Source: Komagataeibacter swingsii
GTDB lineage: Bacteria > Pseudomonadota > Alphaproteobacteria > Acetobacterales > Acetobacteraceae
NCBI RefSeq assembly: GCF_003207895.1
Contig: NZ_NKUB01000007.1
Location: 1-64,000 of the forward strand
Direction: 5' to 3'
Length of the DNA stretch: 64,000 nucleotides
Position numbers and translations under genes: made by a program
Notes under the pieces: model-generated
What the model was told of the DNA's origin: nothing
Database searches by the model: none
What the model saw: only the letters and a program-made list of their open reading frames with translations
Shown: positions 1-64,000 of the stretch, piece by piece
Layout of the letters: each line of letters begins with the position of its first letter
How positions within the stretch are numbered: position 1 is the stretch's first letter

Positions 1-98
1 AACGCATCGGCTCACTCATCAAAGGCTTCTCACCACAGGAATGTGCCAACTACCTCAAAAACTCAGGATATGCATCAACCTAATCACAGAATGCTCTA
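1..98 (+). mobile_element. Right end of an IS630-family insertion sequence
   Basis: After the transposase stop, 13 bases lead to GCTC followed by TA at 97-98. IS630-family elements insert at TA and duplicate it, so this TA is a plausible right boundary. The terminal inverted repeat would read TAGAGCATTCTGTGATTAGG on the minus strand. The left end is outside the window and the boundary is inferred. Confidence 0.5.
3..83 (+). pseudogene. C-terminal end of an IS630-type transposase (cut by window edge)
   Basis: The frame from base 3 encodes 26 residues ending GYAST and a TAA stop. The segment ECANYLKNSGYAST matches the usual C-terminus of IS630/Tc1-mariner transposases, which often end in an ECxNYxxxxGY motif. 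The rest lies outside the window, so it cannot be told whether the gene is intact. Its sequence is poorer in GC than the neighbouring genes, as expected for a mobile element. The identification rests on a short segment. Confidence 0.6.
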
Positions 99-180
99 AG
101 AAAAAGTATTTTGTTTTAAAAAAGAAGAAATACCGGCATTCCCAATGCTACCTGACCCTACTTGGCAGGGCAGGAGAACT

Positions 181-798
181 CTAGTGATGGTTTGCGATCT
201 GCTTGTCCAGCGCATGCAGCAGGGCATCCACATTGCCGCCATTGCGTGCGATGAAGGAGCCGTAATCCTGCCGCTGGGTCAGGCGCAGACTTGCCCCTTC
301 GCCCACCACATCCACGACCTTCGGGCTGCCGCTGGTTGTGCTGATGATCCACTGGGTATCCGCGCCTGGCTGGCCGGGGCGGTTGATGACGGTGGACACG
401 GCCGTGTCCTCGCCCGCGGGGGCGCTGGAACCCACCACGAAGGTCACGCCGCGATAATCGCCGATCTTGTCGGTAATGGCGTTGACCAGCACCTGGTGGA
501 ACAGCTTGATGTAGCGCGCCTGCTGCTCCGGCGTTGCGGTGCGCCAGTAGCGGCCAAGGCAGTAGCGGCCGATCGCATCCACATCCACATACTGTTCCAG
601 AAGGGGCAGGATATCCTGCTTCTTCTTTTCCAGCGGGATATCGCTGTTGACCACGCCAACCAGCTTGTTGCCGAACATGGTGACGAAGGAACGGGCCTGC
701 GCGCTGGCATCAACCGCCCATGCTGAAGCAACAGGCATGGCGGCGGCGGTCGCTGCCAGCAGAGCCAGTGCATGGCGACGGGGGATGGATGTCTGCAT
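181..798 (-). CDS. mlaC: MlaC-family periplasmic phospholipid-binding protein
   Basis: A 205-residue exported protein of the MlaC/Ttg2D family, which shuttles phospholipids across the periplasm between the outer-membrane MlaA complex and the inner-membrane MlaFEDB ABC transporter. The N-terminus has an RR pair, a hydrophobic stretch and an Ala-rich cleavage region ending near SAWA, fitting a Sec or Tat signal. The mature part carries the family's helical start (ARSFVTMFGNKLVGVV) and the conserved RYCLGRYWRTATPEQQ segment. It lies 13 bp behind mlaA in the same direction, so the two are probably co-transcribed. No mlaFED genes are in the window. Confidence 0.88.
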   Translation of the reverse strand: MQTSIPRRHALALLAATAAAMPVASAWAVDASAQARSFVTMFGNKLVGVVNSDIPLEKKKQDILPLLEQYVDVDAIGRYCLGRYWRTATPEQQARYIKLFHQVLVNAITDKIGDYRGVTFVVGSSAPAGEDTAVSTVINRPGQPGADTQWIISTTSGSPKVVDVVGEGASLRLTQRQDYGSFIARNGGNVDALLHALDKQIANHH

Positions 799-811
799 CG
801 CTGTGTCCCTT

Positions 812-1630
812 TTATCTGTTGTGGTACCAGTCGGGCACGGTGGCCCGATGGTCGTTCTTTATGTTTTCCGCCATTGCCTTGCGCTGCTGCTGGTAGGCAC
901 TGCGGATGGTGGCGTAGGGATCAAGCGAATCCTTCATGACCTGGTCCAGCGCGTCGACATTGGTGGCCATGCCGTTGATGGTGCCCATGATATTATAGGC
1001 CCAGTTGAAGGTCAGCAGCCCGTAACCCCGGGGCACGTAGTTCCACGGTGACAGGCCGACGTCGATGCCATAGCCGACCCCGTCACGGAACGAGGACGGA
1101 CCCAGCACCGGCAGGAACAGGTAGGGGCCGGATGGCACGCCCCACGTCGCCAGCGTCAGGCCGGCGTCGTTGTCGTGGTGCTTGTAGCCGGCGTAATTGG
1201 CCACGTCGATCAGGCCGCCGATGCCGACCGTCATGTTGATGCACCACCGCACGAAGGCGTCGCCCGCGCGGCGGGGCTTGCCCGCGCCCACGTCGTTGAA
1301 GAACACGACGGGTTCGTTCATGGTCTGGTACAGCCCGCCGATCGAATTGCGCAGCGGGCGCGGCACGGCCCAGATATAGGCCTTCGCCACCGGGCGCAGG
1401 GTGTATTTGTTGGCCCACATGGTCAGGTCGAAATTCTTGCGGTTCAGCTTTTCGTACCTGTCGTTGGCTTCCTTGTATTCAGCCAGCGCGTCCGGGTCCT
1501 TGGGGGGCGGGGTTGCGCATGAGGCAAGCCCGAGCAGCCCAAGCGCCAGCCCGGCCACGCGAAGCGACGAGCGACGCGGGGACGGGAACGGGCGGGACGA
1601 CCAAGAATTCGATCCTGTCTCTGCGCGCAT
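812..1630 (-). CDS. mlaA: MlaA (VacJ) outer-membrane lipoprotein
   Basis: A 272-residue lipoprotein of the MlaA/VacJ family, which removes misplaced phospholipids from the outer leaflet of the outer membrane. The signal peptide ends in a lipobox (LLGLASC). The family hallmark GVPSGPYLFLPVLGPSSFRD is present, with the preceding NDRYEKLNR and PxPLRNSIGGxxxTMNEP segments. The reading frame stays open for another 103 codons upstream, but the ATG at 1630 gives a normal lipoprotein signal and has a weak purine-rich stretch ahead of it. The ATG at 1669 is the alternative. It leads into mlaC after 13 bp. Confidence 0.88.
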   Translation of the reverse strand: MRAETGSNSWSSRPFPSPRRSSLRVAGLALGLLGLASCATPPPKDPDALAEYKEANDRYEKLNRKNFDLTMWANKYTLRPVAKAYIWAVPRPLRNSIGGLYQTMNEPVVFFNDVGAGKPRRAGDAFVRWCINMTVGIGGLIDVANYAGYKHHDNDAGLTLATWGVPSGPYLFLPVLGPSSFRDGVGYGIDVGLSPWNYVPRGYGLLTFNWAYNIMGTINGMATNVDALDQVMKDSLDPYATIRSAYQQQRKAMAENIKNDHRATVPDWYHNR

Positions 1631-1971
1631 ACTCGTTTCCGCTTCCCTCTGTATTCGCTTGCCCGCCATGCTGGCATGGCGGGATGGCCCAATGTGTTTG
1701 CAAGAATCCCGAACCGGGCAATGACGCCCCTTTCTTGCGTCACTCTCTAGCATGGGATTGCTGTTGTGCAATCCGCTTGCCACGGGATGGGGGCATATTG
1801 TGTCTGCCCTGCATGGGGAACATGGGACAAAGCCTGCCCTGAAGCGACCATGGGACGGGGGAAGCTGGCAGAATTGCCGCGCTGAGTGTGACGTAAAATC
1901 CACAATGCCTTTAACGCCATGTCGCTGGCGCGGTGGCACTCAATCACGATTTGTTGAAGGTGCGGCGGCCC
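1631..1971. other. Intergenic stretch, thyX end to mlaA start
   Basis: About 340 bases without a convincing gene. It must contain the promoter of mlaA on the minus strand, but I could not pick a clear -35/-10 pair. Short open frames here on both strands lack recognisable products and ribosome sites. Confidence 0.4.
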
Positions 1972-2922
1972 TCAGCGGGCAAGATTTGGCGCGATTTCGG
2001 GGAACAGTTCCGCCAGTTCCCGGATCTCGCGCTTTGACAGGCCGGCCTGCGCCGGATCGACGGGCTGGCCGCCCATGGCCGCGCGCAGCACCTTCAGCGC
2101 GGGACCGGACAGCAGGACCGCGTCCCGCATGTAATCGGTGAAGGCTTCGTATGTCAGCGGCGCCCATTTCTGCACGATCTGTAGGATGGCGTCGGCATAG
2201 GCGCGGATTTCGTACTGCGCGTGGCTGTCCGCGCGCAGGCGCAGGAAGTGCAGAAGGTTCCACAGGTTAATCTGCCAGTAGAACTGGGTCATGATGTTGA
2301 CCGGCAGGTTCATGCGCGCCAGTTCCCGCGCGATGGCCGGACGGCCCGGGTCGCGCCTTTCGCCGTTTTCGTCCTCGTTGAGCAGGTCGAGGTAATGGTC
2401 ATAGCAGCGCGATGCGTCATCACGCAGGATATCCAGCACCTGCCGCGCCTGTTCGGGCGGCAGGGCATCGGCCCGGCCCTGCTTGTTGTTCGTAGACTGG
2501 GCGGCGATGTCCTCGGGGCGGGGGAAATAGAATTCCTTTTCCAGCACCGAATAGCGGGCCGAGTATTCGTTGATGCTGGCGGTGCGGTGGCGGAACCACT
2601 GGCGGGTTACGAAAATGGGCGCGCGCACATGCAGTTTCAACACCGCAAGCTCGAACGGGCTGGTGTGGCGGTGGCGCATGAGGTAGCGGATCAGCCCCCG
2701 GTCATCGGACGTGCTGCGCGTGCCCTTGCCGTAGGAGACGCGCGCCCCCTGCACGATCCCGCTATCGCCGCCCATGTAGTCCACCGCGCGGATGAAGCCG
2801 GTTTCCAGCACGGGAATGGGGGCGTACAGCACGTCCTCCATCGCGGGGACGACAAGGCGGCGCGTCTGCGCCCATCCGGCGCGGGCTGCCTCGATTGCCG
2901 ATTTCTGCTCACTGGAAAACAT
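1972..2922 (-). CDS. thyX: Flavin-dependent thymidylate synthase ThyX
   Basis: A 316-residue ThyX. It makes dTMP from dUMP with methylenetetrahydrofolate and FAD/NADPH and replaces ThyA. The signature RHRTASINEYSARYS fits the ThyX motif RHRxxSxNExSxR exactly. An upstream RHRHTSPFE segment and the C-terminal region of the family are also present. The ATG at 2922 is chosen because the protein then begins like other family members; ATGs at 2952 and 2985 would add 10 or 21 residues. The gene is followed by a 341-bp gap before mlaA, so it is probably a separate unit. Confidence 0.93.
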   Translation of the reverse strand: MFSSEQKSAIEAARAGWAQTRRLVVPAMEDVLYAPIPVLETGFIRAVDYMGGDSGIVQGARVSYGKGTRSTSDDRGLIRYLMRHRHTSPFELAVLKLHVRAPIFVTRQWFRHRTASINEYSARYSVLEKEFYFPRPEDIAAQSTNNKQGRADALPPEQARQVLDILRDDASRCYDHYLDLLNEDENGERRDPGRPAIARELARMNLPVNIMTQFYWQINLWNLLHFLRLRADSHAQYEIRAYADAILQIVQKWAPLTYEAFTDYMRDAVLLSGPALKVLRAAMGGQPVDPAQAGLSKREIRELAELFPEIAPNLAR

Positions 2923-3296
2923 GTGTCGCCCCGTCCCGTCTGTGTCGATCATAGCAAAGGACGCGGGCCATACCATACGGGGCATGGCATATCCAAGACG
3001 CCAGCCCGTAATGGTCGCCCGCGTGGCCTGTCGCGCTCCTGTGGCTGTGGCCCGTCCTTATGGCGGCATCATGGCGCGGGCCGGGCGCACGGGGCCAGCG
3101 GTTTTTCATGAAAGGCCAGGGCCTGGGGCCACCCGGCCGCGCCATCACGCGACCGGCGCGCGGCGGGTTTGGCACGCCCTGCCGAAACGGGGCGGCCACC
3201 GGGCCTGGACAAAACCGGGCCTGGACAAAAAAATATCCATCCCCCTTTCGGGCGCGGCAATCCCACCCCGTGCGCCGCCACCGGCCCTGCCGCCCC
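2923..3296. other. Intergenic stretch with a 16-bp exact tandem repeat
   Basis: About 370 bases between the thyX start and the ssrA promoter. I see no convincing gene. It holds an exact tandem pair of the 16-mer ACCGGGCCTGGACAAA at 3198-3213 and 3214-3229. The thyX promoter should lie near 2930-2990 on the minus strand but was not identified. Confidence 0.5.
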
Positions 3297-3325
3297 TTGC
3301 CAGATGTGCGGCCAGACCCTATATC
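3297..3325 (+). promoter_or_regulatory. Sigma70-type promoter of ssrA
   Basis: TTGCCA at 3297-3302 and TATATC at 3320-3325 are separated by exactly 17 bases. Transcription would start near 3332, at the beginning of the acceptor-piece sequence of the tmRNA gene. Spacing and position support the call; activity is not shown. Confidence 0.65.
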
Positions 3326-3421
3326 CCGAAATGCCGGAGGGGCTTGCCCCTTGGCTATGGCGATAAACGGCGCGTGGAATAAGTGTTGTGGACCCGGGGG
3401 CGGTACCCGGCGTCTCCACCA

Positions 3422-3442
3422 ATTTCCCCTGATGGGGAACAT
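3422..3442 (+). other. Internal transcribed spacer of permuted tmRNA
   Basis: The 21 bases between the acceptor-piece CCA and the coding-piece 5' end form a hairpin, TTCCCC with GGGGAA around a TGAT loop. In this family the spacer is cut out so that the mature tmRNA is two base-paired RNAs. Confidence 0.75.
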
Positions 3443-3526
3443 GGGGACGAAACAGGCTCGACACGCATGGTAAAGACCCGCCTTTTGCCCGGCATTGTAC
3501 CACCGTTATCGGGCTAAATCACAAGT

Positions 3527-3565
3527 GCCAATGATAACTCTGAGGTGCTCGCTGTCGCTGCATAA
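3527..3565 (+). other. tmRNA proteolysis-tag reading frame
   Basis: GCC AAT GAT AAC TCT GAG GTG CTC GCT GTC GCT GCA TAA encodes ANDNSEVLAVAA. The AND start is the part contacted by SspB in this class, and the C-terminal hydrophobic AVAA end is the ClpX signal. The charged alanine on tmRNA would add one residue in front. Confidence 0.9.
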
Positions 3566-3808
3566 GCGATAAGCGCGGTTCGGGAGGGCACCGGGCAACA
3601 GAAGCCCTCCCACCTCGTCTGCTGTTCATGTTAGGTTGATGGCGCGGTATCCGCTTCGTGAAGGGATGCCCGGCCTCAGTGGCTTGCCACGCCATGAAGT
3701 TTGACGCACAGCTTGAAGCTGTGGCACGGCGTGGCCTGAACCCGCATGTCTGCAAAAATCCGGTCCGGCGGGGAAACCGTCCGGGCGGATGTACGGAGAA
3801 GTCCGATA

Positions 3809-4396
3809 ATGTCCGATGATCACGACGAGGAAAACGGTTTTGACACCGCCATTCCCGACAGCCTCATGCCCTATGATTCCTGGATCGAGGATGCCTACCG
3901 GCAGGTCATGCTGCGCGCGCTCGACTACGCGACGGCGCAGGGACTGCCGGGTGATCATCATTTCTACCTGACATTCAGGACCGACTGGCCGGGTGTTGAA
4001 ATGCCCGACCGCCTGCGTGCCCAGTACCCGCACGAAATCACCATCGTCCTTCAGCACCAGTTCTGGGACCTGAAGGTGGACCGCGCGCGCCAGATCATAT
4101 CGGTCGGGCTGTCATTCGGGGGGATTCCCTCCACGCTGGTGATCCCGGTGGCGGCCGTATCCGCCTTCGCCGACCCGCATATCCGCCTTGCCCTGCGCTT
4201 TACCGTGCCCGAACAGCCGCCCGTGGCTGCCGCGGCGCCCAACGTGGTGCCGGTCCAGCCCGCGATTGCGGACACGGCGCAGGCTGCCCCCGCCACCGAT
4301 ACGGCAGCGGACGGCGCGGATGCGGACAAGGGCGAAGGCTCGCAGGTTGTCAGTCTCGCCGCCTTCCGCAAGAAGGGGCCGGGGGGACCGGGCTGA
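3809..4396 (+). CDS. sspB: SspB-type ClpXP adaptor
   Basis: A 195-residue protein of the alphaproteobacterial SspB family, which binds ssrA-tagged proteins and hands them to ClpXP. The N-terminal domain contains [34 protein letters not shown] and [21 protein letters not shown], typical of the SspB fold. The C-terminal third is an Ala/Pro/Asp-rich linker ending in a short basic and hydrophobic tail ([10 protein letters not shown]), where family members carry their ClpX-docking peptide. The ATG at 3809 has GGAGA 9 bases ahead and is preferred to the ATG at 3746. Its place directly behind ssrA supports the role. Confidence 0.88.
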
Positions 4397-4499
4397 GCCA
4401 CATCTTCCATCCGGGCGCGCCGGATGCGCCGGGCGCGCCCTGAACCTGAACGCCGCCACCCGGAAGCAATCCGGGGGAAAAAAGGCAGGAGACCGTCCG

Positions 4500-6152
4500 T
4501 TGAATGTATCCGCACCCACGCGCAAGCCATTTGTCTATGGCCCGCTGTTCCCGCTGCATGATGATGACACACCGTGGAAGAAGCTGGAGATCGGGGGGAT
4601 TACCACCTCGGTCCTTGGTGGCCGCACGGTGGTCCATGTCCGCCCCGAAGCACTGACCGCGCTGGCCGCCCGCGCGTTCAACGACGTGGCGCACCTGCTG
4701 CGTCCCGGCCATCTGGCGCAGCTTGCCAAGATCCTGAAGGACCCGGAAGCGTCGGAAAACGACCGTTTCGTGGCGCTGGACCTGCTCAAGAACGCCTGCA
4801 TCGCCGCAGGTGGCGTGCTGCCCATGTGCCAGGATACCGGCACCGCCATCGTATATGGCAAGAAGGGCCAGCGCGTATGGGTGGACGGCAATGAGGAGGA
4901 AGCCTTCTCCCGCGGGGTGTACGACACCTATACCGGCACGGCGCTCCGGTATTCGCAGATGGCGCCGGTCTCGATGTTCGAGGAGGTGAACACCGGCACC
5001 AACCTGCCGGTGCAGTTCCATATCTCGGCCACACCCGGTGACTACCATGCCGAGCAGATGGACCTCATGTTCATCGCCAAGGGCGGCGGGTCGGCCAACA
5101 AGACCTTCCTGTTCCAGGAAACCCGCGCCCTGCTGTCGGGCAAGGAAAACCTGCTGAAATGGCTGGATGGCAAGATCCGCACGCTGGGCACGTCCGCCTG
5201 CCCGCCGTACCACCTGGCCGTGGTGATCGGCGGCATGTCGGCCGAGCAGAACCTCGAGACCGTGAAGCTTGCCTCCACCCGCTGGCTCGACAGCCTGCCG
5301 ACCGAAGGCAGCGCGCATGGCCACGCCTTCCGTGACCTGGAGATGGAAGCGGAAATCCACAAGCTGACCCAGCGCCTGGGGATCGGCGCGCAGTTCGGCG
5401 GCAAGTATTTCTGCCACGACGTGCGCGTCGTGCGCCTGCCGCGCCATGGTGCGTCGCTGCCGGTGGGGATCGGGGTTTCGTGCTCGGCTGACCGTCAGGT
5501 CAAGGCACGGATTACCGCCGACGGCGTATTCCTTGAACAGCTTGAGACCGACCCCGCCCGCTTCCTGCCCGAAACCACGGATGACGATCTGGATGGGGAG
5601 GCGGTGCAGATCGACCTGAACCAGCCGATGGATGAAATCCGCCGCAAGCTGTCGCAGTATCCCGTGCGCACGCGCCTGTCGCTGACCGGCACGATGGTCG
5701 TGGCCCGTGACATCGCGCATGCCAAATTCCGCGAACGGCTGGAAAAGGGCGAGGGCCTGCCCCAGTACCTCAAGGATCATCCCGTCTATTACGCCGGCCC
5801 CGCCAAGACGCCCGAAGGCATGCCCACCGGCTCCTTCGGTCCCACCACGGCGGGCCGCATGGACAGCTATGTGGCCATGCTGCAGAAGGCTGGCGGATCG
5901 TATGTCATGCTGGCCAAGGGCAACCGCTCAAAAGCCGTGCGCGATGCGTGCAAGGAATATGGCGGTTTCTACCTTGGTTCCGTAGGCGGCCCCGCCGCCC
6001 GTCTGGCGCAGGACTGCATCCGCAAGGTCGAGGTGCTGGAATACCCCGAACTGGGCATGGAAGCGGTGTGGAAGATCGAGGTCGAGAATTTTCCGGCCTT
6101 TATCGTGATCGACGACAAGGGTAATGATTTTTATGACGGCCTGACTGGCTGA
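4500..6152 (+). CDS. fumA: Class I fumarate hydratase (4Fe-4S)
   Basis: A 550-residue iron-sulfur fumarase interconverting fumarate and malate in the TCA cycle. The three cluster cysteines are C110 (PMCQDTG), C234 (GTSACPPYH) and C328 (GVSCSADR), with spacing like E. coli FumA, whose length (548) also matches. The start is a TTG at 4500 with AGGAGA 7 bases upstream. No in-frame ATG exists before the conserved region, and starting further up would read into unrelated frame. It lies about 100 bp behind sspB. The cluster makes this enzyme sensitive to superoxide, unlike class II fumarases. Confidence 0.93.
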
Positions 6153-6216
6153 ACGTACCCCCTGCGGTGCGTCCGGCCTGCCTGTCGGGCCGGACAACCG
6201 GAGGTTTGAGAGCGCC

Positions 6217-6609
6217 ATGCGTTTTACCGTCGATCGTCTTGACCACCTTGTGGTGAGTGTCCGCGACCTTGAGGTCTCGGCCTCGTGGTTCCAGCGCGTG
6301 CTGGGCATGGAGCGCGAGGAATACGGGCGCAACAACCGCACGGCGCTGAAATTCGGTGGCCAGAAAATCAACCTCCGCCCCTACGGGGCCGAGGGCTGGA
6401 CCACGGCGGACGATGCGCTGCCCGGCACCAACGACCTGTGCTTCACCACCGCGCTGAACAGTGTCGATGTGATCGAGCACCTTGAAAAATGCGGCGTCCG
6501 GGTGACCGAGGGGCCGGTGGCCCGCCTTGGCGCGCTCGGGCCGGTGACATCGGTCTATTGCAACGATCCCGATGGCAACCTGATCGAGATCGCGTCCTAT
6601 CAGGGGTAA
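6217..6609 (+). CDS. VOC-family (glyoxalase-like) metalloprotein
   Basis: A 130-residue single vicinal-oxygen-chelate protein. The two paired repeats of the fold are visible: DHLVVSVRDLEVSASWFQRVLGM at the start and SVYCNDPDGNLIEIASY at the end. Likely metal ligands include H10 and E124. The sequence is closest in style to the small glyoxalase-domain (GLOD5-like) proteins, whose substrate is not established. It lies 64 bp downstream of the fumarase gene and may be co-transcribed. A function in 2-oxoaldehyde removal is possible but not shown by the sequence. Confidence 0.75.
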   Translation: MRFTVDRLDHLVVSVRDLEVSASWFQRVLGMEREEYGRNNRTALKFGGQKINLRPYGAEGWTTADDALPGTNDLCFTTALNSVDVIEHLEKCGVRVTEGPVARLGALGPVTSVYCNDPDGNLIEIASYQG

Positions 6610-6618
6610 TGTGTGGTA

Positions 6619-6697
6619 AAGGTTTTTGGTGAAGCTTTTTTCAAAAAGCTTCAGGGAACGCCGCCTTTCTGACAAAAGGCGGCGCCCCAAAACTGTT
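6619..6697. repeat. Dual-hairpin repeat, copy 1
   Basis: Core of the dispersed repeat: GAAGCTTTTTTCAAAAAGCTTC at 6631-6652 and a GCCGCC/GGCGGC hairpin at 6659-6684, flanked by GGTTTTTGG. It sits 10 bases after the VOC stop, between that gene and the oppositely directed PEBP gene. No IS-like end is recognisable on either side. Confidence 0.85.
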
Positions 6698-6741
6698 TTG
6701 TCCCTATCAACCGTTTATCGGGTCAACGCCCTTGCGGGCCG

Positions 6742-7236
6742 TCATTTCGGCTGCCTGCCAAACACGGCGGTCAGCCTGGCGGACCCAAGGCTGTGCTGGT
6801 TGATGACAAAGCCCACCATGGCGCCCGATGCATCATTGGGCAGTTCGATGCGTTCGATATCCAGCGCATGGATGGTGAAAATGTAATGGTGGTCCGGCCC
6901 CGGCGGGGGGGCTGCGCCACCATAGACATTGCCGCCAAAATCGGTGCGCGTCATTTCGGCGGGTTCGGGCAGGTTGTTGTCACCCGATCCGGCGCCCGCG
7001 GGCAGGGACGACACCGTGGCGGGAATGTTGATGACAACCCAGTGCCACCAGCCCGAACCCGTGGGCGCGTCGGGGTCGTACAGGGTGATGGCGAAGCTCT
7101 TGGTGCCGGCGGGCGGGTCCTGCCATGCCAGCGGCGGCGAGATATTGCCGCCCGAATAGCCCATCCCGTCGAACACCTGTGCTGCGGGCAGGCGGTCGCC
7201 ATCGTGGAAGGAACGGCTTGTCAGTGTAAAGGTCAT
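6742..7236 (-). CDS. YbhB/YbcL-family PEBP (Raf kinase inhibitor-like) protein
   Basis: A 164-residue protein of the phosphatidylethanolamine-binding family. Motifs include the ligand-pocket segment DPDAPTGSGWWHWVVINIP near residue 52, the GNISPPLAW start and the Pro-rich PPPGPDHHYIFTIHALD stretch. Bacterial members are cytoplasmic or periplasmic with no well-established role. No signal peptide is seen here. It converges on the VOC gene across repeat copy 1. Confidence 0.85.
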   Translation of the reverse strand: MTFTLTSRSFHDGDRLPAAQVFDGMGYSGGNISPPLAWQDPPAGTKSFAITLYDPDAPTGSGWWHWVVINIPATVSSLPAGAGSGDNNLPEPAEMTRTDFGGNVYGGAAPPPGPDHHYIFTIHALDIERIELPNDASGAMVGFVINQHSLGSARLTAVFGRQPK

Positions 7237-7303
7237 GTCGGTTTCCTGCTTTCCGCGCGGTGCGCCGCGCGGATAGGGGTCAACGTTGGCCGGGGGGCGG
7301 CCG

Positions 7304-7531
7304 TTACCAGTTCTGGCTGATCAGCCAGAATTCTTCCGATGTCAGGGTGATGACCTGGTCGCCGTTCTTGCTTTCGGCGGCGGCGCGGGCCAGGGCCTCG
7401 ATGCGCTGGATCATCAGCGTCTTGCGCTGGTAGGTCTCGTTGCGGTCCTTTTCCTCGACCGATTCCAGCACCTGCAGCGCGGTATGGCAGGCGCGGGTAA
7501 TGCGGGCGGCATCAAGTGCGGCATAGGACAT
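7304..7531 (-). CDS. Small hypothetical protein
   Basis: A 75-residue, mainly helical protein ([20 protein letters not shown] to the end at SQNW). I recognise no family. The ATG at 7531 has GGAG about 10 bases upstream; the frame is open for a further 16 codons. It lies 67 bp upstream of the PEBP gene in the same direction and may be co-transcribed with it. Codon use resembles the neighbours, which is the main argument that it is real. Confidence 0.6.
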
Positions 7532-7731
7532 GGGTCTTCTTCTCCATCTGTCTGATGACCCGGCGGGAACCGGGTTCATGGAATTCCCGTGCGGGAATCG
7601 CTGCCTTATTCTGGCTTCCCCGGCTGCGTCTGTCCAACATCGCCATGCGGCGGGCCTATGGCTGGCCGCTTTGTTGCAATGGTGACAGTTCGGGCTGGCA
7701 AGTATGGTGCGGATTCCGTAAAGGGAGCCGC

Positions 7732-8790
7732 ATGACGGACCTGGTTTCTGATTTCGACTTTACCCTGCCGCCGCAGAACATCGCCGACCATCCGGCCCGC
7801 CCGCGTGACAGCGCGCGCCTGCTGGACGTGCCGGTGGATGGCCCCTTCCTCGACCGCCACGTGCGCGACCTGCCGGGGTGCCTGCGCGCGGGCGATATCC
7901 TGGTGGCCAATGATACGGCGGTGATCCCGGCGCAGTTGCAGGCCATGCGGGGAGACGCGAAGATCGGCATCACGCTGGACCGCATCCTGCCCGATGGCAC
8001 ATGGCACGCGCTGGCGCGCAATGCCCGCCGTCTCCGTCCCGGTGATGTGCTGGCCTTTGGCGCATCCCCTGTCACGGCGCAGGTGATCGCGCGTGGGGAA
8101 GGGGGCGACGTGACCCTGCGTTTCAGCGCGGAAGGGGCGGCATTCGACCAGTTCCTGCATGATGTGGGCCACCTGGCCCTGCCACCCTATATCGCCCGGC
8201 CCGACGGTCCCACGGACGAGGACCGGAAGGATTACAGCACCATCTTCGCCCAGCACCGTGGCGCGGTGGCCGCCCCCACGGCGGGGCTGCATTTCACCCC
8301 TGGGCTGCTGGCGGGGCTGGATGCGGCGGGTGTCATTCGCCAGACGCTGACGCTGCATGTCGGCGCGGGCACGTTCCTGCCCATGCGCAGCGACCAGATT
8401 TCCGCCCACCGCATGCATGCCGAACGCGGCACGATTTCCCCCCATGCCGCAGCCCGCATCAATGCCGCCCGCGCGGCGGGGGGGCGGATTGTTGCGGTTG
8501 GCACCACCTCGCTGCGCCTTCTGGAAAGTGCGACGGATGAAGACGGCATCGTCCACCCCTTCCATGGCGAGACGTCGATCTTCATCCGCCCCGGCTACCG
8601 TTTCCGCGCGGTGGACATGCTGCTGACCAATTTCCACCTGCCGCGCTCGACGCTGTTCATGCTGGTCTGCGCCTTTGGCGGGTATCATCGCATGAAGGCG
8701 GCCTATGCACACGCCATCGCCAGCGGCTACCGCTTCTATTCCTATGGCGATGCCTGCCTGCTGCGCCGCACCGAAGGAGACCTGCCATGA
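7732..8790 (+). CDS. queA: S-adenosylmethionine:tRNA ribosyltransferase-isomerase
   Basis: A 352-residue QueA, which transfers the ribose part of SAM onto preQ1 in tRNA to give epoxyqueuosine. The start [25 protein letters not shown] and the segments [21 protein letters not shown] and [16 protein letters not shown] are characteristic. The ATG at 7732 has AAGGGAG upstream. Its last four bases (ATGA) overlap the tgt start, so translation is probably coupled. Confidence 0.96.
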
Positions 8791-9947
8791 CCACATTCCG
8801 CTGGCGGCCCGAAGCCCGCGCGGGCCATGCCCGCGCCGGCTGGCTGGACACCGCCCATGGCAGCGTGCCGACACCCACCTTCATGCCCGTTGGCACCGTT
8901 GGCACCGTCAAGGCCATGACGATGGACAGCGTGCGGTCCACGGGTGCTGGCATCGTGCTGGGCAATACCTATCACCTGATGCTGCGGCCCGGGGCGGAAC
9001 GGGTGCGCGCGCTGGGCGGGCTGCACCGGTTCATGGACTGGCCGGGGCCGATCCTGACCGATTCGGGCGGGTTCCAGGTCATGTCGCTTGGGCCGCTGCG
9101 CAAGCTGGATCAGGACGGGGTGACGTTCCGCTCGCATATTGACGGCTCGAAGCACCGGCTGACGCCCGAACGCTCGACCGATATCCAGCACGCGCTCGAT
9201 GCCACCATCAGCATGTGCTTTGACGAATGCCCAGCACTACCTGCGGCCCCCGACGTGATCGCGAAATCCATGCGCATGTCCATGCGCTGGGCCGAACGCT
9301 GCCGCACGGCGTTTGTCCAGCGCCCCGGCTACGCGCAGTACGGCATCATCCAGGGCGGGACCGAGCCGGAACTGCGCGCCGAAAGCGTCAGGGCGCTGAC
9401 CGGGATCGGCTTCGAGGGCTATGCCATTGGCGGCCTTGCGGTGGGGGAAGGGCAGGATCTCATGTTCTCGACCCTTGACTCGACCGTGCCGCTGATCCCC
9501 GATTCCAGCCCGCGTTACCTTATGGGCGTCGGCACGCCCGATGACCTGCTTGGCGCCGTGGAACGCGGCGTGGACATGTTCGACTGCGTCATGCCCACGC
9601 GCGCGGGGCGAACAGCGCGCGCCTATACCGAACGGGGCACGCTGAACCTGCGCAATGCCCGCCATGCCACCGATTCGCGGCCCATTTCGCCGCATTGCGA
9701 CTGCCTGGCCTGTTCGCGCCACAGCCGCGCCTACCTGCATCACCTGTTCCGGGCGAATGAAATCCTCGGCCCGATGCTGCTGACATGGCATAACCTTGCC
9801 TATTACCAGCGGCTCATGCGCGGGATGCGGGCGGCGATCGTCGATGGCGCGTTCACCGCCCATGCCGGCCACCTGCGTGCTGAGTGGGCGATGGATGACT
9901 GGAGTGGTGATGAAATGCCCTTTCCCGACATTCCCCCGGTGGCCTGA
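8787..9947 (+). CDS. tgt: tRNA-guanine transglycosylase
   Basis: A 386-residue TGT that exchanges guanine-34 for preQ1 in tRNAs with GUN anticodons. Catalytic segments [13 protein letters not shown] and [16 protein letters not shown] contain the two key aspartates, and [16 protein letters not shown] supplies the C-x-C-x2-C...H zinc site. It overlaps queA by ATGA and queG by a single base (TGATG), a tightly coupled queuosine operon. Confidence 0.97.
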
Positions 9948-11023
9948 TGCCGTCCGCGCCGTCCGGCCCTGACCCCGTGCGGATGGCTGCGCGGATTGCC
10001 GGCCATGCGCGCGACCTGGGTTTTGACGCGGTGGGATTCGCGCCCGCACGCCTTGATGATGCGGTGCGTAATCGTCTGGCCATGTTCGTGGAAAACGGAT
10101 TCGCGGGCGGCATGGGCTGGATGGCGCAGCGCATGGAACAGCGCGGCGACCCACGCGCGCTGTGGCCCGAAGTGCGCAGCGTCATCGCCCTTGGGCTGAA
10201 TTACGCGCCCGAAGGTGATGCGCTGGCCACGACCCGCGTGCCCGATGCGGGCAATATTTCCGTCTATGCCCGCAACCGCGATTACCATGACGTGGTCAAG
10301 GGGATGCTCAAGCACCTTGCGCAGTTCGTGGTGGGTGAAGGACGGCGGCAGGGCATGGACGGCACGCAGGTGAAGGTCTTTGTCGATACCGCCCCGGTGA
10401 TGGAAAAGCCGCTGGCGCAGAACGCGGGCCTGGGCTGGCAGGGCAAGCATACCAGCCTTGTCTCGCGCCGGCATGGCAGCTGGCTGTTCCTTGGCGAGGT
10501 CTATACCACGCTGGACCTGCCGCAATCGGCCCCGTCGGGCGGGGGCTGTGGCAGTTGCACCCGCTGCCTTGTGGCCTGCCCGACCGATGCGTTTCCCGCC
10601 CCCGGCGTGATGGATGCGCGGCGGTGCATTTCGTACCTGACGATTGAAAACCGCGACCCGATTCCCGAGGCGCTGCGTCCCGCCATGGGCAACCGCATCT
10701 ACGGGTGCGATGACTGCCTGGCCGTCTGCCCGTGGAACCGCTTTGCCGCAGCCACGAACCACATGAAACTGGCCGCGCGTGACGACCTGCGCGCGCCTGC
10801 GTTGCAGGACCTTGCCGCACTGGATGATGCCGGATTCCGCGCACGGTTTTCCGGCTCCCCCATCAAGCGCATTGGCCGGAACCGTTTCGTGCGCAACGTG
10901 GCTGTGGCCATCGGCAACAGCGCCCAGCCCGCCCTGCGCCCCAGTGTCGCGGCATTGTGCGACGATGCCGACCCGGTGGTGGCGGATGCCGCGCGCTGGG
11001 CCACGCTCAGGCTGCCCCGGTGA
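9947..11023 (+). CDS. queG: Epoxyqueuosine reductase
   Basis: A 358-residue QueG that reduces epoxyqueuosine to queuosine in tRNA, the last step of the pathway, with cobalamin and two 4Fe-4S clusters. Cluster motifs are CGSCTRCLVACPTDAF and CDDCLAVCPWNRF. The C-terminal third has HEAT-like repeats as in the family. The ATG overlaps the tgt stop by one base. Confidence 0.96.
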   Translation: MPSAPSGPDPVRMAARIAGHARDLGFDAVGFAPARLDDAVRNRLAMFVENGFAGGMGWMAQRMEQRGDPRALWPEVRSVIALGLNYAPEGDALATTRVPDAGNISVYARNRDYHDVVKGMLKHLAQFVVGEGRRQGMDGTQVKVFVDTAPVMEKPLAQNAGLGWQGKHTSLVSRRHGSWLFLGEVYTTLDLPQSAPSGGGCGSCTRCLVACPTDAFPAPGVMDARRCISYLTIENRDPIPEALRPAMGNRIYGCDDCLAVCPWNRFAAATNHMKLAARDDLRAPALQDLAALDDAGFRARFSGSPIKRIGRNRFVRNVAVAIGNSAQPALRPSVAALCDDADPVVADAARWATLRLPR

Positions 11024-11043
11024 CGGAGCCGGAGGCCACGGGC

Positions 11044-11325
11044 ATGCCGCTGCCCGCGCAGCGTGGCGCGCGACTGCTGCGCAAGCGCAGCCTCAACCTG
11101 TCGGGGCATCGCACCAGCGTGGCGCTGGAGCCGGAGTTCTGGCACGCCCTGCGCCTGATCGCGCAAAAGCGTGGCCTGACCCTTGCCGGGCTGGTGGGGC
11201 GCATTGACGCCGCCCGCCCGCCGGACCGCCCGCTGGCATCCGCGCTGCGGGTGGAGGCATTGCGGGAATGGATGCCTGCATTGCCGGAAATCGCTGGTGC
11301 GGACAGGGAAGATCAGTTGGGTTGA
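11044..11325 (+). CDS. Ribbon-helix-helix domain protein
   Basis: A 93-residue protein whose centre, RSLNLSGHRTSVALEPEFW then LRLIAQKRGLTLAGLVGRID, matches the ribbon-helix-helix domain of putative DNA-binding proteins common in Alphaproteobacteria. The ATG at 11044 has GGAGG 8 bases upstream; a GTG at 11020 overlapping the queG stop is the alternative. It follows queG by 20 bp, so it is almost certainly part of the queuosine operon. Its target is unknown; control of the operon itself or of neighbouring genes is a guess. Confidence 0.78.
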   Translation: MPLPAQRGARLLRKRSLNLSGHRTSVALEPEFWHALRLIAQKRGLTLAGLVGRIDAARPPDRPLASALRVEALREWMPALPEIAGADREDQLG

Positions 11326-11351
11326 CCGGGCATCCGTGCTAGCGTTGGGGC

Positions 11352-12167
11352 ATGGCAATCTGGGGCAAACTTTTTGGTGGCGTTGCGGGGTTCGCGGTTG
11401 GCGGCCCCATGGGCGCCGTCGTGGGCACGGCGCTGGGTCACGCGGCGGATAATGGCTCCCTGCTGGAAACGCCGGCAGGGGGATGGACCGACCGCTGGGG
11501 GCCGCGGCTGAACGCGGACCCGAATGGCGCGGCAACCTTCATGGCGGCCAAGATGGCGGCGGTGATGGGCAAGCGCGACCAGATGTACGGGCTGGTCATC
11601 ATCATCCTGTCCGCCAAGATGGCGAAGTGCGACGGGCCGGTGAACCGCGCCGAAATCGATGCCTTCAAGCGCCGTTTCCACCTGCCGCCCGAAAACATGC
11701 GCGAAGTCGGCCGCCTGTTCGACAGCGCGCGCCAGCGCACCGATGACTACCGTGCCTTCGCCACCGAACTGGGCCGCGCCTTCGCCAACAAGACCGGCAT
11801 GCTGGAAGACGCGCTGGCGTCCCTGTTCGTGATCGCGCGCGCGGATGGCGCGGTCAATGCAAGCGAGGAAGCCTTCCTGCGCGGGGTGCACAGGGCCTTC
11901 AACCTCAGCCCCGGTGCATGGGAGCGCGCGCGTGACGGCGGTGCGCGACCGGGCGTGAGCGAGGTTGACGCTTACGAGGTGCTGGGTATCTCACGCGATG
12001 CCAGCAATGACGAGGTCCGCGTGGTCTGGCGCAGGCTGGTGCGCGAACACCATCCCGATATCATGACCGCACGTGGTGCCACCCCCGCGCAACAGGCGCA
12101 GGGTGCGGCCCGCATTGCCCAGATCAATGCGGCGTGGGACCGGATCAAGCGCGACCGCAGGCTGTAA
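11352..12167 (+). CDS. djlA: DjlA-like TerB and J-domain co-chaperone
   Basis: A 271-residue protein. A Gly-rich hydrophobic N-terminus (residues 5-30) could anchor it in the membrane. A TerB-like helical domain follows (about 75-175), and a C-terminal J domain (about 200-270) contains the DnaK-activating HPD motif in REHHPDIM. This is the DjlA layout, though the membrane segment is less clear than in E. coli. It would recruit DnaK to the membrane. It starts 26 bp behind the RHH gene. Confidence 0.88.
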   Translation: MAIWGKLFGGVAGFAVGGPMGAVVGTALGHAADNGSLLETPAGGWTDRWGPRLNADPNGAATFMAAKMAAVMGKRDQMYGLVIIILSAKMAKCDGPVNRAEIDAFKRRFHLPPENMREVGRLFDSARQRTDDYRAFATELGRAFANKTGMLEDALASLFVIARADGAVNASEEAFLRGVHRAFNLSPGAWERARDGGARPGVSEVDAYEVLGISRDASNDEVRVVWRRLVREHHPDIMTARGATPAQQAQGAARIAQINAAWDRIKRDRRL

Positions 12168-12176
12168 GAAATCGTG

Positions 12177-12260
12177 GAAGGTTTTGGTGAAGCTTTTTTC
12201 AAAAAGCTTCGAAAGACACCGCCTTTTTGAAAAAAGGCGGCACCCGGAAGAACTTTTATT
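12177..12260. repeat. Dual-hairpin repeat, copy 2
   Basis: GAAGCTTTTTTCAAAAAGCTTC at 12189-12210 and CCGCCTTTTT...AAAAAGGCGG at 12219-12240, flanked by GGTTTTGG and AACTTTTATT. It fills the gap between djlA and the oppositely directed mrp gene, same orientation as copy 1. IS-like ends are not recognisable. Confidence 0.88.
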
Positions 12261-12265
12261 CCTCT

Positions 12266-13423
12266 TTACTGGTCCGCCTGGCGCGTGGCCTTCTTTTTCT
12301 GTTCCAGCAGGCGACGCAGCGCGCCGCCAACCGTATGGGCCAGCGCGCGATAGGCCAGCCCCGCCGGGCTGTCGGGGGCGGCGACCACGATCGGCGCGCC
12401 ATTGTCGGCACTGGCGCGGATATCGGCCAGCAGCGGGATTTCACCCAGGAACGGCACGCCCATCTTTTCCGCCTCCGTCCTTGCCCCGCCATGGCCGAAC
12501 AGTTCGGTGCGGTGGTTGCAGTTGGGGCAGCAGAAATAGGACATGTTTTCCACGACACCCAGCACCGGCACGTTCATCTTCTCGAACATGGCAACCCCGC
12601 GCCGGGCGTCCAGCAGGGCGATATCCTGCGGGGTGGAAACGATCACTGCGCCAGCCAGCGCGGTTTTCTGCGCCAGTGTCAACTGCGCATCCCCCGTGCC
12701 CGGCGGCATGTCCACCACCAGCACGTCCAGCGCGCCCCATTCCACATCGCCCAGCAACTGCCCGATCGCCCCCATGACCATTGGCCCGCGCCAGATCATG
12801 GCCTTGCTTTCATCCACCAGCATGCCGATCGACATGGCGCTGATGCCCCATTTATGCGGCGGGATCAGGCGGCCGTCACGCACTTCGGGCTGGTCGCCAA
12901 CACCCATCATGCGTGGCAGGGAAGGGCCATGCACGTCCGCATCCAGCAGCCCGACCTTCAGCCCCTCCAGCCCCAGGCCCACCGCCAGGTTGACGGCCGT
13001 GGTGGACTTGCCCACGCCCCCCTTGCCCGATGCCACGGCAATGACCACGCCCACGTCTGGCGGCAGCGGGCCGGTGGCGGCCTTTGGCGCCTTGCCCCCA
13101 AGGTTGAGGGGACGGTGGCCGCCGCCGGTGGGCGCAGGCGCCGCCTGTGGCGCGGGCGTGGCGGGTGCCGGGCGGTGCGCGGTCAGGATGACGCTGGCCG
13201 CCGTGCAGCCGGGAACCGCGGCCACAAGGGCACGTTCCAGTTCGGGCAGCAGTGGTTGCAGCGATCCCGCCCGCGTGCGGTCGGTCGCGATGGCGACATG
13301 CAGGACGCCATCACGCACCATGAAGGCATCCAGGCTGCCCATATCCGCAACACTGATGGCATGATCCGCGGTGCGCACATGTTGCAGCACGGTTTCGATG
13401 GTTGCCCTGTCGGGACTGGTCAT
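12266..13423 (-). CDS. mrp: Mrp/ApbC-family iron-sulfur carrier ATPase
   Basis: A 385-residue P-loop protein of the Mrp/NBP35 family, which binds and passes on Fe-S clusters. An N-terminal MIP18-like domain (about 1-85) is followed by an Ala/Pro linker and the ATPase domain with GKGGVGKST, DADVHGPSLPRMMG and VDMPPGTGDAQL. The cluster-binding CPNC pair lies in YFCCPNCNHRTELFG. The ATG at 13423 is the first that gives the normal N-terminus. It is the only gene in this unit and converges on djlA. Confidence 0.93.
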   Translation of the reverse strand: MTSPDRATIETVLQHVRTADHAISVADMGSLDAFMVRDGVLHVAIATDRTRAGSLQPLLPELERALVAAVPGCTAASVILTAHRPAPATPAPQAAPAPTGGGHRPLNLGGKAPKAATGPLPPDVGVVIAVASGKGGVGKSTTAVNLAVGLGLEGLKVGLLDADVHGPSLPRMMGVGDQPEVRDGRLIPPHKWGISAMSIGMLVDESKAMIWRGPMVMGAIGQLLGDVEWGALDVLVVDMPPGTGDAQLTLAQKTALAGAVIVSTPQDIALLDARRGVAMFEKMNVPVLGVVENMSYFCCPNCNHRTELFGHGGARTEAEKMGVPFLGEIPLLADIRASADNGAPIVVAAPDSPAGLAYRALAHTVGGALRRLLEQKKKATRQADQ

Positions 13424-13662
13424 GGTTGTGCGCTCCCTGCTGTCTGCTCTCTGGCCCGTGCGGGTATAGAAGGGGCGACCCATGGTGGTCGAGTCATGAA
13501 ACGGTGGGCACCCGCCCGCATGCCACCCATATGTCATGCCCGGCATGCGGGGCATCCCTGCCATTGAGGGAATGGCTGGCTGCGCGGTTTGCTGCTTTAC
13601 GCTCGCTGCGCCAGGATGGTTGCAGCCATTTCTGTGCATCGTTCAGGCGGACAGGGGACACG

Positions 13663-14826
13663 ATGGGCATTTCCACTTCGCGGGGGGCGACACCCCACCG
13701 GCGCGATCACCGGATCGATGCGCTGCGCGGGGTGGCGCTGCTCATGATGTGCATCGACCATATCCCGCAGGATGTGCTGAACCGCTTCACCATGCGCAAT
13801 ATAGGCTTTGCCGACGCGGCGGAGGTGTTCGTGCTGCTGGCGGGCTATGCCTCGTGGCTGGCCTATGGCCGCGCGTTTGGCAGGAAGCAGCCGGTCATGT
13901 CGGTGCTGGCGCGGATCGGGCGGCGGTGCTGGCAGCTTTACGTATTCCAGATGGTGATGGTGGTGGTGTGCATTTCCACCATCCGCATATGGCGGCATTT
14001 CTGGCCGGTGCCGGTCGATTTCCTTGAACCCGAACTGGCGCATGGGCTGGATTCGGCATGGCGGGTGCTGTCATTGCAGGCCTTGCCGGGCAACCTGAAC
14101 ATCCTGCCGCTTTATATCGTGCTGCTGCTGGGGTTCGCGCCCCTGTACGCGCTGCTGCGTGGGGTGGGGACGCCCGTGGTGCTGGGGATGAGCGGGGCGG
14201 TCTGGCTGCTGGTCAACCTGGACCCGCGCCTGAACTTTCCCAACTGGCTTGACCCCGACGGGTGGTATTTCGACCCGCTGGCATGGCAGTTCCTGTTCGT
14301 GCTGGGGGTGTGCGGGGCGCGGGTTGCGGGGCAGCATGATGGCAGCCTGCCGCGTTCGCGCGTGCTGGCGGCGGTGTGCGGGCTGTACCTGGTCTTTTCC
14401 TTCGTGCAGTCCTTTCCCTGGACGGACTGGGGCTTTGCCGACCTGCGGCCCGTCGGCATGGCGGTGCCCGACAAGATGATCCTGGCCCCGTGGCGGCTGC
14501 TGGATGTGCTGGCGCTGTTCTACCTGGTGCAGTCCTCGCCACGGGCCACCGTGCTGGCGGGGACGCGGGGCGGCCAGCTTATGGCGCTGTTCGGGCGGCA
14601 TTCGCTGGAAATCTTTACCGCAGGCACGCTGGTGGACCTGTACGCGCGTCTGGTGCTGACCAGTTTCGGCACCGGCTGGGTCATGCAGGTGGTGGTGAAC
14701 GTGGTGGGGTTCGTGGTGCTGCTGTGGGTGGCGCGCAACCGCGAACGCGCCCGCGTGGCGGCCCGCAGGCCCGCGCCACCCAAACCCGATGGCCTGCCCG
14801 CGCACGCGCCGCTGTGCCGGAACTGA
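13663..14826 (+). CDS. opgC: OpgC-family membrane acyltransferase
   Basis: A 387-residue protein with about ten membrane segments of the OpgC family, which adds acyl groups such as succinyl to osmoregulated periplasmic glucans. The start RRDHRIDALRGVALLMMCIDH is typical of this acyltransferase-3-related group, and FADAAEVFVLLAGYASWLAYG and FGRHSLEIFTAG are further conserved stretches. The ATG at 13663 has GGGGA upstream. It is 5.5 kb from opgGH but on the same strand, which supports a common glucan pathway. Confidence 0.85.
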   Translation: MGISTSRGATPHRRDHRIDALRGVALLMMCIDHIPQDVLNRFTMRNIGFADAAEVFVLLAGYASWLAYGRAFGRKQPVMSVLARIGRRCWQLYVFQMVMVVVCISTIRIWRHFWPVPVDFLEPELAHGLDSAWRVLSLQALPGNLNILPLYIVLLLGFAPLYALLRGVGTPVVLGMSGAVWLLVNLDPRLNFPNWLDPDGWYFDPLAWQFLFVLGVCGARVAGQHDGSLPRSRVLAAVCGLYLVFSFVQSFPWTDWGFADLRPVGMAVPDKMILAPWRLLDVLALFYLVQSSPRATVLAGTRGGQLMALFGRHSLEIFTAGTLVDLYARLVLTSFGTGWVMQVVVNVVGFVVLLWVARNRERARVAARRPAPPKPDGLPAHAPLCRN

Positions 14827-14904
14827 GGCCGTGGTTTCCGCGCGCATGAAGGGCATGGTATAGGGTAGCGCGTCAGATCCAGTTCAGCAGGATATATAAG
14901 CCCC

Positions 14905-16488
14905 ATGTCCTTTCGTGCCGCTGCCTTTTCCCGATCCTGCCTTGCCATGGGGCTGGTTACGGCCCTTGGGGGGCATGCCGCGCGCGCGGCTGATCCCGCC
15001 CCCGCCCCGAATGCGGCGCCCGCCGGCGCGCCGCCTGCCGCCACGGCCCCCCTGCGCCTGCCGGGCGAGGGGCGGAACATGCCCGACAGCTTTGCCGATC
15101 TTGCGGCGAAACTGCTGCCCGCCGTCGTCAACGTGTCCACCACCGAGATGGTCCGCCCCGGCGAGGATGATGACGATGGCGACGATGGGGACAGCACGCC
15201 ACAGGTGCCCAATTTCCCCGAAGGGTCACCGTTCGAGAAATTCTTCCACGACTTCATGAACCGGCAGGACAGCCCCAACGCGCCACCGCGCAAGATGCAG
15301 GCGCTGGGGTCGGGCTTCATTATCGACCCTTCGGGCGTGATCGTGACCAATAACCACGTCGTGCGCCATGCCGACCAGATCACCATTACTCTTCAGGACA
15401 ATACCGTGCTCAAGGCGCGCCTGCTGGGCCATGACGACCGCACCGACCTTGCGGTGCTGAAGGTGGACAGCCCCAGGCCGCTGCCCGCCGTGCCCTTTGG
15501 CGACAGCGACCATGCGCGCGTGGGCGACTGGGTGCTGGCCATCGGCAACCCGTTCGGCCTGTCGGGCACGGTGACGGCGGGCATCGTCTCCTCACGCGGG
15601 CGCAATATCGAGCAGGGTCCGTATGATGATTTCATCCAGACCGACGCGCCCATCAACAAGGGCAATTCCGGTGGCCCGCTGTTCAACCTGAACGGGGAGG
15701 TGATCGGCATCAACACTGCCATCTTCTCGCCTTCGGGCGGGTCGATCGGGATCGGGTTTTCAATCCCTTCGGCCGAGGCGCAGGGCATCATCGAACAGCT
15801 TCGCCGCCATGGCCGCGTCACGCGCGGGTGGATTGGCGTGCGCATTCAGGACGTGACGCAGGAAATCGCCGATGGGCTGGGCCTGAAAAGCGCGCATGGC
15901 GCGCTGATCGCGGGGGTGGAGCCGAAGGGACCGGCGGCGATGGCCCACCTGCAGACGGGTGATGTGATCCAGAGCCTGAACGGCAAGGAAATCGATGGCC
16001 GCGCCCTGCCGCGCCTTGTGGCCGAGCTTGCCGGCGGCAGCGTGGCCCATCTGGGGATCTGGCGCAAGGGCCAGGAGATGAATGTCGCCATCACCATCGG
16101 CGCCCTGCCCGAGGAAAAGGCCGACAAGGCCGATGGCGCCAGCCAGCCCGCGAAAAAACCGGCACAGGGCAGCATGGCCATTACCGGCATGGGCTTTACG
16201 GTGGGTGATCTGGATGACATCGCGCGCCAGAAATACAACATGGCGGAAGGGCAGAAGGGCGTGCTGGTCACCGGCGTGACCGATGACAGCCCGGCCGCCG
16301 AACGCGGCCTGCGCCCCGGTGACGTGGTGACCGAGGTGCAGCAGTCGGCCGTGAACACGCCGGCCGACCTGCGCCGCCAGCTTGACACGGCCCGCAGCCA
16401 GCACCGCAAGACCGTGCTGTTCCTGGTGCAGAATTCCGATGGCCTGCGCTGGGTGCCCTTTCCCCTGCCGGATGGCGCCGGGCACTGA
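14905..16488 (+). CDS. degP: Do-family periplasmic serine protease (DegP/DegQ type)
   Basis: A 527-residue exported protease. A signal peptide ends near HAARAADP. The trypsin-like domain carries the triad H151 (VTNNHVVRH), D181 (DRTDLAVL) and S255 (KGNSGGPLF). Two PDZ domains follow, one starting near residue 290 and one after 430. It degrades or refolds damaged envelope proteins. Whether it is a DegP or DegQ orthologue cannot be decided. It is 5 bp upstream of the FUSC gene and probably in one transcript with it. Confidence 0.93.
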   Translation: MSFRAAAFSRSCLAMGLVTALGGHAARAADPAPAPNAAPAGAPPAATAPLRLPGEGRNMPDSFADLAAKLLPAVVNVSTTEMVRPGEDDDDGDDGDSTPQVPNFPEGSPFEKFFHDFMNRQDSPNAPPRKMQALGSGFIIDPSGVIVTNNHVVRHADQITITLQDNTVLKARLLGHDDRTDLAVLKVDSPRPLPAVPFGDSDHARVGDWVLAIGNPFGLSGTVTAGIVSSRGRNIEQGPYDDFIQTDAPINKGNSGGPLFNLNGEVIGINTAIFSPSGGSIGIGFSIPSAEAQGIIEQLRRHGRVTRGWIGVRIQDVTQEIADGLGLKSAHGALIAGVEPKGPAAMAHLQTGDVIQSLNGKEIDGRALPRLVAELAGGSVAHLGIWRKGQEMNVAITIGALPEEKADKADGASQPAKKPAQGSMAITGMGFTVGDLDDIARQKYNMAEGQKGVLVTGVTDDSPAAERGLRPGDVVTEVQQSAVNTPADLRRQLDTARSQHRKTVLFLVQNSDGLRWVPFPLPDGAGH

Positions 16489-16493
16489 ACCGC

Positions 16494-17621
16494 ATGCAGG
16501 AACGCCTGAAGACCCTGCTGCTGTCCATCATGCGGCGGGGGACATGGCGGCAGGTCGTGCGGATGAACGTCTCGCTCATCCTGTCGGGTATCATCGCCAC
16601 CATCATCCATCTGGATGAACCGGTCTGGGCGCTGATCACGTCGGTCATCGTCATTACCCAGACCCGCCTGACCCAGACGCTATCCACCGGGCGCGAGCAG
16701 ATCGTGGGCACGTTGATCGGGGCTGCGGCCGGCATGTCGGCCATCGCGCTGGAACAGTGGTGCGCGCTGTCGGTGGGCATGGTGTTCTGGGTCATGCTCA
16801 TGCCGCTGGCGGTGCTGGTGGCGCTGCGGCCCAAGATGCGGGTGGCCATTGTCACGCTCATGGTCGTGCTGCTGTTTCCCGCCACGGGGGAACCGTTCTC
16901 AAGGCCGTTGCAGCGTATCGCCTCGATCATGACGGGTGTTGTGGTGTCGTTCGCGGTCTCGTTCTTCGTACTGCGCAACGAGGCGCGGCGCGAGGTGCTG
17001 CGCAATGCCGCAAGCCTGCTGCGCCGCCTGTCCGACCTGCTGTCCACGGCGCTGCACCAGCATCCCGACCATGACGCGCTGGGCACGGTGGATGTGATGT
17101 GTCGTTCCCTGTTGCAGGACATCAATGACGGCGTGCAGGAGGCGGAGGTCGAACATCCCGGGTCACTGGCGCGGCATGATCCGCTGGTGATGCGCCTGCC
17201 GGGGCTTTTGCGCCGGGTCCGTTCCGATGCCATCTTCATTTCACGCGCGGCGGTGGAAGGCGAAACCGCCCGGACGGGCGACATCCTGCAGCAGGAGCGT
17301 GACATGCTGGCGCGGATACTGGGCCAGATGGCCGATCGCTGCGATATGCTGGCCGCGTCCCATCGCGGGCGCGTGCTACCCGATGACGGCATGCGTGATA
17401 TTCTGGATGAACTGGAACGCCAGGGGGAACACTGGACCCCTGTCATGCGTTTTGCCATCGGGCTGCTGCACGCCGACATGCGGCTTGCCGTGCGCAATAT
17501 CTGGTCGGACGGGCAGATGGATGACGGGTCGTTCCCGCTTTCGGACCATCCGTTCCAGTCCGGTGCTGCGTTCGAGCCTGCCCCCACCGATACGGTCGTG
17601 ACGCGACAGGGCGGGGGCTGA
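16494..17621 (+). CDS. FUSC / aromatic acid exporter family membrane protein
   Basis: A 375-residue protein with about six N-terminal membrane segments (residues 25-165), then a long cytoplasmic helical region. The pattern EPVWALITSVIVITQTR followed by GREQIVGTLIGAAAG is typical of the FUSC/ArAE group that includes AaeB and YeeA-like exporters. The substrate is unknown. It is separated from degP by 5 bp and from the dehydrogenase by 29 bp, so the three may form an operon. Confidence 0.82.
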   Translation: MQERLKTLLLSIMRRGTWRQVVRMNVSLILSGIIATIIHLDEPVWALITSVIVITQTRLTQTLSTGREQIVGTLIGAAAGMSAIALEQWCALSVGMVFWVMLMPLAVLVALRPKMRVAIVTLMVVLLFPATGEPFSRPLQRIASIMTGVVVSFAVSFFVLRNEARREVLRNAASLLRRLSDLLSTALHQHPDHDALGTVDVMCRSLLQDINDGVQEAEVEHPGSLARHDPLVMRLPGLLRRVRSDAIFISRAAVEGETARTGDILQQERDMLARILGQMADRCDMLAASHRGRVLPDDGMRDILDELERQGEHWTPVMRFAIGLLHADMRLAVRNIWSDGQMDDGSFPLSDHPFQSGAAFEPAPTDTVVTRQGGG

Positions 17622-17650
17622 CACCACAACCAAGGAGTGCAAAAGGCACC

Positions 17651-19114
17651 ATGCTGAACGAAAAAACCCTGAATCACCTTCCCGCCAGCGTCCAGCCGCT
17701 GCGTTACAGGCGGGAGGAAGTGGGGCGAGGGATCGTTCATTTTGGTGTCGGCAACTTCTTTCGCGCGCATGAGGCGTGGTACGTCAACAGGTGCCTCGCC
17801 CTGCCGGGGCAGTCCCAATGGGGCATCGTGGGCGTGGGGCTGGGCGGTGGTCCGCGCGGCGAGGCCAAGGCCCATGCCTTCACGCAGCAGGACTGCCTGT
17901 ATTCCCTGACGGACGTGGCGGCCGATGGCGCGCGCACGGTCTCCATTATCGGTGCGCTGCGTGAATACCTGCTCGCACCTGCCGATCCCGAAGCCGTGCT
18001 GGCCCGCCTTGCCGACCCGCGGACGCGCATCGTCAGCATGACGATCACGGAAGGCGGCTACAACATCAACGAGGAAACCGGGCAGTTCCGCCTCGACACC
18101 CCCGCCGTGCAGGCCGACCTGAAGACCCCCCGCCGCCCCGCCACCGTGTTCGGCTATGTGGTCGAAGGGCTGCGCCGCAGGCGCGAAGCGGGTGCGGGGC
18201 CGTTTACCGTCCTGTCCTGCGATAACCTGCGCAGTAACGGCCATGTCGCGCATGAGGCGTTCGTGGGCTACGCCCGCGCGCTGGATGCGGACCTTGCCGA
18301 ATGGATCGACGCGAATGTGACCTTCCCCTGTTCCATGGTGGACCGCATCACGCCGGGGGTGGATACCGCAACCCGCAATGCCCTGAACGAAGCAAGTGGC
18401 CTGGATGACGACCTGCCGGTACTGGCGGAGGATTTCAGCCAGTGGGTGCTGGAGGACAGTTTCTGCAATGGCCGCCCCGCGCTGGAACGGGTGGGGGTCG
18501 AATTCGTGGATGATGTGGCGGGGTATGAGCAGGTGAAGGTGCGCATGCTCAATGCGGCGCATGTGCTGCTGGGTGCCGCGGGCCTGCTGCTGGGGCATCG
18601 CTATGCGCATGAAACGGTGGAGGATGCCGATCTGGTCCGCCTGGCCAACGCGTACTGGACAAAGGACGCGATGCCGCAGATCGATGCCCCGGCGGGCGTG
18701 GACCTGGATGCCTATCGCAGGCGCCTGCTCAGCCGGTTTTCCAACCGCGCCGTGGCCGATACGCTGCTGCGGATCTGTAGCGATGGCGCATCCAAGGTGC
18801 GGGTGTTCTGGACCGATACCGTGCGCCGGTCACTGGACAGCGGGCATGACCTTGACCGGATCGCCTTCGGCATCGCCGCCTATCTGGAAATGCTGCGCGG
18901 GCAGGATGAAAAGGGCCAGACCTACGCCCCGATCGAACCCACGCTGGATGCCGACCAGATCGTGCTGGCCAATGACCGTGACCTTGCGGCCGCCCTGGTC
19001 CTGCCTGCCTTTGATGGCTGGCGGGACATGGACACCACCGCGCTGGATGCGGCGGTTGTCGCCGCGCGCAGGGCCATCCGGGATCGCGGCGTGCGGGCCA
19101 GTCTGCCAGCATAA
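17651..19114 (+). CDS. Mannitol dehydrogenase-family polyol/hexuronate dehydrogenase
   Basis: A 487-residue NAD(P)-dependent long-chain polyol dehydrogenase. The nucleotide-binding start (GRGIVHFGVGNFFRAHEAWY) and catalytic K-x4-N-x2-H (VKVRMLNAAHVLLG) are present. Length and sequence suit a mannitol 2-dehydrogenase (mannitol/fructose), but arabitol 4-dehydrogenase and fructuronate or mannonate oxidoreductases belong to the same family and cannot be excluded. RBS AAGGAG lies ahead of the ATG. The TAA stop coincides with the edge of repeat copy 3. Confidence 0.85.
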   Translation: MLNEKTLNHLPASVQPLRYRREEVGRGIVHFGVGNFFRAHEAWYVNRCLALPGQSQWGIVGVGLGGGPRGEAKAHAFTQQDCLYSLTDVAADGARTVSIIGALREYLLAPADPEAVLARLADPRTRIVSMTITEGGYNINEETGQFRLDTPAVQADLKTPRRPATVFGYVVEGLRRRREAGAGPFTVLSCDNLRSNGHVAHEAFVGYARALDADLAEWIDANVTFPCSMVDRITPGVDTATRNALNEASGLDDDLPVLAEDFSQWVLEDSFCNGRPALERVGVEFVDDVAGYEQVKVRMLNAAHVLLGAAGLLLGHRYAHETVEDADLVRLANAYWTKDAMPQIDAPAGVDLDAYRRRLLSRFSNRAVADTLLRICSDGASKVRVFWTDTVRRSLDSGHDLDRIAFGIAAYLEMLRGQDEKGQTYAPIEPTLDADQIVLANDRDLAAALVLPAFDGWRDMDTTALDAAVVAARRAIRDRGVRASLPA

Positions 19115-19231
19115 GCGACTGTTTCAGAACAGACTGGCAATAATAAATAATAAAAGTTTTTGGGTGTCGCCTTTTTTCAAAAAGGCGACGTTCCCTGAAG
19201 CTTTTTGAAAAAAGCTTCACCAAAAACTTTA
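19115..19231. repeat. Dual-hairpin repeat, copy 3, with one IS-like end
   Basis: The left end GCGACTGTTTCAGAACA starts right after the TAA stop codon of the dehydrogenase. The core follows in reverse orientation: TCGCCTTTTTTCAAAAAGGCGA, then GAAGCTTTTTGAAAAAAGCTTC at 19197-19218. The right end is degenerate (TTTTCAAATTGTTATT at 19236-19251). It lies between convergent genes. Confidence 0.85.
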
Positions 19232-19249
19232 TTTATTTTCAAATTGTTA

Positions 19250-19792
19250 TTATATATTCGTCGTCGTGAAAAGGGCGCGGCGCATGGGGCAGGCATCCGC
19301 CCCGTAGGATGCGGTAATGTCCGCCGGGACTCCGGTCATGGGTTCGAACCCCATATGCGCCCAGACCGGGCGTGCCCCTTCCGCCGCCATCAGTGCCATC
19401 CACCCCACGCCATGGTCGCGGGCGCGCCGTGTCAGGATGCGCAGGGCGTCATGCATCGCGCCCCGCCCGCGCAGGGCGGGGGAGATGGCGATGTCGTGCA
19501 GGTACCAGCAATCCACCCGCGGCGGCAGGCGGCGCAGGTAGGTGTCCAGCGCCGGCGGGCGGTCCATGCGCCACGGATGGCTCAGGACATAACCGCCCGG
19601 TTTCCCCCATGCATCGGGCAGGACCAGGCACCCCGCCGGGCACAGCCTGCGGCGTTCATCCAGCACATCGGCCCGTTCGGGGCAGTCGGGATGCATGGCG
19701 GTGGCCAGCGCCATGACGGCGGGCAGATCCCGTGCCCCCATGGGCCGCCATGCGCCCGACAGTGGCCCCGATGGGGAAATGGGCTGGGTCAT
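19250..19792 (-). CDS. GNAT-family N-acetyltransferase
   Basis: A 180-residue acetyltransferase. The acetyl-CoA-binding stretch YLHDIAISPALRGRGAMHDALR carries the R-x2-G-x-G/A motif, and VWAHMGFEP is the usual C-terminal strand-helix. The substrate is unknown. It is divergent from the ModE-like gene (81 bp apart), so the two may share a control region. Confidence 0.82.
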   Translation of the reverse strand: MTQPISPSGPLSGAWRPMGARDLPAVMALATAMHPDCPERADVLDERRRLCPAGCLVLPDAWGKPGGYVLSHPWRMDRPPALDTYLRRLPPRVDCWYLHDIAISPALRGRGAMHDALRILTRRARDHGVGWMALMAAEGARPVWAHMGFEPMTGVPADITASYGADACPMRRALFTTTNI

Positions 19793-19873
19793 TGCGGGAA
19801 AATTCCGTTTCAGGTGAGGCCGTTTCCGGTAGTAAGGGGCAATGATAGAGCTGTGGCCAGGAGTTTTGAAACC

Positions 19874-20218
19874 ATGACAGAAATGCGCCTGACATTACGG
19901 GTGGACGCGAATGGCTCGCCCCTGCTGGGGCATGGCAAGATCAAGCTTCTGGAACAGATTGGCCAGACCGGGTCCATTTCGGCCGCGGCACGGGCCATGG
20001 GCATGTCCTATCGCCGCGCGTGGCTGCTGGTCGAGGCCATGAACACGACCTTCGTGCGGCCGCTGGTCTCCGCCCGGCCCGGCGGGGGCGGGGGGGCCGG
20101 CCTGTCGCCCGAAGGTGAAGCCGTATTGCGGTTGTACCGTGAAATCGAACACTCCGCGCGTGTCGCCGTGCAGGGACCGCTGGAAACCTTGGCGGCCATG
20201 TGTTCGCCCCCGCCGTGA
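19874..20218 (+). CDS. Single-domain ModE-like winged-helix regulator
   Basis: A 114-residue protein made only of the ModE/LysR-type winged helix: GKIKLLEQIGQTGSISAAARAMGMSYRRAWLLVEAMN is the HTH. The molybdate-binding domains of full ModE are absent, so any ligand sensing must be elsewhere or lacking. No molybdate transport genes are in the window. It lies 118 bp upstream of opgG in the same direction. Its target could be its own region, but this is speculation. Confidence 0.8.
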   Translation: MTEMRLTLRVDANGSPLLGHGKIKLLEQIGQTGSISAAARAMGMSYRRAWLLVEAMNTTFVRPLVSARPGGGGGAGLSPEGEAVLRLYREIEHSARVAVQGPLETLAAMCSPPP

Positions 20219-20258
20219 AAAAGCCTCAGGCAGCCGTGATCAGGGGTGTTCCGGCATC

Positions 20259-20280
20259 ATTTTTGCCAATTGGTAAAAAT
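20259..20280. promoter_or_regulatory. 22-bp near-perfect palindrome upstream of opgG
   Basis: ATTTTTGCCAATTGG continues as TAAAAAT, giving an inverted repeat matched at all but one base pair. A related GTGCCAATACG follows at 20284. There is no T-run after it, so an operator is more likely than a terminator. It is 57 bases ahead of the opgG GTG and 41 after the ModE-like stop. Confidence 0.5.
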
Positions 20281-20336
20281 CATGTGCCAATACGTTTGGA
20301 CAAGTAAACAAGAAGAATGAACTGGAGTTAAACTCA

Positions 20337-21860
20337 GTGTTACGACGTGATTTCATGAAAGCGGGAACAGCCCTGTCCGCCGTGACCCTGGCGGGGATGG
20401 GCGCCACGCGCCCCGCCCGCGCGACGCAGAGTGGCAATTTCGATTCCACCACGGTGCGCACGCTGGCGCACCAGCTGTCGCAGCAGGCATACCAGGCCCC
20501 GTCACAATCCCTGCCTTCCGCGCTGCGTAACCTGAATTTCGACCAGTACAATTCCATGGCCTTCCGTTCGGAACAGGCCCTGTGGCATGGCGAGAACCTG
20601 GGCTTCGATGTCGAATTCTTTCCGCGTGGCTACCTGTATGCCCCGCGCATCGACATGAATGAAGTCATTGACGGGCAGTCCCGGCCCATTGCCTTCAGCC
20701 CCGACATGTTCACCTATAACGATCCCGCCCTGCGGGTGAGCGAGGATATCGGCTTTGCCGGCCTGCGGCTGCGCGCGCCGATCAATACGCCCGGCGTGAT
20801 GGAGGAATTCTGCGTCTTCCTTGGCGCGTCCTATTTCCGCGCGGTGGCGAAGGGGCAGAATTATGGCCTGTCCGCGCGTGGTTTCGCCAATGGGACCGGC
20901 GACCCGAAGGGGGAGGAATTCGCCCTGTTCCGCGCCTTCTGGCTGGAAAAGCCCAAGGCGGGCGTGGATAGCGTGGTCATCCACGCGTTGCTGGACAGCC
21001 CATCCCTGGTGGGGGCGTTCCGCTTCACCATTCGCCCCGGTGAGACGACGGTCTTTGATGTCCAGTCCTATCTCTATCCTCGCAAGGCGATTGCGGAATC
21101 CGGCATAGCACCCCTGACGGGCATGTTCTATTTCGATGCCAATGACCGTACGCGCGTGGATGACTGGCGCCCCGCCGCCCATGACAGCGAGGGCCTGTCG
21201 ATGTGGACGGGCAGTGGCCAGCAGTTGTGGCGGCCGCTGCGCAACCCGCGCGACCTGCAGTTTTCCGCCTTCAGTGACGTGCGCCCGCACGGCTTTGGCC
21301 TGATGCAACGCAAGCGCGCCTTTACCGATTTCGAGGACGTGTCGCTGAATTATGAAAAGCGCCCCTCGCTGTGGATCGAACCGATCGGGGACTGGGGGGC
21401 AGGGTCGGTGGACCTTGTGGAAATCCCGACCCCGAACGAGGTGAATGACAATATCGTCGCCTTCTGGCGGCCGCAGGACGCGCTGGCGGCGGGGCATGAA
21501 TATGTGTTCACCTATCGCATGTACTGGGGGTGGGATACGCCATGGCCCACCAAGCTGGCCCGTATTTCCGCCACCCGCGTGGGGGAGGCGACGGATGATT
21601 CGCATACCCGTTTCTTTGACCTCGATTTTGTGGGCACACCCTTCGACACCCTGCCTGAAAAACCGCATTTCCACCTGCAGTGCCGTACGTCGGCAGGTGA
21701 AATCCGCAATGTGGTGGTCGAGCCGGTTCCCCCCATCCATGGCTGGCGCAGCACGTTCGAATTCGCGCCCGGTGACGCCAAGGTGGCGGAACTGAACTGC
21801 GTGCTGGCCGACGACAACGGACCAGTGTCGGAAGAATGGGTCTATCGATGGACACCCTAG
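20337..21860 (+). CDS. opgG: OpgG/OpgD periplasmic glucan biosynthesis protein
   Basis: A 507-residue periplasmic protein of the MdoG family, needed for the branched backbone of osmoregulated periplasmic glucans. The start is GTG with GGAG 9 bases upstream, giving LRRDFMKAG, a twin-arginine signal with cleavage likely after RPARA. Conserved stretches include LNFDQYNSMAFR, GFDVEFFPRG and YRMYWGWDTP. A Tat signal is more usual in OpgD than in E. coli OpgG, so either name could apply. It overlaps opgH. Confidence 0.92.
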   Translation: MLRRDFMKAGTALSAVTLAGMGATRPARATQSGNFDSTTVRTLAHQLSQQAYQAPSQSLPSALRNLNFDQYNSMAFRSEQALWHGENLGFDVEFFPRGYLYAPRIDMNEVIDGQSRPIAFSPDMFTYNDPALRVSEDIGFAGLRLRAPINTPGVMEEFCVFLGASYFRAVAKGQNYGLSARGFANGTGDPKGEEFALFRAFWLEKPKAGVDSVVIHALLDSPSLVGAFRFTIRPGETTVFDVQSYLYPRKAIAESGIAPLTGMFYFDANDRTRVDDWRPAAHDSEGLSMWTGSGQQLWRPLRNPRDLQFSAFSDVRPHGFGLMQRKRAFTDFEDVSLNYEKRPSLWIEPIGDWGAGSVDLVEIPTPNEVNDNIVAFWRPQDALAAGHEYVFTYRMYWGWDTPWPTKLARISATRVGEATDDSHTRFFDLDFVGTPFDTLPEKPHFHLQCRTSAGEIRNVVVEPVPPIHGWRSTFEFAPGDAKVAELNCVLADDNGPVSEEWVYRWTP

Positions 21861-24025
21861 CCGCGAACGCGCCATCCGGCCCGGCGGCGGGCCAGCCCGC
21901 GCCGCTGCTGCCGCAGGGGTGGCGCGCCCTGCCGCCCGCAGCCCCGCTGGACATGCCGGTCCATCCGCTGGGGGCCGCGCCCGACCTGCATGGGCGTGGC
22001 CCGGTGCCGCCCACCGAATGGCGGATGATCCACCTGCGCCGCCTGCTGGTGATCGGCGGCGCCGTGGTCATGACCGGGCTTGCCGGTTACGAAATGGACC
22101 TGGTGTTCAATGCCGTGCAGCGCTCGGTGGCGGGCATGGTGATGCTGGTGCTGTTTGTCACGCTGTTCCTGTGGATCGCGCTGGCCTTTACCTCCGCGCT
22201 TGCGGGGTTTGGCTCCATGCTGGCGCATGGCGGGCTTGGGCTGGGGATCGAGCGCGGCGGCGCGCTGCCGCGCCTGGCCACCCGTACCGCGCTGCTCATG
22301 CCGACCTATAACGAGGACCCCGGCCGTGTCATGGCCGGCCTGCGCGCCACCATCGACAGCCTTGCGGCCACCCGGCAGGAACGCGCGTTTGACGTTTTCA
22401 TCCTGTCGGATACCACGGACCCCGATGTGTGGGTGGCCGAGGAAGCCGCCTACATGGCCCTGTGCCGCGCCACCGGCTGGGGCGGGCGGCTGTTTTACCG
22501 CCGGCGCGCGCTCAATACCGACCGCAAGGCGGGCAATATCGGCGAATGGGTGCGCGCCTATGGCGCGGCCTACCAGCAGATGATCACGCTGGATGCCGAC
22601 AGCGTCATGTCGGGCGACGTGATCGTGCGGCTGACGGCGGCCATGGAGCGCAATCCCGGTGTCGGGCTGATCCAGTCCCTGCCGGTCATTGTCAACGGGC
22701 AGACGCTGTTTGCCCGCATGCAGCAGTTCGCAGGCCGCGTCTACGGTCCCCTGATCGCCCATGGCATTGCATGGTGGCACGGGTCGGAAGGCAATTACTG
22801 GGGCCATAACGCGGTCATCCGCACCGCGGCCTTTGCCGAACAGGCGGGCCTGCCGCACCTGCCGGGGCGCAAGCCCTTTGGTGGCGCGATCATGAGCCAT
22901 GACTTCGTGGAAGCGGCGCTGATGCGCCGGGGCGGCTGGGCCATCCACATGGTGCCCGCCCTGGCCGGATCGTACGAGGAAAGCCCGCCATCCCTGACCG
23001 ACATCGCCATCCGCGACCGCCGGTGGTGCCAAGGCAACCTGCAGCATGCCAAGGTGGTGTCGGCGCGCGGCCTGCACTGGATCAGCCGCATGCACATGCT
23101 CATGGGCATCGGGTCGTATGTCACGGCCCCGCTATGGCTGGTCTTCCTGCTGGTGGGGATCGTGGTCTCGCTGCAGAACCGGTTCTACAAGCCGGAATAT
23201 TTTGGCGATACCAAGCTGCTTTATCCCCACTGGCCACATGTTGACCCGGTGCAGGCGGAATACATGTTCATCGGCACCATGGGCGTGCTGCTGGCGCCCA
23301 AGATACTGGCCTACCTGCTGCTGCTGGTTGACGGGCCGCTGCGCCGCGGCTGCGGCGGCGCGATTGCGGCGGCGGCGTCCATCGTGGTGGAAACGGTGGT
23401 GGGGGGGCTGCTGGCCCCTGTCGCCATGATGATCCAGACGGCGGGGGTCATTTCCATCCTGCTGGGCCGTGACTCGGGGTGGAACGCGCAGCGGCGTGAT
23501 GCCGGCGGCCTGCAGGTCATGCAGAACGTGCGGCTGTACATGGTCCATACCATACTGGGTATCGCGTTGGCGGCGGCGGCGTGGAGTGTTTCGCTCCCCC
23601 TGTTCCTGTGGATGCTGCCGGTCACGCTGGGGCTGGTCTGCGCCATACCGCTGGCGGTGCTGACGGGCAGCGCGGCCGTGGGGCAGGCGTTCCGGCGTGC
23701 CCACCTGCTGCTGATACCCGAGGAAACCGCCCCCCCGCCGGTCCTGCGCGCGGCCGTGGCCTACATGGCGCAGATGGCGGGCCAGCCCGTGCAGGATGCG
23801 GTGGCGGCATTGCGCGCGCGGGCAGGTTTGCTGAAGGTGCATGAAATCATGCTGCCGCCGCCCCGCAGGCCGGGTGACCCGATCAATCCGGCCCTGCTGG
23901 TCGGCCTGCTGAAACTGCGCGAGGCGCCGGACCTGGCCACCGCCCTGCGTGAACTCAACCGGGCGGAAAAATCGGCCGTGCTGGGCAATGCGGAAGGGCT
24001 GCACCTGTTGGCGCGGCTGTCCTGA
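21836..24025 (+). CDS. opgH: OpgH membrane glucosyltransferase
   Basis: A 729-residue inner-membrane GT2 enzyme that polymerises UDP-glucose into the beta-1,2 glucan backbone. Two membrane segments precede the catalytic domain (about residues 150-400), which shows MPTYNEDPGRV, DADSVMSGD, the MSHDFVEAALMRR acceptor site and the RDRRWCQGN motif. Several membrane segments follow. It is shorter than E. coli OpgH (847), mainly at the ends. The ATG at 21836 overlaps opgG by 25 bp; the ATG at 21848 is an alternative. Confidence 0.94.
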   Translation: MGLSMDTLAANAPSGPAAGQPAPLLPQGWRALPPAAPLDMPVHPLGAAPDLHGRGPVPPTEWRMIHLRRLLVIGGAVVMTGLAGYEMDLVFNAVQRSVAGMVMLVLFVTLFLWIALAFTSALAGFGSMLAHGGLGLGIERGGALPRLATRTALLMPTYNEDPGRVMAGLRATIDSLAATRQERAFDVFILSDTTDPDVWVAEEAAYMALCRATGWGGRLFYRRRALNTDRKAGNIGEWVRAYGAAYQQMITLDADSVMSGDVIVRLTAAMERNPGVGLIQSLPVIVNGQTLFARMQQFAGRVYGPLIAHGIAWWHGSEGNYWGHNAVIRTAAFAEQAGLPHLPGRKPFGGAIMSHDFVEAALMRRGGWAIHMVPALAGSYEESPPSLTDIAIRDRRWCQGNLQHAKVVSARGLHWISRMHMLMGIGSYVTAPLWLVFLLVGIVVSLQNRFYKPEYFGDTKLLYPHWPHVDPVQAEYMFIGTMGVLLAPKILAYLLLLVDGPLRRGCGGAIAAAASIVVETVVGGLLAPVAMMIQTAGVISILLGRDSGWNAQRRDAGGLQVMQNVRLYMVHTILGIALAAAAWSVSLPLFLWMLPVTLGLVCAIPLAVLTGSAAVGQAFRRAHLLLIPEETAPPPVLRAAVAYMAQMAGQPVQDAVAALRARAGLLKVHEIMLPPPRRPGDPINPALLVGLLKLREAPDLATALRELNRAEKSAVLGNAEGLHLLARLS

Positions 24026-24044
24026 GCCGGAGCGGGGCGCGTCC

Positions 24045-24494
24045 TCAGTCGGAGGACGTGCCCTCGGGCGGGGTTGCGATTTCCTCGCCTTCATCCGACC
24101 CGTCGACCGACATGATCGCATCAAGCGCGTCACACAGCTTTTTCTGGTTGGCACTGGCCAGCTTGCCGGGGGCGGCGCACAGCTTGGCGGCGTCTGGCAC
24201 GCAGGATTCGGTTGCGTCCTCGTAATCGGATTCCATGATGTCGTGCGCCAGCGACAGGTTGGGGTTGTGCGCACTGTCCCCCGCTTCCTCAATGACCTTT
24301 TCCATCTTGTGCAGGTCTTCAAGCTTGTCGAGGCAGGTCTTGCTGGCCAGGTCCGGCTTCAGGCGCAGGACATCCATCGCGCGCTGCACCTTCTGTGTGG
24401 CCAGGCTCTGGCCATGGGCGGGCGCGCAGGCCAGCGCGGGGGAAAGCAGCAAAGCAACCGGCAATGCGGCAAGGCGTATGGAATTGATGTTCAC
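24045..24494 (-). CDS. Exported small protein with four cysteines
   Basis: A 149-residue protein starting with a signal peptide (SIRLAALPVALLLSPALACA, cut near AHGQS). The mature part is helical and acidic, with four cysteines that could make two disulfides. I recognise no family. The start is taken as GTG at 24494; an ATG at 24662 would put 56 unlikely residues in front. It is 19 bp from the opgH stop on the opposite strand, the only internal convergent junction here without the dual-hairpin repeat. Confidence 0.6.
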   Translation of the reverse strand: MNINSIRLAALPVALLLSPALACAPAHGQSLATQKVQRAMDVLRLKPDLASKTCLDKLEDLHKMEKVIEEAGDSAHNPNLSLAHDIMESDYEDATESCVPDAAKLCAAPGKLASANQKKLCDALDAIMSVDGSDEGEEIATPPEGTSSD

Positions 24495-25250
24495 CGTAAC
24501 CGTTCCGTCTGTCCATGCCCCGGCATGGGAGGGTGCAGCAGGCAATGCCTGTCCCGCACCGGGGTGCGGCCCCGTCCGTGCGCGGGCGGGAAGGGTGACT
24601 ATGGCAGGAACCCACCCGGGACGGAAGGTGCTGTCCGGTCGTGATGCATATACCGTATGCATAAAAATATGATCTGAAATCTGCTGATATAATAAGGGAA
24701 AAATCCGAATCGTATCGAAAATTCGAGATTTCCCTTACATTCTCGGGAGTTTTTGAGTATAGATTGAACCCACTGAATATATTTTTTGTATCCGTATGGA
24801 GGTTGGAGACTATCGGATCACTGTGAAATCGTCCGCAACTGCAACGATTTTGTATATCCAGCCAATTCATGGTCTTTCCGGTGGTGGGAGATCACGCGGT
24901 TGTGCCTTTCTTCAGGTGTGAGCGGGTGTTTTTTTCATCGATATTGCTATGCAGCCGTACCAATCGGTGCGTTTTCTGCTGGATTGACGACTTTTGGCCG
25001 GTGGCATTTATGGGGAAGCAGGTTTGCCAGGCATGATGCGCTGGCGTTTTGGCGCTGGCGCCACCCTTTCTGTTCCCGCATTGCTGTAGCCGGTCCGGGT
25101 GACTGCACGCCCGAACTTGTGAAACTGAGGTTCCGCACTGGTGTTTGCCGGAAATCCGGACTGTGCGGACGCAGCCTGCATCGACGCTCCACAATGAGGT
25201 GGAGCCCCTCATCTTCGTGTCGGCTGCCTGTGAAAGAGGAGAATCTCCCC
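24495..25250. other. Long intergenic stretch with AT-rich segment
   Basis: About 750 bases with no supportable gene. The part 24660-24960 is clearly richer in A+T than its surroundings. It contains an inverted repeat AAGGGAAA ... TTTCCCTT spanning 24694-24736 with an inner TCGAA/TTCGA pair. A hairpin GCTCCAC/GTGGAGC lies at about 25187-25206, just before the transporter. The frame of the transporter is open back to 24786, but the extension has no protein-like features. Confidence 0.5.
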
Positions 25251-26567
25251 TTGAAACAGACAGACAATCTGTCCGAATCAACGTCCATAGCTGATAGGCT
25301 TGGCATCCCGGCGCCCCTGTTCTGGGGCTTTGTCGGCCTGCTGTTCTTCATGATCGGTGATGGTGTCGAGGCCGGCTACCTGGCCCCCTATCTGGAGGGG
25401 CAGGGCATTTCATCGCGCGATACCGCGCTGCTGTTTACCATTTATGGCGTGACCGTCTCGCTGTCCTCATGGGCGTCGGGGCCGCTGTCCGACCTGTGGG
25501 GTCCCAAGCGGGTCATGTGGATCGGCCTTGCCATATGGGGCGTGTTCGAGGTCGCGTTCCTGACCTTTGGCGTGGCCGTGAACAGCTATCCCATCATGCT
25601 GGCCGCATACACCATGCGTGGCTTTGGCTATCCGCTGTTCACATACGGCTTCCTTGTGTGGATCGCCGCCGCCACCCCGCCGCGCCAGCTCGGCTCGGCC
25701 GCGGGCTGGTTCTGGTTCGCGTTCTCGGGCGGCCTGCCCACGCTGGGGTCGCTGTTCGCCAGCTTCTCCATTCCGCTGATCGGCGAAATGGCGACGTTCT
25801 GGTCCTCGCTGGCGCTGGTCATGTTCGGTGGGCTGCTGGCCCTGCTTATGACGCGCGAACCCATCGGCTCCCGCCGCCTTGCCCCGGCGGGCACCAGGCC
25901 CGGCACGATCTTCTTCAGTTCGATCAGCATCCTGTGGCGTGAACCCAAGACGTTTGTCGCCATGATCGTGCGGACCATCAACACGTCGTCCGAATATGCG
26001 TTCCTGGTCATCATGCCGGCATTCTTCACCAAGGTCATCGGCTTCTCGCTGTCGCAGTGGCTGCAGCTCCTGTCGATCATCTTCCTGTCGAACATCCTGG
26101 TGAACCTTGTGTCCGGCATCACGGCGGACCGTCTGGGCCATCGCACCGTTGTCGCCCTGTTCGGCTGCGTGGGGGCGGCGATCACCGTGCCGCTGTTCTA
26201 CTACGTGCCGCAGATGTTCCCCGGCAACTTCCCCATCGCGGCCGCCATGGGCGCGCTGTATGGCGCGACGATTGCCGCCTTCGTGCCGCTATCCGGCCTG
26301 GTGCCGCAGATCTGCCCGAAGGAAAAGGCCGCCGCCCTGTCCGCCCTTGGCCTGGGTGCCGGCGCCAGCACGTGGGTTGGCCCGGCCATCGTGACGTGGT
26401 TTGAAAACTGGCACGGGATCGAGGGGATCATCTGGATCTTCTCCGGCCTGTATGCCGCATCGGCCCTGCTGACGCTGGTGCTGACCGTCTCACCGGAAGC
26501 CCGTCGTTATATTGACACCGCTGCCGCACGCGGTGATGTGGCGGAAGAAGTGACGGCCGGTCACTGA
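25251..26567 (+). CDS. MFS transporter, RbtT/DalT/CsbX-like polyol family
   Basis: A 438-residue permease with about twelve membrane segments. GYLAPYLEGQGISSRDTALLF and the loop motif GPLSDLWGPKRVMW match the ribitol/arabitol transporter branch of the major facilitator superfamily (RbtT, DalT, CsbX). The start is a TTG at 25251 with AGAGGAGA upstream; a GTG at 25230 is possible. The substrate is probably a sugar alcohol, which suits an acetic acid bacterium, but no adjacent dehydrogenase supports it. A strong terminator follows. Confidence 0.8.
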   Translation: MKQTDNLSESTSIADRLGIPAPLFWGFVGLLFFMIGDGVEAGYLAPYLEGQGISSRDTALLFTIYGVTVSLSSWASGPLSDLWGPKRVMWIGLAIWGVFEVAFLTFGVAVNSYPIMLAAYTMRGFGYPLFTYGFLVWIAAATPPRQLGSAAGWFWFAFSGGLPTLGSLFASFSIPLIGEMATFWSSLALVMFGGLLALLMTREPIGSRRLAPAGTRPGTIFFSSISILWREPKTFVAMIVRTINTSSEYAFLVIMPAFFTKVIGFSLSQWLQLLSIIFLSNILVNLVSGITADRLGHRTVVALFGCVGAAITVPLFYYVPQMFPGNFPIAAAMGALYGATIAAFVPLSGLVPQICPKEKAAALSALGLGAGASTWVGPAIVTWFENWHGIEGIIWIFSGLYAASALLTLVLTVSPEARRYIDTAAARGDVAEEVTAGH

Positions 26568-26603
26568 TCCTGAGCCGGTCGGTTGTTCCGATACGGGTGG
26601 AAA

Positions 26604-26634
26604 ACGGGTCTGCCGCAAGGCAGGCCCGTTTTTT
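26604..26634 (+). terminator. Intrinsic terminator of the MFS gene
   Basis: An 11-bp stem ACGGGTCTGCC / GGCAGGCCCGT around a GCAA loop, followed by TTTTT. It lies 36 bases after the stop codon. Repeat copy 4 lies about 135 bases further on, so the junction has both a standard terminator and the repeat. Confidence 0.88.
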
Positions 26635-26768
26635 ATTGCCCTGAAAAAGTGCGGGTGTAGTCACAGGCGCAGCCTGAAACGCTGTGGTTCAGGGCGATTT
26701 CCCATCTGGCTGGTACAACCTGTCGTATGGGCAGGAACCGGGCAACAGGTGAGGATTGCCAATTATGA

Positions 26769-26880
26769 AGAAGTTTCTGGTGAAGCTTTTTCCAGAAAGC
26801 TTCGAAAGAACGCCGCCTTTTTTGAAAAAGGTGGCACAAAAGAACTTTTATTTATCAGTCAGTTGTTTTCAAACAGTCGC
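26769..26880. repeat. Dual-hairpin repeat, copy 4, with one IS-like end
   Basis: GAAGCTTTTTCCAGAAAGCTTC at 26783-26804, then CGCCGCCTTTTTTTGAAAAAGG, then the end TTTTCAAACAGTCGC at 26866-26880 followed by TAA. This end is the mirror of the left end of copy 3 (GCGACTGTTT). The other end has been lost. It lies between convergent genes. Confidence 0.87.
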
Positions 26881-26949
26881 TAACCGATGCGACGGGCATA
26901 GGGGCAGGAAATGTCCGGCCCGTTGCCCTGACAGGCGACGGGGCATGAA

Positions 26950-26980
26950 AAAGGCCGGCACCCTGTCGGGGCCGGCCTTT
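26950..26980 (-). terminator. Intrinsic terminator of the small coiled-coil gene
   Basis: AAAGGCCGGC (26950-26959) and GCCGGCCTTT (26971-26980) form a 10-bp stem. On the minus strand it is followed by a T-rich run. It lies 11 bases past the stop of the gene at 26992. Confidence 0.8.
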
Positions 26981-26991
26981 CCTTTGCCTGT

Positions 26992-27270
26992 TCAGATGCT
27001 GCGTTCGGGCCGCCTGCGCGGGCTGCGTGGCCGGTCCGTGCCGCTGGGGCGGGGGGTATTGCGCTGTTCCCCGGCCTTCAGGGCGGGGGCGGCGCTGACT
27101 TCGCTTTCCAGTTGGCGGATGCGCTTCTGCACGCTTTCGCGCAGGGCGGGGGATGTATGCGATTTCATGGTGGCCAGCGTTTCACGCAGGTCGCGCAGCT
27201 GCTTCTGTTTTTCAGCAAGCGTGCGACGGATCGGCTGGTTGTCGGACATCTGTCCGTGGAATGCGCGCAT
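26992..27270 (-). CDS. Small coiled-coil hypothetical protein
   Basis: A 92-residue protein. The middle (RTLAEKQKQLRDLRETLATM and RESVQKRIRQLESEV) has heptad-like spacing of hydrophobic residues and many charges, so a coiled coil is likely. The last 20 residues are Arg/Pro-rich. I recognise no family. ATG at 27270 has AGGA upstream; ATG at 27249 is nearly as good. It follows hisC after 132 bp in the same direction and has its own terminator. Confidence 0.6.
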   Translation of the reverse strand: MRAFHGQMSDNQPIRRTLAEKQKQLRDLRETLATMKSHTSPALRESVQKRIRQLESEVSAAPALKAGEQRNTPRPSGTDRPRSPRRRPERSI

Positions 27271-27402
27271 GATAAGTGTCCTGTGGACCTCGGGTCCAGG
27301 AAATGAGTTGTCGATCGTAGGGTGGAAAGACGGACGGCACGTACCGGCCCCGCCTGCCATCACGGCAGGTCGGGCGGGCGCGGATACGTGATGAACCGGG
27401 GG

Positions 27403-28473
27403 CTAACCCCCGTTTTGCGCCAGCACGTCAGCCAGTCCCGCTATCAGGGCCTGACATTCGGCGTCAGTACCAATGGTGATGCGTAGCCATTGTGCAATGC
27501 GCGGGGTCCGGAAATGACGCACGATGATTGCCCGTTCCCGCAGGGCGGCGGCAAGGTATGCGGCATCACGGTCCGGGTGCCGGACGAATATGAAATTCGC
27601 CTGTGATGGCAGGACCGCGAACCCCATCTTTCCCAGGCTGTCGGTCAGCCTGTCCCGTGAGCTTATGATTTTCCCGCGGGTGTTTGCAAGCCATTCCCGA
27701 TCCTCGATCGCGGCAATGGCGCCCGCCTGCGCCAGACGGTCCAGCGGATAGGAATTGAAACTGTCCTTTATACGGGTCAGGGCCGCGATCAGGTCGGGCT
27801 GCCCGATGGCGTAGCCCACCCGCAATCCCGCCAGCGCGCTGGATTTGGACAGCGTGCGCACCACCAGCAGGTTGGGGTGCCGGCCCACCAGCGTGATCGC
27901 CGTCTCCGCGCCGAAATCGACATAGGCTTCGTCCACCACCACCACCGCATCGGGATGGTCCGTCAGCACGGTGCGGATGGCGTCCAGGCCCAGTGCGATT
28001 CCCGTTGGGGCATTGGGGTTGGGAATGATGATGCCGCCACACGGCCTGCGATAGGCGGCAATGTCGATGCGCATGTCATCATCCAGCGGCACCGTTTCAT
28101 GCCGTATGCCATACAGGCCGCAGTAAACGGGGTAGAAGCTGTAGGTGATGTCGGGAAACAGCAGCGGCGCGTCATGGTTGAGCAGCCCCTGGAAGGTATG
28201 GGCCAGCACTTCGTCCGACCCATTGCCCACGAAAACGTGGTCGGCCGGGATATCATGCGTGCGCGCGATGGCGGCGCACAGCGCCTGCGCCGTGGGGTCG
28301 GGATACAGGCGCAGCGTGTCATTGGTCGCCGCCCGTATGGCGTCCAGCACCCTGGGCGAGGGACCGTACGGGCATTCATTGGTATTCAGCTTGATCAGGT
28401 TGGCCAGTCTGGGCTGCTCCCCCGGCACATAGGGGGTCAGGGTGTGGACGACAGGACTCCAGAAACGGCTCAT
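27403..28473 (-). CDS. hisC: Histidinol-phosphate aminotransferase
   Basis: A 356-residue class I/II PLP aminotransferase, which converts imidazole-acetol phosphate to histidinol phosphate in histidine synthesis. [25 protein letters not shown] and [10 protein letters not shown] are typical of HisC, and the PLP lysine lies in [15 protein letters not shown]. Enzymes of this family can also act on aromatic amino acids. No other his genes are nearby, so it may be a second copy or have another preferred substrate. Confidence 0.88.
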
Positions 28474-28567
28474 CAGGGTGAATTCCAGATTGTCAGGATC
28501 ATGAAAACAGGCGCGCCCGTCCCTGCGTTCAGGATACGGGCGCGGGTCGGGTCAGGGGGAAAGCAGG

Positions 28568-29116
28568 TCAGCCCTGCGCCGGGGCCGGGCGGCCCATGGC
28601 GGATACAAGGGCGGCGTTGCCCTGCCGGGTGGCCAGGATACGCGCGCTGATCCCCTCGCCATCACGCAGGTCGGGGTTGGCGCCATGTTCCAGCAGGAAG
28701 GTCACCATGGGGTCACGGTTGAACATGACCGCAAAAATCAGCGGCGTGCGCCCGACAAAATTGGGCACGTCAATTCCGGCGCCATGGTCAACCAGCACGC
28801 GCGCGCAGGGCAGGTCGCCCTTGAACGCCACACCAGCCAGCGCGGTCGCCCCCTTTGCATCCTGCAGGTTGGGGTCGGCCCCGCCCGCCAGCAGCGCGCG
28901 CACGGTTTCGGCATGGCCGTTATAGGCCGCCAGGATCAGCGCGGTGTAGCCTTTGTCATTGCGGGTGTCGGGGTTGATGCCCGCTTTCAGGAATTCGCTT
29001 ACCAGGTCTGTCTGCCCGTCACGGGCGGCGGACAGGAACAGGGTCTCGATTTCCGCGTTGCTGAAGGATTCGGGTGCGGCGGCGGCGGGGTCGCCGCTGG
29101 CGATTGTCTTGCTCAT
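28568..29116 (-). CDS. Ankyrin-repeat protein
   Basis: A 182-residue protein with four or five ankyrin repeats from about residue 25 to 165; the units NDKGYTALILAAYNGHAETV, AKGATALAGVAFKGDLPCAR and VGRTPLIFAVMFNRDPMVT show the TPLxxA core. No signal peptide or membrane segment is seen. Such proteins bind partners, not identifiable here. It is 94 bp upstream of hisC in the same direction. Confidence 0.88.
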   Translation of the reverse strand: MSKTIASGDPAAAAPESFSNAEIETLFLSAARDGQTDLVSEFLKAGINPDTRNDKGYTALILAAYNGHAETVRALLAGGADPNLQDAKGATALAGVAFKGDLPCARVLVDHGAGIDVPNFVGRTPLIFAVMFNRDPMVTFLLEHGANPDLRDGEGISARILATRQGNAALVSAMGRPAPAQG

Positions 29117-29219
29117 GTGCCTGCCTCGCTGGTCGGGTTGCGGAAAACGGGGGCGGGGGCCGGTCCCGTCAGGTGCGGCGGATCATAGGACGGTTCGGCT
29201 GAAAAGAACATACGGGCCG

Positions 29220-30245
29220 TCACGCGTCCCCGGGTTGCCGCCATGCGATGGCGCGGCATTCCCCGTGTTCCATGACCCCCATCACATCAGGCGGCAGGCC
29301 GGTATCGCGCATGGCGCGGGCCAGCCTGCGCACCGGCTCATCCATGGGTTCGTCCGTCAGGCGGAACGTGCCGAAATGCATGCCGATGCCATGGTGCGCC
29401 CCAAGCTGGCGCAGGCCCTCCAGCGCTTCCTCGGGCGTGGTATGCACGCCCGCCATCAGTGCGCGCGGGTCATAGGCCCCGATGGGCAGGAAGGCGATAT
29501 CGGGTGCGCCCAGGCGGTCACGGATCAGCCCCCAGTGCCGCCCATGGGCCGTGTCGCCCGCAAAGAACAGCCGGTGTCCTGCGTCATCATGCAGCATGAA
29601 CCCGCCCCACAGGCTTTTGTTGTGGTCAAACGGGGTGCGGGCCGCGCCATGGCGGGCAGGCGTGCAGGTTATCTGCAGCCCCGTGATCGCCACGGACTGC
29701 CACCAGTCCAGTTCCATGATGCGTTTCAGCCCGGTTTTGCGCATGAAGCGGGCATTGCACAGCGGTGTCACCACCAGCGGGTCATCCCCGCGCCGTGCGA
29801 TGGCCCGCAGCGTGGGCAGGTCCATATGGTCGTAATGCGCGTGGGACACCAGCACCACGTCGATACGCGGCAGGTCGGCCAGCGCGCGGCCCGGCGCGCG
29901 TACCCGCTTTGGCCCCATGAAGGAAAAGGGCGAACAGCGCATGGAAAAAATGGGATCGGTCAGGATGCCCAGCGCCGTGCCATCGGGGCGGGGCAGGCGG
30001 ATCAGGAACGTGCTGTGCCCGATAAACGTCACCTGTGCGGTGCCCGGCGCGGGAAGGGCGTGCGGGTCGCCGGTGGGGAGGGGATTTTCAATCCACGCGG
30101 GCCAGTCCGATTTCGGCCGGTTCCACTGCCATTTCAGGATGGACATCCGGCGCATCCGCCCCGGTGGCGCGGCGTCGGGGCGGATGGCGGGGGGATTGAA
30201 AAAGCGGGCGCCATCCGTGTGGTCGCTGGCGGGTAGCGGGGGCAT
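29220..30245 (-). CDS. Metallo-beta-lactamase-fold hydrolase (UlaG/NAPE-PLD-like)
   Basis: A 341-residue metal-dependent hydrolase. The zinc motif HAHYDHMD follows TFIGHSTFLIRL, and FFAGDTAHG and GMHFGTFRLTDEP supply further ligands. The pattern is that of the UlaG/NAPE-PLD-like group. Bacterial members act on phosphodiesters or lactones, and the substrate here is open. The ATG at 30245 is preferred over one 34 codons upstream. It is divergent from tkt. Confidence 0.85.
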   Translation of the reverse strand: MPPLPASDHTDGARFFNPPAIRPDAAPPGRMRRMSILKWQWNRPKSDWPAWIENPLPTGDPHALPAPGTAQVTFIGHSTFLIRLPRPDGTALGILTDPIFSMRCSPFSFMGPKRVRAPGRALADLPRIDVVLVSHAHYDHMDLPTLRAIARRGDDPLVVTPLCNARFMRKTGLKRIMELDWWQSVAITGLQITCTPARHGAARTPFDHNKSLWGGFMLHDDAGHRLFFAGDTAHGRHWGLIRDRLGAPDIAFLPIGAYDPRALMAGVHTTPEEALEGLRQLGAHHGIGMHFGTFRLTDEPMDEPVRRLARAMRDTGLPPDVMGVMEHGECRAIAWRQPGDA

Positions 30246-30680
30246 GCGTGGTCTCCATCGGCGGACGGTGCGTGGCCCTGATCTGGTGGGGGAGGCGGGG
30301 GGCCGTGTCAAATTCCACGCCCGTGCGCCGTCAGGACGCGCAGGCAACCGGGTGGGAAGCCATGCGCTGTCATAGGGAATGGCGGGGCACGGCGGCCTGT
30401 TCCCCCGGGCCGCGGGTAACGGCTTGATGAGATGGCTTGTTCCGTCCCGAAGGTCGTGAGAAGGTGCGTGCCGTGAAAAGCCTTTGTTTCCTTGCGCTCC
30501 GCGCTATCCATCAGTGGGCGGCCCGGGTGCGGGTGGAATGGAAAGAAAAACAAGAAAGGTTGTTGTGTCCAGGCAGCAGGCCCGGCCCGATCAGGACAAC
30601 GACCATGGCTGTAAGGAGGCCGGTCTTCCATGCGTTCTTTGACAACATCCCCCGTGATGGCACCTGAAGGAGGTGGCGCA
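30246..30680. other. Divergent intergenic region between MBL-fold gene and tkt
   Basis: About 435 bases, no supportable gene. It must hold the promoters of both genes. AAGGAGG at 30667-30673 is the tkt ribosome site. I did not find a -35/-10 pair with good spacing. Confidence 0.5.
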
Positions 30681-32741
30681 ATGCCCACCAATATCGATAC
30701 GCTGTGCATCAACACCATCCGCACGCTGTCCATGGATGCGGTGCAGAAGGCGAATTCCGGCCATCCCGGCACCGCCATGGCGCTTGCCCCCGTGGCCTAT
30801 ACGCTGTGGCGCGATGTGCTGAACTATGACCCGGCCAACCCGCTATGGCCCAACCGTGACCGTTTCGTGCTGTCGATCGGGCATGCCTCCATGCTGCTGT
30901 ATTCGCTGATCCACCTGGCCGGTATCCGCGATGTGCGCCCCGGCGGGGTCAGCAATGACCGGCCCGCCCTGACGCTGGAGGATCTTGAGCAGTTCCGCCA
31001 GCTGGACTCGCTCACTCCCGGCCATCCGGAATACCACCACACCGCTGGCGTCGAGACCACGACCGGCCCGCTGGGCCAGGGCTGCGGTAACTCCGTCGGC
31101 ATGGCGATCGCGGAAAAATGGCTGGCCGAGCGGTATAACCGCCCCGGGTTCAGGCTGTTCGACCACCATATCTATGCGCTGTGCGGTGATGGCGACAACA
31201 TGGAAGGCGTCTCCAGCGAGGCCGCGTCCATCGCGGGCCACCTGAAGCTGGGCAACCTGACATGGATCTATGACAGCAACCATATTTCCATCGAAGGCTC
31301 GACCAACATCGCCTTTACCGAAAGCGTGCACAAACGCTTCGAGGCCTATGGCTGGCATGTCCTTGAACTGAAGGACGCCAACGACACCGGCGACATGCGC
31401 CGCCTGCTGGCCGAAGCGAAGGCCGAGACCTCGCGGCCCACGCTGATCATCGTCCATTCCATCATCGGCTGGGGCGCGCCGCACCTTGCCGGGACGGCGG
31501 AAGCGCACGGCTCCCCGCTGGGTGTCGAGGAAATCCGCGAGACCAAGAAATTCTACGGCTGGCCGGAAGACAAAAGCTTCTATGTGCCCGACGGCGTGCC
31601 CGAACACTTCCAGGTGGGCATCGCCACGCGGGGTGCTGCCGCGTCGCAGGCATGGGACGACCTGTTCAGGGCCTATCGCGCCAAATATCCCGATGAGGCG
31701 GCCCAGCTTGACCATATCTTCGCCGGCACCCTGCCCGAAGGGTGGGACAGGGACATCCCGGTATTCGACGCGGACGCCAAGGGCGTCGCCTCCCGCGCAA
31801 GCTCGGGCAAGGTGCTGAACGAGATCGCGAAGAATTACCCGTGGATGATCGGTGGCTCGGCCGACCTGTCGCCGTCCACCAAGACGCACCTGACGTTCGA
31901 TGGCGCGGGCGATTTCCAGCCGCCGCAATGGGGCGGGACCTATGGCGGGCGCAACCTGCATTTCGGCGTGCGCGAACACGCGATGGGATCGATCAGCAAC
32001 GGCCTGGCGCTGTATGGCATCCGCGCCTACTGCTCGGGCTTCCTGATCTTCTCCGATTACATGAAGCCGCCCATCCGGCTCTCGGCGCTCATGAAGCTGC
32101 CGGTGACCTATATCTTCACCCATGATTCGATCGGGGTGGGCGAGGACGGCCCGACCCACCAGCCCATCGAACAGCTGGCCCAGCTGCGCGCCACCCCCGG
32201 CGTGACCGTGCTGCGCCCGGCGGATGCGAACGAGGTGGCGGAAGCCTGGCGCACGCTGGTCCGGCTGACCGACCGCCCCAGCGTGCTGGCGCTGAGCCGC
32301 CAGAACCTGCCCACCATCTGCCGCAAGACCTATGCGCCAGCAACAGGTCTGGCAAAAGGGGCCTATGTCCTTGCGGATACCGATGGGCGTCCCGATGTCA
32401 TCCTCATGGCAACGGGTAGCGAGGTCGGCCTGATCGTGAAGGCCGGGGAAAAGCTGAAGGCGGACGGGATCAGGGCGCGCCTTGTCTCCATGCCGTCATG
32501 GGACCTGTTCGAGGCCCAGCCCAAGGCTTACCGCGACAGCGTCCTGCCGCCCGATATCACCGCGCGTGTCGCGGTGGAGCAGGCGGCAGCGCTGGGCTGG
32601 GACCGTTATACCGGCCTGGCGGGGGAGACGATCGTGATGCACGGCTTTGGCGCCTCCGCCCCGGCGGAGCAGCTGGAAGTCAAATTCGGTTTCACGGTTG
32701 ACGCCGTGGTGGCCGCCGCCCGCAGGCAGGCGGGCAAATAG
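30681..32741 (+). CDS. tkt: Transketolase
   Basis: A 686-residue thiamine-diphosphate enzyme moving two-carbon units between pentose-phosphate sugars. The start MDAVQKANSGHPGTAM, the ThDP motif CGDGDNMEGVSSEAASIAGHL, and the Pyr-domain THDSIGVGEDGPTHQP are classic. The ATG at 30681 has AAGGAGG 7 bases upstream. It opens a 13-kb run of pentose-phosphate genes on the plus strand. Confidence 0.97.
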   Translation: MPTNIDTLCINTIRTLSMDAVQKANSGHPGTAMALAPVAYTLWRDVLNYDPANPLWPNRDRFVLSIGHASMLLYSLIHLAGIRDVRPGGVSNDRPALTLEDLEQFRQLDSLTPGHPEYHHTAGVETTTGPLGQGCGNSVGMAIAEKWLAERYNRPGFRLFDHHIYALCGDGDNMEGVSSEAASIAGHLKLGNLTWIYDSNHISIEGSTNIAFTESVHKRFEAYGWHVLELKDANDTGDMRRLLAEAKAETSRPTLIIVHSIIGWGAPHLAGTAEAHGSPLGVEEIRETKKFYGWPEDKSFYVPDGVPEHFQVGIATRGAAASQAWDDLFRAYRAKYPDEAAQLDHIFAGTLPEGWDRDIPVFDADAKGVASRASSGKVLNEIAKNYPWMIGGSADLSPSTKTHLTFDGAGDFQPPQWGGTYGGRNLHFGVREHAMGSISNGLALYGIRAYCSGFLIFSDYMKPPIRLSALMKLPVTYIFTHDSIGVGEDGPTHQPIEQLAQLRATPGVTVLRPADANEVAEAWRTLVRLTDRPSVLALSRQNLPTICRKTYAPATGLAKGAYVLADTDGRPDVILMATGSEVGLIVKAGEKLKADGIRARLVSMPSWDLFEAQPKAYRDSVLPPDITARVAVEQAAALGWDRYTGLAGETIVMHGFGASAPAEQLEVKFGFTVDAVVAAARRQAGK

Positions 32742-32754
32742 GTAAGGATGGGCA

Positions 32755-32793
32755 GGCAGGCGGGACAGCGCGTTCCGCCTGCCTTGCTGTTTT
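32755..32793 (+). terminator. Possible terminator/attenuator between tkt and tal-pgi
   Basis: GGCAGGCGG (32755-32763) and CCGCCTGCC (32775-32783) form a 9-bp stem, followed by TTGCTGTTTT. It is 14 bases after the tkt stop and would reduce read-through into tal-pgi. Confidence 0.6.
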
Positions 32794-32855
32794 AAGGACG
32801 CAGTATTGGCGACGCGGGGCCTGCCCGCGCTGTCGGCAAGCAAAGGAAGCACGGC

Positions 32856-35714
32856 ATGAGTGCGCAAGAATCTGGTAGCGAAAATCCGTTGAAGGAACTG
32901 GCCCGCTATGGCCAGTCCCCGTGGCTGGACTTCATCCAGCGTTCCTATACCGAAAATGGCAGCCTGAAGAAGCTGGTTGATGAAGACGGGCTGAAGGGCG
33001 TGACCTCCAACCCCGCCATCTTCCAGAAGGCCATGGGGCAGGGCACGGATTACGATGCCCAGATCCGTTCGGTGCTGGCGCACCAGGTGCTTGATGCAGG
33101 CGCGCTGTACGAACTGCTGGCCGTGGACGATATCCGGGCGGCAGCCAAAGTGCTGTATCCGGTCTATGAACAGACGAAGGGCGTGGACGGTTACGTCAGC
33201 CTTGAAGTGTCGCCCTATCTGGCGCGGGATACCAAGGGCACGCTGCATGAGGCGCTGCGCCTGTGGAAGGCGGTCGGTGCCCGCAACCTCATGATCAAGA
33301 TTCCCGGCACTGAAGAAGGCGTGCCCGCCGTGCGCGCCGCCATTGCCGAAGGGCTGAGCATCAACGTTACCCTGCTGTTCTCGATCGATGCCTACAAGAA
33401 GGTGCTGGAAGCCTACATCACCGGGCTGGAGGACCGCCTTGGCCGTGGCGAGAGTGTCGCGGGCATCGCCAGTGTCGCGTCCTTCTTCGTCAGCCGCATC
33501 GACGTGAAGATCGACAAGGAAATCGACGCCCGCGTGGCGAAGGGCGACAAGGAAAGTGCCGCGCTGAAGGCGCTGCGCGGCAAGGTCGCGATCGCCAACG
33601 CCAAGATGGCGTACGAGCACTGGAAGGACGTTACGGCCAGCGCGCGATGGAAAAAGCTGGCCGATGCCGGCGCCCAGCCGCAGCGCCTGCTATGGGCCAG
33701 CACCGGCACGAAGGACAAGTCCTTCAGCGACGTGCTGTATGTGGATGGCCTGATCGGCCCCGAAACCGTCAACACCATCCCGCCCGCCACGTTCGACGCC
33801 TTCCGTGACCACGGCAAGGTCGCGCCCACCCTGACGCAGGATGTCGAGGGTGCGAGGAAAGTGATGGCTGAAGCCCAGCGCCTCGGGCTGGACCTTGATG
33901 GCGTCACGAAGGTGCTGGTGGATGAGGGTGTGGCCTCCTTCGCCGATGCGTTTGATGACCTGCTGGGTTCGGTCGCGGCCAAGCAGGCGGCGTTCCTTGG
34001 CAGGAAGGTCACCTCCACCGCGCTCAGGCTGCCTGCCGACCTGCAGAAGGCGGTTGATGCGGAACTGGAGACATGGCGCAAGAAGGGCAATGTCCGCCGC
34101 GTGTGGGACAAGGATGCAACCCTGTGGACCGGCAAGGACGAGGCAAGCTGGCTGAAATGGCTGGACATCACCGATGACCAGGTGGCCGCCCTGTCGAAGT
34201 TCGAGGATTTCCAGGCGGAGGTGAAGGCGCGCGGCTTCCGCGATGCGCTGCTGCTGGGCATGGGTGGTTCCAGCCTTGGCCCCGAAGTGCTGGCGCAGAC
34301 ATTCGGCAAGCACGAAGGCTTCCCGCACCTGTACGTGCTCGACAGCACCGACCCGCAGCAGGTGCGTGATTTCGGGAAGAAGATCGATATCAGCAAGACG
34401 CTGTTCATCGTCTCGTCCAAGTCCGGTGGCACGCTGGAGCCGAACATCCTCAAGGCCTATTTCTTCGACCAGGCGAAAAAGGTGCTGGGTGACAAGGCGG
34501 GTTCGCACTTCATCACCGTGACCGATCCGGGTTCGCACATGGAAGACGTGGCGAAGAAGGACGGGTTCTGGAAAATCTTCTACGGTGAAAAGCAGATCGG
34601 TGGCCGGTATTCCGTGCTGTCCGATTTCGGCATGGTGCCAGCCGCCGTCGCCGGACTGCCGCTGAAGCTTTTGCTGGAATCAGCCCAGCGTGGCGAGAAA
34701 TCCTGCGCCGCCTCCGTCCCGCCCGCGCAGAATCCCGGCGTGGTGCTGGGCGCCGTGCTGGGCGTCGCCGCGCGTGATTTCGGGCGCGACAAGGTGACCA
34801 TCATCGCATCCCCCGGCATTTACGACATGGGCGCATGGCTGGAACAGCTTATTGCGGAATCGACCGGCAAGGATGGCCGCGGCCTGATCCCCATTGATGA
34901 CGAGACCATCGGCAAGCCGGGCGTGTATGGAAAGGACCGGGTGTTTGCCTACCTGCGCCTGGCCGAAGACCCCTGCCCGAAGCAGGACGCGGCCTTTGCC
35001 GCGCTGGTCGAGGCGGGTGAGCCGGTCGTGACCATCGAACTGCATGAACGCCGTCAGGTGCTGGAGGAATTCTTCCGCTGGGAATTCGCAACCGCCGTCG
35101 CCGGTGCCGTGATCGGGATCAACCCGTTCAACCAGCCCGATGTCGAGGAATCGAAGATCGAGACCAAGAAGATCACCACCGCCTATAACGAAACCGGCAG
35201 GCTGCCGCCATATGAACCCTTCGCCAAGGATGGTCCGTTCGCCTTCTATGCCGATCCGAAGAACGCTTCGGCGCTGGGCGGCGCCAAGACGGCGGAGGCG
35301 ATCCTGAAGGCCCATTTCGCCCGTGGCAAGGCAGGCGACTATGTTGCGCTGCTGGCCTATATCGATCGTGATACATGGACGCGCGCGTGGATACAGAAGG
35401 TCCGCCTGGACCTGCGTGATGCGCTGAAGCTGGCCACGGCCGCCGAATTCGGCCCCCGTTTCCAGCATTCCACCGGGCAGGCCTACAAGGGCGGCCCCGA
35501 CACGGGCGTGTTCCTGCAGATTACCTGTGACGACGAAGTGAACCTGCCGGTGCCGGGTGAGAAATACACCTTCAGCATCGTCAAGGAAGCGCAGGCCCGT
35601 GGCGACATGGAGGTGCTGGCCGAACGTGGCCGCCGCGTGCTGCGCGTACATATCCGTGGCGCGTTGAAGGCGGGCCTTGAAAAACTTGGGCAGGATATCG
35701 CCCGCGCGGTCTGA
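32856..35714 (+). CDS. tal-pgi: Bifunctional transaldolase / glucose-6-phosphate isomerase
   Basis: A 952-residue fusion. Residues 1-380 are transaldolase, with SNPAIFQKAM, the Schiff-base lysine K148 in NLMIKIPGTEEG, and STGTKDKSFSDVLYVD. Residues from about 420 are glucose-6-phosphate isomerase, with LLLGMGGSSLGPEVLAQTFG (about 464) and SSKSGGTLEPN (about 518). The joining region is short. The fusion links the sedoheptulose/erythrose step to fructose-6-phosphate recycling into glucose-6-phosphate, as needed for a cyclic pentose-phosphate pathway. Such fusions are known in acetic acid bacteria. Confidence 0.95.
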   Translation: MSAQESGSENPLKELARYGQSPWLDFIQRSYTENGSLKKLVDEDGLKGVTSNPAIFQKAMGQGTDYDAQIRSVLAHQVLDAGALYELLAVDDIRAAAKVLYPVYEQTKGVDGYVSLEVSPYLARDTKGTLHEALRLWKAVGARNLMIKIPGTEEGVPAVRAAIAEGLSINVTLLFSIDAYKKVLEAYITGLEDRLGRGESVAGIASVASFFVSRIDVKIDKEIDARVAKGDKESAALKALRGKVAIANAKMAYEHWKDVTASARWKKLADAGAQPQRLLWASTGTKDKSFSDVLYVDGLIGPETVNTIPPATFDAFRDHGKVAPTLTQDVEGARKVMAEAQRLGLDLDGVTKVLVDEGVASFADAFDDLLGSVAAKQAAFLGRKVTSTALRLPADLQKAVDAELETWRKKGNVRRVWDKDATLWTGKDEASWLKWLDITDDQVAALSKFEDFQAEVKARGFRDALLLGMGGSSLGPEVLAQTFGKHEGFPHLYVLDSTDPQQVRDFGKKIDISKTLFIVSSKSGGTLEPNILKAYFFDQAKKVLGDKAGSHFITVTDPGSHMEDVAKKDGFWKIFYGEKQIGGRYSVLSDFGMVPAAVAGLPLKLLLESAQRGEKSCAASVPPAQNPGVVLGAVLGVAARDFGRDKVTIIASPGIYDMGAWLEQLIAESTGKDGRGLIPIDDETIGKPGVYGKDRVFAYLRLAEDPCPKQDAAFAALVEAGEPVVTIELHERRQVLEEFFRWEFATAVAGAVIGINPFNQPDVEESKIETKKITTAYNETGRLPPYEPFAKDGPFAFYADPKNASALGGAKTAEAILKAHFARGKAGDYVALLAYIDRDTWTRAWIQKVRLDLRDALKLATAAEFGPRFQHSTGQAYKGGPDTGVFLQITCDDEVNLPVPGEKYTFSIVKEAQARGDMEVLAERGRRVLRVHIRGALKAGLEKLGQDIARAV

Positions 35715-35725
35715 CCGCATGCTGG

Positions 35726-35757
35726 CCCGTCCCTTCCGGTGAAGGGGCGGGTTTTTT
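35726..35757 (+). terminator. Intrinsic terminator after tal-pgi
   Basis: CCCGTCCCTT (35726-35735) and AAGGGGCGGG (35742-35751) form a 10-bp stem followed by TTTTTT. It separates tkt/tal-pgi from the gnd unit. A second hairpin, GGTCATT-GGGC-AATGACC (35764-35781), lies in the leader of gnd. Confidence 0.88.
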
Positions 35758-35837
35758 GATTGGGGTCATTGGGCAATGACCGCCAGGGCGGTAGGACTAA
35801 GGCCCTATCCTATCCCCCCTTCCAGGAGTGTTTGATT

Positions 35838-36836
35838 ATGCAGATCGGTATTGTTGGCCTTGGCAAGATGGGCGGCAACATTTCCATCCGCCTGACCCGG
35901 CATGGCCATGACGTGGTGGCCTTCGACCGCGATCCCGCCGTTACGGCAAAGGTGTGCGGGCAGGGCGAAGGCGGGCGCTGCATCCCGTCCACCGGGCTTG
36001 CGGACATGGTGGGCAGGCTGTCGGGCCGCAAGGTGGTCTGGCTCATGCTGCCCGCGGGCGCGGTGACGGAAGCGGCGGTGCAGGAACTTGGCGGCCTGCT
36101 GGGCAAGGGCGACATCGTGATCGATGGCGGCAACTCCTTCTACAAGGATGATATCCGCCGCGCCGCCGAGCTGATGAAGAAGGGCATCCATTACATCGAT
36201 GTCGGCACGTCCGGCGGCGTATGGGGGCTGGAGCGCGGGTACTGCATGATGTACGGCGGCACCAAGGACGCCACCGACTACATCGACCCCATCCTGTCGG
36301 CCCTTGCGCCGGGGATTGGCGATATCCCGCGTACCCCGAACCGCGACAAGCCCGGCTTCGACCCGCGCGCGGAACAGGGCTACCTGCATTGCGGTCCCGC
36401 AGGGTCCGGCCATTTCGTGAAGATGGTCCATAACGGCATCGAATACGGCATCATGCAGGCCTTCGCCGAAGGCTTTGACGTGATGAAGTCAAAGAACTCG
36501 ACCGACCTTGCCGAAGACCAGCGGTTCGAGCTGAACATGGCCGACATTGCCGAAGTCTGGCGGCGTGGCAGTGTCGTATCGTCGTGGCTGCTGGACCTGT
36601 CGGCCAGCGCGCTGGCGGGCAACCCCGACCTGTCGAACTACAAGGGCGACGTGGCCGATTCCGGCGAAGGCCGCTGGACCATCGAGGCCGCGATCGAGGA
36701 AGCGGTGCCGGTGCCCGTCATCACCGCGTCGCTGTTCACGCGCTTCCGTTCACGCACGGGCAACAACTTTGCTGAAAAGATGCTGTCCGCCATGCGCTTC
36801 GGCTTCGGCGGTCACATTGAGGGTACGAATAACTGA
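35838..36836 (+). CDS. gnd: 6-phosphogluconate dehydrogenase, decarboxylating (short form)
   Basis: A 332-residue 6PGDH of the short, GndA-like class, making ribulose-5-phosphate, CO2 and NAD(P)H. The Rossmann start is [30 protein letters not shown] binds substrate, and the catalytic lysine lies in [20 protein letters not shown] near residue 195. The short class often prefers NAD; the sequence alone does not settle the cofactor. ATG at 35838 has AGGAG 9 bases ahead. Confidence 0.95.
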
Positions 36837-36889
36837 CCTGACGCACGGTTGGTAACTGACGGGACGCCAGGGTGCTACGCATGCTGGGT

Positions 36890-36946
36890 CCCGGCTGTTC
36901 CCGGACAAGACGACAGCGCTCAATGACTGCAACCGGAACAGCCGGG
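36890..36946 (+). promoter_or_regulatory. Long inverted repeat in the gnd-zwf gap
   Basis: CCCGGCTGTTCC (36890-36901) and GGAACAGCCGGG (36935-36946) are perfectly complementary over 12 bp with a 33-base loop. The structure ends 42 bases before the zwf ATG. There is no T-run, so a regulatory RNA structure or a protein site is more likely than a terminator. Confidence 0.5.
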
Positions 36947-36988
36947 GGACGGAATACAGGCGGAAAACAGTCCAGGGACAGCAGTATA

Positions 36989-38518
36989 ATGGAAAACATC
37001 ATTGCCTCGGCGGTATCACAGGTTGGCGATCCCGGGCATGAAGCCGCCCCCAGGCGCAGCCCGCCGGGGTCGTTTGTCATCTTCGGCGGCGGGGGCGACC
37101 TGACACGCCGCCTCCTGCTGCCTGCCATATACAACCTTGCCTGCGCGGGGCTGCTGGATGACGGGTTCAGCGTCGTCGCGGTTGACCGCGCCGACCTGAC
37201 CGATGCGCAGCTACAGCAGAATGTCCGTGCGGCGCTGGAGGATTTCGCCGCCCGCCGGGGCGCTGAAGCCGTGGCATTGCGTGAGGACATATGGGCGTGG
37301 ATGCAGCCGCGCATCCGCTACGTGCGCGGCGATTTCGAAACCATGCGGACCTATCAGGACATCGCCACGGTGGTGGGCGATCAGAACTGCATATTCTACC
37401 TTGCCGTGGCCGCCCGTTTCTTTGGCCCCATCGTGGACCGGCTGGGGGAGGCGGGGCTGGTGCGCGAGGGACGGCATACCTTCCGCCGCGTCATCGTGGA
37501 AAAGCCCTTTGGCAGCGACCTGCCATCCGCCGTGGCGCTGAACGAACGGCTGCTGCGCACGCTGACGGAACAGCAGATCTACCGGATCGACCATTACCTG
37601 GGCAAGGAAACGGTCCAGAACATCCTTGCACTCCGGTTTTCCAACGGGTTTTTCGAACCCCTGTGGAACCGCCAGAACATCGACCACGTACAGATCACCG
37701 CCGCCGAGACGGTGGGCGTGGAACAGCGCGCGAAATTCTACGAAGGCACCGGCGCCCTGCGCGACATGGTGCCCAACCATGTCATGCAGCTTCTGGCCAT
37801 GACGGCGATGGAAGCGCCGATTTCGTTCGACGCCGATGCCGTGCGCAATGAAAAGACCAAGGTGCTGGACGCCATCCATCCCCTGCTGCCGCAGGACGTG
37901 GTGCGCGGGCAGTACGCGCCGGGTGTCGTGGGCGGGAAAGAAGTGCCCGGCTACCGGCAGGAACCCGGCGTTGACCCCCATTCCCTGACCGAAACCTATA
38001 TCGCGATAAAGTTCCGGATCGATAACTGGCGCTGGGCCGGGGTGCCGTTCTATGTGCGCACGGGCAAGCGGCTGGCCGCGCGCAAGACCGAAATCGCCAT
38101 CCACTTCAAATCGGCCCCCTATGCGCTGTTCCGCGACACGCCGGTGGACAAGCTGGCCCCCAACATCATGGTCATCCATATCCAGCCGACCGAAGGCGTG
38201 ACCATGCAGTTTTCCGCCAAGATACCCGGCCCGTCCGTGCGGCTGGGTGGCGTGCGGATGAAGTTCGATTATGCCGAATGGTTCAGCGAAGGGCCGAGCA
38301 CGGGGTACGAGACCCTGATCTATGACTGCATGATCGGGGATGCCACGCTGTTCCAGCGCGCCGATAATATCGAGGCCGGGTGGCGCGCCGTGCAGCCGGT
38401 GCTGGACTGGGGGCAGGACGCGCGCAGCCTTGATTTCTATGCGGCTGGCAGCGAGGGGCCGGAAGCGGCCGACGCCCTGCTGGCCCGTGACCACCGCCAC
38501 TGGCTGAAGATTGGATAA
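36989..38518 (+). CDS. zwf: Glucose-6-phosphate dehydrogenase
   Basis: A 509-residue G6PD, forming 6-phosphogluconolactone and NAD(P)H. FVIFGGGGDLTRRLLLPAIYNL is the nucleotide site. RIDHYLGKETVQNI near residue 198 is the active-site signature with its catalytic histidine. The ATG at 36989 has AGGGA upstream. Its stop overlaps the first base of the following HAD gene (TAATG), so the two are translationally coupled. Confidence 0.97.
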   Translation: MENIIASAVSQVGDPGHEAAPRRSPPGSFVIFGGGGDLTRRLLLPAIYNLACAGLLDDGFSVVAVDRADLTDAQLQQNVRAALEDFAARRGAEAVALREDIWAWMQPRIRYVRGDFETMRTYQDIATVVGDQNCIFYLAVAARFFGPIVDRLGEAGLVREGRHTFRRVIVEKPFGSDLPSAVALNERLLRTLTEQQIYRIDHYLGKETVQNILALRFSNGFFEPLWNRQNIDHVQITAAETVGVEQRAKFYEGTGALRDMVPNHVMQLLAMTAMEAPISFDADAVRNEKTKVLDAIHPLLPQDVVRGQYAPGVVGGKEVPGYRQEPGVDPHSLTETYIAIKFRIDNWRWAGVPFYVRTGKRLAARKTEIAIHFKSAPYALFRDTPVDKLAPNIMVIHIQPTEGVTMQFSAKIPGPSVRLGGVRMKFDYAEWFSEGPSTGYETLIYDCMIGDATLFQRADNIEAGWRAVQPVLDWGQDARSLDFYAAGSEGPEAADALLARDHRHWLKIG

Positions 38519-39351
38519 TGCCCATGACCCCACCCGTTGCCCCCGCAGGCGGCGTCCGCCTTGTCGTATCCGATATCGACGGCACCCTGATTACACCGGA
38601 ACGCAGGCTGACCCCCGCCGCACGGCAGGCGGCGGATGATGTGCGCAGGGCCGGGATCAGGCTGAGCCTGGTCAGCAGCCGCGCGCCACGCGGCATGATG
38701 CAGTTTGTCAGGGAACTGCGCATCGATACCCCCATCGCCGGGCTGAATGGCGGGCTGATCTGCGATCCCGACGGCACGATCCGTGAACGGCTGTCCCTTG
38801 ACCCGGAAACGGCCCGGACAGCGGTTGAATTCCTGATCGCCCACGGGGTCGAGCCGTGGCTGTACATCGATCATGACTGGCTGGTGCGCCGCGACGATAC
38901 GCCGCAGGTCCGTCATGAACGCGACGTGGTGCAGACAACTCCGGTGCGGGTAGACGATTTTGCCGGGCATTATGAGAATGTGGGCAAGATCATGGGGGTC
39001 TCGTCTGATCCCGCCAGCCTGCCGGGCGTGGAACGCAAGCTTGCGGAGCTGCTGGATGGCAAGGCGAGCGTACACCAGTCCTCGCCCATTTACCTTGATA
39101 TTACGCATCCGCGGGCGAACAAGGGCTATGCGGCAAAAGAACTGGCAAAACTGCTGGATATTGATATCCGGGATACGGTGTGTATCGGGGATATGAACAA
39201 CGACATCCCCATGCTGAAGGAAGCCGGGGTCAGCATCGCCATGGGCAACGCGCCCGATAACGTGAAGGCCCATGCCCGTTTCGTGACGCGGTCCAATACG
39301 CAGGACGGCTGGGCTTTCGCCATGGAAAATTTTGTACTGCCCCGTGCATAG
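38518..39351 (+). CDS. Cof-type HAD phosphatase 1
   Basis: A 277-residue HAD-IIB (Cof) phosphatase. Nucleophile motif VSDIDGTL with D19 and D21; motif IV GDMNNDIPML. Cof enzymes dephosphorylate sugar phosphates, PLP or nucleotides. The substrate here is not evident. It is coupled to zwf by TAATG and sits 27 bp before a clearly paralogous gene. The location suggests a role in removing misplaced or damaged pentose-phosphate intermediates, which is inference. Confidence 0.87.
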   Translation: MPMTPPVAPAGGVRLVVSDIDGTLITPERRLTPAARQAADDVRRAGIRLSLVSSRAPRGMMQFVRELRIDTPIAGLNGGLICDPDGTIRERLSLDPETARTAVEFLIAHGVEPWLYIDHDWLVRRDDTPQVRHERDVVQTTPVRVDDFAGHYENVGKIMGVSSDPASLPGVERKLAELLDGKASVHQSSPIYLDITHPRANKGYAAKELAKLLDIDIRDTVCIGDMNNDIPMLKEAGVSIAMGNAPDNVKAHARFVTRSNTQDGWAFAMENFVLPRA

Positions 39352-39378
39352 GCGCGCGGCACAGAAGGGAGAGGCACC

Positions 39379-40209
39379 ATGCCCCAGGACGCAGCCGGAA
39401 CACCCGCCAGCCAGATCAGACTGGTCCTGGCCGATGTGGATGGCACCCTGGTCACGAAGGATAAGATCCTGACGCCCCGCGCGATCCGGGCGGTCGAACG
39501 CCTGCGTGAACGCGGCATCCTGTTCACCATCACCAGCGGCCGCCCGCCCAAGGGCATGAAGATGGTCATTGACCCGCTGAAGATTTCCGAACCGATCGCG
39601 GGTTTCAACGGCGGCATGATGGTCCGGCCCGATTTCACCGTGATCGAGGCCCGCACGCTGCCCGCCGATACGGCGCGCAAGGTGATCGGCATCATCCGCG
39701 ACCATGGGGCCGATCCGTGGGTGTATAACGGCAATGACTGGATCGTCTCGAAACTTGATGCCCCGCATGTCGCGCGCGAACAGTGGACGGTGAAATTCCC
39801 GCCCGTGGTCGGCAATGTGGAAGAAAAGCTGGATCAGGTGGTCAAGGTCACCGGCGTCAGCGATGACCTGGCGATGATGAAGCGCCTTGAGCACGACCTG
39901 CAGCAGGCGCTGGGCGATACGGCGTCGGCCGCGCTGTCACAGCCGTACTACGTGGACGTGACCAACAGGGACGCCAACAAGGGTGGCGTGGTGATGGCGC
40001 TGGAACGCCTGCTGGGCATTCCGGCAAGCCAGATGGTGACCCTGGGCGACCAGCCCAATGACGTGCTGATGTTCCGCAAGAGCGGCATGTCGATCGCCAT
40101 GGGGCAGGCCAGCCCCGAGGTGCAGAAGCAGGCGACCCATGTCTCGACATCGTGCGAGGAGGAAGGGTTCGCCAACGGGATCGAGAAATTCGTGCTGGGA
40201 GATGCGTGA
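39379..40209 (+). CDS. Cof-type HAD phosphatase 2
   Basis: A 276-residue paralogue of the preceding gene: LADVDGTLVTKDKILTP contains D19 and D21, and TLGDQPNDVLMF is motif IV. Both share the NGG turn (GFNGGMMV here, GLNGGLIC there) and the cap layout, so they arose by tandem duplication. Divergence is large enough that substrates may differ. It ends 1 bp before the pgl start. Confidence 0.87.
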   Translation: MPQDAAGTPASQIRLVLADVDGTLVTKDKILTPRAIRAVERLRERGILFTITSGRPPKGMKMVIDPLKISEPIAGFNGGMMVRPDFTVIEARTLPADTARKVIGIIRDHGADPWVYNGNDWIVSKLDAPHVAREQWTVKFPPVVGNVEEKLDQVVKVTGVSDDLAMMKRLEHDLQQALGDTASAALSQPYYVDVTNRDANKGGVVMALERLLGIPASQMVTLGDQPNDVLMFRKSGMSIAMGQASPEVQKQATHVSTSCEEEGFANGIEKFVLGDA

Positions 40210-40210
40210 C

Positions 40211-40951
40211 ATGACAGCTGGACATGACGTGAAGACGGGCGCGATGGTGGTCCTGCCCGATGCCGAGGCCATTGCGCAGCACATGGCGAAATGGCTGACG
40301 GAACAGGCGCTGGCCAAAAAGGGTGGCCCGTTCGTGATCGCGCTCTCGGGCGGGTCCACGCCCAGGCGGCTGTACCAGATCCTGGCGTCCGGCGCCTATC
40401 GCGACCGCTTCCCGTGGGCGAACACGCAGTTCTTCTTTGGCGATGAACGCTTCGTGCCCGCCAGCGACCCCGCCAGCAACTACAACATGGTCGAGACCGA
40501 GATGCTGGCCCATGTGCCGGTGCCCGCTGCTAACGTCCACCCCATGCCGACATCGGGCGACCCGGCGCAGGCTGCGGCAGAATACCAGGCGGAACTGGAA
40601 GCGGTGTACGGCGGCACGGTGCTGGAACCCGGTCGCCCGCTGTTTGACGTGGTGATGCTGGGGCTGGGCGATAACGGGCATACCGCATCGCTGTTCCCGC
40701 GCCAGCCGGTGCTTGACGAGCGCAGGCTGTGGGTTTCAACCTGCGTGCCCGATGACGCGCCGCATACGCGCATCACCCTGACCTATCCCGCCATCCATTC
40801 CAGCCGCCATGTGGTGTTCATGCTGGCGGGGGCGGGCAAGCGCGAAGCCTTTGCAAAAGTGCGCGCCGGTGACCCGGCGGAACCCGCCAGCCACATCACG
40901 ACTGAAGGCGAACTCATCTGGCTTATGGACAAGGCGGCGGCGGGACAATAA
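40211..40951 (+). CDS. pgl: 6-phosphogluconolactonase
   Basis: A 246-residue Pgl (NagB-like fold) that hydrolyses 6-phosphogluconolactone. FVIALSGGSTPRRLYQ, FFFGDERFVPASDPASNYNM and MLGLGDNGHTASLFP are the family motifs. ATG at 40211 has GGGAGA 8 bases upstream; ATG at 40202 would overlap the HAD stop. Confidence 0.95.
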   Translation: MTAGHDVKTGAMVVLPDAEAIAQHMAKWLTEQALAKKGGPFVIALSGGSTPRRLYQILASGAYRDRFPWANTQFFFGDERFVPASDPASNYNMVETEMLAHVPVPAANVHPMPTSGDPAQAAAEYQAELEAVYGGTVLEPGRPLFDVVMLGLGDNGHTASLFPRQPVLDERRLWVSTCVPDDAPHTRITLTYPAIHSSRHVVFMLAGAGKREAFAKVRAGDPAEPASHITTEGELIWLMDKAAAGQ

Positions 40952-41047
40952 GTGGCACGGTATCGTGTTTATGCGATACGGATCACGGTTCAATAAAAAC
41001 GACGGGGCACCCGGCGGCGGGATGCCCCGCAGGAGAGGAAGCAGCGC

Positions 41048-41752
41048 ATGTCCACCCAGAACGCGGACCCACGGGCAGAACTGAAGCGCAAGGCGGCGAT
41101 CGAGGCGGCCGACATGGTCAGGGAAGGCATGGTGGTCGGCCTTGGTTCAGGCAGCACATCGGCCTTCATGATCGAGGAACTTGGCCGCCGCTGGGCGGAG
41201 GGGCTGCGTTTTGTCGCCATCCCCACATCCGAACGCTCGGCCGAGCAGGCGCGCTCGCACGGGATCAGGCTGGTGACGTTCGCAACCCACCCGCAGATCG
41301 ACATCGACATTGATGGCGCGGATGAAGTCGAACGCGGGTCCCTCAACCTGATCAAGGGGTTGGGGGGCGCGCTGTTCCGTGAAAAGATCGTGGCCGCCGC
41401 CTCACGCAAATTCGTGGTCGTGGTGGATGACAGCAAGCTGGTTGACCGGCTGGGCGCGCGCGTGCCCGTGCCGGTGGAGGTCGCGACCTTCGGCTGGACC
41501 TCCACCGCCCGGCAGATCGAGGCGCTGGGCGCGCGGATCACCCAGCGGCTGGACCGCAGCGGCAACGTGTTCGTAACCGATGGGGGCAACATGATCCTTG
41601 ACTGTCATTTCGGTGAAATCGCCAATTCCGCGCAGTTGCAGGCACAGCTTGCGCCAATCGTGGGCGTGATCGAGACCGGGCTGTTCATCGGCCGTACTTC
41701 CGAAGTGATCGTGGCGACCGCCACGGGGCTGCAGAAGCTGGTCGCGGCGTGA
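41048..41752 (+). CDS. rpiA: Ribose-5-phosphate isomerase A
   Basis: A 234-residue RpiA. GLGSGSTSAFMIEELG, DIDGADEVERGSLNLIKG and GGALFREKIVAAAS form the phosphate and catalytic sites. It interconverts ribulose-5-P and ribose-5-P. The 96-bp gap behind pgl contains two small hairpins (GTATCG/CGATAC and GGGGCA/TGCCCC). The stop overlaps the GTG of gntK (GTGA). Confidence 0.96.
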   Translation: MSTQNADPRAELKRKAAIEAADMVREGMVVGLGSGSTSAFMIEELGRRWAEGLRFVAIPTSERSAEQARSHGIRLVTFATHPQIDIDIDGADEVERGSLNLIKGLGGALFREKIVAAASRKFVVVVDDSKLVDRLGARVPVPVEVATFGWTSTARQIEALGARITQRLDRSGNVFVTDGGNMILDCHFGEIANSAQLQAQLAPIVGVIETGLFIGRTSEVIVATATGLQKLVAA

Positions 41753-42315
41753 CCGGGCGGGAATTGCAGGATCAGGGCATCCGGCCGCTGGTCCTGGTCA
41801 TCATGGGGGTGTCGGGCTGCGGCAAGACCACGCTGGCCGAAGGGCTGCACAACCTGCTGGGCTGGCCCTATCAGGAAGGCGACATGCTGCACCCCCGCGC
41901 CAATGTGGAAAAGATGGCGGCGGGCATTCCCCTGACCGATGCGGACCGCCTGCCATGGCTGCGGGCCTGCCATGAATGGCTGCTGGGCCGCGTGGCGTCG
42001 GGGCAGGGGGGAATCCTGACCTGCTCTGCGCTGAAGCGGTCGTACCGCGACCTGCTGCGCGCGGACGGGGCGGCGGATATCGTGTTCGTCTATCTGGAAA
42101 TCCCCGAGGACGTGCTGGCCGAACGCCTGCAGCGCCGGCGCGGGCATTACATGCCGCCCAGCCTGCTGCCCAGCCAGCTTGCCACGCTGCAGCCGCCAAC
42201 GGTTGATGAGCACCCGGTTGTCGTGCATCTGGAAGAAACGCCCGCCGACCTGATCGCCGAGACCATCGGCCTGCTGCGGCAGCGTTTTCCCGAGCGCACC
42301 CCCGAAAGGGGATAG
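41749..42315 (+). CDS. gntK: Gluconokinase
   Basis: A 188-residue gluconate kinase with P-loop GVSGCGKTTLA at about residues 20-30 and the family segments EGDMLHPRANVEKMAAGIPLTDADR and CSALKRSYRDLLR. It phosphorylates gluconate to 6-phosphogluconate, the entry for gluconate made by periplasmic glucose oxidation in acetic acid bacteria. The start is GTG overlapping the rpiA stop. Confidence 0.94.
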   Translation: MTGRELQDQGIRPLVLVIMGVSGCGKTTLAEGLHNLLGWPYQEGDMLHPRANVEKMAAGIPLTDADRLPWLRACHEWLLGRVASGQGGILTCSALKRSYRDLLRADGAADIVFVYLEIPEDVLAERLQRRRGHYMPPSLLPSQLATLQPPTVDEHPVVVHLEETPADLIAETIGLLRQRFPERTPERG

Positions 42316-42324
42316 AAGGCCGAC

Positions 42325-42792
42325 ATGCCTGCGGTCCTGTTCGTCTGCATGGGCAATATCTGCCGCTCTCCGCTGGCGGAGGCCGCATTCCGGGCGGCGG
42401 CTGACCGCGCTGGGCTGCCGGTCACGGTCGATTCGGCGGGCACGGGCAACTGGCATGCGGGCGCGCCGCCCGACCGGCGGGCCTGCGCCGTCGCCCGCAG
42501 GCATGGCATCGACATTACCCGTTATCGCGCACGCGTGGTGCGGGCGGCGGATTTTGACCGTTTCACCCATATCATCGCACTCGACCATGCCAACCTTGCG
42601 CATCTGCTGGACATGAAACCGGCGGGCAGCCAGGCGCAGGTCTCCCTGCTGCTGGACCATGTGCCCGGACGCAGGGGCCAGGCCGTGGCCGACCCGTATT
42701 ACGGGGATGCCAGCGGGTTCGACACTACATGGCGCGATGTCGTGGCGGGTGCCGCGGCGCTGGTGGAAAAACTGCGCCGCGACGATCCATGA
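42325..42792 (+). CDS. Low-molecular-weight protein-tyrosine-phosphatase family
   Basis: A 155-residue LMW-PTP with catalytic loop CMGNICRSP (C8 to R14) and general-acid loop DPYYGD near residue 124. Members dephosphorylate tyrosine or, when next to fructosamine-kinase homologues, ribulosamine-5-phosphates. Its stop overlaps the kinase start (ATGA), so the second role is favoured here. Confidence 0.9.
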   Translation: MPAVLFVCMGNICRSPLAEAAFRAAADRAGLPVTVDSAGTGNWHAGAPPDRRACAVARRHGIDITRYRARVVRAADFDRFTHIIALDHANLAHLLDMKPAGSQAQVSLLLDHVPGRRGQAVADPYYGDASGFDTTWRDVVAGAAALVEKLRRDDP

Positions 42793-43607
42793 CGCGCCTT
42801 GCCCGGCATGGGGCCGCCCTGCTGGGGGCGGGGTTGTGGAACTGGCACCCGCTGCCCGGTGGCGATGTGGCGCAGGTATTGCTGGTCTACCTGAATGACG
42901 GGCGCAGGGTCGTGGTCAAGCATGGCCCCGACCCGGTGGCGGAGGCCACCATGCTGCATGCCCTTGGCCGGACGGGCGCGCCTGTGCCCGATGTGCTGGC
43001 GGTGGATGAGGACGCGCTGGTGCTGCAATGCCTGCCCGCCGATGGCCGCCTGTCCCGCTGCTGGGACGATCTGGCGCGCGTGCTGTCCCTTGTGCACACG
43101 GGCCGGCCCGAAGGGGATGGTGCCCGTTACGGCTGGACAGGCGATTATGCCTTCGGCGCCGTGAGGGTGTGCAATGGCTGGACGGACACATGGCCGGATT
43201 TCTGGGCGCGCCACCGGATCGGCGTGCATCTGGAACATGTGCCCATCGACCTAGCCCGCCAGCTTGAAACCCTGATGCGCCGCCTGCCTGACCTGCTGCC
43301 CGCCACCCCCGCGCCCTGCCTGCTGCATGGTGACCTGTGGGGCGGGAACGTGCTGGTGTCGGGACGGCATGTGACCGGGCTGATCGATCCGTGCTGCTAT
43401 TATGGCCATGCCGAGGTGGACCTCGCCACGCCGGGCGTGTTCAGCCAGCCCCCTGCGGGGTTTTATGCCCGCCATGGTGGGCTGGAGCGCGGGCATGGGG
43501 TCCGTTTCGCCATTTACCGCCTGTGGACCGCACTGGTTCACCTGCGGCTGTTTGGCCCGACCTACCGGCCCATGGTGGCGCAGTACCTGCATGATGCCGG
43601 GGTGTAG
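42789..43607 (+). CDS. Fructosamine/ribulosamine 3-kinase family protein
   Basis: A 272-residue kinase of the fructosamine-3-kinase family, with LLHGDLWGGNVLV and LIDPCCYYGHAEVDLA as catalytic and metal segments. Bacterial members mostly phosphorylate ribulosamines and erythrulosamines on proteins, which then break down and free the lysine. The ATG at 42789 overlaps the LMW-PTP stop. It ends the pentose-phosphate gene run, followed by repeat copy 5. Confidence 0.9.
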   Translation: MTRLARHGAALLGAGLWNWHPLPGGDVAQVLLVYLNDGRRVVVKHGPDPVAEATMLHALGRTGAPVPDVLAVDEDALVLQCLPADGRLSRCWDDLARVLSLVHTGRPEGDGARYGWTGDYAFGAVRVCNGWTDTWPDFWARHRIGVHLEHVPIDLARQLETLMRRLPDLLPATPAPCLLHGDLWGGNVLVSGRHVTGLIDPCCYYGHAEVDLATPGVFSQPPAGFYARHGGLERGHGVRFAIYRLWTALVHLRLFGPTYRPMVAQYLHDAGV

Positions 43608-43625
43608 GGCGCTGCTTTAAATAAT

Positions 43626-43706
43626 GAAAGTTTTCGGGTGCCGCCTTTTTTCAAACAGGCGGCGTTCCCTGAAGCTTTTTGCAAAAAGCTTCACCAAAAA
43701 CTTTTA
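43626..43706. repeat. Dual-hairpin repeat, copy 5
   Basis: GCCGCCTTTTTTCAAACAGGCGGC (43640-43663) then GAAGCTTTTTGCAAAAAGCTTC (43671-43692), flanked by AAAGTTTTCGGG and CACCAAAAACTTTTAT. It lies between the fructosamine-kinase gene and the oppositely directed OYE gene. A faint GCGCTGCTTT ahead of it may be a decayed end. Confidence 0.87.
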
Positions 43707-43717
43707 TCACTCATCAT

Positions 43718-44815
43718 TCATGCGGAGCGGTAGCGCGCCAGCCAGTGCGCATAGGGCGCGGGCAGGACCCATGCCGCATCCGCGCGGCCCAGCGCGCGTG
43801 CCGCCGCATATGGCCAGTGCGGGTTTTCAAGGAAGGGGCGACCGATCATCGCAAGGTCGATCTTTTCCTCGCGCACCAGCCCGTTAATGGCGGGTGCGGT
43901 GCCCAGGTACCAGCTTGTGGCGACCGGCAGGCCGGTTTCACGCCGCACGCGCTGCGCCACCGGGGCCATGAAGGCCGGTCCCCACGGAATCTTTGCCGCA
44001 GGCGTGGAAAAGCCGATGCTGACATCAAGGAAGTCCAGGCCCGATTCGCGAAAGACCTGCGCAACTGCAATGGCGTCCTGCAGGGTCTGTTCGTCATGGC
44101 CGTCGAATTCGATCATGCCCAGGCGCGCGCTCAGCGGCCGGTCCTCGGGCCAGACGGTGCGTACGTCGCGCAGGGTCTCCACCAGGAAGCGGGCACGATT
44201 TTCAAGGCTGCCGCCATAATTGTCGTCACGCTGGTTGGAATGGGGGGAGAGGAAACTCTGCGCCAGATAGCCATGGGCGAAATGCAGCATGAGCCAGCCA
44301 AAGCCGACGTCACGCGCGCGCACCGCCGCCGCCACGAAATCCTGCCGCACGCGGGTGATGTCCGCCAGCGTCATGGCGCGCGGTACCTTGGGCAGGCCAG
44401 CGCCGAAGGCGATGGCGGAGGGCGCGATGGTGTCCCACCCGTGCGGGTCATCGGCGGCGATGTGGTCGTCGCCTTCCCACGGGCGGTTGGCGCTGGCCTT
44501 GCGGCCCGCATGGGCGATCTGGATGCCCGGCACGGCGCCTGCGTCGCGCATGGCGCGCACCAGCGGGCGGAAGGCTTCGGCCTGCGCGTCATTCCACAGG
44601 CCCAGGCAGCCCGGCGTGATGCGCCCTTCGGGTGAGACGGCGGTGGCTTCCACCACAACCAGCCCGCTGCCGCCACGCGCAAGGGTGGGGTAATGCACGG
44701 TGTGCCAGTCATTCACCATGCCATCGCGCGCCATGTACTGGCACATGGGGGACACGGCGATGCGGTTGCGCAGGGTCTCGCCCTTCAGCGTATAGGGGGT
44801 AAAGAGATCGGTCAT
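43718..44815 (-). CDS. Old-yellow-enzyme family NAD(P)H:flavin oxidoreductase (YqjM/NamA type)
   Basis: A 365-residue FMN enzyme of the OYE family. SPMCQY with C25, LHFAHGYLAQSFLSP with the H-x2-H substrate pair, and RDDNYGGSLENRARF are the YqjM/NamA-type hallmarks. These enzymes reduce activated C=C bonds of enones and similar compounds. The natural substrate is unknown. It is a single-gene unit on the minus strand. Confidence 0.92.
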   Translation of the reverse strand: MTDLFTPYTLKGETLRNRIAVSPMCQYMARDGMVNDWHTVHYPTLARGGSGLVVVEATAVSPEGRITPGCLGLWNDAQAEAFRPLVRAMRDAGAVPGIQIAHAGRKASANRPWEGDDHIAADDPHGWDTIAPSAIAFGAGLPKVPRAMTLADITRVRQDFVAAAVRARDVGFGWLMLHFAHGYLAQSFLSPHSNQRDDNYGGSLENRARFLVETLRDVRTVWPEDRPLSARLGMIEFDGHDEQTLQDAIAVAQVFRESGLDFLDVSIGFSTPAAKIPWGPAFMAPVAQRVRRETGLPVATSWYLGTAPAINGLVREEKIDLAMIGRPFLENPHWPYAAARALGRADAAWVLPAPYAHWLARYRSA

Positions 44816-44968
44816 GGCCCGTTATGGCTCCGTCATGCGGGAATGTGGTCCCAGACTAGGCATGTTGGCGGCATGACGCAATGCATGCGGACATGCTGAA
44901 ACGGCAGGACAGGTTTCAGCCCGGACAGACCGCGCAGCATGTTTGTATGGGGAGAATGCACCGTAAAA

Positions 44969-45045
<77 letters not shown>

Positions 45046-45184
45046 ATCCGTTACCGCCCCGTGGGGCTGCAACCGTTCGGTGAAAGGGCAAATAACAGGC
45101 TGGCCCCATCATGGCAACAGGGCAGGTGAAAAAAAACGCCATGACCGACATGTTCATGGCGCCCTGTCAGTAACCGGGAAGGGA

Positions 45185-45712
45185 TCAGGCGGGGATTTCC
45201 ACGCCATCCAGCGTCACGGCCACGCCATGCACGGTTGCGGCGACCCGCACGGCGGCCTGGATCTGCTCGGTCGTGACGCCGGCTTCACGCAACTGGCGTT
45301 CGTGGCTTTCCATGCACAGGCCACAGCCGTTGATGGCCGAGACCGCCATGGCCCACAGTTCGAAATCCGCCTTGTCCACGCCGGGGTTGGCAATGACGTT
45401 CATGCGCAGGCGGGCGGGCATTTTTTCATAATCGCCACCCACCAGGTGCACGAAACGGTAATAGACATTGTTCATGCCCATGATGGCGGCGGCCGCGCGT
45501 GCGGCCTGCAGGGCCTCGGGCGACAGTTTCGGGCCGTATTCCCCCACCAGCGCATGCGTCACCGCCGGGTTGCGCGACGCGATGGCGGACGCGATGAACG
45601 TGCCGCCCAGCTGCTGCGGCGTCAGCACGAAGTCATTGGCAAGGGCGCCAAGGTTCAGCTTCAGGTCCTTGGCGTAGTCGGGCAGGGCGGCCTTGAGGGA
45701 GTCGATCGACAT
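45185..45712 (-). CDS. ahpD: Alkylhydroperoxidase AhpD
   Basis: A 175-residue AhpD with the active-site motif C130-x2-C133-x3-H137 in [12 protein letters not shown], at the same numbering as the mycobacterial enzyme. It reduces AhpC, taking electrons from a lipoamide carrier. ATG at 45712 opens the conserved [20 protein letters not shown] start. It follows ahpC after 136 bp of strong hairpins. Confidence 0.94.
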
Positions 45713-45752
45713 GGGCGGGTTCCGTGTATTGCCGGGGGTGTGATGGTGGCGC

Positions 45753-45826
45753 GCCACCTGTCCCGACCCCTGCGGGCGGGGCAGGGATCGGGACAGGCGG
45801 CGTGGCCGCGCCCCGTGCGGGGCGCG
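45753..45826 (-). promoter_or_regulatory. Two strong hairpins between ahpC and ahpD
   Basis: CCTGTCCCGA (45757-45766) pairs with TCGGGACAGG (45788-45797), extended by CCCTGC/GCAGGG. A second hairpin is CGCGCCCC-GTGC-GGGGCGCG (45807-45826). Neither is followed by a T-run in the direction of transcription, so they more likely set relative expression or mRNA stability than end transcription. Confidence 0.6.
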
Positions 45827-45848
45827 GGGGCGGCCGGTCGCGCGGCGA

Positions 45849-46391
45849 TCAGGCCTTGATGAAGGCGTCGCCCTTCTTCCAGTTGCACGGGCACAGCTCG
45901 TCGCTCTGCAGGCCGTCAAGGATACGCAGGATTTCCTGCGGGTTGCGGCCAACCGACAGGTCATTGACGCTGACGTGGCGGATGACGCCCTGCGGGTCCA
46001 CGATGAAGGTGGCGCGCAGGGCTGCCCCGGCCTGCTCGGCCATCACGCCACAGCTTTCGATCAGCTCGCGCTTGATGTCGGACAGCATGGGGATTTCAAG
46101 GTTCTTCAGTTCGGCATGGTTCAGGCGCCAGTTCAGGTGCACGAACGCGCTGTCGATCGACACGCCGTAGACCACCGCGTCACGGTCCTTGAACTCACCG
46201 GCCAGCTTGCCGAACGCCACGATCTCGGTCGGGCAGACGAAGGTGAAGTCCAGCGGCCAGAAGAAGACGACCTTCCACTTGCCCTTGTCGGATTCGTCCG
46301 TGATCTGGACGAAATCGCCCTTCAGGCCTTCGGGGCCACCGGGAACGGCGCTCAGGTTGAAGGCGGGAAACTTGTCACCGACTGTCAGCAT
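45849..46391 (-). CDS. ahpC: Peroxiredoxin AhpC
   Basis: A 180-residue typical 2-Cys peroxiredoxin. The peroxidatic cysteine is C53 in FTFVCPTEI. The C-terminus has two cysteines, C167 and C169 (ELCPCNW), as in AhpC enzymes served by AhpD. It removes H2O2, organic peroxides and peroxynitrite. AGGAGA precedes the ATG. oxyR is divergent. Confidence 0.95.
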
Positions 46392-46518
46392 CAGGGTGAT
46401 CTCCTGTTGGGTGTTATATGGGGCCGGGACGGGCGCGCCGCCCCGCAGGCTGTATCTATGCCGGGAGTGATGCTATCATGCCATTGAATAATTTACATAT
46501 GCATGATCGGAATTATCG
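46392..46518. promoter_or_regulatory. Divergent ahpC-oxyR control region
   Basis: 127 bases between the ahpC and oxyR starts. The middle is A+T-rich and carries two CTAT half-sites in ATCTATGCC and TGCTATCATG. A standard OxyR site cannot be assigned with confidence, but divergence from its own target gene is the usual LysR-type layout. Confidence 0.55.
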
Positions 46519-47454
46519 ATGCTTCCGATGCCCTCCGCACAGCAGCTGCGCTACCTCGTCACTCTTGCCGAACTGCGCCATTTCGGCCGGGCGGCAAAGG
46601 CCTGCGCGGTGACGCAGTCCACGCTGTCCGCCGGGATACTGGCGCTGGAACGCCAGATGGATGTCAGGCTGCTTGACCGTGACGTGGGCAAGAAGGTCGT
46701 GTTCACCCCGTTGGGGGACAAGGTGGTCGTGCGCGCCCGCACGGCGCTGGAGGCGCTGCAGGATGTGCTGGACGTGGCCCTGGCCTCGCGCGAGCCGATG
46801 AGCGGCCTGCTGCGCCTTGGGGTCATTCCCACCATCGGCCCGTTTGTCATGCCGACACTGGTGCGCAGGCTGCCCGGCGCCTATCCGCAGCTGCGCCTGT
46901 CGCTGAACGAGGACGTGACCCATAACGTGATGGAAAAGCTGGCGGCGGGGCGGCTGGACCTCGTGCTGCTGGCCATGCCGTGCGACTGCGCCGATAGCGA
47001 GACGCTGCCCCTGTGGCGCGATCCCTTCATGGTGGTCCTGCCGCGCGACCATGCGCTGGCGCACCTGCCGGACGTGCCGGTGCGCAGCATCGTGCATGAG
47101 CGGATGATCCTGCTGGAGGACGGGCACTGCCTGCGTGACCAGACACTGGCCATGTGCCGGCAGGTCCGGGGCTGGACCCAGCCGGAGGACGAGGCGGAAT
47201 GCACCGTCAGTTCCCTGTACACCATGGTGGAAATGGTCGCGGCGGGCATGGGTCTTGCGTTGCTGCCCCGGCTTGCGGTCGAATCCGCGCTGATGGCGGG
47301 GCTGGACGTGGTGGCGCGCCCGGTAAGCGGCGCGCAGGCCTGGCGCACCATCGGGCTGGCCTGGCGGCCCCGTTCGCCCCGCACCGCCGATTTCCAGACC
47401 ATTGCCCCGTTTTTCGTGCCGGATTCGATCACAGATACGATTTTACGCCTGTAA
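46519..47454 (+). CDS. oxyR: LysR-type peroxide sensor OxyR
   Basis: A 311-residue LysR-type regulator. HTH: HFGRAAKACAVTQSTLSAGI. The redox segment EDGHCLRDQTLAMC has C204 and C213, nine apart as in E. coli OxyR (199/208), so it is a disulfide-switched peroxide sensor. It most likely activates ahpCD. The ATG at 46528 is an alternative start. Confidence 0.94.
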   Translation: MLPMPSAQQLRYLVTLAELRHFGRAAKACAVTQSTLSAGILALERQMDVRLLDRDVGKKVVFTPLGDKVVVRARTALEALQDVLDVALASREPMSGLLRLGVIPTIGPFVMPTLVRRLPGAYPQLRLSLNEDVTHNVMEKLAAGRLDLVLLAMPCDCADSETLPLWRDPFMVVLPRDHALAHLPDVPVRSIVHERMILLEDGHCLRDQTLAMCRQVRGWTQPEDEAECTVSSLYTMVEMVAAGMGLALLPRLAVESALMAGLDVVARPVSGAQAWRTIGLAWRPRSPRTADFQTIAPFFVPDSITDTILRL

Positions 47455-47479
47455 ATGACGCCAGAATCCGGCCCGCCGG

Positions 47480-47508
47480 TTGACTCTTGGCGCAGGCAGG
47501 GGTATTCG
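47480..47508 (+). promoter_or_regulatory. Sigma70-type promoter of rpmJ
   Basis: TTGACT (47480-47485), a 17-base spacer, and TATTCG (47503-47508), 26 bases after the oxyR stop. The -35 matches the consensus in five of six bases. Confidence 0.65.
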
Positions 47509-47552
47509 GGCGCCTCTTTGGCGGTATTCCGCCGCTAGTCGAGGGTCGGATC

Positions 47553-47678
47553 ATGAAAATCAGAAACAGCCTGAAATCGGCCAAGGTTCGGGACAAGGAC
47601 TGCCGTGTGGTCCGTCGCCGTGGCAAGGTCTACGTCATCAACAAGAAGAACCCCCGCATGAAGGCCCGTCAGGGCTGA
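47553..47678 (+). CDS. rpmJ: Ribosomal protein L36
   Basis: A 41-residue L36 (bL36). [20 protein letters not shown] and the basic tail [11 protein letters not shown] are clear. It has one cysteine and lacks the zinc-binding set of the four-residue form, like the YkgO-type paralogue common as the only L36 in Alphaproteobacteria. It has its own promoter and a terminator just behind. Confidence 0.96.
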
Positions 47679-47716
47679 TTGCCGGACGGCCTTGACCGTC
47701 AGGTTCATCTTTGAAC

Positions 47717-47768
47717 AGCCGCAAAGCTGCGCAGGCAGGTTTTTAGGAACCTGTTTTCGCGGCTTTTC
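47717..47768 (+). terminator. Two-level hairpin terminator of rpmJ
   Basis: The outer stem AGCCGC (47717-47722) / GCGGCT (47759-47764) encloses CAGGTT-TTTAGG-AACCTG (47736-47753), followed by TTTT. It lies 38 bases after the stop. It overlaps the longest possible 5' end of the next gene, which argues for that gene's shorter form. Confidence 0.65.
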
Positions 47769-47778
47769 GTGCGTACCC

Positions 47779-48390
47779 ATGATTCTGGCCGTGACCCTGA
47801 TGGGCAGCGGCCCGCAGGCCCATGCCGCCCTGCCGGCGCATGGCGTGGACCAGCATGCCGGCCCGGCCGCCGTGAACAGCCATGCCCCGGCCAGGGGGAA
47901 GGCGGAAGCCGAACCGTCGCTGGATGATCTGGAAACCGAACTGGCCCATGCGTCAACCGCCCGTGGGGCGCGCGACCTGCTGGCCCGGATCGAGCAGATA
48001 CGCCAGAAGGATCTTGCCCCCACCACCAACCTGCTGCTCAGGCGCGCGCAGGACGACCTCGATGCCCAGCGCCCGCTGGATGCGGTGCAGGACATGGATG
48101 ATGCCCTGCTGCTGCAGCCGGATGTCGAGGTACTGTGGCGTAACCGTGCGCAGGCCCGGCTGGCGGCGGCCAATCCCGATGGCGCGGTGGCGGATATTGG
48201 CGTGGCGCTGCACCATGACGGGCGCGACGTGACCGCGTGGAAGGTCCTTGAGGATACCGAGGAACAGCGTGGCGACTGGCAGGCGGCATGGAAGGCGTGG
48301 CAGCACGTGATCCAGCTTGACCCCACCATTCCCGATGCTGGCCATGAAACAGAGCGCCTGCGCCTGAAAGCCTTCGGGCAGCCCACTTAA
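47779..48390 (+). CDS. Exported TPR-like protein
   Basis: 203 residues from ATG 47779. A short hydrophobic start (MILAVTLMGSGPQAHA) suggests export. The region LLRRAQDDLDAQRPLDAVQDM to VIQLDP has three tetratricopeptide-like helix pairs. The frame is open to a TTG at 47692, which would give a longer signal sequence but runs through the rpmJ terminator; the start is unresolved. No ribosome site is visible for the ATG. Partner unknown. Confidence 0.65.
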   Translation: MILAVTLMGSGPQAHAALPAHGVDQHAGPAAVNSHAPARGKAEAEPSLDDLETELAHASTARGARDLLARIEQIRQKDLAPTTNLLLRRAQDDLDAQRPLDAVQDMDDALLLQPDVEVLWRNRAQARLAAANPDGAVADIGVALHHDGRDVTAWKVLEDTEEQRGDWQAAWKAWQHVIQLDPTIPDAGHETERLRLKAFGQPT

Positions 48391-48701
48391 TCATGAGAAG
48401 TTTTTGGTAAGAGGCTGTTTGAAAACAAATCATTGATAAAAAACAATAAAAGTTTTTGGGTGCCCCCTTTTTCTCAAAAAGGCGGCGTTCTTTCGAAGCT
48501 TTTGCAAAAAGCTTCACCAAAAACTTCCTTTAATTTTAAAACGCTATCATGATCTGACTTTTCAAACAGTCTCTAAAACTTTTACCATTTTCGCCAGATC
48601 GTGGCATTGCGGCAGGTAGTGGCCGCGTTTGTGTCCCGGATATGATAACGCAGCGACAGACCAGCCGGGGCTGGCTGTCGCCACGTATCACCCATGGTGG
48701 A
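48391..48701. other. Convergent gap holding only the MITE-like copy
   Basis: 311 bases between the TPR and OmpA/MotB-like stops. Apart from the element at 48411-48573 I see no gene or clear terminator. Confidence 0.6.
48411..48573. mobile_element. Dual-hairpin repeat, copy 6: complete MITE-like element
   Basis: A 163-bp element. Its ends are GAGGCTGTTTGAAAAC and, inverted, GAGACTGTTTGAAAAG (14 of 16 identical), with similarity continuing into ATCATTGATA / ATCATGATA. TAA lies directly outside each end (48408-48410 and 48574-48576), a TNA target duplication as made by IS1031-group IS5 elements. Inside are the two hairpins in reverse orientation. It encodes no protein. AGAAGTTTTTGGT just outside the left end looks like a remnant of an older copy. 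Confidence 0.8.
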
Positions 48702-49664
48702 TCAGCGATCCGTCAGGCGGAATTCGATGCGCCGGTTGCGGGCGAGGGCCTCGGGGGACGTGCCGTGGTCCAGTGGCTGGTAATCGGAAAAGCCGGTCGC
48801 GGCCAGATGGTGCGGGTCGATCCCTTCGGCGATCAGCAGCTTGACCACCGTAATGGCGCGCGCGGATGACAGTTCCCAGTTGCTGGGGAAGGCGGTGTGG
48901 ATCGGCTGGCGGTCGGCATGGCCATCCACGCGCAGTATCCACGGGACATCGGGCGGAATCTGGGCTGCGACCTGGCGCAGGGTCCGGGCCAGCACCTTGA
49001 TTTCCGCCTCCCCTTCCGGCGACAGTTCGGCGCTGCCTACGGGGAACAGTACCTCGCTCTGGAACACGAAGCGGTCACCGACGATCTGCACGCCCTTGTG
49101 GTCCTGCATCACGCTGCGCAGGCGACCGAAGAATTCGGAACGGTACTGCTGCAACTGCTCGACCTTTTTCGCCAGCGCCACATTCAGCTGCATGCCCAGG
49201 CTGCTGATTTTCTGGTCGCGGTCATGCACTTCGTCCTCGGTCACTTCCAGCGCCGTGCTGACGGCGGCAAGCTGCGCGCGCAACTGCGCCACCTGGTCAT
49301 CCAGCGCCGTGGCGCGGGCCTGCGCGCTGTCGCGCTCGCTGGTCTGCTGGTTGAGCTGCGCGGTCAGTGACGTTGCGGTGGCCATGTCGGCATCATGCGC
49401 CTTGTGCAGGCTGGCGACCTCGCCCTGCAGCGATGTCGTGTGGCTTTTTTCGAGGGAAAGCATCTGCCCCAGCTTCGCCACCTCGCGCTCAAGCTGGTCA
49501 AGGGCCTGCTGGCGCTTGTTCAGCGCCACGGACAGGAAAGCCTGCCCCAGCACGAAAACTAGCAGCACGAATATGATGACCATCAGCAGCGTTGACAGCG
49601 CGTCAACATAGCCGGGCCATGCATTCAGTTCGGAACGGATCGAGCGACGGGAACGGCGCGCCAT
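48702..49664 (-). CDS. MotB/OmpA-like membrane protein
   Basis: A 320-residue protein: a basic start, one membrane segment (about 20-45, VDALSTLLMVIIFVLLVFVLG), a long coiled coil (about 50-165) and a C-terminal OmpA/MotB peptidoglycan-binding domain with GFSDYQPL and NRRIEFRL. The plug-and-stator layout resembles MotB or ZorB. No flagellar genes are near. It follows the MotA/ExbB-like gene after 27 bp and the two probably form one complex. Confidence 0.85.
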   Translation of the reverse strand: MARRSRRSIRSELNAWPGYVDALSTLLMVIIFVLLVFVLGQAFLSVALNKRQQALDQLEREVAKLGQMLSLEKSHTTSLQGEVASLHKAHDADMATATSLTAQLNQQTSERDSAQARATALDDQVAQLRAQLAAVSTALEVTEDEVHDRDQKISSLGMQLNVALAKKVEQLQQYRSEFFGRLRSVMQDHKGVQIVGDRFVFQSEVLFPVGSAELSPEGEAEIKVLARTLRQVAAQIPPDVPWILRVDGHADRQPIHTAFPSNWELSSARAITVVKLLIAEGIDPHHLAATGFSDYQPLDHGTSPEALARNRRIEFRLTDR

Positions 49665-49691
49665 GGGATGAACCTCAGCCTTGGGATACGG

Positions 49692-50738
49692 TCAGGAAGC
49701 GGAGTGGTTCGTTCCCGGGGCGCTTGCGGCGATGGTGCGTGCAAGCAGGCGCAGGTCGTTGCGGATGTCGGTTGCGATCTGCTCCCGTCCCGCCGCGGAT
49801 TCCTGCACCAGCCGGGCCAGCAGGGATTCGATGCCCTGCAGGTGTTCCTCGCCCCGGCTGTCCGCAAGCTGCGTCAGGCGGTCGTTCAGCGCGGTCAGCA
49901 GGCGCTGTTCCTGCGCGCGGGTCTCCTCGCTGCGGGCCAGCAGGATCTGGAGTTTTTCCATGTTTTCGGCCGTATGTTCCAACAGCGCCTGCACATAGGC
50001 CGGAATGCTGGCGTCATTGCCGCCCACCTGCAGCCCGCCCGCCGAAAGGCGGGTGATGGTGGCCAGCCATTCTTCCAGTTCGTTGAAGAAGCGCGTCTGC
50101 GCCTGTCCCGCCGTAAGATCGAGAAAGCCCAGCACCAGCGCGCCCGCCAGCCCGAACATGGACCCCGAAAACGCGGTGCCCATGCCATGCAGCGGACCGG
50201 CCAGCCCGGACTTGAGCTGGTCGAACATGACGGTGGTGTCCCCGCTGCCCACCGACATGTTGCCGATTACGTCGGCAATGGAGCCAACCGTAAGCAGCAG
50301 GCCATAGAACGTGCCCAGCAGGCCGAGGAAGATCAGCAACCCCGTCAGGTAGCGTGACAGCTCGCGCCCTTCATCCAGCCGCGCCGACAGGCTGTCCAGC
50401 AGCGACTGCATGACCGGGGCGGACAGGGTCAGCCTGCGTCCCTTGTCATGGGTGGCCAGCATGGACGCCATGGGCGCCAGCAGGCGCGGCGGCGGCGGCG
50501 TGGTCAGGCCCTCGCGCGGGTGGCGCAGGATGTTGACCCAGCGGACTTCGGGGATCAGCCGCAGGATCATGGAGATGTTCCACCCGATGCCCAGCAGCAG
50601 GATGCCGATGATCAGGCCGTCAAGGTAGGGATTGTTGCAAAACGCCTGATACAGTGTGGAGGAAAGCAGGGCTACGACAACCCCGACCGCCAGAAGGAAC
50701 AGCAGAACCCGGACAAGATAGGTCGTCGGTCGTGTCAC
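49692..50738 (-). CDS. MotA/ExbB-like membrane protein
   Basis: A 348-residue inner-membrane protein with N-terminal segments near 10-30 and 38-60, then a MotA/TolQ/ExbB-type pair: YLTGLLIFLGLLGTFYGLLLTVG and FGLAGALVLGFLDLTAG. A helical tail of about 140 residues follows. It should be the channel partner of the MotB-like protein. Its role is not known; it is neither a clear flagellar stator nor a TolQ/ExbB. Confidence 0.85.
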   Translation of the reverse strand: MTRPTTYLVRVLLFLLAVGVVVALLSSTLYQAFCNNPYLDGLIIGILLLGIGWNISMILRLIPEVRWVNILRHPREGLTTPPPPRLLAPMASMLATHDKGRRLTLSAPVMQSLLDSLSARLDEGRELSRYLTGLLIFLGLLGTFYGLLLTVGSIADVIGNMSVGSGDTTVMFDQLKSGLAGPLHGMGTAFSGSMFGLAGALVLGFLDLTAGQAQTRFFNELEEWLATITRLSAGGLQVGGNDASIPAYVQALLEHTAENMEKLQILLARSEETRAQEQRLLTALNDRLTQLADSRGEEHLQGIESLLARLVQESAAGREQIATDIRNDLRLLARTIAASAPGTNHSAS

Positions 50739-50750
50739 GCAGTGGTTTCC

Positions 50751-51569
50751 TTAACGCGAAGGTGAGCCTGTAGCGTTCGAGGCCACCACACCCGAACGGG
50801 TGACGTCAATACAATCCGCGCCCGCCCCATGCGCATTTTCATCCGGCAGGCCCACCGCGCGGACATAGATGCGCGTCGGCGCGATCCCTGCGTGCAGCAG
50901 CACCGAACGCGCGGCAAGCCCGCGCGACAGCGCGACACGGCGGGGTGTGGACGGATCATCGGCGCGGCCTTCGCCGTAGGCTGCGATGCTGATGTGCTGG
51001 TCGGGCAGCTTCTGCATGACTGTGGCAAATGTTTGCAGCGCCGAAATCATGCGGGGATTCATCTCCGCCGATTGCGGGGTGAAGTGCAGGCGCGTGCCGC
51101 CGGCAATCTTTTCCGCCCGCCCGCGCGCCTGCGGGTCGGCCTTGACCTCGGGCGGCATGGGGAAGGGATGCAGCGGCACATGCAGTTCCGGTGGGCGCAG
51201 CACGGGATTGGCGGGGGGCTGGGCCGCGACCGGCGGCAGGGCGGCAATGGCCGCGGGCGACGCAATGGCCGTGGCGGGGGCGTGGCTGCCGGGAATGTCC
51301 CCGGTGGCATGGCCGCCAGTGCTGCTGGCAGCCGGGGTGCTGCCGCCTTCCGTGCTGGTCGTGGTGCCGGTGGGGGAGGCGGACATGCTGCCGCCATCGG
51401 GCAGCATGGCGGGCCGCCGTGGCGCGCCCAGCGCGTCCAGCGCGTTCCTGCTGGTCGTAACCTGTGCATGGGCGCCCGCAATGGGGGCGGACAGCCCGAC
51501 TGCCGCAGCACCCAGCACGATCAGCCCACGCAGGGACCGGCGGCGAAAGGGGGGGGATATGTATCGCAT
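50751..51569 (-). CDS. Exported OmpA-domain protein
   Basis: A 272-residue protein. Signal peptide (RRRSLRGLIVLGAAAVGLSA, cut near AHAQ), a Ser/Thr/Pro/Ala-rich linker of about 100 residues, then an OmpA-like domain (about 155-260, with LQTFATVMQKLPDQHISIAAYG). It is 12 bp upstream of the MotA-like gene, so the three genes 50751-48702 look like one unit, possibly a periplasmic companion of the motor pair. Confidence 0.8.
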   Translation of the reverse strand: MRYISPPFRRRSLRGLIVLGAAAVGLSAPIAGAHAQVTTSRNALDALGAPRRPAMLPDGGSMSASPTGTTTSTEGGSTPAASSTGGHATGDIPGSHAPATAIASPAAIAALPPVAAQPPANPVLRPPELHVPLHPFPMPPEVKADPQARGRAEKIAGGTRLHFTPQSAEMNPRMISALQTFATVMQKLPDQHISIAAYGEGRADDPSTPRRVALSRGLAARSVLLHAGIAPTRIYVRAVGLPDENAHGAGADCIDVTRSGVVASNATGSPSR

Positions 51570-51643
51570 CGTGCCCGGCAGGCTACCGGGCGACGGGCGG
51601 GGGCGCAATCGGCAAACGGGCCGCGCGCCCGCGCCCGCGGGCT

Positions 51644-52465
51644 TCAGGCGATGCTGCTGGCCACCAGTTCGCGCAGCGGCCCATGCAATTGCGGGTTGCC
51701 CGCCACCGCGTCGATGGAGGCGCCAAGGTCATTGAGGTCAACGCCTTCGGGGTCGGTGGCATAGCCACCCGCCTCACGCACCAGCAGGATGCCGGCCGCG
51801 CAGTCCCATGGCTTGATGCCCATTTCCCAGTAGCCGTCATACCGCCCCGCCGCGACCCAGGCGAGGTCGAGGGCTGCCGCACCGAATCGGCGGATGCCGG
51901 CCACCTGCGGCATGAGCGCGCCCAGCGTGCGGGCGAATGACAGGCGGTTGCGGGCCGAAACCCGGGCAAACGGGATGCCGGTGGCGAACAGGGCCTCGTT
52001 CATCGACCGGCGCGCGGAGACGCGCAGCCTGCGGTCGTTGAGGAACGCGCCCACGCCCTTTTCGGCCCAGAACATCTCGTTGGCGGCCGGGTTGTACACC
52101 AGCCCCGCCACGATCTCGATCGTGCCGTCGGGCAGGCGGCGCTGCAGGCCAATCGAAATGGCCCAGTGCGGGATGCCGTGCAGGAAGTTGGTCGTGCCGT
52201 CCAGCGGATCGACGATCCAGCGCCACGTCCATCCCTCGTTCCCCGAGGCGCCGCTTTCCTCCATCAGGAAGGCATAGCCGGGGCGCGCGCGCGCCAGTTC
52301 CTCGCGGATGGCGGTTTCGGCCCGCAGGTCGGCCTGCGACACGAAATCGCCAGGCCCCTTGATGCTGACCTGAAGCTGCTCGACTTCGTTGAAGTCACGC
52401 AGAAGACGGCGTGCGGCCTTCTGGGCAGCGTTCTGCATCACCGTCATATGGGGAGAGAGTCGCAT
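51644..52465 (-). CDS. suhB: Inositol monophosphatase family protein (SuhB)
   Basis: A 273-residue Li-sensitive-type phosphatase. Metal motifs WIVDPLDGTTNFLHGIPHW and WDCAAGILLVREAGG are complete, and the GDFVSQADLRAE start is typical. It acts on inositol-1-phosphate or similar monoesters; SuhB proteins also affect rRNA transcription in other bacteria. ATG 52465 is chosen; GTG 52471 is possible. Confidence 0.92.
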   Translation of the reverse strand: MRLSPHMTVMQNAAQKAARRLLRDFNEVEQLQVSIKGPGDFVSQADLRAETAIREELARARPGYAFLMEESGASGNEGWTWRWIVDPLDGTTNFLHGIPHWAISIGLQRRLPDGTIEIVAGLVYNPAANEMFWAEKGVGAFLNDRRLRVSARRSMNEALFATGIPFARVSARNRLSFARTLGALMPQVAGIRRFGAAALDLAWVAAGRYDGYWEMGIKPWDCAAGILLVREAGGYATDPEGVDLNDLGASIDAVAGNPQLHGPLRELVASSIA

Positions 52466-52518
52466 TGCCACGGTGATCGGTCCTGTCTGGTTCGTGCGGT
52501 GGAACGGGGCGGGGGATT

Positions 52519-52560
52519 GAAAAACCGGCCCGTGCGGGGTGCGGACACCCCGGCACGGGC
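52519..52560 (-). terminator. Intrinsic terminator of efp
   Basis: GCCCGTGC (52528-52535) and GCACGGGC (52553-52560) with inner GGGGT/ACCCC form a long stem. On the minus strand it is followed by TTTTT. It lies 11 bases past the efp stop. Confidence 0.82.
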
Positions 52561-52570
52561 GGGCGGATGG

Positions 52571-53137
52571 TCAGGACTTGGCGCGCTCGACGTAGGTGCT
52601 GTCCTCGGTGCGGACCACGATACGCTCGCCCGCTTCGATGAAGGGGGGCACCATGGTCTTGACGCCGTTGGACAGGCGCGCGGGCTTGTAGGACGAGCTT
52701 GCGGTCTGGCCCTTCACCACGGGATCGGCCTCGACCACTTCCAGCGTGACCTGCGCGGGCAGGACGACGCCAACCGGGTCGCCTTCGACCAGGTTCAGCA
52801 CCAGCGTCATGTTGTCCTGCAGGAACGGCGCCTGGTCACCCAGCAGGTCCAGCGGCAGGATAAGCTGTTCGAACGTCTCGGGGTCCATCAGCACGATGTT
52901 GTCGCCGTCCATGTAGGAGTAGGTGTATTCCTTCTCCTCGGTCATCAGGCGTTCAACGGTGTCGGCGGTGCGCCAGCGTTCGTTGGTCTTGTTGCCGGTC
53001 TTGAGGTCGCGCATCTCCACCTGGATGAACGCGCCACCCTTGCCCGGCGTGATGATCTGCTGTTTCAGGACCGTCCAGCGACGGCCGTCGTGCTCAATAA
53101 CCTGTCCGGCGCGGATCAGGTTTGCCTGCTGCTTCAT
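52571..53137 (-). CDS. efp: Elongation factor P
   Basis: A 188-residue EF-P that rescues ribosomes stalled at polyproline. The modified lysine is K33 in the loop ITPGKGGAF, the counterpart of E. coli K34. With epmA and epmB next door, the modification is expected to be beta-lysylation. It is 85 bp downstream of epmB in the same direction. Confidence 0.97.
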   Translation of the reverse strand: MKQQANLIRAGQVIEHDGRRWTVLKQQIITPGKGGAFIQVEMRDLKTGNKTNERWRTADTVERLMTEEKEYTYSYMDGDNIVLMDPETFEQLILPLDLLGDQAPFLQDNMTLVLNLVEGDPVGVVLPAQVTLEVVEADPVVKGQTASSSYKPARLSNGVKTMVPPFIEAGERIVVRTEDSTYVERAKS

Positions 53138-53222
53138 GGTGGTCCCTGTATGGTTGTGGGAAGTATGGCGGTTCGGCTTCTAGCGCCCCACGCGCCTCAG
53201 GGCAAGGTTGCGGGCTGTCTTT

Positions 53223-54281
53223 TCAGCCGGGTTCACGCGCAAGCCGGTGGATTGTGCCATCGGGCGCACGCACCCGCAGGGTGCCATCCGCACCCGTATG
53301 CAGGTAGTCGGGGGCGATGGGCACCTTTCCATGGCCGCCAGGGATATCAAGTATGTAGGTTGGCCAGGCAATGCCCGTCACCCGCCCGCGCAGGGCGGCC
53401 AGAAGGCGCTGCCCCTCGCGTATGGGCACATGGAAGCGCGCGGTGCCGGGGGCGGGGTCAAGCTGGTGCAGGTAATAGGGGCGGATGCGCGCGGCCACCT
53501 GCGCGCGCAGCAGGGCCTCCAGCGCCTCGGGTGTGTCGTTGACGCCGCGCAGCAGCACGGACTGGCCCAGCACCGGAATCGCGCGCGCCTGCACGCGACG
53601 GATGGCCGCGCGGGCGGCGGGGGTAAGCTCACGGGCGTGATTGACATGCGCCACCAGCCACATGGAGCGCGTGGTCTCGAGTGCCGCCGCCATCTCGTCA
53701 TTCAGGCGTTCGGGGTCGGCCACCGGCACGCGCGAATGGATGCGGATGGTGTGGATATGCGCCATCCCCTCCAGCGCCGCCATGATCGCGCGCATGCGGC
53801 GCGGGGACAGCATCAGCGGGTCGCCCCCGGTCATCACGACTTCATGAATGTCCGTATGGGTGCGCAGCCAGTCCAGCGCCCGTTCAAGGGCCGCGTCATC
53901 CAGCACGCCGCCACCGGGGCCGACATGTTCGCGCCGGAAGCAGAAGCGGCAGTACAGCGGGCACACCAGCAGCGGCTTGAGCAGCGCGCGGTCGGCATAG
54001 CGGTGCACGATTCCCGGCACGGGGGACAGCGCGTCGTCCCCGATCGGGTCCGGGTGCTCCATGGGGTCCATTTCGCATTCCGTCGCATCGGGAATGACCT
54101 GCCGCCCGATCGGGTCGTCGGGGCTTTCGATCAATCCGGCAAAGGCGGGGGGAATGGCGGTTGCGTACCGCCGGGCCACCTGTTCCAGGGCCGGGGCCTG
54201 CGTGGGGGTGACCAGCCCCGCCTCCAGCAGGTCCGTGACGGTGCGCAGCGTGCGCGGGGGGGGATTGACCGATGATGCCAT
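53223..54281 (-). CDS. epmB: EF-P beta-lysine modifying enzyme EpmB (radical SAM aminomutase)
   Basis: A 352-residue radical-SAM lysine 2,3-aminomutase-like enzyme with cluster motif C107-x3-C111-x2-C114 in CPLYCRFCFRRE. It turns lysine to beta-lysine for EF-P. The length fits EpmB rather than longer catabolic aminomutases. ATG 54281 is chosen. It diverges from epmA with 50 bp between starts and leads into efp. Confidence 0.93.
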   Translation of the reverse strand: MASSVNPPPRTLRTVTDLLEAGLVTPTQAPALEQVARRYATAIPPAFAGLIESPDDPIGRQVIPDATECEMDPMEHPDPIGDDALSPVPGIVHRYADRALLKPLLVCPLYCRFCFRREHVGPGGGVLDDAALERALDWLRTHTDIHEVVMTGGDPLMLSPRRMRAIMAALEGMAHIHTIRIHSRVPVADPERLNDEMAAALETTRSMWLVAHVNHARELTPAARAAIRRVQARAIPVLGQSVLLRGVNDTPEALEALLRAQVAARIRPYYLHQLDPAPGTARFHVPIREGQRLLAALRGRVTGIAWPTYILDIPGGHGKVPIAPDYLHTGADGTLRVRAPDGTIHRLAREPG

Positions 54282-54331
54282 GCCGGGGCTGTACTGCGCC
54301 CGCCCGTCCGCTGCAACCGGAGATCCCGCCC

Positions 54332-55351
54332 ATGCCCGATTCTGTCGCCCCCCAGCCCGATTCCGCCCGTATTGCCGACCGCCTGCCGTTCCTGCTGCGG
54401 CGCAACCTCGTGCTGCGTGGCGTGCGGGCGTTTTTCGATGCACGCGGCTATGTGGAGGTGGAAACCCCCTATGCCGTGCCGACTCCGGGCGAGGAGGTGC
54501 ACCTGAAGGTATTCCGCACCGAACGCGAGGGCGCGGATGGCGCGCGCCAGCCGCTATGGCTGCACACCAGCCCGGAATTCGCCATGAAGCGGATCGTGGC
54601 GGCCACCGGCCTGCCGGTGTACCAACTGGCCCGCGTATGGCGGAATGCGGAAGGCAGCCGGCTGCATGCGCATGAATTCACCATGCTGGAATGGTATCAC
54701 CCCGGTGCCACGCTTGATGCGCTGATGGATGAGACGGAAAGCCTGCTGCGTGCCGTCCTGCCGCCCGTGGTGCGGGCGGGCGGGGATGAAATCGGCATCG
54801 AGGCCCCCTTTGAACGGCTGCGGGTCGCGGATGCATTCCATCGTTATGTCGGCGTGGATATCCTGGCCAATGAAGGGGATGCCGCCGCCCTGGCCTATGC
54901 GGCGGGCTGCGAGCTGCGGCGGGGCGAGACATGGGAAGACCTGTTCTTCCGCCTGATGATGGCACGGATCGAGCCACATATCGGCCGCACGCGCCCCACC
55001 TTCCTGACGCACTGGCCCGCAAGCCAGGCCGCCCTTGCGCGCCGTGACCCGGCGGACCCGCGCGTAGCGCTGCGGTTCGAGCTGTATGCGGGCGGGATCG
55101 AACTGGCCAATGCGTTCGAGGAACTGACCGACAGCACCGAACAGCGCCAGCGGTTCAGGGCTGACCGCGCCCGGCGTCTGGCGCTCTATCCCGATGAACC
55201 CGGTCTGGACTGGCCGGTGGATGAAGCCTTCCTGTCCGCTCTCGACACGTTGCCACCATGCGCGGGTCTCGCCCTTGGCTTTGACCGGCTGGTCATGCTT
55301 GCGGCCGGGACCGGGCGGATCAGTGATGTGCAGTGGATGGGAGAAGGCTGA
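54332..55351 (+). CDS. epmA: EF-P lysine ligase EpmA (GenX/PoxA)
   Basis: A 339-residue class-II lysyl-tRNA-synthetase-like enzyme lacking the tRNA-binding domain. It attaches beta-lysine to EF-P K33. Motif 2 (RVWRNAEGSRLHAHEFTMLEWY) and motif 3 (GLALGFDRLVML) are clear. ATG 54332 has GGAG 9 bases ahead; a start at 54272 would overlap epmB. Confidence 0.95.
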   Translation: MPDSVAPQPDSARIADRLPFLLRRNLVLRGVRAFFDARGYVEVETPYAVPTPGEEVHLKVFRTEREGADGARQPLWLHTSPEFAMKRIVAATGLPVYQLARVWRNAEGSRLHAHEFTMLEWYHPGATLDALMDETESLLRAVLPPVVRAGGDEIGIEAPFERLRVADAFHRYVGVDILANEGDAAALAYAAGCELRRGETWEDLFFRLMMARIEPHIGRTRPTFLTHWPASQAALARRDPADPRVALRFELYAGGIELANAFEELTDSTEQRQRFRADRARRLALYPDEPGLDWPVDEAFLSALDTLPPCAGLALGFDRLVMLAAGTGRISDVQWMGEG

Positions 55352-55371
55352 AGATAAAGAAGCTTTTTTAA

Positions 55372-55498
55372 GAGACTGTTTGGAAAGTCAGCTCATGATA
55401 GTGCTTTAAAATCAAAGGAAGTTTTGGTGAAGCTTTTTATAAAAGCTTCGAAAGAACGCCGCCTTTTTGGAAAAAGGCGGCGCGCAAAGGCTTTTATT
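55372..55498. repeat. Dual-hairpin repeat, copy 7, with one IS-like end
   Basis: The end GAGACTGTTTGGAAAGTCAG follows TAA (55369-55371) and matches the right end of copy 6 base for base over most of about 60 bases. Then GAAGCTTTTTATAAAAGCTTC and GCCGCCTTTTTGGAAAAAGGCGGC. It stops near the thiE stop, so the other end is lost. GAAGCTTTTTT just outside (55359-55369) looks like part of an older copy. Confidence 0.88.
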
Positions 55499-55504
55499 GA
55501 TTTT

Positions 55505-56140
55505 TCAGGCGGTTTCCGCTGTCGCAATCGCTGCGTTCATGGCGCGTACACCCGCCCCCGGCCCATCGGGATGGGACCACACGGCGCCGATGACCGACAG
55601 GAAATCAGCGCCCGCGCGTACCAGTGTGCCGCAGTTTTCCGGCGTGATGCCGCCAATGGCCACGACGGGCAGCTCGATCATGCTGCTCCACCACGTCAGC
55701 AGGGCGGGATCGGCGCGGATTTCGGTTTCCTTGGAGGGGGAGGGGAAAAACGCGCCGAACGCCACGTAATCGGCCCCGGCCTCACCCGCGCGCAGGGCCA
55801 TGTCGCGACTGTCGTAGCACGACACGCCCAGTTGTAGTTCGTCGCCCAGTATGCGGCGCGCCGTGGCCACATCCGTATCGTCCATGCCCACATGCGCCCC
55901 GTCACAGCCGCAGGCAACGGCAAGGTCGGGCCGGTCATTCATGATGAAGGCCACGTCTCGCGCATGGGCGATGGGTTGCAGCACCTCCACCGCGCGGCGG
56001 ATCGTGTCGTCATCCACGTTTTTCAGCCGCAGCTGCACGGCCGCGACCGGGCCTGCGTCCAGCGCTTCGGCCAGACGGGGGGCGAACGCCGCCGGATCAA
56101 GCGATTCGGGGGTGATGAGGTAAAGCTGGCAATCAGTCAT
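55505..56140 (-). CDS. thiE: Thiamine-phosphate synthase
   Basis: A 211-residue ThiE, joining the pyrimidine and thiazole halves of thiamine. Segments [47 protein letters not shown] and [21 protein letters not shown] are the family pattern. No thi-box riboswitch was seen upstream on the minus strand. It is 206 bp past the next gene. Confidence 0.94.
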
Positions 56141-56346
56141 GTCGGCCTGATCCTATGCCACCATCGGGGTGGCGAACAGCCCTCGTATGCATGTGTCCGC
56201 AGGTGTTGCGGAAGGCTGGATCATCCACCTGCTGGATACATGGCCGTACCTGCCCCGCACGGCGTTCGGCCATCGGGCGCGCGGTGGCAGTGGCCCGTGA
56301 CCGGGCCGGAACCACCGTGCGCAGCCTGCGCCCTGCCTTGCGGTCA

Positions 56347-56763
56347 TCATGCGGGGAATGCCCGCAGGTATCGCTCCAGAACCGGCCCGGCGCCGCGCGG
56401 GGGCAGGTCCAGCGATAGGGGGCGGTGCGTCATGACATGGCCGCCCGTAACCCGCGCCAGCGACACAAGGGCATGGTGCTGCGCCACAGGCACATGCGCA
56501 ATGACGCCCCGCACGCCCGCGCGCAGGGCGCAGGCGGCGTACCCCGCCGCCTGCCCGCAATCCAGCAGGGCGGGCAGCGGGCAGGCCGCCACCAGCGCCA
56601 CCCACCATGGCGCCCCCATGACGCATCCCGCCCCCGGGGGGGAAACCACGGTGCAGTTCACGCGTAACGATGCGGCCATGGCCGTGACCAGCCCCAGGTC
56701 ATGCGCGCAGGAAATGGTGACGCAGGGGGCGGCATGCATAGAATGGTCATGTTTGTCGATCAT
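56347..56763 (-). CDS. Hypothetical protein next to thiE
   Basis: A 138-residue protein with an alternating strand-helix look (PCVTISCAHDLGLVTAMAAS, ALLDCGQAAGYAACALRAG). I recognise no family. Competing frames exist here, including a 313-residue frame on the plus strand; this one is chosen for its composition and because it ends before thiE and starts just before the divergent zapA unit. Function unknown. Confidence 0.5.
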   Translation of the reverse strand: MIDKHDHSMHAAPCVTISCAHDLGLVTAMAASLRVNCTVVSPPGAGCVMGAPWWVALVAACPLPALLDCGQAAGYAACALRAGVRGVIAHVPVAQHHALVSLARVTGGHVMTHRPLSLDLPPRGAGPVLERYLRAFPA

Positions 56764-56819
56764 GCTTGACGTTGAAACCGCACCGCGCGATCAGTTCAAG
56801 GGGAGGAACGAGGGAAAGG

Positions 56820-57089
56820 ATGAACGTGTCTGATATTATCATGCCGCCGGGGCAGGAAGTTGCCCATTCCCCCTCGGAGACCGGACAGGACCCGGCGGAC
56901 CGTCTTGAACTCGCCCTCAACCGTATCGCCTTCGCCCTTGACCGGCGCGCGGAACTGGCGTCCGTCGCCCGTCCGTCCAGGCCGGAGGTGGACGTGCAGG
57001 CGCTGGCGGCCAATATCGATGTCCTGATCGCCCGCGTGCGTGACGTGCTGGGCGAGGACGAAGCTGACAGCGGGAAGGAACGCCCATGA
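56820..57089 (+). CDS. Small helical protein upstream of zapA
   Basis: An 89-residue protein. RLELALNRIAFALDRRAE and VQALAANIDVLIARVRDVLG are helical and probably form a coiled coil. Small proteins like this often precede zapA in Alphaproteobacteria; a role in division is a guess from context. ATG 56820 has GGGAAAGG ahead. Its end overlaps zapA by ATGA. Confidence 0.72.
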   Translation: MNVSDIIMPPGQEVAHSPSETGQDPADRLELALNRIAFALDRRAELASVARPSRPEVDVQALAANIDVLIARVRDVLGEDEADSGKERP

Positions 57090-57427
57090 GCCAGGTGACC
57101 GTGCGCATCAACGGCTTTTCCTATGCCGTGGGCTGCAAGGAAGGGCAGGAAAAGCACCTGCAGGCCATGGCGCAGGAAGTGGAGCGGCGCATCGACCGCA
57201 TCCGCGAACTGGGCGGGCATAGCGGGGAGGGACGCCTGCTGGCCCTTGCGGCCCTGCTGATGGCCGATGAAATCCATGACCTGACGGCGGAAAAGATGTC
57301 CTCTGACACCGCCCACCAATTGGCGCAGGGCCGTCAGGCGCGGATCGAGAACGAACGCCGCCGCGACCAGCTTGCGCACCTGGTCGAACGTGCGGAAAGC
57401 ATTGCAGCCGCGATGGAAGAAGACTAG
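57086..57427 (+). CDS. zapA: Cell-division protein ZapA
   Basis: A 113-residue ZapA that bundles FtsZ at the division site. VTVRINGFSYAVGCKEGQEKHL is the globular head, with a long coiled coil after residue 60. It overlaps the upstream small gene, and the 6S RNA gene follows directly, the usual order in Proteobacteria. Confidence 0.92.
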   Translation: MSQVTVRINGFSYAVGCKEGQEKHLQAMAQEVERRIDRIRELGGHSGEGRLLALAALLMADEIHDLTAEKMSSDTAHQLAQGRQARIENERRRDQLAHLVERAESIAAAMEED

Positions 57428-57431
57428 ATTG

Positions 57432-57592
57432 CAAGGGCGGGGCTGCCGGGTGCGTCAGGCATGATTCAACCCCTGGGCCGATAAGCACTTCCTAGGGAGC
57501 TGGCACTGTCGTGACCGTGGTCACGTTACCTGGCGCCCACCTGCGTCAGCAGGTCCGGGAGGGCTGATCCGACCAACGGCCATGGCGGCTCC
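57432..57592 (+). ncRNA. ssrS: 6S RNA
   Basis: The 177-base gap between zapA and the formyl-THF cyclo-ligase gene holds a structured sequence with CCTGGGCCGATAAGC, the hairpin CGTGACCGTGGTCACG, GACCTGC/GCAGGTC-type pairing and GGCTGATCCGACC. Together with the zapA-ssrS-fau gene order this marks 6S RNA, which binds the sigma70 polymerase holoenzyme. Ends are approximate. Confidence 0.82.
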
Positions 57593-57604
57593 GTATATGT
57601 GTTC

Positions 57605-58216
57605 ATGACCTCTCTCGATCCCGAATCGTGGCCCACAATGCGGGCCAAGCAGGCATTGCGCCACCAGATGGCGCGCCACCGGCAGGCTTTCGCAACCAGC
57701 CCCGCCCGCGCCGGCGCGGATGAGGCCCTGTGCCACCGCATGGTGCGTGGCCTGCGCGGCCTGACCGGGGCGGGGGATTGTATCGCCCTTGTCTGGCCCC
57801 TGCCGGGGGAAAGCGACCTGCGCCCGGTCATGCAGGCCCTGCATGCGGACGGGCTGTGCATTGCCCTGCCGGAAACCCCGCCACGCGGGCACCCCCTGGT
57901 CTTTCGCCGCTGGCGGCCCGACTGCCCCATGCAGCCCGGACGCCATGGCACCTTTCACCCCGATGGTACCCCCATGCAGCCCGACGTGGTGTGCGTGCCG
58001 CTGCTGGCCTTTGACCGGCGTGGCATGCGGCTGGGATATGGCGGGGGGTATTACGACCGTACGCTGGCGCGCCTGCCGCGCGCGCGGACGGTGGGGTTTG
58101 GCCTGTCCTTTCAGGAAGTGACATGCATTCCGACCGGCCTGTATGATGTGGCATTGCCCGCGATCGTGACCGAACGCGAATGGATCCGGTGTCGTGGCGA
58201 CGGGCGTACACGGTAA
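57605..58216 (+). CDS. fau: 5-formyltetrahydrofolate cyclo-ligase
   Basis: A 203-residue enzyme of the 5-FCL (YgfA) family, making methenyl-THF from 5-formyl-THF with ATP. LALVWPLPGESDLRP-type and GMRLGYGGGYYDRTLARL motifs are present. ATG 57605 is chosen over GTG 57599. It ends 14 bp before the YmdB-type gene. Confidence 0.92.
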   Translation: MTSLDPESWPTMRAKQALRHQMARHRQAFATSPARAGADEALCHRMVRGLRGLTGAGDCIALVWPLPGESDLRPVMQALHADGLCIALPETPPRGHPLVFRRWRPDCPMQPGRHGTFHPDGTPMQPDVVCVPLLAFDRRGMRLGYGGGYYDRTLARLPRARTVGFGLSFQEVTCIPTGLYDVALPAIVTEREWIRCRGDGRTR

Positions 58217-58230
58217 CAAGGGCTGTTTTC

Positions 58231-59046
58231 TTGAGAATACTGTTTCTGGGTGACATTGTCGGGCGCGTGGGGCGCGAGGCCGTTATTTCCCGCCTGCCCA
58301 CCCTGCGGCGCGACCTTGCACTCGACCTTGTGGTGGTGAACGGGGAAAACGCCAGCCATGGCTTCGGCCTGTCGCCCGCCATCGGGCGTGACCTGATCGA
58401 AGCGGGGGCCGATGTCATTACCCTGGGCAACCATAGCTGGGACCGCCGCGACCTGATCGGCCATATCGACAGCGAACCCCGCATCATCCGCCCCGCCAAC
58501 TATCCCCCCGGCACGCCGGGGCAGGGCAGCGTGGTGGTGGAACTGGTGGACGGGCGCAAGGCGCTGGTGGTCAGCATCATGGGCCGCCAGTTCATGGATG
58601 CGATGGATGATCCGTTCCGCGCCGTCACCGATATCCTGTCGCGCCACAGGCTGGGCGTGACCATGCATGCCGCCGTGGTGGACGTGCATGCCGAGGCCAC
58701 GAGCGAGAAATGGGCCATGGGGCATTTCCTTGATGGCCGGGTTTCGCTGGTGATCGGCACCCATACCCACACGCCCACGGCGGACCACCGCATCCTGTCG
58801 GCTGGCACCGCGTTCCAGACCGATGCGGGCATGTGCGGCGATTATGACAGCGTGATCGGCATGGGCAAGGACGCGGCCATAGCCCGCTTCGTGCGCAAGA
58901 TGCCCGGAGAGCGCCTGCAACCCGCCGAAGGGGATGCTAGCATTGCGGGCATGATGGTGGAAACCGATGACGCCACCGGCCTTGCCCGCCGCATGGCCCC
59001 GGTGCGGCAGGGCGGCCATCTGGCGCCAACGCTGCCGGATTTCTGA
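58231..59046 (+). CDS. YmdB-type metallophosphoesterase (TIGR00282 family)
   Basis: A 271-residue protein of the YmdB family of metal-dependent cyclic-nucleotide phosphodiesterases. RILFLGDIVGRVGREAV, VVNGENASHGFGL, TLGNHSWDRRDLI and GTHTHTPTADHRIL provide the metal ligands. The start is TTG 58231, since no ATG gives the right N-terminus. Biological role in this group is unclear. Confidence 0.9.
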   Translation: MRILFLGDIVGRVGREAVISRLPTLRRDLALDLVVVNGENASHGFGLSPAIGRDLIEAGADVITLGNHSWDRRDLIGHIDSEPRIIRPANYPPGTPGQGSVVVELVDGRKALVVSIMGRQFMDAMDDPFRAVTDILSRHRLGVTMHAAVVDVHAEATSEKWAMGHFLDGRVSLVIGTHTHTPTADHRILSAGTAFQTDAGMCGDYDSVIGMGKDAAIARFVRKMPGERLQPAEGDASIAGMMVETDDATGLARRMAPVRQGGHLAPTLPDF

Positions 59047-59048
59047 TG

Positions 59049-59152
59049 TCAAAACAAACTACTGATAAGAAAAAAAGTTTTCGGGTGCCGCCTTTTTCCA
59101 AAAAGGGGCGTTCTTCTGAAGCTTTTTGAAAAAAGCTTCACCAAAAACTTCC
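59049..59152. repeat. Dual-hairpin repeat, copy 8
   Basis: It starts 2 bases after the ymdB-type stop with TCAAAACAAACTACTGATAA, similar to the inner left end of copy 6. Then GCCGCCTTTTTCCAAAAAGG and GAAGCTTTTTGAAAAAAGCTTC, then CACCAAAAACTTCC. Reverse orientation, between convergent genes. Confidence 0.86.
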
Positions 59153-59156
59153 TTAT

Positions 59157-59236
59157 GATTTCGGGACTGTTTCAAGGACGGATTTTTTTGAATAGTCCCG
59201 AAAATCAAAGCGGTTTGCAAAGGCCGTGGCCTTTGC
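59157..59236. repeat. Two extra palindromes beyond repeat copy 8
   Basis: TTTCGGGACT ... AGTCCCGAAA (59159-59204) is a 10-bp stem whose arms, GGGACTGTTTCAA and inverted GGGACTATTCAAA, resemble the element ends. GCAAAGGCC-GT-GGCCTTTGC (59217-59236) is a perfect 9-bp stem. About 100 further bases to the amn stop hold nothing I recognise. Confidence 0.6.
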
Positions 59237-59340
59237 CGGGTTTCCGGGCGGCGCGCTGGGAAAACCGGCTACCCCACGGCACTGGCGGTCGGAACGCAGT
59301 TCATGCGACCCGTTTCTACCCAGCAGGGTACGAAGGCAGC

Positions 59341-60795
59341 CTACCGGAACGCCGGTTCGTCAAACCCGCGCAGCTTGCGTGAGTGCAGGCGGTCCACGCC
59401 CTGCGCGCGCAACTGCTGCATGGTCTCGATTCCCACCACCAGATGCTGGCGCACGCGTTCGCGGTAGAAGGCATTGGCCATGCCGCGCAGCTTCAGTTCC
59501 CCATGCAGCGGCTTGTCCGATACGCACAATAGCGTGCCGTAGGGTACGCGGAAACGGAACCCGTTGGCCGCGATGGTGGCTGATTCCATGTCCACTGCAA
59601 TGGCGCGGGAGGTGTTGATGCGGGTGAACAGCGCGCCAAGCCGCAGTTCCCAGTTGCGGTTGTCCGTCGTCATGACGGTGCCGGTGCGCAGGCGGGTCTT
59701 GACCTCGGCATCATGCAGGCCGGTCACGCGCGCGGTCACGTCCTGCAGCGCCATCTGCACTTCGGCAATGGGGGGCACGGGCACCCATGGCGGCAGGTCG
59801 TCATCCAGCACATGGTCATCGCGCAGGTAGCCATGCGCCAGCACGTAATCCCCCAGCTTCTGGCTGCGGCGCAGCCCCGCGCAGTGGCCCACCATCAGCC
59901 AGCAGTGCGGGCGCAGCACCGCAAGGTGGTCGGTAATGGTCTTGGCGTTGGCGGGGCCGACGCCAATGTTGATCAGCGTGATGCCATCGCCATCGGGGCG
60001 GCACAGGTGGTAGGCGGGCATCTGCGGCAGGCCATGGCCCGCATGGGGCGCTGCATGCGGGGTGTCGCGGGTGTGGATGATCTCGCCCGGTTCGACAAAG
60101 GTGGCGTATTCCGATCCCTCATCCACCTGCGCATGGCCGTATTCGCGGAACGCATCCACGTAACGCTGGTAATTGGTCAGCAGGATGAAGCGCTGGAAAT
60201 GGCGCGGGGCGGTGCCGGTGTAATGGTGCAGCCGCGCCAGCGAGTAATCGGTGCGCGCCGCCGTGAACAGCGCCAGCGGCCGGGGCACGCCGGGACGGGG
60301 GATGTAATCGCAGTTGGCGATCGAATCATCGGTGACATGCAGGTCCGGCAGCGCGAAATGCGACTGGATCCATGCAAGGTCGGATTCGGTCAGCGACGTG
60401 ACCGCTTCCTCCATCACATAGGGCAGCGGGATCGGCTGGTTCGACAGCCCGACCATGACTGGCGTTTTATAATGGCGCAGCAGGCTTTCGATCTGTTCGC
60501 GCCAGTAATCGGCGAACAGCGCGGGCCGGGTCAGGGTGGTGCCGTAAAATCCCGGCTCCAGCACCACGTCGAAGGGGGGGCGGGGGCCATCGGGCGGCAG
60601 GGCGGCCTGCGGCATGAAGGCAAGGTAGGGATAGACCGCATCCGCAAGGCCCGCCGTGTCGCGGGTGGTGAAGGCATGGCGGACCAGTTCGCCGGCATGG
60701 TCATACAGTTCGGTAATGCGGGCCACGGCGGCATCAGCCATGTCAAAGGGCTGGAAGTCACGTCCGACCTGCTGCAGGAGGGTGGCTGTATCCAT
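59341..60795 (-). CDS. amn: AMP nucleosidase
   Basis: A 484-residue Amn that splits AMP to adenine and ribose-5-phosphate. The C-terminal phosphorylase-fold domain has GVGPANAKTITDHLAVLRPHCWLMVGHCAGLR and AVDMESATIAANGFRFRVPYGTLL. An N-terminal regulatory domain fills residues 1-180. Length equals E. coli Amn (484). The ribose-5-phosphate produced feeds the pentose-phosphate pathway encoded at 30-43 kb. Confidence 0.95.
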   Translation of the reverse strand: MDTATLLQQVGRDFQPFDMADAAVARITELYDHAGELVRHAFTTRDTAGLADAVYPYLAFMPQAALPPDGPRPPFDVVLEPGFYGTTLTRPALFADYWREQIESLLRHYKTPVMVGLSNQPIPLPYVMEEAVTSLTESDLAWIQSHFALPDLHVTDDSIANCDYIPRPGVPRPLALFTAARTDYSLARLHHYTGTAPRHFQRFILLTNYQRYVDAFREYGHAQVDEGSEYATFVEPGEIIHTRDTPHAAPHAGHGLPQMPAYHLCRPDGDGITLINIGVGPANAKTITDHLAVLRPHCWLMVGHCAGLRRSQKLGDYVLAHGYLRDDHVLDDDLPPWVPVPPIAEVQMALQDVTARVTGLHDAEVKTRLRTGTVMTTDNRNWELRLGALFTRINTSRAIAVDMESATIAANGFRFRVPYGTLLCVSDKPLHGELKLRGMANAFYRERVRQHLVVGIETMQQLRAQGVDRLHSRKLRGFDEPAFR

Positions 60796-60823
60796 GGCGG
60801 GTCTCTCCGTCTGCCTGACGCGC

Positions 60824-61984
60824 CTAGCGGCGGATCAGGATGTAGTTGATGGTCAGGTCAATGGGGAAGGTATCGCCCTGCATGTCCGGCGGCACGGGTG
60901 GCAGCTGCGCGTTGCGGAACATGCCAACCGTCGCGGCGTCAAGGTAGTACGACCCCGACTGCCCCGTCAGGCGCACCTTGGTGACATGGCCATCGCGGTC
61001 CAGTTCCACATGTACCGAGGACGGGCCTTCCTCACCCGCGCGGGCGGCTTCCTCGGGGTAGTACATGTGGCTGCGGATCCAGCGGTCGAGTTCGCTGCCA
61101 TAATCATCGCTGACCCCCTTGATCTGCGTATTGGTGGAATAGGGGGCGTTGACCTGCCCGTTCTTGACCAGCGGGCCAAGCGACAGGTCGATCGGGCTGC
61201 CCGTGCCGCCCGCGCGCCCGCGCTGGCTGCGGCGTGGCAGCGGCGATTGCGACAGCGACCAGTTGCGTGGATGTTCCAGCGCCCTGTAATCCGTGGCGGA
61301 GGAGTGGTTGTGCGCCTGCTGCGCGGGGTGGTTGCCGTGGCCCGAACTCTGCATGGACGGGTTGAACGTGTCCTGCCGTTCGGACTGCGGTACCGACAGG
61401 TCGGATGGCGCGTCGCTCAGCGGCGGGGCGGCGGGGATTTCCGGCGTGGGCATGTTGGGCGAGGGGGATGAATCCTCGTCGCTCTGCTGCGGGTTGGATG
61501 TCTTTTCCTGCGCGCTGGGTTCGGGCTGGTTCTGCTGCTGGCGTGGCGCATTCTGGCCGCCCGCCATGTCGGGCGAGGACTGCCCCTGCATCCCGCTGGA
61601 TGTCGGGGGTGAAAAGACCATTTCCACCTGCGGCTCCGACTGCGTGGCGTTGGGGGAGCCGTGCTGGCTGTGGTGGGCGGATTCAATCAGGATGGTCGCC
61701 AGAAGGGCCGCGTGCAGCAGCCCCGATATGGCGATGGCCCGGCCGGGACCGGGTGTTTCTTCCGTATCCGGACGGATCAGGCCCGACAGGGTGGGCCGCA
61801 GCTTGCGGTATCCCGGTGGCTGCGGCACGGCCACGCCCGCCAGCAGCCGTTCGCGGTCGGGTGGCTGGTACTGGTCCCCTGCCGTATCGGGCGGCAGGCT
61901 GGCGCCGGGCTGCGTGCGGCGTGGGATCAGTACGGGCTCCACGGCATTGCGCCGCCGGGAGGAGGGACTGAGTGTCACCGTCAT
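60824..61984 (-). CDS. TonB-family energy transducer
   Basis: A 386-residue protein. A cytoplasmic start of about 75 residues is followed by one membrane segment (AIAISGLLHAALLATILI), a Pro/Gln/Ser-rich periplasmic stretch of about 190 residues and a C-terminal TonB domain (about 290-386) with YPEEAARAGEEGPSSVHVEL and AATVGMFRNAQLPPVP. The long N-terminal extension is unusual. No exbBD partner is adjacent. It is 28 bp upstream of amn. Confidence 0.82.
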   Translation of the reverse strand: MTVTLSPSSRRRNAVEPVLIPRRTQPGASLPPDTAGDQYQPPDRERLLAGVAVPQPPGYRKLRPTLSGLIRPDTEETPGPGRAIAISGLLHAALLATILIESAHHSQHGSPNATQSEPQVEMVFSPPTSSGMQGQSSPDMAGGQNAPRQQQNQPEPSAQEKTSNPQQSDEDSSPSPNMPTPEIPAAPPLSDAPSDLSVPQSERQDTFNPSMQSSGHGNHPAQQAHNHSSATDYRALEHPRNWSLSQSPLPRRSQRGRAGGTGSPIDLSLGPLVKNGQVNAPYSTNTQIKGVSDDYGSELDRWIRSHMYYPEEAARAGEEGPSSVHVELDRDGHVTKVRLTGQSGSYYLDAATVGMFRNAQLPPVPPDMQGDTFPIDLTINYILIRR

Positions 61985-62113
61985 GAAAGGCTACGGGTCT
62001 CCGCCATGTTGGTCTGTTGCCGGGGCCGCGCACCTGCCTGCCCTGTTATATCGCCAGCATAACCGACGCGGATGGGTGGTCTGTCAAGGACCGGATGTGT
62101 AACGGAAGGCGGT

Positions 62114-62902
62114 TCAGTAACGTTCAGTGAAATTTTCCAGCAGTTCCGCAAATCTTTCAGGGTTTTCGACATGCAGCCAGTGCCCGGCCTGTTCGATCAG
62201 TTCCAGCCGGTAACACGGGAACAGCCGGCGCATGATGCCATAATGCTCCGGGCGGATATAGGGGGAATTCCCCCCCGCCAGGAAGAGCGTGGGACCGGGA
62301 TAGGTATAGCCTTCGGGGATGTAGGGCCAGTTTTCCACATTGGGCAGCGATTCCACGATTTCCCGCAGGCCGATGCTCCAGCCCGGATTTTCCCCCACCC
62401 GGATGTTCTGCAGCATGAGTGCGCGCACATCCGTGTTGGGAATGTAGTGCTGCAACAGCCTGTCCGCGCCCGCGCGGTTGAGGAAGGGCGGGAACGGCAC
62501 CCGCAGCATCTGCTCCCCCAGCGCGAACTGGCCATGCCCCGTGCGCGCGGGCGGGATGTCGGCCACCAGCAGGCTGTGCACCATGCCCGGCCGGGTCAGC
62601 GCCAGCGTCATCGCGACCTTGCCGCCCATGGAATGCCCCACCAGCGTCGCGGGCAGGGCGTTGTGGTGGGCCAGCGTTTCCAGCAGGTCGGCGGCCATGG
62701 TGTAATAGTCCATAAGCCCGTGCGGGCTGTCGCCATGGTTGCGCAGGTCGATGGCCAGCGTGCGGCGGGTGGTGGCAAGCCGGCGCTGGAAGAAGCCAAG
62801 GTTGCGCGCCCGCCCGAACAGGCCATGCAGCAGGACAATGGGGGGACGTCCGGCCGTATCGGTAATGTCTTCTGGTCCGCGCTCAATGACGTTCAGTAGC
62901 AC
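62114..62902 (-). CDS. Alpha/beta hydrolase (YbfF-like)
   Basis: A 262-residue hydrolase. Nucleophile elbow GHSMGGKVAM, oxyanion region LLHGLFGRARNLGFFQ and catalytic histidine in EQAGHWLHVENP. It resembles YbfF-type esterases and the ABHD11 group. The substrate is unknown. It is 11 bp from the quinone oxidoreductase stop, same strand. Confidence 0.88.
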   Translation of the reverse strand: MLLNVIERGPEDITDTAGRPPIVLLHGLFGRARNLGFFQRRLATTRRTLAIDLRNHGDSPHGLMDYYTMAADLLETLAHHNALPATLVGHSMGGKVAMTLALTRPGMVHSLLVADIPPARTGHGQFALGEQMLRVPFPPFLNRAGADRLLQHYIPNTDVRALMLQNIRVGENPGWSIGLREIVESLPNVENWPYIPEGYTYPGPTLFLAGGNSPYIRPEHYGIMRRLFPCYRLELIEQAGHWLHVENPERFAELLENFTERY

Positions 62903-62913
62903 CGGCTGTGTCC

Positions 62914-63957
62914 CTATCGTCCTGTCGTATCGGTAGGCAGGTGCTGCAGGTCCAGCATGATCTTGCCCATATGTGTTCCGTTTTCCATGAGTTTATGGGC
63001 ATCGGCAACCCGCGCAAAGGGGAAGGTGGCATGGATGATGGGGCGGATCGCCCGCCGTGCCAGCAACGGCCACACCCGTTCTTCCAGTTCGCGGGCGATG
63101 GCGGCCTTGTAGGCGGCATCACGCGGGCGCAGCGTGCTGCCGGTCACCACCAGCCTGCGGGTCATGATGCGCGCCAGGCTGACGCCATCGGCCTTCGCCC
63201 CGCCCTGGAGCGCGATGATGACCAGCCGCCCGGCCACCGTCAGTGACCGCAGGTTGCCATCCAGGTACGCCCCGCCGATCATGTCGAGGATCACGTCCAC
63301 GCCCCGGCCTGCCGTCAGGTCCTTGATGCGCTGGGGAAAATCCTCGGTGCGGTAGTTGATGGCGGCGGTGGCGCCAAGGGTGGTGCACAGCGTGCATTTG
63401 TCGTCCGTGCCCGCCGTGGCGTAGACCGTGCCCCCCATGGCGCGTACCAGCTGGATGGTGGTGGTGCCGATACCGCTGGTGCCCCCATGCACCAGCACGC
63501 TTTCCCCCGGTTTCAGGCCAGCCGTCATGAACAGGTTGGACCAGACGGTGAAAAAGGTTTCGGGCAGGGCGGCGGCATGGATGGCGTCAAGGCCCGTGGG
63601 CCACGGCAGGCACTGGCCCGCGGGCACGGTGCAGTACTGGGCGTACCCCCCGCCATTGACCAGCGCGCATACCCGCGCGCCGATGGCGGGAAAGGCGCCC
63701 GCAGGCACGTCCGGCCCCGTCGCCACGACTTCGCCCGCGACCTCCAGCCCCAGCAGGGGGCTGGCCCCTGGCGGCGGGGGATACAGCCCCTGACGCTGCA
63801 TGATGTCGGGACGGTTGATGCCCGCCGCCATGACGCGGACCAGTACCTCCCCCCCGGTGGGCCGGGGCACGGGCAGGGTGGAAATGCACAGGGAATCGGG
63901 ACCGCCGGGCTGGCTGAAGGTAACGGCCTGCATGGTATCGGGTATGGCTTGGGTCAT
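62914..63957 (-). CDS. Zinc-free quinone oxidoreductase (QOR/PIG3-like MDR)
   Basis: A 347-residue MDR-superfamily reductase. [34 protein letters not shown] and [22 protein letters not shown] (NADPH site) identify the PIG3/QOR branch; zinc ligands are absent. ATG 63957 is chosen over one 12 codons upstream. It is probably co-transcribed with the hydrolase. Confidence 0.92.
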
Positions 63958-64000
63958 GTCTGTCCTCGTGAGGCGTGTTTGTGCGGCATGCATGCCCCAA

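What the first reader, a model, noticed from the sequence alone, without database searches (positions are those of the whole stretch)
6619..59152. Eight dual-hairpin repeats occupy eight of ten convergent gene junctions and nothing else
Copies at 6619, 12177, 19115, 26769, 43626, 48411, 55372 and 59049 share one core: a GAAGCTTTTT palindrome and a GCCGCC-T5-A5-GGCGGC palindrome about 5-10 bases apart, flanked by AAGTTTTTGG and ACTTTTATT. Every copy lies between a plus-strand gene end and a minus-strand gene end. The two plus-to-minus junctions without one are the 19-bp opgH gap and the IS630/mlaC junction at the window edge. No copy is in a divergent or same-strand gap. Orientation is split four to four. 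This placement suggests selection for a two-way barrier to transcription at facing genes, or purging from everywhere else. The hairpins are not followed at once by a plain U-run, so they are not standard terminators.
Basis: partly seen in the sequence, partly recalled or inferred. Interest (0 to 1): 0.86.

Follow-up and report, generated by a model that had tools for sequence, protein, structure and literature searches.

The report
Mobile dual-hairpin repeats at gene ends
A small jumping element of acetic acid bacteria, made of two hairpins inside an outer stem, has settled right behind stop codons, mostly where two genes face each other, and probably serves there as a transcript-end barrier.

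Summary
"Nothing else" fails genome-wide. In 1.13 Mb (30%) of this genome (genus inferred: Komagataeibacter) 97 copies split convergent 63, same-strand 24, divergent 8, contig edge 2, intragenic 0. They occupy 63 of 153, 24 of 623 and 8 of 155 such junctions.

The repeat is a MITE: 161-166 bp, inverted ends GAGACTGTTTGAAAA, target duplication TNA (identical flanks in 14 of 22 intact copies). 58 of 98 hits reach neither end; in 67 of 97 an edge lies within 10 bp of a stop codon. Junctions turn over: 11 of 13 occupied in two or more species hold both orientations.

For function: same-strand copies abutting the upstream stop face against the gene 54:20, a reading that puts the GC-rich hairpin before a U-rich stretch. 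Two other genera keep the architecture with different, still complementary stems.

Against: old copies decay, many junctions do without, no RNA ends were seen. Most likely a MITE partly co-opted as a two-way transcript-end structure; a new family of a known kind.

The parts
6617..6705 (+). dual-hairpin core, no MITE ends found; begins 7 bp after the stop of the glyoxalase-fold gene, faces the YbhB-like gene
   Evidence: R1 92.3 bits; context; families
12175..12265 (+). dual-hairpin core, no MITE ends found; fills the gap between djlA-like and apbC-like gene ends
   Evidence: R1 85.3 bits
19115..19250 (-). core (19144-19232) plus decayed MITE end that starts directly after the TAA stop of the gene ending at 19114; the gap is 9-43 bp in seven relatives, two of which hold hairpin remnants
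   Evidence: R1 110.9 bits
24026..24044 (.). empty convergent gap after opgH (mdoH); filled by an element in three of seven relatives (G018, G008, G004)
26767..26880 (+). core (26768-26857) plus right MITE end
   Evidence: R1 82.7 bits
43618..43706 (-). dual-hairpin core, no MITE ends found, 10-11 bp from both stops (fructosamine-kinase-like gene and FMN oxidoreductase gene)
   Evidence: R1 104.1 bits
48410..48574 (-). intact 165-bp MITE with both inverted ends and TAA target duplication; core 48440-48529
55371..55505 (+). hybrid-looking copy: left MITE end and core (55416-55503); near relatives have a core-only copy in the same place and orientation
59065..59153 (-). core, with possible arm remnants by eye that the MITE profile does not extend to; five of seven relatives hold the opposite orientation here
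   Evidence: R1 90.2 bits

Best explanation
The repeat is a family of non-autonomous transposable elements (MITEs with IS5/IS1031-like ends) of acetic acid bacteria, whose inner 89-nt core can fold on either strand into a three-way junction: an outer stem AAAGTTTTTGG/CCAAAAACTTT holding two hairpins, GAAGC-T5-A5-GCTTC and GCCGCC-T5-A5-GGCGGC. Shown: the ends, the TNA target duplication, abutment on stop codons, turnover of presence and orientation at the same convergent junctions, copies without arms, and an orientation bias in same-strand gaps. Inferred: TNA targets include stop codons, so insertions there spare the protein; insertions in operons and promoters are purged; at transcription-unit ends the core is kept because the nascent RNA structure stops RNA polymerase or protects 3' ends, best when the GC-rich hairpin is read first and followed by GUUCUUU, and tolerably in the other reading through the closed junction followed by CUUUUAUU. 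Between facing genes one copy serves both.
For: MITE: 22 intact copies of 161-166 bp; identical 3-bp flanks in 14 of 22; TNA in 40 of 44 flanks versus 4.9% of intergenic 3-mers. Placement: own 63 of 153 convergent, 24 of 623 same-strand, 8 of 155 divergent junctions; seven relatives 61 convergent, 16 same-strand, 2 divergent of 79 copies, with 122/509/122 junctions. The preference persists at equal net gap: below 20 bp 19/43 convergent versus 1/202 same-strand; 150-400 bp 9/17 versus 4/126. Stops: in 67 of 97 copies an element edge lies within 10 bp of, or overlaps, a stop; TAA is 42 of 89 nearby stops versus 168 of 846 other genes, p 6e-8, and versus 56 of 238 other convergent ends, p 7e-5. 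Orientation: abutting the upstream stop 54 against versus 20 with the gene, 43:18 per upstream-gene family, p 0.002; named-species loci alone 32:11. T in 8 nt after the GC-rich hairpin: 4.2 against versus 0.2 with (93 of 339 copies). Compensatory changes: 10 of 30 pairs versus 4.3 in shuffles. Different complementary stems in two other genera.
Against: No RNA 3' ends were available. Orthologous convergent junctions live without any element (gaps of 9-21 bp), and G012 and G017 have few matches (64 and 31, a copy may count once per strand). Old copies decay: in near relatives at junction 55351 hairpins are broken or collapsed. Paired cells exceed the shuffle only slightly (94.0 versus 93.2%), and related copies are not independent. 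Intact, presumably young MITEs already favour convergent gaps (10 convergent, 5 same-strand, 1 divergent, 6 edge of 22), so targeting or fast purging explains much of the placement. The orientation bias is weaker at all scores (63:35), absent far from the stop (9:15) and absent in the relatives alone at 20 bits or more (7 against, 9 with); the 30-bp cut was chosen after looking; the named loci include species of some of the relatives. Above 400 bp net gap the convergent excess is weaker (7/15 versus 6/38 own; 1/7 versus 2/28 in relatives). In G054 and G152 copies sit in all gap types (by eye: 2 convergent, 12 same-strand, 4 divergent of 18 classifiable loci, gene model trained on another genus).
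Confidence: 0.6

Rival explanations
1. Safe-haven transposon only. A MITE with TNA targets inserts widely; only insertions at stop codons and between facing genes, where no promoter, leader or operon is cut, survive. The hairpins serve the element or nothing at all.
For: TNA duplications, none of 97 copies inside genes, turnover of presence and orientation at orthologous junctions (11 of 13 junctions with both orientations; among species pairs 42 same, 29 opposite), decay of old copies, intact copies already concentrated in convergent gaps.
Against: It predicts no orientation bias in same-strand gaps, yet abutting copies are 54:20. It predicts equal decay of arms and core, yet 58 of 98 hits reach neither end (profile detection favours the core, so this is weak). 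It does not predict complementary stems with new sequences in other genera. Same-strand gaps of 150-400 bp, many of them probably unit boundaries, are rarely used (4/126 own, 7/64 relatives).
Confidence: 0.3
2. DNA-level element: the palindromes act as cruciform, bent A-tract or protein-bound sites that absorb positive supercoiling between facing genes, as proposed for REP/gyrase sites.
For: Structure is similar on both strands; A/T tracts in every arm; strongest enrichment where positive supercoils should pile up. An insertion sequence sits in the hairpin tips of 8 of 10 examined loci (by eye), which could mean that the hairpins extrude in DNA, or only that it likes T-tract/A-tract centres.
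Against: Orientation bias tied to the direction of the abutting gene points to a strand-specific RNA role; no binding protein was looked for or found.
Confidence: 0.15
3. REP/RAYT system: the core is a REP-type palindrome moved by a Y1 transposase.
For: Copy number, extragenic 3'-end placement and provision of stop codons resemble REPs (PMC3733652, passages).
Against: Y1 transposase (PF01797) found in 0 of 7 carrier genomes, including this one, while 5 of 14 control genomes ring; ends and TNA duplication are of the DDE type (recalled); no GTAG/CGTC tag at the ends of the consensus (by reading).
Confidence: 0.03

Closest known systems
REP / BIME elements (GTAG and CGTC families)
   Same: Many extragenic palindromes, mostly between convergent and same-strand genes, close to stops, sometimes supplying the stop codon (PMC3733652, abstract start and passages seen), and themselves targets of insertion sequences (PMC1525189, passages seen; here).
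   Different: 89-nt core with two hairpins and an outer stem, not a 20-40 bp single palindrome; no Y1 transposase in 7 of 7 genomes searched; has MITE ends and TNA duplications. The CGTC family is reported missing from Acetobacteraceae (PMC3733652, passage).
IS5-family (IS1031-type) MITEs
   Same: Short, non-coding, inverted ends GAG...CTC, 3-bp TNA duplication. That IS1031-type elements use these ends and targets is recalled, not looked up.
   Different: No autonomous parent found; carries a structured core that is often found without the ends and sits at gene ends.
Bidirectional intrinsic terminators and uptake-sequence terminators of Neisseria/Pasteurellaceae
   Same: Hairpins enriched in tail-to-tail regions (PMC1852404, passages seen). 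Overlapping bidirectional terminators between E. coli convergent genes are recalled (Ju et al. 2019, not read).
   Different: No A-tract/U-tract pair directly flanking one GC stem; only the reverse reading gives a GC hairpin followed by a partly U-rich stretch; spread by transposition.

Membership tests
MITE | short non-coding element with terminal inverted repeats | tested here: met
   22 intact copies, 161-166 bp, ends matching AGAGACTGTTTGAAAA
MITE | target-site duplication | tested here: met
   14 of 22 identical 3-bp flanks, TNA in 40 of 44
MITE | an autonomous relative with the same ends | tested here: inconclusive
   among end pairs 500-2500 bp apart in 1.13 Mb own plus 0.8 Mb of relatives the only one recognised around a transposase is a nested IS; 30 of 117 PF13340 matches from 4 genomes were examined, and those next to MITE sequence carry other ends and interrupt hairpins
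IS5/IS1031-group derivative | ends GAG and TNA duplication | tested here: met
   the group definition is recalled
IS5/IS1031-group derivative | mobilised by an IS5-type transposase | not testable with these tools
   needs a transposition assay
REP element (GTAG/CGTC) | associated Y1 (RAYT) transposase | tested here: not met
   PF01797 in 0 of 7 carrier genomes
REP element (GTAG/CGTC) | 20-40 bp palindrome tagged GTAG or CGTC at one end | tested here: not met
   core and MITE consensus, by reading
intrinsic terminator | GC-rich hairpin followed at once by a U tract | tested here: inconclusive
   forward 0.2 T, reverse 4.2 T in 8 nt after the GC-rich hairpin (93 of 339 copies); the terminator scan of 1-20000 found none of the three copies there
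bidirectional terminator | RNA 3' ends on both strands at the element | not testable with these tools
   no RNA data available
Rfam family | match to a described RNA family | tested here: not met
   no match at the copies, window against Rfam 15 at gathering scores

The most novel reading that the evidence does not exclude
A family-wide class of mobile three-way-junction elements gives Acetobacteraceae two-way transcript-end barriers. Transposition delivers a ready-made terminator to stop codons, selection keeps the correctly oriented ones at the ends of transcription units, and the stems are free to change sequence as long as each pairs with itself around T-tract/A-tract apices.
Probability: 0.4. 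Interest if true: 0.72.

Novelty: new variant of a known kind. Interest (0 to 1): 0.56.

Why it matters
If the core terminates or protects transcripts, these bacteria distribute terminators by transposition: about two in five convergent junctions in the sampled DNA carry one (63 of 153), and orthologous junctions gain, lose and flip it between species. That would make a genus-wide natural experiment on what convergent genes need at their ends, in organisms used for cellulose and vinegar. It would also give a class of AT-rich dual-hairpin terminators that a plain hairpin-plus-T-run scan overlooks, and a concrete case of TNA-targeting elements for which the stop codon is a harmless landing site.

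Tried and rejected
Rejected: (1) strict exclusivity for convergent junctions, false beyond the window. (2) REP/RAYT membership. (3) The PF13340 insertion sequence at G000:C58 as the parent: it has other ends (GGGCCTGTTGGG) and lies inside hairpin 1 of a MITE copy; the same insertion sequence interrupts hairpins in other loci too. (4) A closer stop on the side that reads the GC-rich hairpin first in convergent gaps (11.5 versus 28.5 bp, p 2.5e-5) looked like an effect of uneven alignment ends; with symmetric hairpin edges it vanished (39 versus 36 bp, p 0.49, 61 copies). (5) Codon score of the two facing genes did not depend on orientation (p 0.75). (6) Mutual exclusion with other hairpins: no clear signal (36 of 43 gaps of 60 bp or more without element versus 27 of 43 when shuffled; 27 of 28 with element). 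(7) An Rfam family: none at the copies. (8) A strict T5-A5 pattern: none. (9) Plasmid search with the divergent G054 form: no match; with the window MITE: 6 plasmid records, 5 Komagataeibacter and 1 Novacetimonas.

Literature: among the rows listed by the searches I saw no paper describing this repeat in acetic acid bacteria. Of the G. oxydans RNAseq paper PMC5756330 and the A. pasteurianus genome paper PMC4686929 I saw passages only; none of those names such an element. PMC6060812 was seen in passages only. Most subscription papers are not in that library.

Rows dropped: copies under 20 bits (1 of 98 own, 1 of 80 relatives). In some searches three Tidjanibacter loci (L328, L335, L338; one copy each) had been left in by mistake; one search repeats the counts without them. 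R1 searches of whole genomes score only a capped number of candidates (150 or fewer) and can list one copy once per strand, so match numbers are not copy numbers. One search parsed only 93 of 339 copies with its strict hairpin rule.
Full report
What was checked. The eight copies are real and are the only ones in the window. A gene caller that I wrote (hexamer model trained on the fetched contigs) confirms that each lies between the 3' ends of facing genes. Folding shows more than two hairpins: AAGTTTTTGG before hairpin 1 can pair with CCAAAAACTT after hairpin 2, so that the core can close into a three-way junction; this is seen in 5 of 8 minimum-energy folds of four copies read on both strands (z-scores -2.2 to -6.2). 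No Rfam family matches there.

Genome census. The genome (G000, 3.73 Mb, 113 contigs) holds at least 150 matches of the covariance model R1 at 73 bits or more (capped list). I took 1.13 Mb in contigs C36, C58, C91, C69, C80 and C20 (1-60000), called genes, and searched with R1 and with a profile of intact MITEs. By the profile, 97 copies of at least 20 bits are 63 convergent, 24 same-strand, 8 divergent, 2 at contig edges, none intragenic. Junctions in the sample are 153 convergent, 623 same-strand and 155 divergent; gap lengths without elements are 21.8, 76.8 and 48.6 kb. Against gap length the convergent excess has p 7e-30, and against same-strand gaps alone p 2e-23. With R1 at 60 bits or more, 73 copies are 53 convergent, 17 same-strand, 2 divergent, 1 edge. 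In syntenic regions of seven relatives (0.8 Mb) 79 copies are 61, 16 and 2. In 160 copies from named-species loci, fetched by a hairpin pattern, they are 78 convergent, 58 same-strand, 6 divergent and 18 edge. The preference is not only a matter of gap length: with less than 20 bp net of the element, 19 of 43 convergent but 1 of 202 same-strand junctions carry one; at 150-400 bp it is 9 of 17 versus 4 of 126, and in relatives 21 of 29 versus 7 of 64; above 400 bp it is weaker, 7 of 15 versus 6 of 38 and 1 of 7 versus 2 of 28.

It is a mobile element. Copy 48410-48574 and 21 others in this genome have both inverted ends AGAGACTGTTTGAAAA, a length of 161-166 bp and a mean pairwise identity of 86%. 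Flanking triplets are identical in 14 of 22 and have the form TNA in 40 of 44 cases, versus 4.9% of intergenic triplets. GAG...CTC ends with TNA duplications fit IS5-family elements of the IS1031 kind (recalled). Of 98 profile hits in the sample 13 have both ends, 27 one end, 58 neither, and the truncation points scatter, as expected if the arms erode around a kept core; that the core alone can move was not excluded. No autonomous parent was found. Y1 (RAYT) transposases are absent from 7 of 7 carrier genomes searched. A different insertion sequence (DUF4096 transposase, ends GGGCCTGTTGGG) sits at the tips of the element's hairpins: of 10 loci that show its ends among 30 PF13340 loci examined, 8 have a half-hairpin of the repeat directly next to it, by eye, in G000, G009, G010 and G011.

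Stop codons. An element edge lies within 10 bp of, or overlaps, a stop in 67 of 97 copies. In several copies the triplet at the MITE end is the stop codon itself, for example TAA at 19112-19114 in the window and at C36:52619-52621, and TTA at C80:4811-4813. TAA makes up 42 of 89 nearby stops versus 168 of 846 other genes. TNA comprises TAA, TGA and their complements, so insertion in a stop codon rebuilds it. This is a simple reason why copies sit exactly there (inference). REPs of the GTAG kind are likewise reported to supply stops (PMC3733652, passage).

Turnover. Synteny of the first 20 kb of the window is kept in seven genus members searched. At 21 convergent junctions of contig C91 compared with up to seven relatives, 13 are occupied in two or more species, and 11 of those 13 show both orientations; among species pairs that both hold a copy 42 agree and 29 differ in orientation. 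Empty sites can be 9-21 bp between two stops (junctions 19114, 24025, 80932). At 59046 the window copy is reversed relative to five relatives, and G014 holds a reversed copy with one MITE arm between flanks otherwise shared with sister species. At 55351 the window copy looks like a hybrid of an older core and a MITE. So the same junctions are filled, flipped and emptied; whether by fresh insertion or by exchange with other copies is open. R1 finds matches in 18 of 18 other genus members and in 10 of 120 family genomes under strict filters, own genome included.

Evidence for function. Same-strand gaps are the informative case, because only one gene ends there. Copies within 30 bp of the upstream stop are reversed relative to the gene in 54 of 74; counted once per upstream-gene family it is 43 to 18 with 1 tie (p 0.002); in the named-species loci alone 32 to 11; copies farther away 9 to 15. 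The bias was first seen with the MITE profile at 60 bits or more in own plus relatives (15 to 2), then in the named loci (25 to 8 at the same cut). At 20 bits or more it is 16 to 8 in the own sample but 7 to 9 in the relatives, and 63 to 35 over everything, so weak copies dilute it. The 30-bp cut was set after looking, and the named loci share species with some relatives. In the favoured reading the GC-rich hairpin comes first and is followed by 4.2 T in 8 nt on average; in the other reading by 0.2 (on 93 of 339 copies). Ten of 30 pairs show changes on both sides (shuffle mean 4.3, 2 of 500 as high). Beyond the genus, G054 and G152 (other Acetobacteraceae genera) give 78 and 53 R1 matches, strands counted apart, with the same outer stem but hairpins GTTC/GAAC, TTTC/GAAA, CTCCC/GGGAG and GCTTC/GAAGC around the same T-tract/A-tract apices in the loci read. 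Pairing is kept while sequence is not; whether these forms share descent with the Komagataeibacter core was not tested.

Evidence against function. Many orthologous junctions have no element, old copies lose pairs, the excess of intact pairs over shuffles is small, and intact MITEs already favour convergent gaps, so targeting or purging must do part of the work. In G054 and G152 loci, by eye and with a gene model trained on another genus, copies lie in all gap types. No transcript data were available.

Verdict. A MITE family whose structured core is probably co-opted at transcription-unit ends, most visibly between facing genes. The mobility, the target, the placement and the orientation bias are shown; the terminator or 3'-protection role is inferred at roughly 55%. 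It works like REPs and bidirectional terminators, but it fails the REP tests above, and membership among bidirectional terminators could not be tested.

Noticed in passing
L241, L269, L306, L307 (also L328, L335, L338): Tidjanibacter MAGs (Bacteroidota) carry the same 30-mer, and in two of the four read (L307, L241) a second T-tract hairpin with a CCCAAAAAT arm: the same dual-hairpin plan in another phylum. Convergence, transfer or contamination is open.
   Followed up: partly
G000:C58:127363-128345; L352, L362, L363, L364, L366, L367, L377: An insertion sequence (DUF4096 transposase, ends GGGCCTGTTGGG) is repeatedly found at the T-tract/A-tract tips of the repeat's hairpins, apparently with a 2-bp duplication (8 of 10 loci by eye): a transposon that seems to aim at another transposon's hairpins.
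   Followed up: partly
G000:C36:241523-380453: About 140 kb of contig C36 holds only eight weak R1 copies (19.7-57.1 bits) while the first 225 kb hold many strong ones; this may be a different replicon or an acquired region.
   Followed up: no
G000:C91:79432-79521: A strong copy in a divergent gap (100.7 bits) that is absent from the same gap in six of six comparable relatives, a candidate recent insertion.
   Followed up: no
window 59154-59220: Next to the last copy lies another hairpin (GGGACTGTTTCAAGG...TGAATAGTCCC) with MITE-like end sequence, shared with G009.
   Followed up: no
window 1-105: The first ~100 bases match several places in relatives at 88-89%, as expected for the end of an insertion sequence at the contig edge.
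   Followed up: no
window 3293-3612, 57437-57595, 44972-45045: Alphaproteobacterial (permuted) tmRNA, 6S RNA and a tRNA.
   Followed up: no
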